DNA from: Trebouxia sp. TZW2008
Lineage: Eukaryota > Chlorophyta > Trebouxiophyceae > Trebouxiales > Trebouxiaceae
NCBI GenBank assembly: GCA_002118135.1
Contig: BDIU01000286.1
Span: 1 to 64,000 of the forward strand
Length of the DNA stretch: 64,000 bases
Reading direction: 5' to 3'
Under the pieces are notes generated by a model, which saw only the letters and a program-made list of their open reading frames with translations, searched no databases and had not been told where the DNA came from. The position numbers and the translations under genes were made by a program. Positions within the stretch are counted from its first letter, which is position 1. Every line of letters starts with the position of its first letter. This document shows, piece after piece, positions 1-64,000 of the stretch.

Positions 1-486
1 CATTGTTGATATTGTCTGTTGACCCCCCTGTTGGGTCCCAAGGACAGTAAAATTGATTGATTGGTTCTCTGTTTGAATTGACGTACCACGCAGATGGGGA
101 GTCTAGCAAATCTTGCATGTCAACAGAGCATTCTTCCCAAATCTTGGCTGGCAATTTCGGCTTTAGGTACATCATAATTAGCATCAGAAGTGCTCTCAAC
201 TTCGTTTTTGTGTGGCACTGCTACATCTTGCAATATATCTTCGTGGGGCCTAATGCTATACTATGCACAGAGTGAACACAGACAGAGGCTCATCTAATAG
301 TCTGCATGCAATCAGGCTTGTTTGCCTTCTGAGTCTTCGCTAGAATGAGTACAGACTGCGTACTGCTCAGTAGATAGCCATGTCGTCTTGTCATCATCAT
401 GTCTGTAGTGTGACATACTATGATAGCTTTTTGCAGAGGGGAAAAATTGCAGGAGACCAAACATGCCAAGTAAGCTCAGGAAGTGG

Positions 487-3396
487 TCATTGTGCCTGAG
501 AGTGAGAAAGTGCATCTGCGCCACTGTGAACCTCAACAAACTCTGTTTGAGGACCATCTGCTGTGTTGGCATGCATAGGCCTGTTCCTCAAAGCCTGTGC
601 CCAGAACGCCATCAACAACCGCATCTCAGCTGCACCATTGATCATGCCATGCGCCTTGCCTGGAATGCAATGAAACTGGACAGAACTTCCTGCATCATGC
701 ATCAGCAGTCAAAGATCATTCTGTTTACAGTCAGCACTGTATGATTATTTTATTTTGGTTTGTTGCTGGTTCCTGCTAGCTGCCATGATTTAATGTTGCA
801 GCCATGACTGCAGTGGCTGCCAAGGTGAAAAACACAAGAGGGTCTTGGCATTTGTGTTGCTGTGCATTCACTGTTTCATGGCTTAAGCAGGCAGATGATT
901 GCATGCTACTGCCAAACGAGACCTTGGATGGCAGATCATGCACGTCTCTTGACAGTATCATCGTACCTGCTGCTCTGAAAGCGTCAACAGTGGAATCAGC
1001 TCTGGACTGGGGTATCAGCTCATCTTGGCTGCCTCTTGTCATCAAGACAGATGTGGTACTGCCTTGGGATGAGCTGTTTGTCTTCTGGGCATCGAGCAAC
1101 TGCTGGGGCATCAATGCAGCAGCAACTGCAACACAGCTTCCCAACTTGGCACTGTCCCTGCATGCAAACAAAATATGCGACTGGCAAGGGCAAAATGATC
1201 TTAGCTGCTTTTGGACCTGGACACAGCAGGTATATTGATGCCCAGCTACACAGCATTAAACAGCTGCTCCTTTGACAGGATCTGTTCGCAAGCAATGGTT
1301 GCATGCAGGCATAGTTGCAGGCGCTACAAAAAACCAATGCATTATCAGCAACAATCAATATCCAACATGCCCAAAATGCTCTGGCAAGAACAACTCCTGT
1401 CGTGGTTACCAATACCACAGTTCTGCTTTTGCCTTTCTTGCACATGTTGCTGAAGAAACCATTTCACGGGGACCACTGACATCTGGCAGCACATGTCTGC
1501 TTCTCCTCCCTTGCACAGTTTGTCGAAAGACAGTCATAATCAGGAGCCACTGAAAAGGCTGCTTTGAGTGCTACCTGCAATGCAAGGCTAAGTGCAGAGC
1601 AGCCGAGCCGCCTTGGCTGAAGCCAAACAGGTGCATATGTGACACCCGCCACCCATTGCTGCCTTGCAAGCTCTGCAGCACCTGCTGAAGCCACCTCAAT
1701 GTGCTGAAGATTGTGTTGTTGGCTGCAATGTGGCCCTGCAAGCATACAGAAACAACACTGCAGGTGGTGTAGCGTGTGTATAAAACTTTAGCTTTTGCTG
1801 AAGCCATCTCAGTGTGCTGTAGATTGTGTTGTCTGCTGCCGCACGACCATGCAAGCATACAGGCAACACACACAGTCATGTGGTGCATGTGTAAGATCAA
1901 TGCAGGGCAATGTTCAGCTGAAGCCCTGATTTACTAGCGAGCTCTTTGTGCACAATGCTGTGCTCATCCGTGATGTACACACAAGGCTGGTGATCAGCCT
2001 GATTGCAAACAGAATGAAATGCTGAGTGATCTGCTGTCTGCGCTTGATGTGTACTACCGGCAGCTATCAACCTAATTGACAGCCATTGGCACTGACCACA
2101 AGCAACAAGTCATGTCCAACTAAGACTGCGGTACTCAACAGCCATCAGATGCAACAGAGGCAATCCTACTCTGAACTTGGAGAGTTGATAGGCAAGAAGC
2201 AGGAGATGTCATACTGTGGAGTCTGTGTTGTCTTCATCGTCTTCACTGTACCAAGCTCTCCCAGCTGTAGTACCTGGCACAGGCCCTAAGGGTCCAGGCA
2301 ATGCAAGGCAAGCTGTCTGAGGAAGTGACATCTGGCGCCCCAACTTGATAAATGGCTCTGCATGGCATGCCACAGTATGATACCAAAGCTCTTCATACAG
2401 CAAACTACACTGGTTCATGCCATGTGCGTCTGATGCTGTTTGCCCCAAATCAGCAATTGTTAGAAATGGTCAGCGAGACTTGACGCTGTCTTAAAGCTGT
2501 CAACCAAAGCATACGGTATTGGTGGGTAACATGAGCTGCTTTTGAAACAGACATCGCGTACAGGAGTCAGTGAACCTTGCCTGGTGTGTCACCATACCCA
2601 TGTAGCAGGATCAGCAAATTCTCATCAATGCCATCTGACGATGGATGATACAGCCACCCTGGTTGCAGCTTGATGCGTTTTCTCAAGTGAATCTCTTCTG
2701 GTGCTTCTGTTTTCAAGGTATGCGGCTGAGTGTCTGCTGAACATGATGTACTTGCTGGCAAGCTTGCTGCTGTCTCATGTATCCGAGTGGCAGCCTGCTG
2801 AATCTGCACACTGACAGCTTCAAATCTGTTTTGGCTATGCTGGAGCTGCTTTTAAAACAGTACGTCCTATATGTAGGTACTGACCTGATTGTTCTTGGGC
2901 TCAAGCTGTTGCGCCTGGCTGATTGCTGCTCTTGCGGCATCAGTCTGCTGTAGACCTTCTAGTGCAAGAGCTTTTCTGTAGAAAGCTTTTGCAAAACTGA
3001 AAAGGTACTGAGGGAGTCAAGCTGTAGTCTTTGATGCAATAAAAAAGCTGTGGCTGTTGAGAGGACAAACAGGGCAGGTGAAGCGGACACTGACCTTGGG
3101 TTCACCCGTATGGCACTGTCCGCGTCCGACAAAGCAGAAGCAAAGTCTTGCACTCCCAGATGGGCTGCACACCTAAAACACTGTAGACAAGCAAATTACC
3201 GCACCGGTCAGATGAACTGCATGCTGCCTGGCTGCATCGAACGTGCTGACCCTTGCCTGTTTGTATACAGCGAATGGATTGTGTTCGTGCCGTTTGCAAG
3301 CACGATCGCTCGCGTGTAGTGATCAATCGCGACGAGAAAGTCTTTCTTGGCGAAAGCTGCGTTGCCCGCCTGTCGATGCTCCTCAGCTGATTGCAT
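487..3396 (-). CDS. TPR domain plus alpha/beta serine hydrolase (LYPLA/carboxylesterase-like) fusion protein
   Basis: Multi-exon minus-strand gene. The first exons (3396-3257, 3172-3095, 2996-2885) join in phase to encode a three-motif TPR block, with readable pieces such as EEHRQAGNAAF, DFASALSDADSAIRVNP and FAKAFYRKALALEG. Exon 2803-2581 enters a hydrolase domain with the oxyanion-hole segment LLILLHGYGDTP, and exon 2357 onward gives FIKLGRQMSLPQTA. The nucleophile elbow HLFGFSQGG is near 1640-1610, the acid GSQDELIP near 1040 and the histidine segment IPGKAHGM near 660, so a complete Ser-Asp-His triad is present. The stop is at 487. Two introns begin with GC (at 3256 and 2580). The exons between 2300 and 1000 are only partly resolved. 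An alternative in-frame ATG lies at 3411. TPRs bind proteins and this hydrolase family acts on acyl esters or thioesters; the substrate here is unknown. Confidence 0.72.
1785..1900 (-). repeat. Decayed copy of the exon edge upstream of the hydrolase nucleophile exon
   Basis: The stretch around 1800-1860 resembles 1685-1745. Both carry a 'gaagccaYctcaRtgtgctg' core followed by 'agattgtgttgt'. On the minus strand this is an upstream copy of the acceptor-side part of the exon that leads into FGFSQGG. Confidence 0.55.
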
Positions 3397-3959
3397 GGTG
3401 CTATGCATGCACAACAAAAGCGCTCAGCGCAACACCTCGTGACCTGAACGATGTCGTGACGCGCGAGTTGCGTTGACTGCTCTGCCTCGTTCAAGTCCTT
3501 TCTCAAGTGCCTTCTTTTCTCATCAAAGGGAAAGCCATCGACTCCACCGTTATCGCTGTTGCTTATCGTTGTGCGTGACTTGCTTGGACCGGCAGACATA
3601 GCAGCAAAGTCCAACATTGCCTCAGGACGTCTGGCGAGCGTCGCTTCCAACCCGACACAGTCCTTTCTCTTCGTTATCAAGTGGCGATATTCTAGACAGC
3701 GCTTGCAAGCGCGTACGTCAGTAGTCCACTGCAAAGCTTTTGACAGGTAGCCAGTGCATCTTGTGGGTGTGACTCGTTCTTGGCTGTTTGTGCGGACTCA
3801 GGCAAAGTCACTGTTTGTTCCGACAGTGGCTTTCGCTTCCTAGATAAGCACGTCGCTGACAAAATTCACAGCTTTCGTGAAAGCAATCTCGTGGTCTCAC
3901 GCTTGTCTACTTACCACTGCTCTTTCTGTCCAGGTTGGACTGAACAAACCATAGCCCTG
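3397..3959. promoter_or_regulatory. Divergent promoter region between the TPR-hydrolase and UBE2Q-like genes
   Basis: The two start codons, at 3396 on the minus strand and 3960 on the plus strand, point away from each other and are about 560 bases apart. This stretch must hold both 5' UTRs and promoters. No TATA box or other named motif was recognised. Confidence 0.5.
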
Positions 3960-5832
3960 ATGTCGGGCAGCTCACAACCCCCTTGGCATAACATGAATGG
4001 CGTCAGGCGTGTCCAGTCTGAGTTCAGGGTGAGCATTGTTATAGGTGCATTGATTTGACAACTTGTGTGTGCAGCAGAATTGTGGTGACGCATGCAAGGT
4101 GACTGCACTTGCTGTAAAACAAGAAGCTTGGGTTCAGTCTGAGTCTTCCAAACCGTCAACAGCATCATCCCATTGCATGCTGTATACCAGCACTTCTTGC
4201 TGCAGTACCTGACAAACAAGATCAACAGTCGTGAGTGGCCGCAAGTGAGAGACCTTCAGATGGTTGGGGATGATGTGAACAGATGGCGATTTAAGCTCGG
4301 CAACTTTGACAATGACATGGAGGGTGGACGCAACCTAAATGATGATCTCAATGTAAGCTCTAGTCAGCATGCAAAGCCAGCTCTACAATCACACACTCTT
4401 TGCTCTCGGCTGCTAGTGTTGCTTTGAGTTACAACTGTCATCAGCAAAAAATGCCATGCATGTAGCTTGCAAAGCAGCACCCATTTCATGAAACACTGCA
4501 CAGCCAGCAAGGGATATCAATAGCATTTGTTTTATACAATTGCAAAGGCTCAAGTGATGAAGGCATGACAGGCTGTGCATCATGGGAGAAAAGCCAGTGT
4601 GAGTGATATGTAAGTCAGACCACTCACTCCTTCTGGCCTTCTTCCATACTGTGCATCCTGTCAAGCCGTTTGGAGCTTCAGGCTGGTGCGTCTGAATGCT
4701 CATGTTTCTCATGAGATGTTGCAGGCATACAATCCATACCTGGAGCTTGTAGATTTTATTGCAGCACATGTTTGTGTGTGCCAAAACAATTGTGCAGTGC
4801 AGATTCTTGCTGCTGTGCATGAATAAGATCACACTCTGGTCGGGTGCAGCTTCCCAGCGGAATATCCACGCAAGCCATTTCTCATGAGATGCCTGGGCCA
4901 TACCCTGCATGCCCGTAACTTTTCCAACTGACTTGCAGTGCATCCTCATGCCAACCCTGTTGTGTAGTGCAGATTCTTGCTGCTCTGCATGGACAAGATC
5001 ACATTTTGATGGAGTGCAGCTTCCCAGCAGAGTACCCAAACAAGCCCTTTTTCCTGCGCATCATCTCCCCTCGTATGTGCTGGTACACAGGTAAATTTAC
5101 ATGTGGGTAACATGCATTTTGTGACATGCGACCTTGGTGTCATCATGCTAGTATCAGATTTGCTGCCCCTGACTGACATGCCCTTCCAAGAATGCCATGC
5201 CATTGCTAAATGCGTGAGCAATTGAGCATTTACACTTGACTGATCTGCATACATGCACACCTATCCTGCATGTGTTGGGAATGGACATTGTCGACAGAAG
5301 GTTAACACACTTTTGCAAACCTGTGCAGGACATGTGACAGCGGGGGGTTCCATTTGCATTGAAGCTCTGACTCTGAGCGGCACACCTGGCTCGTGGACCA
5401 GTCAGTACAATGTGGAAAGCATTCTGAACATTGTCATTCTCAACATGATAGGTGAGTTGACTTATTACCTTGCGCTTGTGAACTATTTGCCATTGCACTA
5501 AGTCCAACGCTATGGCCACAATAGGGGCACTTGACAAAAGTTGACGCCTTTATGTATCACAACAGGAGGCCCTGAGAGTACAAGCACCCCAAGACAGCTC
5601 TTGCCTACACCTGACAAAAGCATGTTGGTTTTGTGCAGATTGTGATGTGTACTGGATTTCAACCCCAACAGGCCCAGGGGGTTTGTCAGGACCCCTAAGG
5701 GTAGACTTGGAAGGGCGCTGGACTGGCAGGGGTAGTGTTATGTATGAATACAGCTGGCATGAGGCACAGGCAGCCTTCGAGCGTACAGCATCAAACCATC
5801 GGCGCTCTGGCTGGGGTCCACCTGGCAGATGA
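3960..5832 (+). CDS. Ubiquitin-conjugating enzyme E2, UBE2Q-like
   Basis: Five exons (3960-4028, 4206-4352, 4973-5090, 5329-5451, 5639-5832) join in phase to a 216-aa protein. The UBC fold is visible in the segments REWPQVRDLQMVGDDVNRW, ECSFPAEYPNKPFFLRIISP and GHVTAGGSICIEALTLSG. The Cys in GGSICIEALT sits where UBE2Q enzymes have their active-site Cys (GGALCMELL-type). The C-terminal helix and tail (HEAQAAFERT, then GWGPPGR) resemble the UBE2Q ending. Such E2s carry ubiquitin as a thioester for transfer to substrates, usually with an E3. This form is short and lacks the N-terminal RWD-like extension of animal UBE2Q1/2. Exon 3 has a dead duplicate just upstream. The start is the first ATG in frame with the UBC domain. 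Confidence 0.82.
4799..4900 (+). repeat. Pseudo-exon: upstream copy of UBE2Q-like exon 3
   Basis: This stretch matches the acceptor and 5' part of exon 3 (4960-5070), including the shared 'tgcagattcttgctgct' and 'gtgcagcttcccagc'. In the exon frame it reaches TGA/TAA-type stops and it lacks the later part of the exon. It is a decayed tandem copy of the acceptor side, offset by about 172 bases. Confidence 0.8.
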
Positions 5833-6391
5833 GCCAATCTAAAATTATTAAAGATGTGTCTGGAGCAATATCAGTGCGTTGGCACTGATGCTGATGTTAC
5901 AACGAACCTATGATGCATGTATGCAGATTGAATTGTCACTTGCACACGCAGCTGTGGTGCACTTATGCATGTTCCTGTACAACGCCCTGCCCTGAGATGT
6001 ATAGATTTTGCTTGATGTGTATGTGTACAATACTGCCAAACTGTATCCAGAGTGTGCCAAAGATCGATGACACTTCAGCCTGCAAGACTGAAAATCATCC
6101 ACAGGCTTACAGCTCTCCTGCTACTCTGAAATCAACTCTTTTTCTGATAGAATCGGCGAAAAAAAGAAACGCTCATGCATGCATTCCAGGCAATAAGATG
6201 CACGCAGTGCGAATTGGACGGCACGCGAACACACAGCTCTCAACCTATTCTCTCACACTGCCTTGTGCACGTACGTAGCGCAAGCAAACACCCCTTTGTA
6301 CGTCAAATCTTGACGCCTACTTCACCGATCGAGTCTGTGCACAGAGTCCGCGCGAACAAACCCAAACACGTCTGCTTAGGGGATCTTGCGG
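5833..6391. other. Intergenic: UBE2Q-like 3' end to proteasome beta-6 promoter
   Basis: No gene or RNA feature was recognised. The two flanking genes run in the same direction, so this holds a 3' UTR followed by a promoter. Confidence 0.5.
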
Positions 6392-7913
6392 ATGGCATAC
6401 ACTCTTGGCACACTTTCCACAGCAGCGCAGACAGCATCGGTACCTCATCAGCATCCATCATGGAGCCCGTAAGCATACATTGCTGTGACCATTGAAATTG
6501 CATATGTCGCTGTTTGTTTGCCTGTCCGCTGACCAGTTGCTGTGTTATGATCACAGGTACGATGACAACGGGGGGTACGTTCTTCTGCACAATTTCAGGT
6601 CGCAAGCTGCGCTATGATGTCCGTGTCATGGTATGACTGTGCCACTACTTTGCAGGACAGCAGTTGCGGTCGCTGGGTCAGATTACTGCATAATTGCAGC
6701 CAGCACAAGGCTGTCATCTGGCTATTCCATATTGACTAGGGACAGCAGCAAAGTCATTCAGCTGTGAGTAATCGACAACAAGCTGCGTCTCGTGTGAATG
6801 CCTTTGCAGGCGCATGAACATTTCCACATTTGCTCGTCTCACCTGCAGGTCAGAGCAGGTGGTTTTGGTTTCAGCAGGCTTTCAGGGTGACATCAGGACA
6901 CTGCAAAAGCTGATGCAAGTCAGGAATGTGATGTACCAACATAACCACCGCAGACCGATGGGAGTGAATGCACTTGCGCAGCTGTTGGGCAACACCTTGT
7001 ACTACAAGCGCTTTTTCCCATACTACACATGGAACTTGACATGCGGCCTAGATGACAAGGGTGAGCGTACTTTACGAAGTTGCTAGGAGTCATTTTGGAC
7101 TTTCTGATTTGAGATGCAGATTGTCCATGTGGCATGTCGGCATAAACTTTTGAGCTGTAGAGCTTGCACTTAATCAGTGCGTTGTCATAGGTCAAGGCGC
7201 AGTGTACACATATGATCCAGTAGGCAACTTTGAGCGAGTAGGTTACTCCTGCCAGGTAAGCGTGCCTCAAGCTGTCACCATTTCATACATACATGGGCAG
7301 TGCCAGATGTGCTATTTGGGTTTGTTCCTTGCACACCTTCATGACCGATGCCTGCTGGAAAGAGTATTCCTGCGGGTCAAGTCCATGTAGATGCAGTCGT
7401 GATGGCATAGAGTTGCTGTTGCCATGCAGGGATCTGGCAAAGATCTGATTCAGCCTGTGCTAGATAATCAGCTCAAGGCTGCAAGCCCTCTGCTAATTCC
7501 ACCAAAGGTAAATCCAGCTGTCGGTGACACCCTGCAACTTCAGCATTTCTTGCTACAGGCAGCCTGCTCATACCTGATGTTTTCACAAGACACCTTTGGC
7601 ATGTTGCATGCCAGTCAGGACAGGACAAAGCTCGATTCGGTGTCTTCTTCTACATAGAAATGTGTGTATTTATGCAGAACTGGATGACTTCATTGCCAGA
7701 GGATGAGGCTGTGGACCTGATCAAAGATGCTTTTGTTGCTGCGGGTGAAAGAGATATCTACACGGTCAGTATGAACCCTGCTGTGTACACCACAAGCCTT
7801 TTCTGGGTTCACAAATGATGTTGGTAACGGCAATGCAGGGGGATGCAGTAGAAATACTTATCATCAACAAGAACGGCACAAAGAGGGACGTGCTGGAGCT
7901 CAAGAAGGATTGA
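6392..7913 (+). CDS. PBF1: 20S proteasome subunit beta type-1 (beta-6)
   Basis: Eight exons (6392-6468, 6557-6574, 6656-6763, 6849-7060, 7191-7255, 7430-7507, 7678-7764, 7839-7913) splice in phase to 239 aa, close to the usual length of plant PBF1. Diagnostic beta-6 segments are NGGTAVAVAGSDYCIIAAST, SSGYSILTRDSSKVIQL, YYKRFFPYYTWNL, GAVYTYDPVGNFER and AGERDIYTGDAVEI. Beta-6 is a non-catalytic ring subunit, so the lack of a processed catalytic Thr is expected. Exon 2 is only 18 nt and encodes part of YDDNGG. The ATG at 6392 gives the usual family N-terminus before HPSWSPYDDNGG. A TGTAA, the polyadenylation signal common in chlorophytes, lies about 20 bases after the stop. Unlike its neighbours, this gene has short introns and no obvious exon echoes. 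Confidence 0.93.
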
Positions 7914-8461
7914 TACTGAGAAAGGTCGATATGTAACAGCCAACATGCTTGAGACGGGCCAACTGGCAATGCATGCAATTGAATTTGAGTAATAAATACA
8001 GTCTGTCTGTGTACATCCTCAAAGACGACCCAAGTGAAGGAGTGCGCATGATCCTGATGCACTTTGACTCTGCAGAATCCTGCGCGCTGAGTGGACTGCT
8101 CTCATGCTAGCTGAAGCAATCTGCTAGAGTGCGTCCCATGCACAATGTGGTCTCGGAGCGCTTCTCAGCACATTCTCCTGTTCTACGCTTCTCATCAGGC
8201 ACGAAGACCACCTGCTGTTTCCTTCATAAGAACAGCTCTAGCAAGCCTGAATCTGTGGGACGTGGTGTGATTCAGCAGGCAAACTTTTAAAACGTTAAAG
8301 CAACTCATACTGGAACTAAAACTTGTAGGCATGATCACTCGTCGCTGGTAGACTTCGCAAAACATAACTCACGTCAGCTGTCGACATCTGCATAGCCGTG
8401 CACAATGCATTGGCAGTTTGCGTCAGTGGAATCGGCCCAAAGTCTCGCCTGAGCACCTGTC
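7914..8461. other. Intergenic: proteasome 3' UTR and WD40-gene promoter
   Basis: No coding or RNA feature was recognised. A TGTAA lies near 7931. The last part, up to 8461, should contain the promoter and 5' UTR of the WD40 gene. Confidence 0.5.
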
Positions 8462-11400
8462 ATGCCAGACATCCGCGACCTGCTGCGAGCTAGCGTTTTG
8501 CCAGCAGCGTCAGAGCAGACCCAGCCAGCATCTCCATTAAAATCTCAGGATGAAGTTCTACCCACCAGCTATTCTTTCGTGAGGTATGCACACTTTGCTC
8601 AACTCGCATGTAGTATAAAGATCAGCCTGAACTGTCTGAAATCGTGCGCAGGAGTTTGCTACAGGGCAGGAGTGATGCAGAAGTCAGTGGACAACAGCAG
8701 GTTCATCTTGCATACCTCAAATGGAGCGCATACAAACAGGTCCGGCATGTCTTTACACCACAGAACACAACATTTGCTGTGAAGCGGCCAGCATCAAGCA
8801 GACCAACATTGCTTCTACATGGAGCATGCATCGCAATCACAGAGTCACAAAGGCATGCACCAGGCTTTGCACAACAGCCTACCTCATGAATGACGGCAGT
8901 GTGTACACTTGCCACTGCTGCTCTCCTTGCATAACAAAATGAGTTGAGGCAAGCCCTTGGCAACTGCAGACTTATGCCAAGCACACCTAACAACCATGCT
9001 GGATGTGTCAGCATTGCTAGTGCACATTGCATGCATTGTTGTAGGCATTGCAGGCATCATTGTGGGTAAGCTCTCATTCAAATGCAGATGCCAGGTCATG
9101 CTCAGTCCCTGCCAGCACACCCTGCACTCCAGACAACAGGTCCCTCAGTCCCTCCCCTGCCCATGATGCTCAATTTCCAGCAAAGGGACAAGCAGTCATA
9201 GGAAGCATCACTGTACAGGCAAAAGTTTTCTTCAATGCAGGTGGCGGGTCATCCTCAGTCACTGCCGGCACACCCTGCCCTCCAGACAACAGGTCCCTCT
9301 GCGCCCCTCTTGCCAATGACGCTGAAATTTGCTACACAGGTGCAAGCAGTCTACGGAGAAATCAGTATCCAGGCAAACCTGTTGTTGCATGCAGGTGGCC
9401 AATCATCCTCAGTCGCTGCCAGCACACCCTTTGCTTCAAACAACAGCCCCTTTGGTCCCTCCCCTACCCATGATGCTCAATCTTCCAGTAGAGGTTTGAG
9501 CAGCCAATGCTACAGTACAGGCAAATTTTTTCTTCAAATTCAGGTGGCTGGTCACCCTCAGTCACTGCCAGCCCACCCTGCACTCCAGACAACAGGCCCT
9601 TCAGTCCCTCCCCTGCCCATGATGCTCAACTTCCAGCAGAGGTTCAATCAGCTTGTGGAATCAAGACGCCACTGCTTAGTCAGCGTACAGCTGGACACTC
9701 ACGGAGACCTGATCCTGTCTGCTTCAGCATCTGGCAAAGTAGCACTGCACGACTTTGCCATCTTCAAGGAGTGCTGTAACAACGCCATGTGAGCTACAGA
9801 TTCCCTGCAAATCGTCTGCAAAGTCACGCTGCATTGACTCACAACCTTTAAGGATTGCTGTAACAGTAGGCTGCAACTTGCATCCTTCAAAGTAGCACTG
9901 CACGACTTTGCTATCTTCAGGGATTGCTGCAACAATGCCATGTAAGCTCCTGCAACTCCTCTGCAAGGTTGCCTGCACAAACTTGCATGACTTTGCAGTA
10001 TACAAGGATTGCTATGACAATGGCATGTAAGGCCCAGCAAGTCCCCTGCAAAGTTGCACTGCGTGACTTTGCCATCTTCAAGGAGTGCTGTAACAGTAGG
10101 CTGCAACTTGCATCCTTCAATGTCTGGCAAAGTAGCACTGCAAGACTTTGCCATGTTCAGGGAGTGATGTAACAACGCCATGTAAACCTCTGCAACTCCT
10201 CTGCAAGATTGCCTGCACAAGCTTGCATGACTTTGCAGTCTACAAGAATTGCTATGACAATGGCATGTAAGGCCCAGCAAGTCCCCTGTAAAGTTGCACT
10301 GCGTGACTTTGCCATCTTCAAGGAGTGCTGTAACAGTAGGCTGCAACTTGCATCCTTCAATGTTTGGCAAAGTAAAACTGCACGACTTTGCCATCTTCAG
10401 GGAGTGCTGTTACAATGCCAGGTAAGTACCTTCGACGCCCCTGCCATGTTGCCCTGAGCTTGTCATGTCAATAGAGCCTCCCTCTCGCGCCGCTCAGCAG
10501 TATAGATGTTCGTTTGTGCCCACTTTTGAGCAAGTGCATCTGGTCTGGCAAGCCACGATTTGAGCCATACACACCTAGCGCTTGTGCAGCCGCTTGCAAC
10601 ATCCAGTGTACATAATGTGGTCAAGTGCAGCTTTCTATTGCAGATTGGATGAGGAGACTCAATACAGGGGCTTGGATCCATTGCTGCTATTACAGTCTAT
10701 ACGCAGACTTGAGAGAGCCAGATGGCATCCAACAAACGGCAACCTCTTTGCCACAGTGGCTTGTTCAGACCGCTCTGTCTGGTTGTATGACGCGGAATAC
10801 ACCCAGGTATGCATCACGACCTCTGCTTTGGCAACTTGCAGCGTTGTAAGCCATGCGCGTGAGCACAGAATGGCATGACAAGCATGCGCATGCGATTCAC
10901 AAAAGGCTCAAGGGCAAGACACTGTCAATATTGCTTCTGTAAGTAGCCTCATTTGACATAATGTCAACGATACATTGGCGTGGCAAGCATACAGCATCAA
11001 TGCAGGAAGTATCATGAGACTCCAAGTAACGCATCTGTATTGCTTTCTGCATATGCCGCAGCATGTTCCCCATGAGCTTGTGCCAACCTGTGTGCTGATC
11101 TATGGTGCTCAGTGAGACTGCATGTCAGGTAGGATCCTCAGTGCTCTTGCTGCCTTGGAGCACTTGCATTAATGGCTTGACTCAGCTATCAGGCGTGAGT
11201 TTCAGCTTCAGGCAAGTAGACTGAGGCCGCAACACATGTGTGCAGCATACAGGGCGCCCCTTATCAGGCTCTCAGTGTGCCTGGCAGCCTGTGGAACGGA
11301 GTGGGCCTCACTGATGTCGCTCTGCCTGCGAAAGGCCCTTACGGCGTGATTGCAACTGGACATGATGGGCATGTAAGTTCCTGACTACTTGCCTGGTTGA

Positions 11401-14400
11401 CAGCAATAAGTGATTGCATGACCTTTGCGGCTGCGGAATGGAGTAGGCCACACTGATGTTGCTCTTCCTGTTCAAGGCCTGTACAGAGTGATCGCAGCTG
11501 GACATGATGGGCATGTAAGTTCCTGACTACTTGCCTGGCTGGCTGAAAGCATCAACCGATTGCATTAATTTCGAGACAGGCTGTGGAATTGATTGGGCCT
11601 CACTGCTGTTGCTCTACCTGCTAAGAGCCCTTACATTGTCATTGCTACTGGACAGGATGGGCATATAAGTTGCTGGCTGCTTGTCTGGCTGACTGACACC
11701 AACAAACGCTTGCATACGCTTTGAGGCAATTGGCGCTGGTTCTTGCAGTCACGTTTGGGCAGCCCAGTCATGTGCACTTGTGTTCAGCTGCCGTCTGTGT
11801 CTCAGAAGTCAGTGTGGGGTCTGGATGAATCAGAGATGCAAACAAAACTGAGGCTGGAGTGCTGACAAGCAGGGGTTGTTTGTGCTGACCAAATGCTAAA
11901 GTCAAGACTGCACATCACTGCCACGCAATGCCTCTGCGTGACAATAGAGCAGTGTTGGGCAGTATCACTTCATGCATCTGATCAGCAATCTGCTTTAAGC
12001 TCATACATTTTTGCATCTGGCAGCATCACAGTTTTGATCCTGGCAGCACATCAAGTCAGTTCTGCAATTGCCTTCCTTACAAGCATACATCTGTACAAAG
12101 GCTGCTGCACTCAAGACGCGGCACAAGCTTGTTTTCTTAAGCGTGCAGTGTGCAGTGTTCCACGAGCCTGAGCCAAAAGCAAAGCTAGAGTCATTTGCAG
12201 CACCCCTGTGAGCATTGCTTGCCTTGTCAACTACAGACAGACTTGGGCCGTACACACTTAGCACTTCTCTTTGTAAGCTCACCTCTTTGTAGTTTGTCAT
12301 CATTGTCATTTTCACTTTCACTTTCACAAATGGTTTTGGTTGTTCTGTTTTTAGAATTGTTGGATGATGATGAAGAAGATGCTGACGATGACAGTGATGT
12401 TCATCGTGTTTGTATCAAGATTGTCATCGCTGCCAGTGTTGCCGCCATCACTGTTATGATGGTCACTGTGAGTACCGTTGTATTTGTGTCAGCGCCAGCA
12501 TTATCATTGTATCACTGCAGGTGTATTTGTGGGATCAGCGAGGTGGGTCAGCCCCCCGCACCAAGCTTGGGACCGGCTCAGGCTTCAGCATGAATACCCT
12601 GCAACTCTCTGATGATGCCAACTTGCTGCTGGTCGGCACACAGACTGGTGACGTGAGCAACCCCCCTCAGCACTGTGTTGCATACTGTGTGTGGGTACTG
12701 TGGCATGTGGAGTCTCTGCCTCAAGGTGACGTGTATTGGATCCTTAAAACAGCAAAGCAGCAGCACAAGCAGCTGTTTGGAAGAAGCTGCAAAAGCTTCG
12801 AGATTCTGAAGACTGTAGGGCAATGGTGCTTGTGTCGGGCCTGTTAGTAATGTTGATGCAGCACTGTACCCTGCTGGAAATCCCTCTGCACTGAGCGGCA
12901 TCCTGAATATGATCTTGCTGTTTGGGTGATTGGGTGTGATCTGAGACGGGCCACAGCTGCAGCCCACAGCTTGGGTAGCCAGGGACTGCATACAAGCTGT
13001 GGGCTGTGAGGCCAATTAGAACTGCTCCTGCGGCAAGCCCTGCTGCAGCTGCTTGGACACTGCTCTGCATAATACAGGTCATTGGCTACGACATGGAAGC
13101 CCGTCCGCAGTTGCCTTAATCTGCTCTTCATGTCACATGACCTGAGATGGGGCACTGCAGCACCCTAAAGCTCGCGTAGCCCTTACTTGCCCTTTTTGTA
13201 CCTGTCTGACTGTCTCTCTTGGCTTCTCAGGTCATTGGCTATGATCTGAGAGGAGGCACTGCAGCAGCCCACAGCTTAGGGAGTCAAGGGCCGCATCCTG
13301 CCCTGTTAGAAGTGCCCCTGCAAAGAGCCCTGCTGCAGCTGCCAGAGCTGGCACAGCAGACCAGCGTACAGCGCAGCCCTGTGCATTCCATCAATCTAGA
13401 TCCTGTCGACCCTAATAGACTTGCTTTCAATCTCGCTTCTGGCTGGTCAGGTTGGTCACTGCCTCAACTTTCTGATCCACTCAGAACCTTGTTGCCGTGT
13501 TGCCTTGTTGTTAGCCACCAGACCCATGTGCAGCGCAGCCCTAGGCACTCCATCAACTTGGACCCTGTGGACCCCAATAGACTTGCCTTCAATCTGGCTT
13601 CTGCCTGGTCAGGTCAGTCATGGATGTATCACCCTGCAATGTGTCTGAAGAGTGGATTACTGTGAGAGGCCGCGCTGTCATTTCCACTTGTCCTTTTTGC
13701 CAGCAGCGCTGCAGCCCTGTGCATTCTATCATACTGGACCCTGTGAACCCTAACAGGCTTGCTTTTAACCTGGCTTCTGGCTGGTCAAGTCAGTCTTTGT
13801 GCCAACTTCCTGTGCTGCCAAAAAAAGGCAAGGGTCCCTTCTCTTGGGTTGCGGTTTTGTGATGCTGTGAAGTCTGCAATGAAAAAGCTCTGTGCACTCC
13901 ATCAATTTGGACCCTGTATACCCCAACAGGCTTGCCTTGAACTTGGCTTCTGGCTAGTCAGGTCAGTCGCTGCCCTACTTAGCACTTAGACCTTGCTTTA
14001 GGCGCCTTACTCTGCAAGATGCTCCTAGGGCACCACCCAATCAATCCTTTCGCTCCTATGCAGTTTGCAGCATGGGATAGCAGCATTGCTCCAAGCACTG
14101 CAGATTGCCTGCTGTGGCTGCAACCTTTTTGATCGAAAATATTGTATTTCCAAGTACAGTATTAAGATTGGAAAAGATCAGATTTGGTTTGATTGCTTCT
14201 TTTAAGTATGTGACAAAATCATGATTAGCCTGCAATGTTCCACATGCTTTCCAGGCCACAGCACAGCAAGACAGCCCTGTGAACCCTCACAAGCTTGTCT
14301 TAAATCTGGCTTCTGGCTGGCCAGGTCAGACCCGCCTGTCAGTTCCTGCACACCTGGTGCAGTTATCACAGCATTGTCCCTACCTGATGACAAGAGGCTA

Positions 14401-16096
14401 CCGTCTACACATGAGCACGACATGCGCAGCAAGAAAGCTGTCTGACCATGATTCTGTCGATAGTGTCTGATATCAGTGCGTCCTCTCGTATCAGGCCTGG
14501 GCTGCGTTTCTGGCCTCAGTCAATGCCTCAGACTCATGCACTGCATTACCTTGGTGTTTAACACGTTGCATTGTCTGATCTGCACTGTTGGGGTCTAGTT
14601 GAGTTGCTGGCCTGGAGGCTGCTCAGCTGCAGCATCATGCTTTTGTCATGCTGTCAGAGTGCAGCATGAAAGGAGCATGATGTTGCGTACTGAAAGCCGT
14701 TCTTGCTTGAGGGCCATGATCTGGCTGATGGGTTGTCAGGGCAAAAACAGGCTGTTGAATTGCGTCTGCCATCAGCAAATTCATCAGGCTGCAGCTTTGT
14801 TCTCGCCTGATAGGAAGGATAGAAAGAGAACAGAACTAGAGATGAGCGAGTCAAATGACAATCACAGCGTGAGTTATCCTGAAAGCCTCAACTCTCTTGA
14901 TACCGCAATGCACAGGTGTTCTGGATTTGGCCAAGCAGGCAGTGACACATCTGCCTTCTTCCCCATCAACAGATCCAGAAGACAGTGCCCACTATGTCCC
15001 AACTGCTGCCAAAACTGCAACTGCGAAACTGCAGCTGCAGAATTACAACTGCAAACCTGTAACTGCAAAAGTGCAACTGCAATGCGCAGGTGTTCTGGAC
15101 TTGGCTAAGCAGGCAGTGACGCATCTGCACTGTCCCGCACCAGCAGATCCAGAAGCCAGTGCCCAGTATGTTGCATTTGCTAGGTCTGCTGTCAAAAATG
15201 CAACTGCGAAATTGCAGCTGCAAAACTACAACTGCCCCGTAACTGCCAAATTGCAACTGTAATGCGCAGGTGTTCTGAACTTGGCTGAGCAGGCAGTGAC
15301 ACATCTGCACTGTCCCCCACCAGCAGATCCAGAAGCCAGTGCCCAGTATGTTGCATTTGCTAAGTCTGCTGTCAAAACTCTGCCTGCTGCTCTTGAACTT
15401 CTGACAGCACTGCAAACATCAATGCGCAGGTATTTTGGACTTGATTAAGCCGACAGTGACCCATCTGCACTGTGTGCCTCCTCCCGTTCAGAGCACAACT
15501 GCAATGCGCAGGTGTTCTGGATTTGGCCAAGCAGGCAGTGACCCATCTGCACTGCCCTCCACCAGCAGACCCAGAAGCCAATGCTCAGTATGTGCCATTT
15601 GCTAGGTCTGCTGTGGAAAGGCAGCAGACATGCTGGACCAGCACTGGCACCAGCTTCTGTGTTGGGCAAGCTGCTGGAACTGGCTTGCATGTTGTGGACT
15701 TTCATCCAAGTCTTCACTCACCGTGTCATACAGGTACAAGGTTTTTTCTTGTGTAACGGTTGCATTTGTTTGCAATAAATTTTCTGAACGCTGTCTTGAC
15801 ATGGAAGAATTCCTGCAGTCAGAGTGCAGTGTCCTTACAACTAGAATGTCCACTGACTCGTATGTAGCTGATGAAATTGTCACATTCAACAAAATACCTT
15901 GGCTGCAGGTTGTGCAACACTGTCAACATCTGAGAAGCATGCTGAGAAATGGCAGACATCCACACTGCAATCTGCAGTCACCATACCAACAACTTCTCCA
16001 GTCACGTCAGCGACTGTGCATCCATACAGTGATGAGATTGTCGTTGGGACTGAGCAAGGCGCACTGCTGCTGTTAGCTGCAACAGGCCACAGCTGA
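8462..16096 (+). CDS. WD40-repeat (transducin-like) protein with echo-filled introns
   Basis: Nine exons join in phase to 478 aa: 8462-8583, 8652-8739, 9544-9788, 10707-10806, 11253-11372, 12521-12652, 13231-13450, 15512-15733 and 15909-16096. WD-type strands are visible: HGDLILSASASGKVALHDF, RARWHPTNGNLFATVACSDR, SVWLYDAE, PYGVIATGHDGHVYLWDQRG, LLLVGTQTGDVIGYDLRGG, GTGLHVVDFHPS and VHPYSDEIVVGTEQGALLL. Together these suggest one seven-bladed propeller. Such proteins scaffold complexes, many of them as CUL4-DDB1 receptors, but no particular orthologue was recognised. About 1.4 kb of coding sequence is spread over 7.6 kb because the introns hold many decayed copies of the exon edges. The frame was kept by choosing the only copy of each exon that is complete and in phase. 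Confidence 0.82.
9082..9543 (+). repeat. Three upstream echoes of the 5' part of WD40 exon 3
   Basis: Copies begin near 9084, 9241 and 9394, and the working exon begins at 9544, giving a period of about 150-157 bases. All share an AG acceptor followed by sequence like 'gtggcNggtcatcctcagtc' and 'ccagacaacag'. Only the last copy continues into the WD strand VSVQLDTHGDLIL. Confidence 0.85.
9840..10447 (+). repeat. Downstream echoes of the 3' (donor) part of WD40 exon 3
   Basis: The donor end of exon 3 ('gcacgactttgccatcttc' up to 'aacgccat' before GTGAGC) recurs at about 9880-9940, 9980-10027, 10053-10099, 10121-10182, 10218-10268, 10295-10340 and 10361-10421. Most copies keep a GTAAGN-like donor after 'caatgccat' or 'caatggcat'. 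A higher-order unit of about 240 bases (9970-10208) is repeated almost unchanged at 10210-10447. Confidence 0.85.
11425..11665 (+). repeat. Two downstream echoes of WD40 exon 5
   Basis: The 3' part of exon 5 (11290-11372) recurs at about 11433-11515 and 11580-11665. Each ends in 'tggacaNgatgggcat' followed by GTAAGTTCC or ATAAGTTGC. The first echo is still open in the exon frame, ending IAAGHDGH. The second has a stop (TGG AAT TGA) and a mutated donor. Confidence 0.85.
12920..13190 (+). repeat. Two upstream echoes of the 5' part of WD40 exon 7
   Basis: Sequence like the start of exon 7 at 13231 (gtcattggctatgatctgag) appears near 12928 and at 13078. The first copy keeps the AHSLGSQG-like segment but is interrupted by stops. 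The second is short and frameshifted. Confidence 0.7.
13525..14330 (+). repeat. Four downstream echoes of the 3' part of WD40 exon 7
   Basis: The exon end encoding DPNRLAFNLASGWSG (13372-13450) recurs near 13527-13612, 13704-13788, 13880-13960 and 14260-14324, each followed by a GTCAGNC donor-like site. Copy 2 is open. Copy 3 has lost the CAG donor context (TCAA before GT). Copy 4 has W changed to TAG. Copy 5 is the most diverged. Decay generally increases with distance from the working exon. Confidence 0.88.
14905..15480 (+). repeat. Four upstream echoes of WD40 exon 8 with an AACTGCA minisatellite
   Basis: The acceptor and 5' part of exon 8 ('gcaggtgttctggatttggc') recurs at about 14914, 15089, 15269 and 15429 before the working copy at 15512. 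Copies 2 and 3 reach the ADPEASAQY segment. Between copies, at about 15010-15085 and 15195-15260, there is a degenerate array of aactgca/aattgca words. Confidence 0.87.
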
Positions 16097-17413
16097 CTGC
16101 CGACTCAGGCAGCAGTGGCTTAACTATGCTTCGTTGAGTTTCACAGCTGACTGTTGCAGTGGCCTGCTGGTTGCAACATGACTCCTGTTTTAGAAAGCCT
16201 TGCCTGAAGCGCTGACTGCAACACTGGGCTCCTGCCTGCAAGACCAGGCAGCAGTGGCTTGTCTGTGGCTCTTGAATTTAGCAACAGCTGACTGTTACAC
16301 TGGCTGCTGACTGCAACACCCAGGCAGCAATGCCAGACTCGCTGACGGCAACATTGCATTGATTATTGCAAGCAGGCAGCAGTGTTATGAGGCATGCAAA
16401 GCTGTCCAAAATGCTCCATGACAAGTGTAAGCTGTAACAAGCTGTCTTCTTTGCCTTGCGTAGATTTATCTGAAGTGTGTGTACTGGCGCGATTTGATAG
16501 TTTGGCGTCAAGAGATGTGTCAAACGCTGGCTTTTATGGCCATGGCCCAATCCTGGTTTGGTGTTTTTCTTGGCTCACAACGTGTCAGGTTTTACTTGTT
16601 AGAGCTCGTGACCAGCTCTGTCTGTCTTTACATGTGATCATCAGCAGTCAATTGTATTATAGAAGACATGGAGTGCATGACTTGAGTGCCAATGCATTGT
16701 ACAGCTCACAACATGAGCGACTCTAGTGTAGTTTAGCGGTTACTGTGATTTTGTGGTCGTTGACAGGCAGTCAGCAAATCTAATTCAGCCCTTGATCTGG
16801 ATCTCGTTGATTGCAGATGTGCTAGTACTTATGCATGACCAGTGGGCGTTTGGTGACAATTGCGAGAAAATCTCGACCCAGAGCCGAAATGGCCAGATGC
16901 ACTCAGGCATCACACAAGGAGCAAGCTTTGCCGCAGCGCTGGCCTGATCAAAGTCGCTCCAATATATAACCGCTGATCAGGCATCTTGCAATTGCACACC
17001 ATGCTTGCCAGTGTGCATTGAGTCTAGACTCTCCGCCAGGTTAAGGTCTACTATGTAAAGAACCCAGCCACTTGAGCTGACACAACGTTTCATCTCATGC
17101 TGAGCAAATAACCCACATGCTATCAAATGCTGAAATACCTCACCAGGCATGATAGCACATAGACCATTATGCTAACACACCAGCTGCAGATGGTCAGAGA
17201 CGTGCTGAAGATGCAGACCACACCACTGAAGTATGCCCTGAAGCTCTGCTTATCATCAAAATCAAAACCAAAAACTCATGCTGCAGGGGACTAGCCTAGT
17301 AGGGCTGGTAAGCAGCATAGCAAAACTGCACAACTACGTACCAAGACTTGAAAGTGGCACACCCACGCAGCTGTGATAAGCAGATTAAGTCGTGTTGTTA
17401 GGCGGTGCAGGTC
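16097..17413. other. Convergent intergenic region with short CAGGCAGCAGTGG-type repeats
   Basis: The WD40 and carrier genes converge here. From 16090 to 16385 the words 'aggcagcagtggctt' and 'agctgactgt' recur three or four times, some in inverted relation. No gene was recognised. The remainder shows nothing distinctive. Confidence 0.55.
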
Positions 17414-20400
17414 TCAACCACCAACTTCAGATACAGCAGCTTGTTGTTTGGCTTCTTTATCACGCTGGCGAGCTCCAGCTTCTCTAAGCAGCCTTGCAAA
17501 TAACTCAAAGCTGGTAAATGTGATAGCGGCTGCTGGCACAGTTCTGAACATGTTGGTGGCCCAGCCCTTGTAGAAGCCCAACAGCCCTTCAGCCTGGTAG
17601 ACTTCCTTGCAGATGAGGCCAAAACCGTCAAAAGGCCCGAGCCCTCTCACATGCATCTGTGACCGCACCACTTCATGAGGGTAAGTGATACTGGAAGCAA
17701 TGGCCTGCAAGACACAGCCAGAGTCAGTGCAAGCTCCTAGAAGCGACAGATTTTGCAATTCAAAATGGGCTTCATTGGGCAGCTAAACTGCAGCAACCCA
17801 CAGAAACAAGAGACTGGCAAGTCATTGGATGTGTAAATGCATGTGTAAATGCAGCCTGTCAAGAGCTGCCATTGCAGCACAGGAGTGCCGCATGAGGATG
17901 AGCATACCACAACATTACGCCAGAAGCATGCCTCTGCTCAGTGCTGCGCATAATTTTTTATATTCCACTGTACGAAGCAATGATGTGGCTGTGGTCAGCG
18001 TGTTGCCTCTGCTGACTTGTTAGAGCAACTTTCATGCAGCAGCCACACCACAATAACCTTGACCCTGCTGCCACAAGCTTGTAGATTGCAAAGTCAAGGC
18101 AGTGTGGCATGGCTGCAACTGCATGAATTACATCTCACAATACATGCAGCTGCTAGGGGGCGAAATCGGTGCAGCCGCCCTGTGACTGATGCCTCATGCT
18201 GACACAGCCATTTGAAAACGTGATCACACCCTCATGCTATGGCTCACACACCAGCCAGAGATGAGTTCTGGTGGTCAGGCCGAAGCAAATATGCATCAGC
18301 TGCTGACGTTGCAACTGACACAGAAGGCAGCCCTCTAGATCCAAGCTGAGGCACACAATTCACATGACGTGGTCATGCTGGGCCTGATGCATGCAGAGGT
18401 CTGCAGGAAGGGGTGGCTGGGTGGGGAGGTACGGGCATATGACGGAACTGATGAATGAAGAGGTGTCTGTGCAGGAAAGGTGAGGGGAAAGGGAGGGGGT
18501 GCACAAGCTCAAGTGGGCTGGGGGTCACCGTGGCAGCAGAAGCGCACACAGCGACCTGGTAGGCGGGTAGCCGCTCTGGCTTGAAGCCATTCACCTTTGA
18601 GGTACTGCTCGCCAAGATTAGGTCCGCCGTCGAGAGCCGGTCGGCCTGCACCTTCTCGCCCCGTTCCCGCTGTCGCCGTTCGGACAGCCACCGCTTGAAG
18701 AATTCATACACTGGGAACTGGATGGCAACGTGCGATAGTCCAATAGCTGAGGCGCCCATCCCACTGCAGGAACCACACCACAAATCAAACTCTACCACAG
18801 ACAGATTTTGTGGTGCCAAGCAACACAGATCGAAGTAAACAGCATGTTGCACTTGTCTCAATATGGTCATTGTTATAGCGTTATGCTGCCATGCTATGAT
18901 GTGCTGCACTGCTGGGAGTCAAGATGACAGCCGATGCTGTATAGGTCAAGCATGTCACTCATGAGTGGTGCTTGACAGAAGAAAGGCTCAGTTGTCCAAT
19001 CAGCATACTGTATGAAATGCTAAAGCGTCTTAGTCTGACGACAAAAGTCCATGCAACACAGCTGTGCTACAGCAGACCTTGCATCAGTCCAGGAAGCTTC
19101 CTGTACTTGACACCTTGCATTGCAGTGCGGGTGTCACAACCTTGAAAGCCTAACATATTAGTACAACTGCCACATTCAAGACCGTATGGTCTGACACCAG
19201 CCATCTTGAATTAGACGTTTGAGCTAGTACAATGGGCTTGAAGCTGTTGACATGCGCACTGTAGCATCACTCAAGAGTCAGCACAATTGAATGTAATATA
19301 TGCTTGGTCCTAGTTGCCTTCCAGGAACAAGCCACTACCATGAAGTGTGCACTTTTACACCTTGGAATGCAGCAGTAAACACACTGCAAGAATTGCATGA
19401 CAGGACTGCATATGTTCAAGCTGCTTGTGTGAAGCTGTTCAGGTCAAGAATGCTAGCAAAGCATTACCATGCTAGACTTTGACAAATGCACCATAAAATT
19501 TGACCTCGATATTTTGACAGCATCTCAAGCTAGGTAATAGTTGCTTTTGAAATGAAGCAACATGCCAAACTTGCACTCAAGCCACCGCAAAAACTGGACA
19601 AGCCTTCAATCAAGGTCGTAACATGCACATGTTGCAATGCCAGTGGCAATGCTGCTGCTGATGGACTTACATAGTATTTTGATCTGCTTCTTGGGAAAAG
19701 CGCGGGGGGACAAGATGAATGAATGGAGCACCTTCCCTTGCCGCATCTTTGAGTAAAGAGTGCGTGGGCCCTTTTGGCAACAACAGCCAGCAACCCAGTC
19801 AAGCTGTGTTAAGAATGCAGCTCAGCCAGCGTTTTAACACGAGAGGCACCAAGCTGGAATGCTTTTTGCATAAATTTTTGCCCCAAGTTATGTAACGAGT
19901 TTGATTCACAACAGCATTTTCACCACAGAACTTTGGCAAAAGGCAAGATGTTCATGCAGTGCAGCATTGCAGCCAGAAAGCCACTTCACCCTATTCCAAC
20001 ACAGAGGGCGTGCTGAGCCATCTGCTCACTTCAGCTTTGATCTTATTGCAGATGTGTTGGGAGGAACATGGCATGGATTTAACTCACTTTTTTGCTCAAA
20101 CAGTGGCTTGCTCTTTGTTCAATGGGGTGCAATGGGCTCAGCCCCAATATTGAACGCTCCATGGACATCAGCACAGCGAGGGAGCTTTAGAGGCATCATT
20201 TCGGGTTGGGCCTGGGTGCTGTGCAAGCTGCAATGCTTTACTGCATGGACATGTTGCCTTGCCCCAAACTTCTGTGACAAGCTTGATACACAACAATGCT
20301 CACCAAAAAACTTTGGTTCAAGGCGTGATGTGCACGCAGTGCAGCATTGCAGCCAAAGAGTCAATTTCACTAACTCGAACACATACGGCTTCCTGAGCTA

Positions 20401-23339
20401 TCTGCTCACTTGAGCTTCAATTTTGTTGCAAACGTGTTGGGAAATACATAGCAGGAAATCAACTCACAATTCTGCTCACACAGTGACTGTGTTGTTCTTT
20501 GTGAAATGGGTGCAATGGGCTCAGTCCCAATGTTGACTGCTCTGTGGACATCAGCACAGCAATAGCACAAGAGGCATGTTTTTGGGTTGGGCCTGGGTGC
20601 TGTCCAAGCTGCAATACTTCACTGCATGGACATATTGCCTTGCCCCAAAACTTCTGCTGTGAATTTGGGACACAACAACACTCACCAACACAGGCTTGGT
20701 TCAAGGCGAGATGTGCACGCAGTGCAGCGTTGCAGCCAGAGAGTCAATTTCACAGACTCAAATACAAAGGGCTTCCTGAGCTATCTGCTCACTTGAGCTT
20801 CAAATTTGTTGCAGATGTGTTGAAATATATCTCGCATGGAATCAACTCACAATGTTGCTCACACAGTGACTGTGTTTGTTGCCCCATGCACGTCAGCACA
20901 GTGAGAGAGCATAAGAGGCATCAATTTGGGCTGGGCCTGGATGCTGCTCAAGCTGCAATGCTACACTGCATGGACATATCGCCTTGACCCAAACTTCTGT
21001 GGTGAGTTCAGAAGACAACAACGCTCACCAAGAAAGACTTGGTACAAGGCAAGATGTTCACGCAGTGCAGCATTGCAGATAGAGGGCCAACTCCACCTAA
21101 TCCAGCCTGTTTCAGCGCCTTGCGTTTGAAATGCAATCCAAACACAATGTGATTTTCTGAGCTCTTTGCCAAAGTGAGCTTGGACATTGTTGTAGACCTG
21201 TTGGGACATACAGGGCGTGGAGTCAAGTCACCTTTCTGCTCAAAGAGTGGAAGTATCGCCCATAGCGGCATGAGGTACAACGAGTTCAGGCCTAATGTTG
21301 TTTGCCCTGGGCACATCAGCACAGCAAGGGAGCGACCTACACAATCTAGCCCAGGCCATCCTGCCTGGCAATGATAGCAAGGCAGCGAACTTTTGCAACT
21401 CTTACCTAAATAATCAAGCATGCATTCCTGGTTGCCCCCTGGAGTCAAGGCAATGGTGCAGTCACAGTATATCTTGTCATAACTTTCCTGTGCTTTGGAC
21501 AGTTCTCTTGAAACGCTCTGATTTGGCTGAAAGCTTGCCGCAATTACTTATACAATTTGCCTGCGCCTTCCTGCTGAGCCAAGGTGACAAGCAGGGCTCT
21601 ACATCTGAGGACTGCATGATGTGCGCAACTTTGTGGGGGATGCAGGGCAACATTTGTGGGTCACAGTAGAAATGTATTGACATTGAGGCTAATTTATCTG
21701 GTTGGCTTCCTCGCCAGGGGACGTGGGGGTTGTGATGCTCTGCTGTCAAGGCAGTTGCCTTCCTGCTTAGCCAAGGCAAGGCAGCAAAAGGTGCTGTTCT
21801 TGCTATACCATCTGTTCCCGCCTTCCTGCTGTTGTAGCAGTAGTGGCAAACAGGGTTACATTGATCACCTACAGGACCTGCCCAATCTTTCCTGCACGGC
21901 CATGGTAGCAAGGTAGTGACAGATGTGGCTGTTCTTCCTGTATGATCCGCCCCCACTGTAGAGACAGTCATGCAAGATATGGCTTTAGCGCTTACCTGTA
22001 CAATCGGCCCACACCTTCCTGCTTGGCCATGGTAGCAAGGCAGTGGAAGGTGTTGCGGTACAGCGGCCGCCCAGCTGGTCTGTTGCCCATGTGCTGGACC
22101 TGCAGTCGCGTCTTGGCTACCCACAGAGGATTTGTCACTGCTAAGGTTGCTGCACCTGTGTACAGGCAAACAGACAACTTTGTGATATGTCTCAACAGGA
22201 ACGTCCTGCGGTGCGCTTTTGTTGCGGGAATGGTCACATGGGCTTCCATGGGTCAACTACAATGTATGGGCAGATTAGCAATTGGTACGTGAAGACATAG
22301 GCTTTCAAGGTGCAAGTCTTGATGCATGGACCAGAGTGCTATGGCTGAAACTGGTGATGCAATGCCAGAGGAGAATACCTGCTCCAACAGCAGAAATCAT
22401 GTGCTGCAGAGGCTGCGGAATGCCTTGCCGCTTTTTCATCTGCTTCTTCAAATTCTCATAGGTTGTGAAGTAGACCTGCGCAATACAACAGCTTGCTTGG
22501 CAAGTGCTGAATTCCCAGTCACGCAGCAATGGCCATTGAAGCAGTCAGTGCAGTGCAGCTGCATACAGATGCAACACTGAAGGCAGCACATGCACTGCAG
22601 CAGGCAGATGACTGATCAGGGCACACATTAATGACAACTGCTAGAACAGGTGCACCATGCAGCAGGACTTATGTTACACACACAGATTGCAACTGTGTCA
22701 ACAGGTGCAACAGTTGTTGCTATTGACATGCAGCAGGCTTGCAAATTCGCTGATGCATGGTGTACTGACCGCCCAATTTGGAAGCAGTGCTACAAACTGA
22801 GGTCCCAAGCCTCTGTAAAGCCCTCTGAAACCCTCCTCTGCCACAATTTGCTTGAGGCCGCCTGCAAAACAAAGGCATATCTAAGCAGCTGTCAGCACCT
22901 TCTGCAACATGTGCTGTGGGTGTGCACCAATGCAGCTGTCTTTTCGAGCGTGTAGCATGTATTGCGAAGTGCAGGGAATCAAGCAACATGCATACCATAG
23001 ATGTGAATGCCGCCTGTGTACTTTGCTGCTTGACCTCTTGCTTGTGTCTGCAACCGAGTCTTCAACACCTCAAGAGGGCTGACAAAAACTGCTGTTGTCC
23101 CACCTGCACACCAGCGAAAAGGTAAGAACTGTGCATCCAGTTCTGCAACAACCACCCACACATGACATCTTGCCTGCAGCCCCTCCAGCAAAAGCGTCTA
23201 CAATGTGCGGGTTGTCAAGGTATATGCCCTGCACACAGGACAACAGCTGCTTCTTGAGCAGTGGTTTTGCAAAAGATTTCACGTGCATCCGGTCTGACAG
23301 GGACAAGCAAAAGCTTGGGCATCTTCTTCGAAACGTCAT
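17414..23339 (-). CDS. Mitochondrial carrier, NAD+ transporter (NDT)/folate carrier subfamily
   Basis: Seven exons (23339-23174, 23103-22996, 22861-22770, 22475-22379, 22155-21996, 18763-18595, 17704-17414) splice in phase to 360 aa, typical for SLC25 proteins with an N-terminal extension. The three signature repeats are SPLEVLKTRLQ, NPLWVAKTRLQ and YPHEVVRSQM. The Trp in the second is characteristic of the NAD+/pyrimidine/folate branch. ISHVAIQF-like (GLSHVAIQFPVYEFFKRWL) and GLYRGLGPQFVALLPNWAVY segments match plant NDT1/NDT2 best. The family exchanges nucleotides such as NAD+ across organelle inner membranes; substrate and membrane are inferred, not shown. Intron 1 starts with GC. The 3.2-kb intron 5 contains a tandem array and exon echoes. 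The start ATG at 23339 is the first in frame; 23285 is an alternative. Confidence 0.88.
19910..21130. repeat. Diverged tandem array of roughly 340-390-base units in carrier intron 5
   Basis: About four units start near 19915, 20295, 20680 and 21015. Each carries 'caagatgttcatgcagtgcagc' or a variant, then 'ttgcagNNagag', 'cacttNagcttNNattttgttgcaNangtgttg' and 'aactcac'. No exon of the carrier is obviously copied here, so the origin of this array differs from, or is older than, the edge echoes. Confidence 0.75.
21340..21960 (-). repeat. Downstream echoes of the donor part of carrier exon 5
   Basis: Variants of the plus-strand sequence 'ccttcctgcttggccatggtagcaaggcagtgg' (exon 5 near 22010-22045) occur near 21350, 21560, 21760 and 21890. 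The one at 21890-21915 is the clearest ('tttcctgcacggccatggtagcaag'). In transcription order they lie downstream of the working donor at 21996. Confidence 0.7.
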
Positions 23340-24846
23340 AAAAGCACGACATGCAGAGAGCTTTATGGACGCACCTTTCCAGGACCCCTCTGCTTTGTCA
23401 TCAAAGGGGCACGGTGGCCCTAGATATTTGCTCCGTTTTCTCAGTGTCTGACAATGGTGTCAAATTTGAAATGTATGCACGTTAGCAACCTGTCACAGTA
23501 AGCTGTGACAAGGTCGCTGTTGTCGCCGGCCACTCAAGTATGGAATAGGAGCCTTATCCCCGACTGCAGCAGATCTTGAGGTTTAAACAACACGCTTTGC
23601 GAGTGGTCTGATCAGTCTATAGTGGCATTTAACCCGCTGCGTTTATCCTTAGACGCACCGCTCACGGAGCAGGCGTTGTATACAGTCGGGTATCAAGGTG
23701 CGTGCATGCACTGGCATGCACTGGACAAAGCAGTTGAGACAACGCACACACGGCTAGACATGCCCGACTGCTGTACCATGACTGCTATAGGGCAGCCCTG
23801 TCAGGGGATCATATATTGCCTTGACCTGCTGAATGTATAATCGGTTTGTGGCACATACGATCAGCCTTGCCGGCTGACCACAGCGTGTAACATCACGCTC
23901 TTGCTCTACATTGCATACATATCTGTACAACACTGACCACTTGACAATTGATACCGAGCTGTCTGTATCGAGAGGGGCCCCTCATTGATTGGACTGAGCC
24001 ATGCTGACAGGCTATCATGGAATGCATGGGATGTCTCTGACCAGAGCCTTTTGTGAAAGGGATGTGTCTTCCGATTGCTGGGCTGGATGGGTGCTAACCA
24101 CTGCAGAACAAGTGCATTCTCACATCAACTTGGCTAAGTTTGCTCAAGATCCAACCTTAATATACCAGGACAGGTGCCATTGCATCAGCCAGCCCCTGAA
24201 TGAGGGGGCATCATCATAAAAAGAATGTGCTGTTCAACCCTTTCCTTGGTGTAGGGTGCTCTGCAGCGGGCAGCACACATGTCGGCATCAAGCAGCAATG
24301 TATTTGCAGGCCTGAACATATCTGTTGTGAGGCAAACCAGCATTGCATGCATGCATATGGCAAGACACAAGCGTGCATCCAAGTCAGCAGCTGCACAACT
24401 TACCAGACTCATCAGCTCCATGGCACATATCATGTGATGTGCTTTCTGCGCACGCTTGCCATAGGTGACCTCAGCTCTCATTGACTTTCAGAAGGCTAAT
24501 GTGTTTTGCTGGCTGTGTGACCCCAAAGAGCAAATGGGAAACAATAAACCCTATTGGATTTGCGTGCTTGACGCCCGCCTGCTGTATAATAAGCTGCATG
24601 TGCTGATGTGTTTGAGCTGTTGCTGGGCTGAACATGATGACCATCATCTTCTGGCTGTGCGAGCTGCTGCAGCATTGGAGTTGACCTGAAGTAGATTCAG
24701 CTCAGATTGTCAATACCACCTAGATGATGCGTATATGACAAAAAAACACATCAAATGCAGAGCATTGCAGATGGTGAGCACTGCATCACTTAGCTTGAGT
24801 TGCTTTGACCTGATCCATCAGAGGGCACTACCATGGAGAACATTCA
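23340..24846. other. Intergenic between metallopeptidase 3' end and carrier promoter
   Basis: Both neighbours are on the minus strand. About 1.5 kb with no convincing coding exon, tRNA or repeat. The part next to 23340 should hold the carrier promoter. Confidence 0.5.
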
Positions 24847-26682
24847 TCACAACATGAATGCATCAATGCATTTGTAGCAGTGATGGCTTGTGCACCTGGG
24901 CTTCCCTCCCCATTGGCGCGGCATCGTGTGTGTATATCTCCATGGTGCATCGCCATAGGTATGCATGAGCAACGTCGACAGCAGAGGATCATGTGCTTTG
25001 ATCTTCTCCCGGGTGTTGTGCCCATCATTGACATCTGCAGCAACATGTAGGGGATGCATGAGCGTACAACCGCATGCATGAAGCCTCACACTAATCTACT
25101 GGAAGCATTTTGGTGCAAGGCAAATTCATATCAAGCATCATGACCGTATTTGTTGAACAAGCGCATGACTACTGTAGCATCTGTGGGTACTGCTGCTTTG
25201 GAACGTTGCTCCAAAATCTTCGTGGCTTAGAGCAGCTGCATTGATTCTCAATGTTCCTGACACTCAAGACTTGCTGTGAAAGAAAGCCGACGATATGCAC
25301 CTGTGCGGACTGTTGCGTCAAACCAAGACTGGGTTGCCTCTGCCCAGTATTCATCTGCATTTTCCATCATGTATATATCGCTTTGGTACAGACCAGCCTG
25401 TTTGGCTTCCTTATACGCTCCATTTATGCTCTGCCGCTGCTCATCATCCATACCAATGCACATGACACTGTGTGCAAACTCATGGATAAGGATGTTCTCC
25501 TGGGTGTAATGCTTGTCATTGAGCATGGTTAGATTTTCTTCACCTACACATAAAGACAAAGAGTTGCAATTGCTGAAAGGGTTCCCTTGTCAGTGCCATC
25601 AAGCTCAGGAACTCTTTGAGTGTGGCAACAACTCAGATTCCTGCAGTCAGGCTCACATTGCACTGCCTACCTGGCCTGGTGTCAGCAGCTGCTAAAGCTT
25701 ACCATAGCAGTCAACAGTATAGCTTATAACTGCACAAAGTGTGTGGCTAAGTTCACACGCTGTAGAAAGACACAGAATAGCCAACGTGCAGCATGAGTGT
25801 ATGCAAAGCCCATGCTAATGCCTGAAGGCTGACCTACTGAGCAAGTAGGACAAGACAGGCTCCCTCCAACGCCACGTGTTCCATTGTCAAAGGTGCGATT
25901 GCCAGTGGCGCACTCTTGATCACGAAGATGGTTGTGAGGAGGCATGTCTGATGTTACCTGGTCTCTACCAATGATTGCAATGTCAGCCTCAGTTTCAGCA
26001 AGCCTCTTGCAAATTGTCAAGGGTGTCTCAGCAAGCATGCAGCTGAGTGCATGAGATGCAGCAAGTACTGCATCTTCATAAACACAATCAAACGCCTGCA
26101 GACAGATTCAACAGTGAGAACAGAAGTGATAGAATGAAAACAGAAGTGATAAATAGCGCTTCGCAGAAGACAAGAAGACGTCAGGTGCATGACGTCAAGC
26201 CATTCTCATCACACGCCCTACAAGTTTACCCTGATAGGAATGCCCCTAGCAATAGCGCGCTGGCGATATTGGCCCCAATGTGCAGGTGTTGGTCTGGGCC
26301 GTGGGCAAATATGTTCAGCAGTTCCCAAGTGTACTTTGCAACCAGACGTTGGCAAAAGCTCGAGAACAGCGGTGTCCCCGACGTACTGGCCCAAAATCTT
26401 TCCAGTCTTGCTTGACCTAATTATCCAAGGGTGGGTCGTGAAAGTGTCTGTACGCGGAAATTGAGGCGATCAAGTAAGTCGCATATCAATTGTGCGACCA
26501 CTTTGCATTGACAAGAATGAATGGGCTTCACCTTGCGGATGCTGAGAATTTGGGGGCACGCTAGCGTACTTGATGTGGGTACCTTCGTAGTTAACCCAGA
26601 GGATGTCGACAGGGGCGTGACTGTTATTCACAAATCGTAACTTGCAGGGGCGCGTGTCAACTGTTTGCGTTGATCTTGACAT
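24847..26682 (-). CDS. VHL-beta-like domain fused to a HExxH zinc metallopeptidase
   Basis: Five exons (26682-26532, 26447-26230, 26095-25834, 25543-25301, 25034-24847) join in phase to 353 aa. Residues about 8-80 resemble a von Hippel-Lindau beta domain: CKLRFVNNSHAPVDILWVNY, then KYASVPPNSQ and, after the intron, TFTTHPWIIRS. The rest is a metallopeptidase with the zinc motif HEFAH inside ENILIHEFAHSVMCIG and a downstream ADEYWAEATQSWFD segment whose Glu residues are candidate third ligands (gluzincin style). Upstream of the zinc motif are conserved-looking AIIGRDQVTSDMP and NGTRGVGG segments. No signal peptide or membrane helix is visible, so a soluble intracellular protein is likely. Its substrate is unknown. 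It is divergently paired with ILP1. Confidence 0.82.
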
Positions 26683-26877
26683 GAAGCTGACGCTGAGCGC
26701 TGCGCTGAGCGGTCAAGTGCCGGTCAGCACGGCGAAGCATGCAGCCTCGTTTGACACCAAATTTGAAATTCAGAGGGTTAGAAGGCCAGCCCTACTTGGT
26801 GTTCAAGGCTTGCATTGACTCAGCTGACGTGAACTTTGCAGCGCTTTTACACCGCTGATTGCACCTGTCAACCTTTC
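26683..26877. promoter_or_regulatory. Short divergent promoter between metallopeptidase and ILP1
   Basis: Only 195 bases separate the two start codons, which face away from each other. Both promoters and 5' UTRs must lie here or overlap. No named motif was seen. Confidence 0.6.
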
Positions 26878-29800
26878 ATGAAGGCCAGGAAGATCAGGCA
26901 ACGACCTGTCGCTGCAGCTGACGATGATGCTGCTGAAGAAGATGCCGCTGAGGCTCTGCGCAAAAGTGTTGCAGCAAGAAAGCAGCAGAAAGACAAAAAG
27001 GCCAGCAAGAAGCCTGTGCTCAGCTTCGACGACGAAGATGAGCAGGCTATACCTGTCAAGCGACCGCCTGCCAAGCTGAAGCCAGACTTGAAAGGCTTGA
27101 AGATCGCTGCAGATGTAGCCAAAACAAGCACACAAAGATCTGCTCCTGGTATGCACTGCAAGAAACGGCCTTGAGTGAGTGTCTCGCATGCTGTTAACAA
27201 CCTGCAGTCTACGCCCTGCAGGAGACTACTCAGCAGAGAAGTTACTTGAGCTGCAGCGGAACACTGTCAGGCTACCTTCCAGCAAACCAGCTGTTGACAC
27301 AAGTCAAGCCCTGCCACCGCCAGCCTTCAAGCTGTCAGGCAGCTTCAAGCAACCAGCTGCAAAGCCAGCACCGTCTCAGGTGCGCTGTCAGACCATTTTT
27401 GCTACCCTGCTCCACTCTGACAAGCAAAGGCAGCATAGATTTTGATCTGCATGCTGTCTGTACCTTCACCCACAGTAATCCACAATTGCTTCTGTGTGCA
27501 TTTGGCAAAGTCTTGAAGCCTCACCAGCAAGGTAATGAAACAAGAATAGTGTTTGTGATGATTGAGCTCATGCAGGCGGCTCCTAATTCTCATCAGAACC
27601 AGGATGTGGATGATGACATGCCCCTGCCTCCTCCTGCAAGAGGTCCTGGCAGACTTGTGCAGCCATCACTGCCCTCGCAGTCAGCAGCTGACATGCATGA
27701 AGGTGCACCTGGCTTCCAAGCCCCAGATGCAGACACCATCAGGTGAGCAAGCGTCAACTCAATGATTTTCTGTCCGGAATGCAATGGCCTGGGCCCAAAA
27801 GCAGGTACTCTTGGCTGTTGACTTGCTTCTGAACATGCACATGAGGTTTGTGTACATCTTATGTCTGCAGGCATAAACAGACCTTTGTGTCTGCTCAGTG
27901 CTTGATGGTAACTTGCAAAGATGGCCGATGCAGGAAGATCAAGGAGAGGCGCGCTCGCCTGCAGCATGTGCATATGGCCCCGGACTACATCCCAATGGGA
28001 GGAGCAGCCTTAGAGACGTTGCGCGACAGCGCAAAGGCAGAATCTGCTTCAGGATCAGACTCAGATCCAGAAGCTGGGGATCAGCTGCGCATGGGCTTTG
28101 TAGGCGACACAAAAAAGCGGGGTAAGGCTGCGCCCGGGGTGTTCGCACAAGTTGCTGAAGATGCACAGGTACATCTGCTACAAGCTTGGGCAAGCTGGGT
28201 GTCATGCTGACATGCTGGGACAACAGAGCATCTAGGGATTGGAGCACTCAACCCCAACTCCACAGCATTGTTGCAGGGGTGCATTTGATGGTAGTCATGG
28301 CATCATGCCCTTTGCTTGATCTGTCAGGATCATCTCAATGACGGGAAGCCATGTTTTGACGGGACGCTCTGCATTGTCTTGAGAAGTCTGTGGCAGTCAA
28401 GCAGCGACAGCACTTTGTGTCTTCAGGAGCCGCTCGAGGAAGACGACGACGACCGCTGGATCAACGAGCAGATAAGGAAAGGCACAGGGGGAGGTGCAGA
28501 CCCAGCAGCTGTGGCAGCAGCTCGCTCAGCTGCAGCAGCAGCCGCCTCAGCAGCTATGCCCAGCAGCACAGCACATGCCAGGCAGCTGGATGGGCTGGGA
28601 GGCCCATCCGCTGCTGCAGGTGTGTGGCAGCAGCAGCCTGAACAGCTATCACAAGCAGGCCAAGCTGTCATGCTAAGCCTGCAACAAGGTGTTGGGCAGC
28701 TGCAGGTACGATCTGTGACATGGTCTTGACAATCACAGTTTTGTGTCATAGGAATCTTACATGGCATGTGATGCTAATGTTTTCAGGGCAAATGCGTGCA
28801 TTCAAGTTGCATTAATCAGACACTGTAGAATGCATTCGACTGCCGATCTACATATACCTGCATCAGCAGCATCATGCATCTTGCACAATACTGTGCTAAA
28901 ACTTGACTCGGATTGCGACAGCAAAACCATGTCACCTGCTCCAACAATCGTCCCAGCTGCAGCCAACAACATGATGTCATTGTGTCACGCAGGCATCGCA
29001 CAAGAATGCACAGCAGCAGCTGCAAAGGACGACCCAGAACCTCACTGCCAGCATCAGCGCCATAGACGCTTTTGATGAGCAGCTCCAGGCAGCAGGAGCC
29101 CGCTACGCCTTCTTGCAAGAGATCAAGGCTTACATTGCAGACCTATGTGACATGCTGCAGGTCTGTCTGCCATGCCTGTGTCTTGCTGTTGAAAGAATTG
29201 GAAAGGAAAAGTCGTTAGGCGTCATAACAGGAGCCTCTGTATATAGAGGCAGCCCGGGTCATGCTGTTAGTATGCATCCTGCCCTGTTGGCAGCGCAGTG
29301 CCTGCACGTGTGTCATATGTACTTATGTATGTCATATATCTTCCTCTGACACATGCTGCATTTGTCCTGCATAGTTGTTCAGGCTTTCAGCCTTGTTGCA
29401 AGCACTCCTGATGATGGCATCGGTGCAAATTGTACCTACTGCACAAGTGGGTCTGTATATGCTCTTGTTGCTATGCTGCCTTCATGCTGCTTTTCCTTGG
29501 CCTCTTGAAAGGGCATACAGCCAAGCAGAAACAGCATACATCTACATCAATTGAAGCTTGGGGCAATGCGCAAGCACATGTTGCCTTGAGCGACATTTGG
29601 CGTTGATGTATGGTTGGTTCACTTGGTTCACCCTGGCAAAACAGAGCTGGATCAAATGGACCTTTGCTGTTTGAGAGAACATGCTTTTGGTGACCTAGTG
29701 AATTCAATTGCAAGCTAATTGTCTGACTGTTCTGACACCAAGCCCATTTCATCAGCATGAGACCAAAAACTTGGTAAATTTTGCCTGTTCGAAACTGCAG

Positions 29801-32800
29801 GCCAAGTCACCTATTGTTGAGGAACTGCAAGACCACATGTTGGGATTGCAGCAACATCGTGGCCAAGTAGCTACTGAAACCAGTGCTAGCAGTGATCAGC
29901 AAGAAATGGCGCCTGCTGAAGCTGCTGCACAAGCTGCACTTGGAGTCCTTTCCAGGTGACAAGCCATCACTGCTTCATGTCTCAATACATGTGGTTGAAA
30001 TCCTGTTTGTGCTCAAGTCTCAGATTGCATTGCACTGTGGTGCACAGTCACATCTGCGCTGATGTCATAGTGGGTTATCTCACAAGCGTCGTCAAGTGTG
30101 GTATTGATTGTTGCAATTGCTACATGGCTGTGCCTTGCGTGAGGTTGACAGCTGTTCCGTCTAGCCAAGCAATTATACGCATTTTGTGTGCACATGCACC
30201 TTGTTAGCCAACAGCCTGTGTCCTGCAAAGACCAAAATGACGTGCTGACCTTATATTTCTATTTGCATAGGGGAGGAGCAGAAGCAGCTGCATCAATGGC
30301 TGCACAGCGCGCTGCAGAAACAGCAGAGGCAAACCTGCTAGACAACTTGCCTGAAAAGCTTGACGAGTTTGGAAGGGATGAAAACATGGAAGTACGGGAG
30401 GAGATGGGCAGACAAGCCCAGAAGCGGCATCAACAGTATAGCCATCCCCCTGCACAACCCCAGGTCGGTATCTGCATGCAACACATTCATTGCAGTTACC
30501 TGTGCACTGCCGGGAATATCTTTCTGGCAGAAGCTCAGCCCATTTGGCAGTAAGCATGCATCTGCAGCTAGTCACTTGAGAGCAACGCCTTGAGCTGTGT
30601 GTCTAAGGGCTGTTCAGGGACATGGTGCCTTCTTGACACCAAGTACTGCTAGTTACGATGTATGGCTTTCCCAGGACTTGAAGTGTTTCACAGCCACCTG
30701 ACAGAGAGCGCCTGGACTGAGTTTGTTCACACTCCCTCACATATGCACTTCAGCAACTGCTGTTTCACGTGGCTGTCAGCCCTGCAGTCCTTTTCAGCAG
30801 CCTGCCAAAACAGCAACGTAGAGTCTATCAGCCTTGGCAAAATTATAGTAGTTGCAGTGCTGGCTCCATTGTCTGCACACCTTCGGTTGATAAAACAAAC
30901 CTGCTGTATGGCCTACAGGAACAGGGTGAGGCATACCTACCTCGCGTTTGCGCAGGCACAGAGGTCAAATCAAACAATCAAACCTTGGCAAAATTGTTGA
31001 CAATCATCACTGCACTGGTTTAGGGTGCTGCTGAGGAGCGCTGGGGAGATGCCACAACAGACGAGAGCGACTCTGAGCTCACTCACTACCGCAGCAAGCG
31101 AGCTGAGGCTCTAGAAGCCTCCAGAGGCGTCTTTGCTGATGTCAGTGAAAGCTATGGCAGTCTGTGTGCTGTGGAGCGCAAGCTGGAGCAGTGGAAAAGG
31201 CAGCAGCCCAGCGCTTATGCGGACGCGTACATGAGTCTCAGTGTGCCTGCCGTCATGGCACCCTTTGTCAGGCTGGAGTTGCTGCAGTGGGACCCTTTGT
31301 TTGGCGGCAGCGCAGGTATGCAGCACATCAGGCACTCCTGCACAGGCTCTGCATGACCTGTGAAGGTGCTTGGATCACTTGTACACCAAGCATACTACAA
31401 GCTCACGTACACCATGCACACTAGAAACTCAAGGCATCATCAGCTTGGTGCTTAGAGGGAGTGTAGCATTTATTCCCAAAAGTTGTGATTATGCTGATGC
31501 CGTTGTGAGCCTCAGCATGCCTGTCGTCGTGGCACCCTCTGTCAGGCTGGAGTTGCTGCAACAAGACCCTTTGATCGTCGGCAGCGCGGGTGCGTAACAG
31601 AGCAAGCACAATAGGCGTTTCTGCATAGGTTTTGTGTGACATGTCTTTGAGCATGAGTGCATGCATGATCTGTCCGGTTGCTTGAAACATCTGCGCATGA
31701 TGCAACAGCTGAACCCCCATAGGTGAACTTTGCGCCGTACAGTTGCAACCCCAGGCTGTTGCTATTCACAGACACTCCCATCATGAGGCCTGATGGCATA
31801 GAGTCTCCTTGCTTCATTCATCACACGTACGACAACCTACAAGCAGCTCAGTGCTTAGCAGAAGTGAAGCGATGCTTCCTAATACTCGAGATTATTCAAA
31901 CAAACTGACCGTTGGACTGGAATATAAAAGTTGCATTTGCCTGGATAGCCTCATGTGCTTGGACAAGCTGTGTTGTTTCCTGAGATGACATGCAGGTCAA
32001 CATCAAATTGTTCTGCATCAAATTGTTCTGCTATAGCTCGTTAAATATGCATGAACCAGCTAGCGAGTGGTGCTTGGAAAAGTCCTGTACGTTCCAAGGG
32101 TTGCAGCATGCATAGCAAGGCCTGTCAGAAGGGGTTGCATGCTCTCGCATCAAACGCTTGATGCAGGAGCATGCGGCTCTTGTGACAGGTCAAGCAGCAT
32201 CTGCGCCTTTGACAAGTCAGGTAGCATATGCACCTCAGCCAGCATTCAGCTATGAGGTATAGCCCGGTTTCAGCTCTACATGGGCACCACCCAGCCCAAA
32301 TCACCCCAACTGCTGGCGTTGTACATCATCAGGCACACAGCCTTATGTGACCACCAAAACAAGCCAGCCTGGCCGCAACTTGCGTCACTCACAGCCGGCA
32401 CTCGTGCCAGCATGGGCGACATCTAAGACAGCAGGCAGCGCATTCCTGTGCTGTGTGACAGCTCACTGTCGTATGCCAAGACCTTCCCAAGCAGCTTTGA
32501 TTATGATTTGCCTGCTGAGGCAACTGCACCTGGCAATAGCGCAGACTCAGATGAGGGAGTCATTTCTCGCTCGGTGCCACAGCTGGTGCTGCCAGGTGGC
32601 TCTCATGGCCTAATGTTGCTTGTCATTAAGTACAGCAGATCTCTGAGCTGACTGAATCATCACTGCTGACTGCAGGCTTTGACAGCCAGGACTGGTACAA
32701 GCAGCTTTTTGAGTACGGTCTCTCAACTGACGCAGCCCCAACAAGCAACAGCGCAGACCCAGATGAGGAACTCATACCTCGCTTGGTGTCACAGCTGGTG

Positions 32801-35204
32801 ATGCCGCTTGCTTCTCACAGCCTACAGCATGCCTGGAACCCCCACAGCCGCCATAGCACTACTGCTGCCAAAGCCATGCTTGAGGACTTGCTCATCTACG
32901 TCCCTCCTGGAGACCCCAAGCTTCAGGTTCGTCACTGCTGGCCTTACATAGCTCACAGGGCTTCTTCTGTGTGTTTACATGCCTCTGTGTCGTGAGCTCT
33001 GTGCTGCAGCATGACTGATGTGAATGCTTGCAAAAGGGAGAAATGTGTATGTCACTGCTGGCTGGTGCCAAAGTCCTAGGGGAGACTTGCTGATCAATGT
33101 CCCTCCTGAAGCCCCCATGCTGCAGGTGCGTCACTCCTGGCTGCACATTGTGTCCAGAGCTTGGACATATTGTTGACATGGCTTCACATTGCAAGCTATT
33201 CGCTGCAGCATGACTGGTGTGAGTGCTGGCAATCGGGTGGATGTATGCTTTACTGCTGCTACGAATCTGACTTTACTGCTGCTACGAATCTGGCGTGACT
33301 GTCAAATTGTGCAGGACCTGCTGGCCATCACAATGCAAAGGCTAGCAAGGGCAGCTGCAGGAATGTGGCTGGTGCAATGGTTGCTGATTTGCCTTACTGA
33401 TGACCACGTGTTACGCATTCTTGCATAGGTCTGATTTGGTCTGACTTCAGTCCTGCATGCTGTCCATCATGAGGCAGAGTTCAGAGAAAGCGAAGGGATG
33501 TGGCTGCTGCAATGGTTGCTGATTTGACTTATTGATGGTTATGTGTTACGCATTCTTGCACAGGTTTGATCTGGTCTGACTTCAGTCCTGCTTGTGCAGG
33601 ATCTGCTGTTCATCACAAGGCAGAGGTAAGAGAAGGCGGTTGCAGGGATGCAACTGCTGCCCTGGCTGCTAATCTGACTTACTAACATAGCAGATTTCAT
33701 GTCTAAGCACAGAGCTGATTTGATTTGACTTGACCATTGACTTCTGCAGGATTTGCTGTTTATCATCAGGCAGAGGCTAGAGAGGGCAGTCGCAGGGGTC
33801 AGGCTACCCCCCTGGCCCCCTACAGCGACCGCTGCATCCCGCACTGCCACTGTTTTCCTAGCGCGCCGCTTTGGAAAAGCTCTGCGCCTTCTACACAACA
33901 TTTTGGCCTTTGATGGTGTCCTTCCACGCAGGTTTGTACGTTAACACTCTCACCTTTGCATCATGTTGTCACTAAGGCAACCTTTGATGAACAACAGGTC
34001 TGATCCAAACACGGCAGAAAGCGCAATTGCTGATGCTCTGCACATGCTCTATTCACTTGCATGTCAGGTGTGCAAAAAGAAGCATGGCCCATGACATGCA
34101 TTTGAGTGGAGTGTGTGCAGTCAATCAGCGCTCAAGCTTTGCGCCACAGTTCCAGACCACCTGTTGACTTGTACAAACAAGGCCCATCGCATGGATTTCT
34201 ACATTGCTATCAGCTTAGCTTGCTGCCAGCAATTGGTACAGCTATTGGAGCTTGCAATGTCTGCTGGTTCTCGACGTGTCCTGCCTGCTTTTTCTGCCCT
34301 GCTGCCATGCTGTGTGTGCATGAATATCACAGCATACCTTTGCCAGGGAATCTTGCTTACATGAGTTTTTGCAAGCAGCACTCCTTTTGGTCTCATGCAT
34401 GTGCTTCTTCTGGCAGATGTATGAACAGCTCATAGTCTGACCTGTTGGACTGGCTGCTGCACACTTACATCATGTTAGTTCATCAAGCAATTTGTGTGGT
34501 GCAGTGTTCTCCAAGACTTGGCTTTCAAGCAGCTGATGCAGAAACAGCTGCTGCCATACTTAAGAGCTGGAGCTGCTTCAGTCCCTGTAGCTACAGATCG
34601 GGCAAGCCGAGTACTCAACTGTATGACGCCAGTCAAGGGGTTCATACAAGGTATGTGCACCCTACTTGTTGCTTCCCCTCACATATGGAGTTACAAAAGC
34701 TCCAGTGACAGGTCGTGTCAAAGCCCCAAAGATTTGATATGTTGCTCTACGCTTGGTGCTTCATTCACATGTCTCAGGGGCTATGTATAGTGCTATGCTG
34801 AGTTGCTGATGTTGCCGAGTGTTTGCATGTTGATTTGCGCTGTCAATGTACTTAGCAGCAAGCATGGCACTGTCAATGGGATAGCATTCACCTGTCAGCA
34901 AAGCATGGTGCAGCACACAGCATGAGAAGGTCTTTGTATTTTCATCATGCAGAGAGGCAACTCCCAATGCCATCATGTGCGACCCCAATGCAGCGTCAAC
35001 TCACTGCTAGCAAACACTGCAGGTGCTACAAAGTTGCTTGAGCCCCTGGTAGAATTCCTGTCAGCAATGGCGCGAGCGCTTGAAGCACAGCAAAACAGGA
35101 GCACGCCACAGCATATACAGCATGCAAAGATTCTGGCCAGGCTGCTCAGCACTGTGGGCAGTACAACACGAAGTCAAGAATTGCTTGCTGCTTTTCCGAG
35201 TTGA
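26878..35204 (+). CDS. ILP1: GC-rich sequence DNA-binding factor-like protein (ILP1 / PAXBP1, GCFC family)
   Basis: A long multi-exon gene. The N-terminal exon (26878-27148) is charged and contains KARKIRQRP and KPVLSFDDEDE, typical of the family. Further exons include YSAEKLLELQRNTVRLPSS (27220s), ADTIRKIKERRARLQHV across 27740/27940, the acidic DDDDRWINEQIRKG (28440s), AFDEQLQAAGARYAFLQEIK (29070s), then KLEQWKRQQPSAYADAYMSL (31180s), the GCFC segments SQDWYKQLFEYGL (32680s) and QDLLFIIRQRLERAVAG (33750s), and a helical tail that ends at 35204. Family members act in the nucleus in late spliceosome and intron-lariat disassembly with TFIP11/NTR1 partners; Arabidopsis ILP1 also affects endoreduplication. 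The ATG at 26878 is preferred because no earlier in-frame ATG is present. Some middle and C-terminal exon borders are not fully resolved, and several exons have decayed echoes. Confidence 0.85.
31480..31595 (+). repeat. Downstream echo of an ILP1 exon end
   Basis: 31490-31590 repeats the exon end at 31210-31315 (DAYMSLSVPAVMAPFVRLELLQ becoming DAVVSLSMPVVVAPSVRLELLQ). It also keeps the 'ggcagcgcNggtNNg' donor context. It is still open but lacks the upstream half of the exon. Confidence 0.82.
32475..32615 (+). repeat. Upstream echo of the ILP1 exon carrying SQDWYKQLFEYGL
   Basis: The segment encoding NSADSDEGVISRSVPQLVLP (32535-32600) is a diverged copy of NSADPDEELIPRLVSQLVMP (32750-32815). 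It lies upstream of the working exon and is preceded by an FDYDLPAEA-like degenerate start. Confidence 0.7.
33075..33130 (+). repeat. Downstream echo of the LLIYVPPGDPKLQ exon end in ILP1
   Basis: 'gacttgctgatcaatgtccctcctgaagcc' up to a CAG/GTGCGTCACT donor repeats the real exon end at 32887-32925, which has a CAG/GTTCGTCACT donor. The copy is offset by about 200 bases. Confidence 0.8.
33300..33700 (+). repeat. Upstream echoes of the ILP1 exon QDLLFIIRQRLERAVAG
   Basis: Three partial copies precede the working exon (about 33750): near 33310-33375 (QDLLAITMQRLARAAAG), 33450-33510 (frame lost) and 33595-33660 (QDLLFITRQR then a stop). Flanking intron sequence around 'gatttNNNttactgatg' and 'ttctgcaggat' is copied as well. 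Confidence 0.82.
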
Positions 35205-35644
35205 AGCAATGGTGTGAACAAATTGTAAACTTGCTTGTTTGCCAGCGTACACACGACAGGCAGCAACAATCTGTTCCTGCCATTTGCAGTCAAATTGAAG
35301 TGCTTTCCGAACAAATAGAAGAGCAACGGGCGATGCAAACTTCAGAACCCTGGTCAACATGCAACAGGCCTCTCGGACAACGAATCGACCACGTCCTGCT
35401 CGTACATAGAGCACTTGTCAAGTCGTCGCAGGCCAAACTTCTCGCTGATTCAGGCCAGAGAGTGCGGCGCTCATACGCGCGAAGGTACGACATATGCCTC
35501 TCGAAGTTCCTTGCTACAGCATCTCGTCACGCGCTCCTGGTCGACGCTTTTCTGCAGCTGTTGTACCCACAGCTTCAGTCGCGATCTGTTTGTGGCAGGC
35601 GCACGGAGTCTTGACGTTTGCTTTATCTTCGGTGTCGTGCAGCA

Positions 35645-36479
35645 ATGGGCGGCAACCTCGAGGAAGGTCAATCTTCGCAGTACCCGGATACACCAAAGGT
35701 TGGGACCGCTGCTAGCAAACTTGCAGTGCCGCCTAGACTGCCTCAAGCAAAGCACACCTGCTGCTTGCGACAGGCGCCGCCTCACACGCGCGTGTGCTCT
35801 GCAGACTATTGCCAGAAGTGAGGTAGCCCCCATTCTGGATGCAAACACCACTGATGCCAGCTATGCACCATACCCAGCACCATACCAGCCTGCCTTCCAG
35901 CGTGAAGCACCACCCTTGATAGCAACTGGGTACCCCACAGGCACCGGCCCTGCACGTGGCAGTGCTGCAGCAGTGTACCAACAGTCCCAAAACACCTGCT
36001 GGAACACGGACTGGCTGTTCTGTGTTCTTGGACTCCTCTGTACTCCTTTCTGGATTGCTGGAGCATGCCAGCCATTGTGCCGCCGGCCCAGATGGCCAAC
36101 AACCAGCTCCAAGGTTGGTTGGGTGTTCAACGTCATTCTCAGCATTGTCCTGGTTGCTGTGGTGATCGCAGCAGTTATTCTTGGTGTCAAAGCGGCTAAC
36201 AAGACCTGGAATGAAGATTTCAATGCATCCGCAGCATCTGGCACTGACTATGATGGGTCTACATGTAGCTTGGCACAGCAAACATGTGGTGGTAGTGCAG
36301 ACTGCTGTTCCAACGTGAACGGACTCATATGCTCAACCAATGCGGCAGGCACTCCTATGTGTCTGGTGAAAGAGCTGTATTCCTGCAATCAAAATGCTGA
36401 CTGCATCTGCAGCAGTGGCTGCAATGGTGACAAGTTATTTTGCTCAAGCGTCTCACGCACATGTGAGCAAGTGGTATGA
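35645..36479 (+). CDS. Two-helix membrane protein with Cys-rich C-terminal domain
   Basis: Preferred model: exon 35645-35698 and exon 35805-36479, joining in phase to 242 aa that starts MGGNLEEGQSSQYPDTPK. The alternative is an unspliced ORF from 35415 with a basic, low-quality N-terminal part. Features in order are a Pro/Tyr-rich segment (YAPYPAPYQPAF), a first hydrophobic helix (WLFCVLGLLCTPFWIAGAC), a short polar loop, a second strong helix (VILSIVLVAVVIAAVILGV) and a C-terminal domain of about 75 residues with many Cys, including CGGSADCC and CNQNADCICSSGC. The Cys-rich tail is probably outside the cytosol and disulfide-bonded (inference). No known family was recognised. It lies 440 bases after ILP1 in the same direction, with no echoes. 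Confidence 0.7.
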
Positions 36480-37131
36480 GAGGTGGTGAGCTGAAATGTA
36501 CAGCTGTACTGCAGTTTGTCATTTCAGATAGCTATGCTCACAGAAATGTCTGCCATCAGACTGCTGTTGCTCTACATTTTGTTATCAATTTGTGGTGAAC
36601 CATGAGCTGGCTTTTGCAACGTCTAGTTGCTAGTGCCTTGAGTCAGGTTTTACTTGTACTCTTGTACAGCACATCCTGACTCAATGGCATTGCACAAACA
36701 TGCTGTTGGCAATGCAAGGTTCAAACATTTATAGTTTATACTCTGTGTTGTCTCTAGACTTGCAAGATGAACAAGCTTTTCATGGGCCATGACTTCCTGG
36801 CATGATATGTGCTCACCATCATCAAACACCTTCGCATGCTGCAATGCATGTTACTTTCGCAGCATTGGCAAAGGCGCTAGGAGACACTGCAAAAGAGTCC
36901 ATGTCAACCTGTATGACATTAGAAGCTGTCTTGATGGCTATTGCGATCGATGCAGCATGAGCGCGCTGTAATGCAGCAGACATGTGCGATTGCACAGATC
37001 AAGCCTCAATGAAGCAAGCATTGAAGAGTGCAGACTTTGAACAATGCAAGAATTGCCAGTGCTTCCCAGTGCTTGCCATGAGCAACACAGCAATACACAG
37101 CGGGTGTTCAGGTCTGCCACACAACAGACCT
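36480..37131. other. Convergent intergenic region
   Basis: Lies between the Cys-rich membrane protein (+) and the helical protein (-). One minus-strand stretch near 36770-36840 reads AKVFDDGEHISCQEVMAHEK and could be a stray exon, but it cannot be linked to either gene. Confidence 0.4.
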
Positions 37132-39436
37132 TTATAATCTCTTCGTGACACTTTGACGCAAATTGCCCAGAGCAAGGGCTTGGACACGCAGCATATCTGC
37201 AGCTAGTTTGCTGACAACTTGATCGTATACAACAAATAAATACCTGTGCAGTCTGGCTATATGATTGTCACAGCTTGCTGCATGACCATTGAGCAAACAT
37301 GCTAACCAGACAAAGCTGCCCTTTGGAAAAAACAGCTTTGTCTGCAGCACTGCTCTGACATGCTGAAAATGATTGCAGTACACTTACGATCGTCAAATTT
37401 AGCCAAAGGCCTTGCTACTTCATTTAGCTAAGCACATGACGACTGCATGGATCAGAATGGGTCAAGCCTTTGCATGTTTGAAGGCGTCTGTGGTGCCCAA
37501 AAAGTACAGGTCAATTGTCTGTTCTGACTAATGCTCTCATGCACAGAATGTACAATCCGCCTGGTGTTCTGCATGTTCCAATACGTTTGATGAAATTGGT
37601 GGCGGACCAACTGCAGCATATTTGTATGATGTTGCTGCGAGAGGGAATGAATGCGCTCAGTGCTAAGCTGTCTAATCTGCTGCCACATGTCTTGACAAGC
37701 CTGAGACTGCTGTTGTAACAAGGAATGATCTTGGCAACTTGCTTGGAGTTTCTCTGCTAGACCTACATGCCACACTTTGCTATACAAAAAGCGCTTGTAC
37801 TGGTGTGTAAATTTCAGGTCTGCTAGTCAAGCATTTTCCAAGCAGACTCTGATGGTGGAACTGCTTTGCTACAGCAGAAATTGCTCACGCAATTGGGTTA
37901 TAAGCATGCGCTGCTACACAGCTGATTCATTGTGTGCGCACAAGCTGATATGGCTTAGCTGCACAGGGCATTGGTGGCTTGGAGCTGGTTGCACAGCAAA
38001 TGCTTTGCCATGCAAACTGTATAGCAGGCTTGCCAGCTGGTCATGCAAGTGTCATCCATTCATGCGCAAACAACCTCTTAGGAATGGACTTGATAGTACT
38101 GGGTGCGCAGAGCAGAAGAGCTGACATGATGTAGTGCAGGCTTTGGTTGAGCAACATCTGCATGCAGGTAAACACAAGCAGTCCCTGCTGCAGCATGATG
38201 CGCTTGACTCACGACACTGTGTGTTGAAAAGTGTGAGCTGACCTGTATGGTACTTTTGCCTGAGGATGGCAAGCCCTGCACATGATGCTTCTGTGTGTTT
38301 GCTCTGCATCAGTTCGGCTTGTTGGAGATGATATGATAGCATCCGCATTAGCGACTTGTTGTGTGAGGACTGTTGCAGGGACCAAGCATCTCTGGAGTTG
38401 GCTGCGGCATGAGCACTTGTAGCAATGTGCTGCCAACAGCACAGGCTTTTCTGCGTTGCAGACTTGGACTTCAGGTCTGACTATCAGGTGCATGATCAAA
38501 ACAACATATCAAACTGTAAACTAGGCACATGACAGGAGGCAATGCATTGTCAGACATGCTGAATGTTGCGAGAAACGCTCAGCAGGCAAATGGCCGCCGC
38601 TCCATGATGTTTGAAATACCTGGATCTGGGTCAGGCTGTGCTTTGTGTGCTGGCATTGCAACTTATGCCAACCCCTTTCGGCAAGAACTTTGGCCACCTC
38701 CTCATGTCGGTGTGTCGAGTACACATGACCCAGCGCATTGACTGCCGCAACAAGCAGCACTGCAAGCATGATATGGCCTTCCATGGCCTGCAGAAGAACT
38801 GGTGTCAAAGTTCTGCCTGAGCAGTGATGGTCGCAGCTAATGCTGTCAGGCCATTTAGACTCAGCACACTTTGCCATACCAAATAGGTGCTTGCAATTGC
38901 TGATGGTTTCCTGACTTCATGCTTTTTCTTAGGAAACCTGCTTTGCCAGTGCTTTCTGGCTCTTCTCAGGATAGCTTTCTGTATGAGACCGCCAGGGACC
39001 CGCGGGGTCCTGCCAGGCATATCTCTGTGCACACTGTGTGGCAAGCGCTACACGATCGCATGCTAGGTCACGGCGCTGCGAATGTGCTGCATTGATCAAG
39101 GTCGAAGTGCTTTTTGTCTGCGCGTGCTGCCTGCTGATCGATGGTCTGCCCAGTGTCAAGTCGGTGTGTTGCTGCCTTGACACGCGAATCATGCGGTGCA
39201 GCTGGCCCATGTTGCCAAGCTAAGCTTCCGTAGCTTCATGTCGGGAACAGCGTGCTTGGCCATGCCGTTTGGTCTCCTTCCAAAGCAAGTATTTGAGCAG
39301 GTCGTGTGAAGTGGGTTTGCGTCCGAGATGCTGCACGCTTGCGCACAAGTTTGTCGGCATCATCTCCAAGCATGCTAGAGGCTGCGGCGCTATACAAGAG
39401 CAACAATTTCTGCCCTGCCTGCTTCCTCATGATCAT
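37132..39436 (-). CDS. Putative helical protein, exon structure unresolved
   Basis: Several minus-strand segments look coding but could not be joined with confidence. They are an ATG at 39436 followed by RKQAGQKLLLLYSAAASSML and DDADKLVRKRAASRTQTHF; ALGHVYSTHRHEEVAKVLAE near 38700 with a good CAG/GTATTT donor; a helical exon with LMRMLSYHLQQAELMQSKHT near 38330 ending in a CAG/GTCAGC donor; a Gln-rich helical segment DMWQQIRQLSTERIHSLSQQ near 37660; and a terminal VVSKLAADMLRVQALALGN with stop at 37132. Amphipathic, Gln-rich helices suggest a coiled-coil or structural subunit. No family was recognised and no clear GT donor was found for the first exon, so the model may be wrong or may contain two genes. 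Confidence 0.35.
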
Positions 39437-39603
39437 CTCGATGAAATCATGACTAAATCCATGTGACTACTGCCCCTTTTACATCTTGATAGGTCAAAGT
39501 TATCGCGCGCAGGCAACGGTCACGTCGAATAAGTGTATGACCAAGGTCAGCGTGCAGCTGTGTGACTGAACAGACAGCTGACTGGCATGGATCGTTCGGG
39601 ACA
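39437..39603. promoter_or_regulatory. Divergent promoter between helical-protein and DUF2993 genes
   Basis: About 170 bases between two start codons pointing away from each other. The call depends on the start proposed for the minus-strand gene. Confidence 0.35.
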
Positions 39604-42152
39604 ATGCTCTTGAAAGCTGACGTGAGGCCGTTGCCTTGGCAAACAGTGCATGCCTGTAGCGTGACGCCCGTGTGCTGCACGAGCTTGACTGGTTACGCGC
39701 GCCATCCTGAGAGTCTACAGCACTGCCAATTCGCTTCTTGTCCTACACCGCGGCGAAGTTGTCGACGATGTCCGCCTGCAAGAAGGCTGGTTGTTGTTCA
39801 GTCAGCTAGCACTGATCTGGTACGCACTCCACTTTGACACACCGCTGTAGACACTTCTCTGGCGTCGGCAGCGCCGCTTGTTTACACTCAAATGTCACGT
39901 ATGTTTTCAGTCAGCTGGCTTATTGGAAGCGGTCGCCTCTGCTGCTCTCAGATCTCGTTTGAGACGGCACGACTCAGTCAAAACTAACATAAGCAGCAAT
40001 GTGTTGGGCCTATTGGCTGGAAAGGTCAACAGTGTACAGATCCGCGGAACTGGCTGGGAAAGCAGAGCTGGCTTGACCGCCAGACTTCTGGAGGTGAGAG
40101 TCCAATACATTCACCTTTGGTTGACTTGGGTCAGGCACTCTGTGGTACTGCCGTACATTCTCATTGTTCTCATGGCATCTTTTCTGCTTCATTAGATGTG
40201 CTTGCTGTCATGATGTGCAGTCATGGCTAAGACTCTGGACACAGCACAATTGCAATTGCTGATGCCATGCGTTCTACATGATGTCCCTGCATGCTTTGAT
40301 GTCTGTCAATCTGAGTCTGGACATGCGTGAGATCAGCCCTTGACAGACATAAGCAAGCATACACTATGCCACAGTGCTTGGTAGGCAGGGACAAACAGAA
40401 GACATGCCGCATTGCTTGACAGATAGGCCCAACCCAACAGCCATCTTGCACTGCTCACCAAGTTGCGGCATGCAGGTTTCTCTTGGTGAGTCTCAGCTTG
40501 ATGTAGAAGCCATTCTGACCCGGCAGCGCATCCTGCTGAAGTCAATTCCAAGGGGCACAGCCAAAATCATATTCACTGCAAAGGATTTCAGCAACTTTTT
40601 GGCTCACCCCTTCTTTAGGCAGGCTGCTGCTATAGCTGTGCAGGTCAATAGCCTCTTCACTGCTGCACTGTGCAAAGTGCATGCGACCTGCAGTCTGCAA
40701 TTGCATGCAAGCTGCAACTGCGTGCAAGCTACCGCCTGCAGTCGCACGCAATGCACGGTCTGCTCCTATAGCTGTGCAGGTCAGTACCTTCTATACTGTT
40801 ATAGCCTGTGACTGCATGCAAGCTACAGTCTGCAATTGTATGCAAGCTACACTCTAATCATTGCCAGTTCTGCACTGCAGTCATCATGTTTGCAAAGTAG
40901 CAACTCACATGACACATCAGGAAACACTGCAAGACTCAATGCTGATTGGATGCACAATCGCCTGACATCTGCATTTCAGAACGGAGCAGCACCATGAGTG
41001 GCATGATGAAACCGTGAGGCGTGACGTTTGCTTGTCGGCATTGTGATGCAGGGTAAGAAGTTTGCGTTTGACCAGTACTCAGTGCAGTTCAACTCTTTCT
41101 ATGGGCCATCTGGGGCAATCAGCTTCTCTGGGCAGTGGCAGGGTGATGGCCAAAGGTGGAATTCTCATCAAAATGTGTAGCATGTCAGCATGAGCATGTG
41201 CCCTTTATCAACGTGTTTCAACGCTTTTCAAAAATCTTGTGAAGGGACTGTAAAACGTCACCGACAGCATGTGCAAGTTTGTCAGATCGTAGCAGCACAC
41301 TTTCACGCTGATGATGTGCTTATTATGCACCAGTCAAGGCAAAGCATAAGAGCTTCAGGCATGAAACAATGGTAACAAGTTTCTGATTGAATCTTTTTGG
41401 AGTGCAGTTACAGTCTGACAATGGTGCCAGCTGGCAATTCAGCAGAGGTGACTGCTTTGTCACAGCAGATTGGCAATGCCCTGGACGAGCAAGCGCTCAA
41501 TATGACTGCAGTCTCAGCAGGTGAGATCTTAGTCAAATTGTCTGTTGGGGCTCAAACAGTCTGTAGATTGCGTGCTGTGTGGTCAGAGCTTTGCAAGAAC
41601 AGCGCCACCCTAGAGGTCTGCGCAAAATTGTTTGGCAAAAAGCGACGTGACTGGGTCATCCATCAGCAATGCACAATGCAGTGTTTGCTGCAATGCTACA
41701 GCTGACTAAGCCGACTAACCCCCTGGCCAGCTGCACAGAGACAACAACGAAACATCTCTCACATTTCACCTGTCAGACCGTGCAAGAACAATGCATATGC
41801 TTGTGCACAGGGCTCATGTGTGCTCAAGCTTGTCCTGGCCACAATTAGGAACGGCAAACAGTGCTTCACACATTGTTGACATGACAACTCCCATCAACAA
41901 ATTTCTAAGTGCTGCATCAACTTCAGCTTCCCTTATGCTGCAGACTTGTCAGACACAGATGACTCATCCAGGCTGATTTCAGATGAGCTATCCCGCTTCT
42001 TCAGCAACCTGACCATTTCATTACAAGGCATAGAGTTGACCTATAGTAGCATGAAGCTGTGCAGTCAGTCTGCTGGCGCTGGCGGTGATGTACTTGAGCT
42101 TTATTTGGATGTGGCTGTTTTGGACTTCCCACCGCCCAATCTGGATTTCTGA
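39604..42152 (+). CDS. DUF2993 (LmeA-like) protein, probably plastid-targeted
   Basis: Six exons (39604-39819, 39911-40093, 40476-40643, 41052-41155, 41408-41520, 41944-42152) splice in phase to 330 aa. The first exon is rich in Cys, Arg, Ser and Pro with few acidic residues and looks like a chloroplast transit peptide. The mature part shows the DUF2993 pattern: LLAGKVNSVQIRGTGWESRA, LLKSIPRGTAKIIFTAKDF, FAFDQYSVQFNSFYG, then a second half with MVPAGNSAEVTALSQQIGNA and SNLTISLQGIELTYSSMKL. DUF2993 proteins occur in cyanobacteria, actinobacteria and plastids; bacterial LmeA binds phospholipid. A lipid-binding role at plastid membranes is inference. Intron 3 contains a donor echo and a minisatellite. 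Confidence 0.83.
40677..40860 (+). repeat. Minisatellite and donor echo in DUF2993 intron 3
   Basis: 'tgcatgcaagct' and 'cagtctgcaatt' words recur several times from 40677 to 40855. Inside, 40759-40797 repeats the exon-3 donor at 40625-40663 ('ctgctNctatagctgtgcag' before GTCANTA), again downstream of the working donor. Confidence 0.75.
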
Positions 42153-43222
42153 TATGCAGTACCAATACCGGATATGCGGTAATACGATTTGACCCAGTTG
42201 CGAAATAAAGGGAAAAGACTGTGTCATGATGCGTCATTATGAAGACCTTTATGAGTAAAACAGCCTCAAATTGATGCTCTGAAGGCAGCAACGATCAACT
42301 CTAGTGATGCAAATTGACGGCAATGCTGGGTATGTGACAAAATGGTTTGCTGACCTCTAGCTTCCTTCTGGGCAATTGTGTTGGTTGATGTTTTGGAGAC
42401 CGTGAAGCTTTTGGGGCATTTGACAGGTCGGGTTCAAGAGTGACAGGTGGATTGCTCATCCTTAGGCATGACAAGCGTGCCAAGCATGAGCCTGAACAAC
42501 TAATATTATTGTTGACAATCAGCTGCTTTTGGTTTGTGGCAGTCTGTGTCAAGTGAGTCGCACTGCCAATGCGCAGTGCACGTGCACAGTCCAAGTCCTA
42601 AAGCGCTTCAGCCCTTTGGCATGTGTCCTGATCTGTATAGTCGCAAGGTTTCAGGCAATAAAGACGGTGATCATGTTGTCCGAGTTGCAGAAACACAGCT
42701 TAGCTGGAACAGCGTGCCACACGGTGTTGAACTTGGTTTTCATTGCCGCAGCTTTGTTTGTAGTGCGCAGTGATGGCTGTGCATGCACTTGGGTTCTGTT
42801 TTGCAATGGACTGTGTGCGTCAAATACTTTTGTAAAGATCCACGTGAACGTCAAGGGACTGCCGTTCAGTACCGGTGCATCGAATTGCTGGCCATATAAG
42901 TCGAGGTCATGCAGATTGTATATACTACGTAACACAAAATTTCAAGGCTGTTACAAGGCAAAGCACCAAGTAGCCCTTCATCTTTCGGTTTCAACCGCAC
43001 GGAATTGGAAAAAAGGGAGCTATAGCTGCTCAAAGTCTACGACACATTTCGACATCCTACACCTAGTGCAAACGCCTTTCAGCCCTATGCTGAGAGAAAA
43101 GGAAAGCATGCATCAAATCAAACAACCTGTGGTCAACCCAGCACGAAATCCTGACACAGTTCAGCGCATCAACCTGCACTCACAACAGTCCGTAGCACCA
43201 AGACTAGCATATTTATGAACTT
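42153..43222. other. Convergent intergenic region between DUF2993 and kinase genes
   Basis: A 229-codon open frame at 42529-43218 has no domain signal, unusual composition and no ATG-initiated conserved start, so it is not called as a gene. No repeat or RNA was recognised. Confidence 0.45.
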
Positions 43223-46200
43223 TCAGTTGACAGACCGCCTGTGTGCCTTAATGGCAGTTGAGCCAGGGGGCAGACCATTCAACTTAGAGCTTTCAGTATC
43301 CCCTGAAGCGTGCATCTTATGGGAGGATTGCTGACTAGTGTAGGACTTGCTGGATGCTGAAACAGTGGGGCTTGCATCTCCGGCGGTGGCCACCGACGAC
43401 CTCCTGGACTTCTGAGCACCAGGTGACACAGCTTGACCTGTGATGCAGAAGAACAGTGTCAGAACGCATTGCAGGTGATGGGCTCAGTGGAAGACTGAGC
43501 ATACTGAGCCAGCAGGCCTGATCAGACTGCATGCGTGCGAACTTGCTCTGCTGTGCAAAATGTTGCTTTGGTGCATGTTTTTAATAATAGCAATGACAGC
43601 TTGTCTGCCACCAAAACCAAAGCAGCGATGATATATATGGACAGGAATGCTTGCAAAGGCACTTTGTCACAAAGTCGCTGACCAGCATGGAAAGAGGATG
43701 TTACACATCAGCTTTTGAGGCCCACTGAGCGCATCAATGCAGCAGTCAGCACATGGGTTGCAGTAGTGCTTGATGCTGACTCAGATAGGCAGATGCATGA
43801 GCTTGTCAGAATGCTTGCCTGCCAGCTTGCCAGAGTGTTGAGGGGACATGGTAAGCGAGCCAATGCCGACAGCTTTGCTGTTCTTGCGTGCGCTGTCAGC
43901 TCCTGCCTTGACCGGCCGTGGCAGATCAGCCGGGATGTTGCCAGACACCTTACGCTGAGTGTCGGATGCAAACATGGACTTGCTAACTGCAAACAACAGG
44001 GTTGGTAGTTACAATCTTACGGATTGTATTGCAGGTGCTAGGTGCATTTGCCTTGCCGCATCAACAGACATTGATGTTGGAACAGTCAATTCCCCAAAGC
44101 CAATGCAGCTGCGCAGCCTGCACCCGGCATAATAGCTGTAGCACAGAGATGCCAGAGTCAATGCCAAGGAGCACAGCAATGCCACACAATAGCTGCTTCA
44201 GATGTGAGGAACGAAGGGACTGTTGCGGGAACATTGTTGGCATGAATCAATGGCAAACATCAAAGCGATGTCAAAGATGAGGTCAATGGCATTGGTCGAC
44301 AAGGCTGAAAACAGGGCAGTTGGTGGGCATCCAAGGCGAAAGGGGGCGGAGGGCGGGGGGAGGAGGGGAGAGATTCCAGCAGAAAGGGGTGGCAGAGGGC
44401 ATGCAAGGGTGTTTCGTTTGCTGCAGTTCACCACCCTCACAGTCTTAGCCCTCAAAGTGTGACCTTGAACAGTGGGACCCTTCTTCTGTATGATCTCTGG
44501 CAACTCCACTTTCCCATTCCACAGAATGCATGCTTGGGTATCTTGTGCATGTTCAAAAGCTTTTTCCAGGTCCTTCTTGCTTGCAAGAGAGCAAGCATTT
44601 TTGTTAATGCGCAACTCTAGATTTGTGCAACGCCTGTGTAAGGAGTCGGGAGTGCAGGTTTAACAGGGTTTCAGTGCAGTCCTAAACCCCAAACCCTAAG
44701 AGTGCAGCCCACCTGGTCTTGAGGCTCCAGGGGTGGCTGGTGGGGTGGGCACGCCCCCCCGCCTGCGGCTTGTGACCCCCGCAACCCCCGCTACAATTCC
44801 CCCGCGGCCTGATGCTGGGGAGGAGGGCTCTGGCCCTTCTTCGGCCTCCACAGCACTGCTCACTGATGCGGTGCCCTCGTCCAAGTCCTGAGAGTCTGTG
44901 CAGAAGCCGCCTGCAAACATCACAAAGTCAAGCCTGCAAGTGTCAAACTAATCGAGCCCGCAGCTTTTGACCCCAGCAATCCCTCATGAATCCGCCTCGG
45001 CCTGATGCTGGGAGGAGGGCTCTGGCCCTTCTTTAGCATCCACAGCACTGCTCAAGGAAGCGGTGCCCTCAGCCAATTATTGAGACTCTGTGCAGAAGCC
45101 CCCTGCAAACATCAAAATGTCAAGCTAGCAATTGTCAAACAAATCAAGTCAGCAAGTTCGAACCCCAGCGCCCTGCCCCCCCCTCCCTTCGCCCCCTCAA
45201 ATTGAACCCCCCTTGCACCAACGCTGGCGAGTAGGGGTCTGGCCCTTTTTCAGTCTCAATAGCACCGCTGAGTGATGTTGTATCCTCGTCCAAATCTTGA
45301 GAGTCTGTGCAAAAGCCGTCCGTAAAACCAGGAAGCAAAGTCTTGGCTTTCCTTTTGAGCAAATCCTCAGTGTCCCCACCTCCAACTGGCAACCCCCATG
45401 CGCATGACCCCTCCGTGCATTGCATGTTTGCTGGTGTGAAGCAAGTCTGTGGGCTTACATCAAAATCGTAATCTGAGCATTACCTATCACTGGCTCTTAC
45501 AATCAAGGCGCTTGTGGTATGGTTGGAGTCACCATGCCACATGTCAGCTGTAGTCCAAGCAACTTTCTGCTTGCTGTCATGTCAGGAAGAAGCAGTGCTG
45601 CCAGAACATACAACTGACTGTATCAAAAATCGAACTCAAGCACAGGATATAGCCCAACAGCTGTGTATGCTACACAATGTCTGTAACAATTCTGCACAGT
45701 CGTCATCTGACAGCGTGGGCCAGTCAACTTACTGTTTACTCTTGAAGGGGCAAAGTCACTGGGGAGCACCAGCTGCAGACTGCTAGAAATGGTGTCTTCC
45801 TGGGGGCTTGACCCCTCCAGCTGGGCCCCCACCAGGTTGGGGTCCCCCTCTAGGGGGTCAGCCAAGGGCTCTTCCAGGGAGTCTACGCAGTCCAGCCCTT
45901 CACACCAGGGGCTATGCCGCAGCTCCAGCATTGTTATGCGTTCCTCCTGTATGTTGTATGATGACCTATCTTTCCTTGCCGACGCTTTGTTGACCACAAG
46001 TAGCAGGATTGACAAAGAGGTGAACATGCGCAAGCAGTGATCACTGGCAGTTGCAAAGGCAGCACTGATCATAAGCAGGGAGCGCCTGCAGGGCTGTCCA
46101 TGAGCAGACATGACTTACAGATATGAGGAAATCAGGCAGGACTTATGGCATTGGCTACAAGCAAGCAGGCTGAATAAGTTGACAATGACCAGACAAGGGT

Positions 46201-49200
46201 GACAGACAGTCTGCAAGCGGGACTTACAGGGTTGACCATGAGCATGCCCTTCATGATGTGGCGCAGGTGATGGGTGCAGGTGTCGGGCAGGGGGTCATAC
46301 ACCCCCTTCACAATGGCCTTGAACAGGCCGCCCTGATCCTTTGCCTTAAATGGCAAACGCCCCTGCACCCATCACACTGAGTCTGAATGTAAACAGCAGG
46401 ACTGCTATAAGCATTGCATTGGACAACTCCAGGGGCAGCAGACTGACGATTGCGCACGATCCCATTTGACCTGGAATGATGTGTGCAGAGCTTGACTGAA
46501 CTTCATTGACAGTGTGTAAGGAAGTCAAAAGCACCCTCTTGATTGATGCTCTGCACGACAACAGCAAGAATTGGGTTTGATGCCCTCAGCAAGCCAACAA
46601 GGCTATGATGCATATGCCAAGGTTCCACCTCCCTGGTCAAATCACTTTCTTATGTCTGTTGTGTTGTATGCATCCAAGGCAGTGAATCACCATAATCTCC
46701 GTTTCATTGATTGATAATGTAACATACTTGCATCTTTGGAATTATGCGTTGGGCCCACCGTGTTGCTTTGTTTCACAATTTGCACTGCATCTGAGTGGTT
46801 CATACTTTTGAATACTGCGTACTGCATATTATGTATTGGGTATCGAGTATTGCATATGGTCATTCACTGATCTTAGGCAATTGGCAGCATCACTTGCCTG
46901 CAGTCACACTCCCAAGTGTGACAGCATGACTTGCCTGCAACAGCTCATACAGAATGACGCCCAGGCTCCAGATGTCGGCAGCAGGACCACTGTATTCCTT
47001 GCCCTGGACTTTCTGGGGCAGTACAATCACAAGAGGTCGCACACATACACACACCCCCAAGTGACAGTATCACTTGCCTGCAGTAGCTCGTACAGAATAA
47101 CGCCCAGGCTCCAGATGTCAACAGCTGGGCCGCTGTACTCCTTGCCTTGGACGATCTCAGGAGCAGTGAACTCAGGAGTACCACACAATTGACGCAGGTT
47201 GCCGGAAAAGGGTGTGGTGATTCCAGCCAGCCCAAAATCAGCAATCTTGACGTTCATGGCCTCGTCCATGAGGATGTTCTCTGGCTTCAGGTCTCGATGA
47301 ATCACCCTCCTGTAGGAATTCATCAAGCAAGCAATCAATTAACTGCTCCTGACTGCCTTACCGTGGTCCCTCTTGCAACTGTCACTCTGCTCTGCAAGCG
47401 TCATTCACTGGTCAAGTATCACAGCAACAGACTGAGACCCCCTCAAAGCATTTTGAAATTGGCAGCAGAGTGCACTTGACAAATGCGTAGATAGATGATG
47501 CCATCAGCAGGAACGATGGTAGCAGAAAAATGACATGTAACAGTAACACGTATAATGTCAATCATCTAAATGACTCGAGCTTTCTTCACACACGACACTT
47601 GGATGGTACTGGAATCAACTGCTGACCTCCTGTGGCAGTAGTCCATGGCACTAAGAACTTGCTGGAAAATACGCTTTGCCTCCTCTTCCTCCAGCTTTGC
47701 CCCTGGCTGCATCACAGCACAACAAAGCTGGATGCAGCTCTTCATACATGCTCTAAGGGACAGCACTCAAAGAGTCTCCAGTTGCACAATACAGAAGGGT
47801 GTTGTTTGCACTTTTTCGCACTGACATACTCATGATAGAGCACAAGGTGTTTGTAATGAAAGTCAAAGCAGCAAATAGATTGTACAGGTTGCTGACAGCT
47901 TACGGCATTTGATTTTTGGATGGAGAGATGCACAAATTGATCACTGCATTATTCAGCGACTAACTTGTTAAGTGTCTGGTTTGTGAAGTGATTGACTGAT
48001 TGCTGAAGTGACATCACAGGAGATGCTGTCCAACAAATTGCAGGCATTGATGAGGATACAAGTCATGCAGGACAGCTGACAATCACCTGCTTCCTGACTC
48101 AGTCTGCCGGGCACCCGCCAGAGGCGTACTCCATAACAGCATAATAATCTAGAAGATGTTGTTGGTCAAGTGCACGTCCAGCAAGCAGACAATACACTGC
48201 AAGCTGGTTGTGCGCAAATGTAAAAGGATGCACTCCATGCAAGATTATGCGGCGTTTGCAGCAGCTTAGATGTGAGTTCTGTCACAGCTGCTTCCATGCC
48301 CAAGCATTGTCAGAGGGCACTCTCACATCAACGTCAAGGCATAGAGAGCTTTAGGTTGCTTTATCTGGCACCATTGATTTTGGGACATAATCCACTAGGG
48401 ATCCACCAGAAGCCACCTCTATACTCAAATAGAAAATGTTGGCAAAATGCATGTCCAGCAGGCAGATGATGCAGGGGAAGAAGGAGAAGGGACAACGCAC
48501 AAAGAGACAAAGCAAAAGAAGGGCTGACACAAGAGAACAAGAGGAACGTGGTGACAAGAGTTTGCAATGTGCTGAGTGCTGACCTGTTTCCTGACGTAGT
48601 CTACCAGGCACCCGCCAGAAGCATACTCCATGACAAAGTAGAAGATATTGTTGGTGAAGTGCATGTCCAGCAGACGGATGATGCAAGGGTGCTTCAAGCC
48701 AGACAGCACGCTGATCTCATCCTGGATCTGGTCTATTTGAGCTATGCTGCGGAAAGTGCTGGCATCCACAGATTTGATGGCTACCGTCTCTCCTGCATCA
48801 TGGCAAAGAAAGCTGGGTAGAAGAAGGACAAAAGGGCACCGCAGCAAGACTGATACACTGCCCAACATGTACATAGCAGCATGATTGTCTCGCTGCAGGA
48901 TTGGGTTGATCCAGGTGAAAGTCACTCTGACCTGTCTGTGTGTTCTGCCCTAGGCGCACAACCCCAAAGGAACCCCTGCCAACCACCCTGCCTAAATGGT
49001 ACCGCCCCACCCGCTTCAGCTTGGATGCTGTTACATCCACTAGAAGGCACAGCTGGGTCTGAGCTGGCCCGGGCACAGCCCCTGCCCCTGCCCCTGCTGC
49101 AGGGCTTTCCTGGGTGCCCTGCTTGGGGCTTGCTGCTGCATCAGCCTTTGTGCTGGAGGCATCGCTTAGCAAAGGGAAATTGTAGGCTACAGCCCTGCAC

Positions 49201-52200
49201 AGCACATAGCACTGATGATGGCTAGAAGAATCATGCATGCACACTCGACGCAGCACTGAGCATTGCAGTGCGGTCATGTTGGCGCCGTACTTGGCAGTTT
49301 CGCTTATCAGTCAGCAGAATGCGCACTATTGTAAATCAGCAGGCGTTTCATGTGCTTCATGCAAACAATGATCCAACAATTCAGTGTAGAATCCTTCATT
49401 GTATCAAGAGTGCGGAGCATCAGGGCTCACTGGAAGGGCGTGCCATATTTCTTGTAGCAGAACACCTTGGCTGCTGTAACAATTTTGCAACAGGTGGCAA
49501 CAGTAATGTCATACATCAGAAGCACTGCATGTCCTGTGCAGCTCATCTATATGATTGCACAGGATTCTTGTTGAGCATTCTTGTTGAGCATTCACTGGAG
49601 GCACAGATTGCACATGCACTTGAGTACCTAGCTGGGCCTGCTGAGCCTGTCTAGCACATGTCTAGAACCAAATGAATGGATGCAGTTCAAGCAGCATCAG
49701 GGCTGACCAGAACGGCGTGCCGTCTCTCTTGTAGCAGAGAATCTTGGCAGCTCCTGGCTGACCACTGCGCTGCAGGCTGATCATCTGCCGCATGGCCTTC
49801 TTCTCACTAGATGGCCCACATACTGACAAACAGCTCATACCAAACACATCTCCATCTCCATACCCAAGCAAGGCCTGCAGCAACATGCAGGCTTCAGACT
49901 TTGAGGTTGAGTCATACTGACTTGGACAACGAGCATGCTAAAGCATGGCCTTTCTCTCACTAACTAGGCTGCACACCGACAGGCAGCTCATGTCAAACAC
50001 ATCTTCGTACCCAAGCAAGGCCTGCAGCAACATGCAAGCTTCAACTCTTCAACCTCAGCCTTCAACAAATGAGACTGGTTTTTCACAGGTCACATTTTGC
50101 AGCCTTGAAGCGCGTAATGGTGGAACAGCAGGCTGATCATCTGCCGCATGGCTTGCTTCTCACTGGATGGGCTGTACACCGACGAACAGCTCATGCCAAA
50201 CAAATCTCCATCTCCCTGCTCAAGCAAGGCCTGCAGCATCAACTCAGCCTGGTTGGCAAGACGACTTCAGCGTCTTGAAACCGGCAAGGTCTACAATAAC
50301 GACGCAGCCTTGAAGATTGAGAAGAGGTGCATAGCAAGCAGCTCGCGCCAAGTACATCCCTGCAGCCAACGCAGGCCTGCAGAACAATGCAAGTCCTCAT
50401 CATGAGACAGAAGAGCAAGCAGGTCATGTCAATGCCGCAAACAATTTGAAACTTCATAAAAGGCGTTCTTCTCACTGGAAGGCCCACATACTGATAAACA
50501 ACTTATGCCAAGCACATCTCCATAACCAAGCAAGGCCTGTAGCATTCTGTAGTCTTGTCTCTGATGAAAAGGCATGCAGCTGCAACATGCAAATGACGTT
50601 CAGATCAGCCCCGTCTGACAGTATCGTTGTCTTGGATCATAAGAACAGGCACAGTAACCTCTCTTTGTAGCGAGTGCTTTGGTCACCAAGAAGCTTGTCC
50701 TGACATCGAATTGTCCTTACTCAGAGGGGCCACCGCAGTCAGAATGCAGGTGCAGATTGGTGACCAATGGCGCTGTCCTTACATCAAGATTGTCTTTACA
50801 TTGAGTGTCCTTACAAAGAGAGTTCACTGTACTAGCATGCAGCTGGAAGTGTGGAAATGCTCGCTCAAGTGGCTGACCTGAAAGCCAGGGCTGGTGTCAA
50901 GGATGGGCACATCTGGAGCAGAGGCATCAGTAGTCATGAAGGCTTTCAGCAGCTCCCCATCCACATCCTCTTTGTGCATGACCCCCCCTTCACCCTCCCC
51001 GCCCCCATGGCCCCCCCTCTCAACCCCACACTCTTCTGTCAGCAGCAGAATGTGCTTCAGCACGTTGCCTATCCGGTCCAAGACCGGCACGCCTCTTATG
51101 ATGCTCTGAACCCTGCTCAACAGCAGCAAAATCACTGTCAGCAACTTGTTCATTCAATTGTGTATCAGGGTAGCTTTTGAACTTGAGGCCCCCCTTTCTC
51201 CTTCCCCACCCCATGGCCCCCCCTCTCACCCCCACACTCCTTTGTTAGCAGCAGAATGTGCTGCAGCACATTGCCTATGCGGTCCAAAACTGGCACGCCT
51301 CTTATGATGCTTTGAACCCTGCTTAACAGCAGCAAAATCACTGTCAGCAACATGTTGTTGTATCAGGATGGCTTTGGAACTGTGACCCCCCCGCCCCTTT
51401 CCCGGCCCCATGGCCCCCCTCTCCACCCCACCTGCTCTGTCAGCAGCAGAATGTGCTGCAGTACATTACCTATGCGGTCCAAGACTGGCACACCTCTGAT
51501 TATGCTCTGTACCCTGCTCCCCAGCAGCAAAACTGCTGCCAGCAACATGTTCATTCAACCAGGTATCAGGACGGCTTTGGTGAGGTGTGATGTGCATCCT
51601 GCTGTGCAATACTGCAAAACCAGGTTGCCCCTGATGATGCTCCGGACCCTGCTCAACCACAGCAGCATCACTTTCAGCAACGTGCATATGCATCGTCATT
51701 ACGCCTCTCAGAAGGCTGTGATGTACGCCCTGCTGTGGAGTACTGCGCTGGAGCTGCCTGCCTGCTTGCCTTGATTTCAGTGCAGACCCTGGACCTTGAG
51801 TGTTGGCGCTGAAGGCCAGGTGCCCAAATGCGTTTGCTGCCAAATGAAACAAAGCTTGCTGAACGGGTGCAGATCATGAATATGACCATGCCTGCTCATG
51901 CATAAAAAGGTTGCGCCCATTGACACTGATCACGTACTTTTGGTGACAATCAAAGTACAGAAGAAAGAAAAGAAAAGAAAAGAAAAGAAAAGAAAAGAAA
52001 AGAAAAACAAAGAAAAGAAAAGAAAAGAAAAGAAAAACAAAGAAAAGAAAAGAAAAGAAAAGACAGCCTTCATGCAGATGCAGTACAACAAGGTGTGCAA
52101 ACACTTGATGCACATGGTGTGGCTGCTTCTGCCCGCACTCTCAAAATAGTCTTTATAATTGTTCTCATGTATATTTGTATCTAACTTCGCATGTCTGTTG

Positions 52201-53470
52201 TGATGCCTGATGCATCAGCTGCGCTTGTAGCGCATGCTGCAGCAGAAACGACATGGGAGCTGTGCTGTTCTCAGCAGCTTGATGCCATGCAAGCGCACAC
52301 CATGTGCAACTTGTTATCAATCATAGCTGTCAGGTGAAAGGGGTCAACTTGCCTGGCGCCATCTTTTCGCTTCACATGGACCATTGCGCTGAAAGTGGCT
52401 GTGATAGAGGCCATACTTGCTGGCAGGTTCCTCGCACTTGTGTGACTTGTGCTGAGCACCTGCGTGACAAAAAAGATCTTGTCTAAATGCCAACTTTTCA
52501 GCAGCATGAGCCATGCGATGTGAAGTGACACTGTAACCTACAGACTTTGCGACTAGGCTGGCGGGTGTTAGCCATAGATCAAGGGGCCGACATGCAGTGT
52601 GCTACTGATGTCTGTCTTTTAGCGTAATACCAATGCTGAACCTGTCAACTTGGTACAGCATTGCTATGGAAACATCAATGAGACTCTCAGCAGCTGCCAT
52701 CAATGCTGCATTTGAGATCTGCAGCAATGCATCACATGCTCAGGAATGTGCTGCATGTGAATGCGTCCAGCAGGGTCATGGACGCTCCCTAGCAAGCAGA
52801 TAAACTGTGACGCTGATGCTACTGCTAATGCTGATGATGATGGCAGGCTGCTGATCTATTGCATTGCTGCATAGCTCTGACCTGAAAGATAGAGTTGCCC
52901 AGCAGTTCATCTCTGTGATATCCCACTGCTTCTGCAAAGCCTTTGGTAGCAAAGACAATCGGGTGACCGACTTGCAGAGGATTGGTGATGACCATGCATG
53001 ACATGACGGACTCCAAAACCTCAACAGTCCGCTCATCCTGTCAGAACAGCCTTGTCTTGAAAGAGATTAACTTTTGCAGCACTGCTCAGGGCTATTGGCG
53101 CAAGGGTGATTCATGTGCAAAGAATGATTGCATGTTCAGGTTGGTGATGTGACAGCATCAGGGCAACAAACACAGTAGTCTGTTTGTGAATGCAAAACTA
53201 TGGCCACTGACATCAAGGTGCAAGTCTTGTCAGGAAAATGGTACAATCATAAGACTGGCAGAATTTGCAGCACAATTGTACCTCGACAATGAAGTCAGCA
53301 CTTTGTCCTGGATCAGACCCAGAGGGTCGAGCTTGCTCCTCCCATGGGAAAGGCCCTTCCTCCTCAAAAGAAGCCCTTGATGGTTCTGGACTGTCTGATG
53401 CAGCCTTAGCAGTCTTGCGTGTTGTGCTTTTGGAGGTCACGCTGCGGTGGCTGCGCTCGACTTTTGACAT
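43223..53470 (-). CDS. PAS (degenerate LOV-like) domain serine/threonine kinase, CAMK/SnRK-like
   Basis: Starts at ATG 53470 (exon to 53282, Ser/Arg/Lys-rich). Exon 53037-52882 opens a LOV-like PAS domain ([32 protein letters not shown]), probably continued by an exon near 52450-52330 ([20 protein letters not shown]). A linker exon near 51150-50883 has [19 protein letters not shown] second PAS at about 49870-49690 reads [20 protein letters not shown] and [10 protein letters not shown]. Kinase exons: 49194-48932 ([11 protein letters not shown]), 48792-48584 (VAIK), 47706-47627, 47309-47076 ([24 protein letters not shown]), 46362-46228 and 45946-45733. All catalytic residues are present. A Ser/Pro/Gly-rich tail includes 44896-44708 and ends near 43223, but tail joins are tentative. 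A PAS sensor controlling a C-terminal kinase is inferred. Echoes flank most exons. Confidence 0.8.
44990..45330 (-). repeat. Upstream echoes of a kinase-tail exon
   Basis: The acceptor side of exon 44896-44708 (after TGCACAG, encoding [20 protein letters not shown]) recurs at about 45090-45005 with an early TAA, and at about 45315-45200, still open as [20 protein letters not shown]. Both are upstream in transcription order. Confidence 0.8.
46690..46870. repeat. Dispersed repeat, copy 1
   Basis: 'tttgaatactgcgtactgcat' through 'tattgcatatggtcattcactg' resembles 61480-61530, and the upstream part (46725-46800) resembles 61410-61475 ('aacttgcactgcat'). Short near-palindromes around 'gtattg/caatac' suggest a second small mobile element family (inference). 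It lies in a kinase intron. Confidence 0.5.
46933..47020 (-). repeat. Intact downstream echo of the kinase activation-to-helix-F exon end
   Basis: Repeats the last third of exon 47309-47076 and reads [20 protein letters not shown] without a stop, followed by the same GC-type donor (CAG/GCAAGT). A possible acceptor (CTGCCCCAG) directly precedes it. The copy is about 140 bases from the original. Confidence 0.85.
48080..48475 (-). repeat. Two decayed downstream echoes of the kinase exon ending [14 protein letters not shown]
   Basis: Near 48475-48370 the copy reads [20 protein letters not shown] with a frame change relative to the original. Near 48200-48090 only scattered identity remains ('tccagcaNgcagac', 'ccgccagaNgc'). 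Both lie downstream of the true donor at 48584. Confidence 0.8.
49395..49485 (-). repeat. Downstream echo of the second PAS exon end
   Basis: Plus-strand 'cagggctcactggaagggcgtgccatatttcttgtagcagaa' mirrors 49700-49740 ('cagggctgaccagaacggcgtgcc' and on), that is, the [10 protein letters not shown] part with its GTCAGCC donor. Confidence 0.7.
49945..50560 (-). repeat. Three upstream echoes of the second PAS exon
   Basis: The acceptor part (GCAG then gccttgcttgg, encoding [20 protein letters not shown]) recurs near 50020-49960, 50230-50140 and 50545-50465. The middle copy keeps the [17 protein letters not shown] stretch. All precede the working exon (49880-49690) in transcription order. Confidence 0.85.
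50652..50829. repeat. MITE-like element, copy 1
   Basis: 178 bases bounded by imperfect inverted repeats: 'cagtaacctctctttgta' at the left and 'tacaaagagagttcactg' at the right. The interior has 'gtccttactcagagggNccac' and 'gtccttacatcaagattgtc'. The right end is followed by TA. It lies inside a kinase intron and shares family and length with the copy at 60379-60552. Termini starting CAGT next to TA suggest a non-autonomous Tc1/pogo-type element (inference). Confidence 0.75.
51235..51680 (-). repeat. Three upstream echoes of the kinase linker exon
   Basis: The exon start after GAGCAG ([20 protein letters not shown]) recurs near 51310-51240, 51520-51430 and 51660-51600. The first two remain open over about 25 codons. 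The last keeps only the start before diverging. The flanking pyrimidine- and G-rich intron block is copied too. Confidence 0.85.
51961..52063 (+). repeat. (AAAAG)n microsatellite
   Basis: About 100 bases of agaaa/aaaag pentanucleotide repeats, interrupted twice by 'aaaaacaaag'. It lies in an intron of the kinase gene (as TTTTC on its coding strand). Confidence 0.95.
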
Positions 53471-54144
53471 TTGCTTGCTTTCCTCAAATCAGCAAGCTCT
53501 GTCTGACGGACTTCTGACAGCGTCAGTAGCCCAGCAAACCAGTCACGTAACCTCAGGGCGAAGAAGCAATACAATCTATGCTTCTTAATGATGCTAAGGC
53601 ATTGCCGTGAAATGCCAACATTCGTCCGTGCGTGTGCGATGCGTTCTCGGAGTACAGCGCCGGTTCATACGAAACCGCACATCAGCAGCATCAACCCCGT
53701 AGATATATGCTTGCGGGCATGACTGCGGATGACCACACTGTCTGATTGCTGTTGTACAAGGGAACCTATGCTAAATTCGATCGCACAGCAAAAATAGCCT
53801 TCACATCAGATTGCGCTGTAGTACATGAAGGCTTGACCAGTCTCGATGTGGGAACGCATCTAAAACCGAAGCTAGGCTGTACTGACTAAACCCTCGGCCA
53901 AACCTTGGACTAACCCGGCGAATTTGGTGCTTGTAGGGTTTGTATTTTGCTAGGGCGAGGTAACCACTGGAATCCATGTCAGCAGCTGCTCACGATGCAC
54001 TGCCAGAAGCTGAGATAGCGATCGCATCGCCAGCGCCAAACTTGGGCTTGATCTGTACAGCACTGTCACGAGGCTGACGCATGGCTTGCTGAGCGCATCG
54101 AGCCGATTGTCGCCAGAAAGCTTTGATCAAAACGCTTAGGTAGC
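53471..54144. promoter_or_regulatory. Divergent promoter region between the PAS kinase and TPM-RING genes
   Basis: 674 bases separate the two divergent start codons. No TATA box or other named element was identified. Confidence 0.5.
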
Positions 54145-57100
54145 ATGCACTGTCGCGTGCGGCGCACAGCCGCGTTTGTGACAGGTCTGCTTGCATTAGC
54201 TTGCGCCTCTTCTGTGTCAGCTAGGCAGTGGTCGCCACAGTCTTTTCCGAATCCTTTGACTGACGTCAACCTCTGTGGAAGAGGCGGAAACCCAAGCTGG
54301 ATATGTGACCCCGATCGTATCCTCTCGAATTACAGTCAGAATGTTGTCGAGGGCGCAGTCCGTGACATAGCCGTGGCGAAGAGTCCATATGGACCATCAG
54401 ATTGCCCAGACCTTCCAGAGGGTGGTGCAGGTTATCAGGTCAGATGGGCTACAGCGCATAGCACAGCAGACCCACTCAATGTTGTGCATGGTTTTCCCAC
54501 ACAGCTCCAAGCTAATACATGCACATGAACACAATTGCTGATGGTGCTGCAGGTCGCAATTGCTCTTGTTGACAGCATGAAGCTTCAGGATGGCAGAAGC
54601 GAGGCGCAGCAAGCTGAGTATTTTGCAAAGACCTTGCACAACAAGTGGGGTGTGGGCGACAAGCGCTGCAACAATGGCCTTGTCTTCTTCCTGTCTAAGG
54701 ACGACCGCCAGGTGAGATTCCAGCGGTTTTGCCCATTTTGAACCTCAAGACGCAGTGGCGCTCCCGACTGCTGTCTCTTGCGTTTTGGACATCGTCATCG
54801 CAGCACACGCCAATCATGCCTCATGCTGACTTGGTGGTCCTCGGACAGACGCTGGCCTTACAGAAGTTGCGTGCTCAAACGCACAGATCACGTGGTCCTG
54901 TGAAAGTTCTGCACAACTTAACATACCAGTCAGCAGATCAGCTTGTGCACACTCCCAAGGTTTCATGCCCCTGATTGCATGTTCTGACATGGGTGTGTTG
55001 GCTGCAGCTGTATCTAGCAGCCGATGAGCTGGTCCTCAGCAAACAGCGCCAGCAGTACGTCTTGGAACGGGCCAAAAGCAAGCTTCGCCAGGGCGACTTT
55101 GATGGAGGCATTGAGGGCGCCATTGTTGACATTGGCCTTGGCTTAAGTGGGGCGGACTTGCCTGATGATACGGACAGCAGCCAGCATTGGGACTGGGGCT
55201 TGAGCATCTTTGGCTTGATCTTTGGCGGTGTCCTTGTCAACTCATGCTGGTGAGGTCAAAGCTTGACATCAGACACAAAGTTACCTGATGCATGCCTTTT
55301 GGCTGAGCGCTGCGTCCGCATTCCAATTGGTCAAATTGCAGACTTGTCACATACATGAGCAGTGAGTCAACAGCATGGAGTCCACCAGCTGCAGTCATAG
55401 GCTTGCTGCCCAATATTGCCAAGACACTGCCTGTTTGCATTTGGATTCTCACCACCCGGCAACTTTTGCACCAGCTTCTTGCTGCTTGCCGCAGTCCTCT
55501 GGCACAGCCATGATGCCTCGCCTATCTTGATTGCATGTGGCACAAAACGCACGTGGCGCAGAACAACTGGATTCTGTGCAATGCAAAGATGGTGACACTG
55601 AGTTTGTGCACAGGTCTGGCTACAGGCGCAGGCATGACGCCAAAGTCTGCCGCTCCCTTTTACAAAAGCTCAAAGACGAGCAAGCCACAGCAGTGCGCAA
55701 TCAGCAGTACCCGGCCACCTCTTGCCCCATCTGCTTTGAGGATCTCGCCAAGCCTTCAGACTCAGCCTCAGACACAGCATCTGAATTGTCAGGTTCCCGC
55801 TTGGCTGGCGTGTACAAACATGAGGATCAGCACAACCATGGCGCCAGCAGCAGCAAGTCTGATGTGACACCTAGTGCCCCTCCCCTGGGGGAAAGGCCTG
55901 AGTATGAAAGTCTTTTGGGCAGAGGCAACACCGGGGACACTGCAGATCAAGCTGTCCCCAGGTAAGCAACATGTCTGAGTCTGATGTGACACCTAGTGCC
56001 CCTCCCCTAGGGGGAAGGCCTGAGTATGAAAGTCTTTGGGCAGAAGCAGCGCTAGGGACACAGCAGATCAAGCTGCTTCAAGGCAAGCACCATGTCTGCT
56101 GAGGCACCCTATGCTGTTGCAGTTACTCAGCAGAGTACTTTTTAGCATAGTGTGCGCTGAATACATGGATGCATAAGCTGAGAGTTGGGCAATGGCTTGC
56201 TGCTGCCTGACAGCAGTGATGGCAGCAGAATCAGCATGCCACCAAGGCAGAAACAGTATGCATGGGAGCATCCTTGCTGTGACACATGCTTGTGCTACCC
56301 AGTCTATCTACATGCTGCTTGGTGCGAGTGGGCGCATTTTGATGAGCTACTTGCATACCAGTTTGCAGCGTTGCTGTCCATTCGTTCGAGCAGCTTGCAG
56401 GTTCAGGTTCAATTTCAGACACGTGGGGAAGAGCACTTGTCTTCGCAGCTCTTACCTGAGCGTGTTTTGTTGCATCTGCAGAAGTCAAGATGGTGCCTCC
56501 AAAAGCCTGAAGCCACTGTCTTTGCCATGTGGACATACCTTCTGTGAAGACTGCATTTCAAGGTGGAGCCTTCTCTTCTGAGCTGTCATGTCATCAGACG
56601 CCCAAGCACTGTGCGCAGCGTGTTTGCATCTGCCCTATGGTGTCTGCTCATAGGCGCAGATGCATATGCAAAACTGAACTTGCACACCTTGTGTCAAGCT
56701 AGATGCCCCTGTCAAGTTGAGATGTGCCCTGCTTACATTTGATCTATTCCAAAACAGCCAGCTGCCAAGGTACTGCTTGCATTGGGCAGCAGCATATCAG
56801 CAGGGCAGCAAGATATAAGATTGCAGCAGCATGTCTTCACACTTGGTGTTTTCGTGTCCCTTGCTTGTACGCTGAGTCGTTATTGCTCACAACACAAGTT
56901 GCTGCCCTTCCTCTTGCCTTTTGGGAGCATCCTGATCATCATGATTGGTGTACAGGTGGCTGAATGACAAGAACAGCTGCCCTGTGTGCCGCAAGCCCCT
57001 CACAGGGGACCAACCCCCCCAGGAGCCCCATCTCACCCGGGGGTCTGCCCCAGAGGCTGCAGCTGATGGTCTGCAGAGGCAGAACATGTGGAACAATGAC

Positions 57101-57819
57101 ATGTACGCATCAGAGGTCATGTTCCGCATGGGACGTTTGCAAAGGTGGGCTTCAGCCGTAATTTGAAGTTGTTTGCGCAATACAGTGCTGCTCGCTGTGC
57201 AATACACTGCTCTATGTAGTAGACTGCTTCTTTCTGTGCAGTAGACTGCTTCTCATTGGGCAGTAGATTGCGCCCTGCAGTGAAGTGACTGCTACCCCTG
57301 CATGCTTGTACCAGAAGGCTTTTGTGGTCAAAGCAAAGCATTTCGGTGGTGGTGGTTGTTGCTTGCAAGTCTGTCTAGGTGTTTGCCTAGCATGCTGCTT
57401 GCCATGTCAGGATCACAGGGCGGGATCAAAAACTCCTGGCTGCATTCGACTTTGTGGTGCTCAATATTTCCTGTGCTTGTCTGTAGAACTATGCCCGTTC
57501 AGATAATAAGTAAACCTGTTCATACTCAATGCTAGACGCACTGCATCTTTGCCACAGTGTCTGCTGACCATCTGGGCTGCTGAGCGATAAACTGCATGTC
57601 TGCAGGATGTACCCGTACTTTGTCACATCAGACATGGTCTCAGATTGGGGCACAAGAACAACACACGGCGAAACAGTCAGCTGGGACGCAGCTCGCAGCA
57701 TGCAACTGAACAACCCAGATGTGAGGCATCAGCACCAAAGCTGGGGCTCACATGGTGCCACAACTGACTTTGGCGGTGGTGGAGGCTATGGCGGCGGTGG
57801 CACTGGTGGCTCCTGGTGA
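54145..57819 (+). CDS. TPM-domain membrane protein with C-terminal RING finger (candidate E3 ligase)
   Basis: Seven exons (54145-54438, 54553-54711, 55008-55249, 55614-55961, 56482-56562, 56956-57144, 57606-57819) join in phase to 508 aa. An N-terminal signal peptide (FVTGLLALACASSVSA) precedes a TPM domain (FPNPLTDVNLCGRGGNPSW, NKWGVGDKRCNNGLVFFLS, QGDFDGGIEGAIVDIGLGLS). A hydrophobic helix (LSIFGLIFGGVLV) then leads to a cytosolic-looking RRRHDAK region. A C3HC4 RING follows: CPICFEDL, then a loop of about 95 residues rich in Ser, Asp and Pro, then CGHTFCEDCISRWL and CPVC. The tail ends in Gly-rich FGGGGGYGGGGTGGSW. TPM domains face the lumen or exterior; RING domains recruit E2 enzymes. 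A membrane E3 ligase with a lumenal sensor is inferred. Confidence 0.88.
55975..56090 (+). repeat. Downstream echo of the TPM-RING exon 4 donor end
   Basis: 55981-56085 repeats 55859-55961 (SDVTPSAPPLGERPEYESL becoming SDVTPSAPPLGGRPEYESL, then a frameshift). A 'caaggcaagc' stands where the original has the CAG/GTAAGC donor, so the splice site has been lost. Confidence 0.85.
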
Positions 57820-59061
57820 TGTGTTACGTTTTCTCCAAATCAGCCAAAATCTTTTCATAGAAACAGGCAGATGTACATTGTTAGGCGTCATGATTGGAGC
57901 CTTTGTCAATATAAGCAGCCCAGATGGTCGTTTATCAGGAAATGTCAGAGGGTGTTGGGGTTCCAAGGGGCTCAAATGGAGGGTTTAGGCAGCATGGCGC
58001 TGCACTGTGTGTTCAGACATGCTTCGGCACCAGAATTTTCACTGCTGTGGGATTGGCAACTTCTTGGCACAGAGAAGCACAAACAAGCCGCAAGGTCACA
58101 CTTGGGCCAGCAGAATGGCAGTCATGCCTACCCTGCTTGTATGTGCTTTTGTCTTTGGCAGCGTTTTTCATTGCTAAGCAGATGGTGTCAGCATTGCCTG
58201 ACACCATGAGCGCAAATAAGTCGCAAGGTCACACTTGGGCCAGCAGAAAGGCAGTTGTGCCTACCCTGCTTGCATGTGCTTTGGAGCGCTGTCAAACTTT
58301 TTTAGGTTCAAGCAGATGGTGTCAGGCAGAGGTGGCAATCTTCAGCATCAGCAGGTCGCAAGGTCACACTTGGACTAGCAGAATGGCAAACAAGCCTAAC
58401 CTGTTTGCAAATTGCTCTCAAACATCCCAGTCCCTGATGAGGTCCAATTTGCGTATGGTGTAGTAGCTTGTTCAGGATTTCAGCATGGCAGTTGACGCTC
58501 GTGCTTGTCCAGCTTGTTGCGCTTCAGACCAATCATTGAAAAGCACCAACTAGGATGCAGTCTCACTTTGATCTGCTTGTAAGTTGTATTTGAACACTTT
58601 CACAGTAGACGTCTGCGCTGTCAAGTCTTGCCGCACACTTTAGGGTCACTTGCTGTGTTGTGCGGCATGGCACAGCATATTGCAGGGCTGGCTTCAAGGC
58701 TTATGGCAAGATTGTACCATTTTCTACAAGGCTTCATGCCACGCATGGATGTCATGGGTTGAGCAGATTGGCATGTTGCAGGCACGGGCTGCATTGCAAG
58801 CTGTGTATATGGTCCTGGATTTGGACGATGGCCAATTTGAGCATGTAGAGCCTTGATCAACAACAAATTTGCTAGTCTGCAAGGGTCCTGCAATCAGATT
58901 TCAGCCGGAAGTTGACCGACTCCACAAGCATAACAACGCTGTTTACCGAGCGCGCTGCTCCATCGTCCGCGTTTACGAAACATCTTGCATGAGGGCAGGG
59001 ACTGATTTGGCTTGTGCGGTGGTGGAAATGCAAGTACAGTAAGGGCTCTCAGCTTGGCGCG
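57820..59061. other. Intergenic region with three copies of a 130-base repeat
   Basis: 'cgcaaggtcacacttggNcNagcagaaNggca' occurs at about 58090, 58222 and 58346, with copied flanks such as 'tgcctaccctgcttg' and 'agcagatggtgtcag'. No gene was recognised. It may include the TPM-RING 3' UTR. Near 58630-58856 a plus-strand stretch reads AWMSWVEQIGMLQARAALQA but has no clear gene context. Confidence 0.5.
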
Positions 59062-62000
59062 ATGCGGCCACCAAGCGCGACTCGCTCCCCGAAAGCTGGC
59101 GAAGCCAAAAAAATCAAGCTCAACAGCAGTGCTGCAAACGCTGAGAAGCAGTCTGGCGCCAGCTCGAAAGTTGCAGGGTACAAGCAGCAAGAGTCACTTC
59201 AGCCTTTACTGACCTACGCTTGACTGCCCTATCAACGGAACTTGAGTGCCCTGCAGGCCTCGAGCACGCGCTTTGGACCTTGTCAAACGCCACTGCCCCG
59301 AGCATCTTGTAAGTTACACCTATGCTGTGCCAAACACCTGCAACTTGACTGCTTGTTAGGGACGCTTGCTACCAGAAGCGAGGCATAGACAGTTGTTTTG
59401 CTTCCTGCAGGACACAGCCAAGAAGACTAAATGGATAGTTGACCTGGTGCAGGGCATCATGTCTGAGCATGCTGCAGCTGCAGAGGCTGCAGAAACACAG
59501 CATCAAGCTGACATGGTGCACTGAACACCTGTACCCCACTGCTATGTCTTCACGGGCATGTGCACTGCACATCAGCCAACACTATACAAACAGAATAAGC
59601 CACGGGGCTGCGACCGATGCTGCAATGCTTGTGCAATGCAGGCTGCAGCTAAGCAAGAGACTGCTGATGCTGTTGCTGAGAGTATGGTAAGTCAACACAG
59701 CTTCTTGCTGTCGTAACCTAGCATTGCAGGATATGTCAATGTTGACATGGCCTGTGACTTATTGCTATGTGACATCGTTGCATGACTGTTTTGGGCATGT
59801 CATGACTGTAAACAAAAGCTGCCAACCTGGTTCAAATGAAACACAACAGCATCGGTATATGCTTGGCTTTTTTGGATTTTGGATTTTGGATTTTTCAGGA
59901 GTCTTCAGCAGCACTGAGGCAGGCTCAAGAAGAGACTGCATCTGTGCAGCAGGCACTTGATGCTGCAAAGGTATACCTCAAGCTTCTCGAACGCAAGTTT
60001 GCGCCATCATGTCAATCATTGTTGTGGCTGCAACAGCGCCAAACACGGGATCTCTGGCTTGCTTCATGCATCATGCCATGCAACATTTACACAATGCTGT
60101 TCAAAAAGTGTACATGCACATGCATCAGCAGACATGCTGGCTAAAGGTCAAGCCAGCAGTTGGCATCTGGTAGTGTATGACCATGCTGTGATCATGATAG
60201 CGTTGTGATTGTGGTATTGACTGTGCAGTCAGAGGTGGAAGCAGGCAAGGTTGCACTGGAGCAGGCTGAAATGGCAGCAGTGGTAGCTGCCACTGAGTGT
60301 ATGAACATGCAAAAGGTACAGCCACATACTGTGAGGGTACCAAAGTGCAAAACCTGCATTTTGCTAGCTGAAGCAATACAGTAAAATCTCTTTGTAATAA
60401 CTGCTTTGGTTACCAAGGAATTTGTCCTTGCATTGAAGTGTCCTTACTCAGAGGGACCACTGCAGTCAAAATGCAGTAATTAGTCACCAATGGCATTGTC
60501 CTTACATCAAGATTGTCCTTATATCGAGTGTCCTTACAAAGAGAGTTTACTGTGGTCCATGCCTATATTCATATGCATCGAGAACTGTGGCTTTCCAGCA
60601 GTGACACTGTGCAAAGAACCTACAAATCTTACTGGTACATGTGCATGTCTTTCTTCTTTGTTCTGACATCTTGCCACACAAGTAAGTTCCATAGTTTCAT
60701 AGGATACATAACAATCACATGGACATCCCACTTTGAGCAGTGACTTCAGAATGCACACACAGCAAAGCTCAATGTTTTCGAGGCAATCAGAATATAAGCA
60801 GAAAAATGAGTTTGAGCAACAAGCTAAATTTGAAGGATGTGCGGTGCAGGTGGCACAGGCAGGCAGTCAAGGGGACAAGACGGCACGGCGCGTGCTGTCA
60901 CTCAGAGCGCACAACCTCAAGGAAAACCTGCTCAAGGCAAAGACTGACTTGAAGACCCACAAAGCCACCTCCAGGCAGCAGGCTTTCCAGATAGGTCAGC
61001 TTCTCAACTGCTCTTTGACCAAAGTCTGCTTGTCAACGGTGCGTGAACTGCATAAAGGCACACCACAGCAATGATGATGTATGTAATGTGCAAAATGGCT
61101 TTGGACAAAATTGTCTGCAGGCAGATCTCTGCCTCTGTATGCACACAGCAGGGTCCCGACTCTTACTAGCAAGCATTTCAACATTGATGATGATAGGGAT
61201 GATATTGATGACGATAATGATATCAGTTATGAGCAGTCAATCAACGCAATAATGATAATAATAAAAACTACATATTCCAGCATGTACTGCTAGGTATGTG
61301 TGGCACAAGTCCTCTCTTGCCAGGCAGGCTTGTCCTGAGCGTTTATTTGACGTACTCTTAGTCTTGATAGTTGATACTTCAAAATACTTACGTATCGCAT
61401 ATTACCTATTGGCGCCAACATATTGCATACTTCTCAACTTGCACTGCATTGCAGTGATTTAAACTCTCAAGTACCATGTACTGCGTACTATGCATTGCGT
61501 ATTGAGTATCATGTACGGTGATTCACTGGTCATGAGCAGGATCAGGATATGGTGACTGTGGATGCAGAGGTGATGACTAGGGAGCAGGCTGCTGCTGCAG
61601 CGGCTGCCAGCCTTATGACAGAGCAGCTGGCCCAGCAGCAGGCAGCAGCCAAGCTTGCCCTCAAGCAGGTCAGCCCTGCAGCCCTGATGTTCCATGCAAA
61701 GCCATGTCAGTCAGACTTGCAGCTCGTTGATCACATCAGCCATTGCCAGCAGACTTGCAGCCTGGTTTTGTATCAGTACAGCTGTACAAGCCCTGGTTGC
61801 CCATGCCTTTCATCCCTTCAAGTTTATGGGGTCTGGTACAACCATTGACTCCTTCGCAACACAGCATGCCAAACACCACCAAACCACCTGCCACAGCTTT
61901 GTCAAACCACCACAGCAATGTGCCTTTCACCCCTTCAAATATACGGGGGGAGTCTGGTACATCACTTGACTCCTTCGCAACACAGCATGCCAAAGACGAC

Positions 62001-63332
62001 CAGACCACCTGTTACAGCTTTGTCAAACCACCACAGCAATGTAGCTGTACAGCCCCTATGTGCTGCTGAGGCATCTCAACAACCCTCTGCTGCCGATACA
62101 TGCGCTGCGCAGTGGCAGACATAGCAGGCGGGCAATCAAGTCAAGCCAGCTCAAAGGGTGGAGCACGGTTGAGAATGAAGAAACCGCCCAAACGTTGCTG
62201 AGTGTGTTGCAGAGCTGCAGTCAAAGCAGACTGTATCAGACCAAGCCAGTGGCGGGTGAGTCAGCATCAGTCATGCTTGCTGTTCACCCCAGCACTGCAG
62301 ACAGGGGGGCAAGGACGCAAGTCACGGTGTCATATTTTGCTGGGCTCTGTTGCGTCTGGCACAGAGACAAAAGCATGAGAGTTGAAAGAGCAGACCGTAC
62401 ATTGCTGAATGTTTTGCAGAGTCGCAGTCAGAGCAGGTTGTATCAGACCAAGACTGTGGCAGCTGAGTCAGCATCAGTCATTCCTGCTGTTCATCCCAGC
62501 ACTGCAGACAAGGCGGCAAGGACGCAAGCCATGGCGTCACCTGTGGCTAGCCCATCAAGACCCAGTGCATGCAGTCAAAGTCCTGCCAGGCTAGCAACTG
62601 CAAGGGCAGGGGCCAGTGGAGGTGATGTAGCCTGTGTCGCGCCACAGGTGAGACCCACCAATGCATCTCATTGTTGCAGACAGGGCAGCGAGGGCGTAAT
62701 CCATGGCATCACCTGTGACTAGTCCATCAGGGCCTGATGCATGCAGTCAGAGTCCTGCTGGGCCAGCAACTGCGAGGGGAAAGGGCACTGAGTCTGATTA
62801 TACAGCTGGAGTCTGAAGCAGCCTGTTGTATTAAGCTGTCACTGGATCTACAAAGTTAATGGAGTTGATCTAGCCGACTGTGCCGCAAATGAGACGCATG
62901 ACTGCAGTGAGTCGTCCCAATTTGACTGAATTGTGGATGCATCAGCACAATTGAAACCATCCTAGATACGCTGGCATACGCTGTTCTGATGATTTTGAGT
63001 GTTCCCGTTGAAGCAGCAGAGTGCCACGCAGAAACTTGCTGAACACCACTCACACCTTGCATCTGCATGCACAGGTGCCGCCTGTTGACAGCCTTTTGTG
63101 TGTTTGGTGCAGTTTTGAAATTCTGCTTCGAAATCAGCGATCAAAGAAACTTGTGATGGACCTGCAGGCTCAAGCAACAAGCCATCCTGCCAGCCAGGTC
63201 CAGACAGAGCCAATGAGCGCACGCATGTCGGCATGGGGTGATGCAGGCGTCTTCTTTGGCAGTGACCCCTTTCCACAGCCACAGGCTGTGCAATTGCAAG
63301 CCAAGCCCAAGACCAAGGCAGTCCATGCATGA
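59062..63332 (+). CDS. Coiled-coil protein built from short phase-0 exons, function unknown
   Basis: Starts at ATG 59062 (MRPPSATRSPKAGEAKKIKL). Exons that join in phase are 59062-59178ish, 59255-59306 (RARALDLVKRHCPEHL), 59411-59515 (KKTKWIVDLVQGIMSEH), a 45-nt exon near 59641 (AAAKQETADAVAESM), a 72-nt exon near 59900 (SSAALRQAQEETASVQQALD), an 87-nt exon near 60229 (SEVEAGKVALEQAEMAAVV) and one near 60849-60994. A later exon near 61541-61669 (TREQAAAAAAASLMTEQLAQ) is in another phase, so one connecting exon was not found. Exon 62419-62648 is Ser/Ala/Pro-rich, and 63077-63332 ends with SKKLVMDLQAQ and FFGSDPFPQPQ before the stop. Ala/Glu/Gln heptad-like stretches indicate a long coiled coil. 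No family was recognised. Confidence 0.6.
60379..60552. repeat. MITE-like element, copy 2
   Basis: 174 bases, same family and orientation as 50652-50829. The left end is 'cagtaaaatctctttgtaa' preceded by TA, and the right end 'ttacaaagagagtttactg'. The interior 'gtccttactcagagggaccac' and 'gtccttacatcaagattgtc' match copy 1 closely. It lies in an intron of the coiled-coil gene. Confidence 0.8.
61350..61530. repeat. Dispersed repeat, copy 2
   Basis: Related to 46690-46870. The outer parts 'gatacttcaaaatacttacg' and, inverted, 'gatactcaatacgcaatg' form an imperfect inverted repeat. It lies in an intron of the coiled-coil gene immediately before an exon. Confidence 0.5.
62205..62325 (+). repeat. 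Upstream echo of coiled-coil gene exon 62419-62648
   Basis: Repeats the acceptor side (TTGCAG, then SQSRLYQTKPVAGESASVML) of the working exon, which reads SQSRLYQTKTVAAESASVIP. The copy is still open but lacks the donor half. Confidence 0.85.
62668..62790 (+). repeat. Downstream echo of coiled-coil gene exon 62419-62648
   Basis: Repeats the middle and donor half ('gcatcacctgtgNctagNcc', 'tgcatgcagtcaNagtcctgc') of the working exon. It has stop codons (for example GTGACTAG) in the exon frame. Together with the copy at 62205 it shows the two-sided echo pattern around one exon. Confidence 0.82.
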
Positions 63333-63512
63333 CATTGCAAGAGCAGGGCAATGTGTACTCAAATCTTCTGCCATGTCTTATGCTGAAATTGTCACCGCAC
63401 GCTTTGAACGCTGAGTGTGAGCGCGATTGGCAACCACTGAATGCCTTGTATAGGACTGACCAACATACTGCCTGTTCGCCATCTAATATACCTCCTCTTC
63501 TTCTTTGACATT

Positions 63513-64000
63513 CAATGCTGCGACGCAGCATTGATGCGCATGCTGCGCAAGGTACAGCGGCACCGATGCAGACGGCTGGCCCATGTCCTCACGCTGTGCT
63601 TTCGGTCCTACCAAAGCAGGTCTGCCCAGCTGCTCGCATAAATAGCGCCCACAACTCCGGGAGGCAGTTGCATCGGCATGTGTTTCGATCACTTCACGCC
63701 TTGCAACTCGGCTACACTAAGCAGCGGCGTTTGCAAGTCTTGATCAGGCAACAGCGCAACTGGACAGCGTATTCTTCTGCTGACAAGGAGCAAGCTCCCG
63801 CAGGCAACGGCAACGGCAATGGCAGCGTCCTTGCCGTCGCAGAGCTCAACAGCTCAAAAGACAATGGCTCTATCAACCCCTCCTTGGGGCGCGACGACGG
63901 CGCTGGCCGTGGCAATGGCAGTGGGGGCTCTGGGAACGGTGATGGTCGAGGCGGAGACGGCAGCTCAGACAGTGAGCCTGACGGTCAGAGCAAGCTGATG
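63513..64000 (+). CDS. Partial gene with Gly/Asn/Asp-rich region, cut by window end
   Basis: A candidate ATG at 63513 (MLRRSIDAHAAQ before a GTACAG donor-like site) may begin the gene, and an open frame from about 63650 to the window end reads RQLHRHVFRSLHALQLGYTK, then Asn/Gly repeats and DGRGGDGSSDSEPDG. The basic N-terminal part could be an organelle transit peptide (weak). The intron between the two pieces was not defined, and the product is unknown. Confidence 0.35.

Follow-up and report, generated by a model that had tools for sequence, protein, structure and literature searches.

In the stretch of Trebouxia DNA analysed here (the window, 64,000 nucleotides), several working exons are accompanied by decayed partial copies of themselves. 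The question is how such copies arise and why each kind keeps to one side of its exon. The first-pass annotation had claimed that copies of the acceptor and 5' part always lie upstream of the working exon and copies of the donor and 3' part downstream, and had seen in this a mechanism by which introns grow from exon edges.

Copies of exon edges and their polarity

Self-comparison of the window gave 51 repeat pairs, with 48 direct and one inverted among those less than 6 kb apart; only two of the 51 were non-local. A separate tally of local repeats gave 50 direct and two inverted in the window. Dinucleotide-matched random sequence, one per stretch, gave no repeat pairs. The working exons of the ILP1 and PAS/LOV-kinase genes were set by orthologous algal proteins and their copies located by tblastn; the UBE2Q exon was read by eye. 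An ab initio gene finder over-predicted exons and was limited to draft queries, orthologue-checked boundary proposals and a copy near 50020.

On the forward strand, direct reading places working exon 3 of UBE2Q at 4973..5090, and a faded copy of its acceptor and 5' part, with an in-frame TAA, at 4803..4886 (lag 170). We take the gene to be UBE2Q, following the first-pass annotation; a Pfam scan of the draft protein covering this exon found no ubiquitin-conjugating family, and a scan of the same-region draft protein over 3960-12900 gave a proteasome subunit only. The ILP1 exon at 31024..31315 (forward strand; tblastn of P0001 and P0005, 84-86% identity) has a downstream copy of its 3' part and donor at 31489..31609 (31490-31591 by tblastn, lag 274). 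The ILP1 exon at 32676..32926, placed by tblastn with orthologues, has echoes on both sides: its 5' part recurs upstream at 32496..32612 (lag 212), in an alignment starting 32 bp inside the exon, and its 3' part and donor recur downstream at 33084..33237 (33084-33125 by tblastn, lag 199). Upstream of the ILP1 exon at 33747..33931, placed in the same way, an array at 33307..33683 repeats the acceptor region and 5' part, with a tblastn copy at about 33315-33380.

The kinase gene is read from the reverse strand. Its PAS-kinase exon at 50878..51117 was placed by tblastn of P0056 and partly P0055, and two upstream copies of the 5' part occupy 51243..51615 (lags 206 and 195; tblastn 51323-51249 and 51605-51444). 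The PAS exon at 49706..49877 (tblastn; donor read as GTCAGC, position approximate) is preceded by an array of its 5' part at 49937..50551 with steps of about 147, 203 and 150-154, in which tblastn found copies at 50233-50129, 50367-50299 (weak) and 50539-50450, another lying near 50020. It is followed by a copy of its 3' part and donor at 49416..49475 (49471-49433 by tblastn, lag 277). Downstream of the kinase exon at 48584..48793, which is 94% identical to P0055, lie two copies of its 3' part within 48085..48477 (tblastn 48476-48384 and 48196-48087), the farther one with stops and a frameshift. The kinase exon at 47075..47311 (47075 approximate; 97% identical to P0055) has a downstream copy of its 3' part and donor at 46905..47018 (47018-46932 by tblastn, lag 143).

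At all ten closely examined edges of these three genes the polarity holds, with acceptor-side copies upstream of the exon and donor-side copies downstream of it. In eight cases the aligned copy runs across the splice site; no clear crossing is seen on the acceptor side of the ILP1 exon 32676-32926 and at the donor at 48584. Each examined copy comprises one acceptor or donor region and the adjoining part of the exon. Stray tblastn hits scoring about 18-22 bits were taken as chance and left out of the edge count; one such match, at 26248-26358, lies 4.7 kb upstream and, if genuine, would break the side rule.

The polarity extends beyond the window. In searches of the 68.5-Mb genome with five Pfam families, all 17 scorable partial-copy pairs outside the window, from about 14 independent edges, obeyed it; some of these rows share an exon (C222, C47), one (C207) is close to central, in one of the C47 rows the main match spans an intron, and a few echoes are weak (E up to about 0.5). 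The remaining 35 of 52 overlapping pairs were unscorable for side, being staggered in exon order (23), whole-length (7), overlapping in coordinates (4) or far apart (1). No opposite-strand pair occurred among 720 match pairs within 3 kb. Single-match contigs were excluded beforehand from the side count, and the kinase list also left out multi-match contigs that looked unpaired, among them C86, which has a pair within 3 kb with no profile overlap. The kinase search reached E values up to 0.001 with 114 of 663 candidates scored, and the kinesin search covered at least 122 of 157 candidates, among the matches listed; for the other three families all were scored.

The echoes are thus real and their polarity is confirmed. 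Among the examples originally listed, the UBE2Q, ILP1 and kinase edges described above were borne out. For the WD40, carrier, TPM-RING and coiled-coil genes repeats are present at the DNA level, the working copy not being fixed by homology (a search for WD40 homologues returned nine short proteins with uninformative names). DUF2993 exon 3 was not confirmed, as the region yielded only two weak, low-complexity-like pairs, within 40624-40851.

Extent, size and age of the duplications

What the first-pass annotation missed is the scale of duplication. Diverged local direct duplications extend over about 17-19% of the sampled DNA, and local direct repeats were present in 22 of 24 other 10-kb stretches. 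These 24 contained 270 direct and 75 inverted repeats, 73 of the latter in a single stretch, L004; without it the numbers were 188 and 2. Because of its inverted repeats L004 was omitted from the counts of unit length, although it was kept in this tally; stretches under 9 kb (L001, L002, L026) were left out. An ungapped scan, with a detection of at least 0.72 for units of 45-800 bp in simulation, found 246 events in 294 kb and none in random sequence. Grouped into arrays, they number 139 (0.47 per kb) and take in 17.9% of the bases. Two of the larger arrays in the window lie outside recognised exons, at 9043..10456 (lags of about 85-154 and multiples) and at 19849..21333 (direct, lag about 375-383).

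Most arrays have steps of 60-200 bp (107 arrays); steps of 200-340 bp are about sixfold rarer (17 arrays). Counted as single events, the drop above 200 bp is fourfold (152 versus 38); the other stretches show it clearly (124 versus 25), and it is weaker in the window alone (28 versus 13). A peak of unit length at 120-200 bp in a histogram from BLAST alone was discarded, since in simulation that search detected few or none of the units shorter than about 90 bp; in the ungapped scan the distribution is flat between 60 and 200 bp and then drops.

Near-identical copies are rare: one of 150 gapped pairs reached at least 90% identity and five of 221 ungapped cores at least 93%. This scarcity reflects a past burst or a collapse of young copies in the assembly; a steadily running process fits it poorly unless such a collapse took place. 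Among the 150 gapped pairs with a lag below 300, no more than 65 abut within 10 bp. Where the window exon differs from its orthologue in Trebouxia C0004 or C0010, the copies match the window exon at 18 residues, the orthologue at 4 and neither at 12. This suggests that most copies arose on the window's own lineage. For the ILP1 exon 32676-32926 the counts (4 versus 2 and 0 versus 1) give no clear sign that its copies postdate the split from the other Trebouxia.

Intron growth and competing explanations

In the ILP1 and kinase genes, the 7 of 21 introns that contain arrays have a median length of 877 bp, compared with 284 bp for those without (P=1.2e-4); after subtraction of the array bases the median of the array-bearing introns is 326 bp. 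One interval may hide an exon, and dropping it (848.5 versus 284) or splitting it (877 versus 287) changes little. The comparison covers two genes, and longer introns give arrays more room.

The earlier claim that junction-spanning tandem duplications lengthen introns while the outer copies decay is supported, as is the polarity beyond the window. We consider it very likely that many small tandem duplications, combined with splicing at the innermost site, have lengthened the introns and produced the arrays of fading exon-edge copies. Numerous head-to-tail duplications, mostly of 60-200 bp, would be placed without clear regard to genes, and pairs that do not abut would share this tandem origin. 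Where a unit falls across a splice junction, the protein would be kept only if splicing used the innermost site, acceptor or donor as the case may be. The outer copy, including its part of the exon, would turn intronic and decay neutrally, and the intron would gain one unit. Repeated rounds would then give arrays of progressively decayed edge copies pointing away from the exon. The use of the innermost site, also part of the earlier claim, is suggested by open frames and orthologues, that is, by sequence. In our view, repair- or replication-associated tandem duplication would be the most likely cause.

The polarity itself requires no new machinery, as the first-pass annotation had also reasoned. 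It can be deduced from the combination of tandem duplication and conservation of the protein, and hence is a filter, not a mechanism. Alternatively, splice junctions could themselves provoke duplications, e. g. through R-loops or splice-site pausing, so that introns grow specifically from their ends. Nine of the ten arrays in the ILP1 and kinase genes do touch an exon edge, the tenth being a low-complexity pair within an exon, but random placement already predicts 7.2 of ten (P=0.17). Moreover, large arrays such as those at 9043-10456 and 19849-21333 lie off recognised exons, and local direct repeats occur in 22 of the 24 other, unannotated stretches. Targeting of edges therefore appears unlikely, and the proposal of an exon-edge mechanism was not supported, even if ten arrays leave room for a modest enrichment.

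It is still less probable that the copies are functional, as alternative, mutually exclusive or regulatory 'poison' exons under selection. Open frames persist at 31490-31591, 32496-32612 and 46932-47018, and the seven whole-length copies found genome-wide are possibly real extra exons. Yet the window copies are partial, several have stops or frameshifts, and the predicted proteins P0001, P0002, P0005, P0055 and P0056 show a single copy of each segment. Tandem exon duplication would copy a whole exon, including its two splice sites and an open reading frame, and none of the window copies has this form. An origin from introner-like or other transposable elements is the most remote of these explanations. 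According to passages of PMC9860276, most reports of introners do come from fast-evolving lineages, green algae among them. However, the units copy the adjacent exon, and non-local pairs are nearly absent from the window. The three stretches tested, from the arrays at 51243..51615, 33307..33683 and 19849..21333, had no match in the 68.5-Mb genome beyond the array to which each belongs, whereas introners would place similar sequence at many unrelated loci.

Relation to known systems and implications

Tandem genomic duplication is a recognised route of intron gain (passages of PMC3443670), and the closest precedent is the potato RdRp gene, in which, according to the passages available of PMC4974935 (PeerJ 2016), a tandem duplication across the intron-exon boundary passed on the downstream splice signals. 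As at eight of the ten window edges, that copy spans an exon-intron boundary. It is described there as one recent event that created a new intron through an activated cryptic donor, whereas the alga shows many older events, on acceptor and donor sides and genome-wide, by which existing introns are lengthened. ATP2A1, as presented in PMC3443670, likewise combines a local tandem duplication within the gene with splicing that preserves the protein; there both new splice sites derive from duplicated exonic AGGT, a configuration found in none of the window copies examined, while in the alga an existing site is duplicated and an existing intron grows. Gao and Lynch 2009 reportedly also dealt with intragenic tandem duplications, including segments with whole introns; the passages citing that work concern new or duplicated whole introns and mention no side preference. 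Small tandem duplications from break repair form a short head-to-tail mutational class; what was available of PMC8355091 draws no link to intron growth. In rice, such duplications were reportedly described by Vaughn and Bennetzen in 2014. The first-pass annotation knew of no description of such a rule. This needs qualification given the potato precedent for a single event and the published intron gain by tandem duplication, although our literature searches found no paper that generalises the polarity into a rule or that describes such intron growth in Trebouxia.

A broader reading is possible but doubtful: a burst of duplication in this lineage of lichen algae, with a ceiling of about 200 bp, close to one nucleosome repeat or Okazaki fragment, could have left arrays over about a fifth of the genome and most of the extra length of long introns. 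Exon-edge copies would then be datable fossils and snapshots of ancestral coding sequence. By a rough estimate, the added bases amount to at most about 12% of the genome.

How introns lengthen by means other than transposons can seldom be observed. In this alga the recognisable exon edge on each added piece allows it to be identified, placed, sized and roughly dated. As a simple, annotation-based assay for growth by tandem duplication, the polarity can be applied to any genome, and exon-edge copies can make gene predictors call extra exons. Explaining the apparent size ceiling and the small number of young copies calls for both a mechanism and a history.

Exon-edge copies and their polarity

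The genome searched comprises 68.5 Mb in 527 contigs, with the window at bases 1-64000 of contig C272. An ILP1/GCFC protein, whose nearest named relatives are from Trebouxia species, is encoded at 26878-35200 on the forward strand. At about 45833-53470 on the reverse strand lies a kinase with a PAS/LOV-type region and a Ser/Thr kinase domain; its top match is a Trebouxia protein (88% identity across 51% of the query), and PAS/LOV-domain algal kinases are among its best matches. From these two proteins, the source is most probably a Trebouxia or an alga very closely related to it. Several donors of the kinase read GTCAG instead of GTAAG (exons ending at 52882, 50878, 48584 and 47627; range 47627-52882), and an A/G-rich low-complexity simple repeat is visible in the frame translations at about 51930-52100.

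Self-comparison of the window gave 51 repeat pairs, 48 of them local direct and one local inverted. The working exons, i. e. the copies taken as spliced, were set by orthologue proteins and in UBE2Q by direct reading; matches of about 18-22 bits were counted as background. Copies were found at ten exon edges (five in the kinase, four in ILP1, one in UBE2Q), several of them with stops or frameshifts. At all ten, acceptor-side copies lay upstream and donor-side copies downstream of the working exon, which is the polarity claimed by the first-pass annotation; if real, one background-level match would contradict it, as it lies on the wrong side of ILP1 exon 31024-31315, 4.7 kb upstream. The observation of exon-edge copies in the window is thus confirmed. 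As to the further examples of that annotation, repeats are present in the WD40, carrier, TPM-RING and coiled-coil genes and the DUF2993 example is weak; the polarity count comes from ILP1, the kinase and UBE2Q only. Close to the end of a TPM-RING exon, an abutting tandem duplication of 122 bp with 88% identity (55856-56099) is one of the less diverged copies of the window.

For a genome-wide test independent of these examples, five Pfam families were searched over the whole genome, and matches of a family at most 3 kb apart were compared for overlap in the profile. Among 720 match pairs (495 + 225), 52 overlapped by at least 18 profile positions, the cut-off used, and in 17 of these a longer match was accompanied by a partial copy. 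All 17 follow the polarity without a violation, in a small sample restricted to conserved domains; they represent about 14 independent edges, one pair (on contig C207) is nearly central and several have weak E-values. To this extent the polarity also holds beyond the window.

Scale and source of the duplications

Local direct duplications occurred in 22 of 24 other 10-kb stretches and made up 16.8% of their bases, compared with 19.0% in the window; dinucleotide-matched random sequence contained none. A scan designed for short units covered 294 kb and detected 246 events, whereas random sequence yielded none. These events group into 139 arrays spanning 17.9% of the scanned bases; at most about 11.5% of the bases would have been added (one smallest unit per array subtracted). 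An E. coli control of 30 kb gave one pair. Transposons or introners might be the source of such repeats, but three array stretches tested had no match outside their own array, which argues against both.

Array step lengths form a plateau at 60-200 bp and then drop (107 arrays at 60-200 bp versus 17 at 200-340 bp; counted as events, 152 versus 38), less markedly in the window alone (28 versus 13). Simulated detection was 0.72-0.92 at 70-110 bp and 1.0 at 150 to 800 bp. Long multi-copy direct arrays outside recognised exons lie at 9043-10456 (steps of about 85-154) and 19849-21333 (about 375-383), the latter with weak inverted matches inside. Unlike the other sampled stretches, L004 (G000:C18:10001-20000) contained 73 local inverted pairs besides 82 direct ones and probably has a different, palindromic or element-like structure.

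Age of the copies and intron length

Where the working exon differs from its orthologue in two other Trebouxia genomes (C0004 and C0010), the copies match the window exon at 18 sites, the orthologue at 4 and neither at 12. This sequence comparison suggests that most copies are younger than the split from these lineages; for ILP1 exon 32676-32926 the signal is ambiguous. Near-identical tandem copies were scarce and diverged ones abundant in the 294 kb sampled: among 150 gapped pairs with a lag below 300, one had at least 90% identity, 36 had 80-90%, 63 had 70-80% and 50 less, and 5 of 221 ungapped cores with a lag of at least 40 reached 93%. With constant birth, younger classes are never rarer than older ones, at any loss rate. 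Hence either the process slowed after a past burst or the assembly collapsed young copies.

Arrays were present in 7 of 21 introns of two genes, and these introns were longer (median 877 versus 284 bp, P=1.2e-4), as growth by duplication predicts and the first-pass annotation had proposed, although longer introns also give more room for arrays. With the array bases removed, the median of the seven was 326 bp. The interval 51118-52881 possibly conceals an unmapped exon; the medians were 848.5 versus 284 when it was omitted and 877 versus 287 when it was split.

Origin of the polarity

If a unit of intron tail and exon head duplicates in tandem, use of the outer acceptor would bring intron sequence into the protein, so that generally no acceptor but the inner one would be tolerated; the donor side would be the mirror image. 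With only the inner splice site tolerated, the polarity is what remains of random tandem duplication after purifying selection, and special exon edges are not required. Tandem genomic duplication is an accepted route of intron gain (PMC3443670), and a junction-spanning tandem duplication in potato (PMC4974935) is the same elementary event as in this genome. Neither a statement of the polarity nor such a process in Trebouxia was found in the literature searched, which covered few subscription papers.

The first-pass annotation likewise suspected a selection-based origin, and the mechanism that it inferred is right in kind. Of the 10 arrays in ILP1 and the kinase, 9 touched an exon edge versus 7.2 expected at random (P=0.17). 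On present evidence, the mechanism follows from tandem duplication across the whole genome and is not a device of exon edges.
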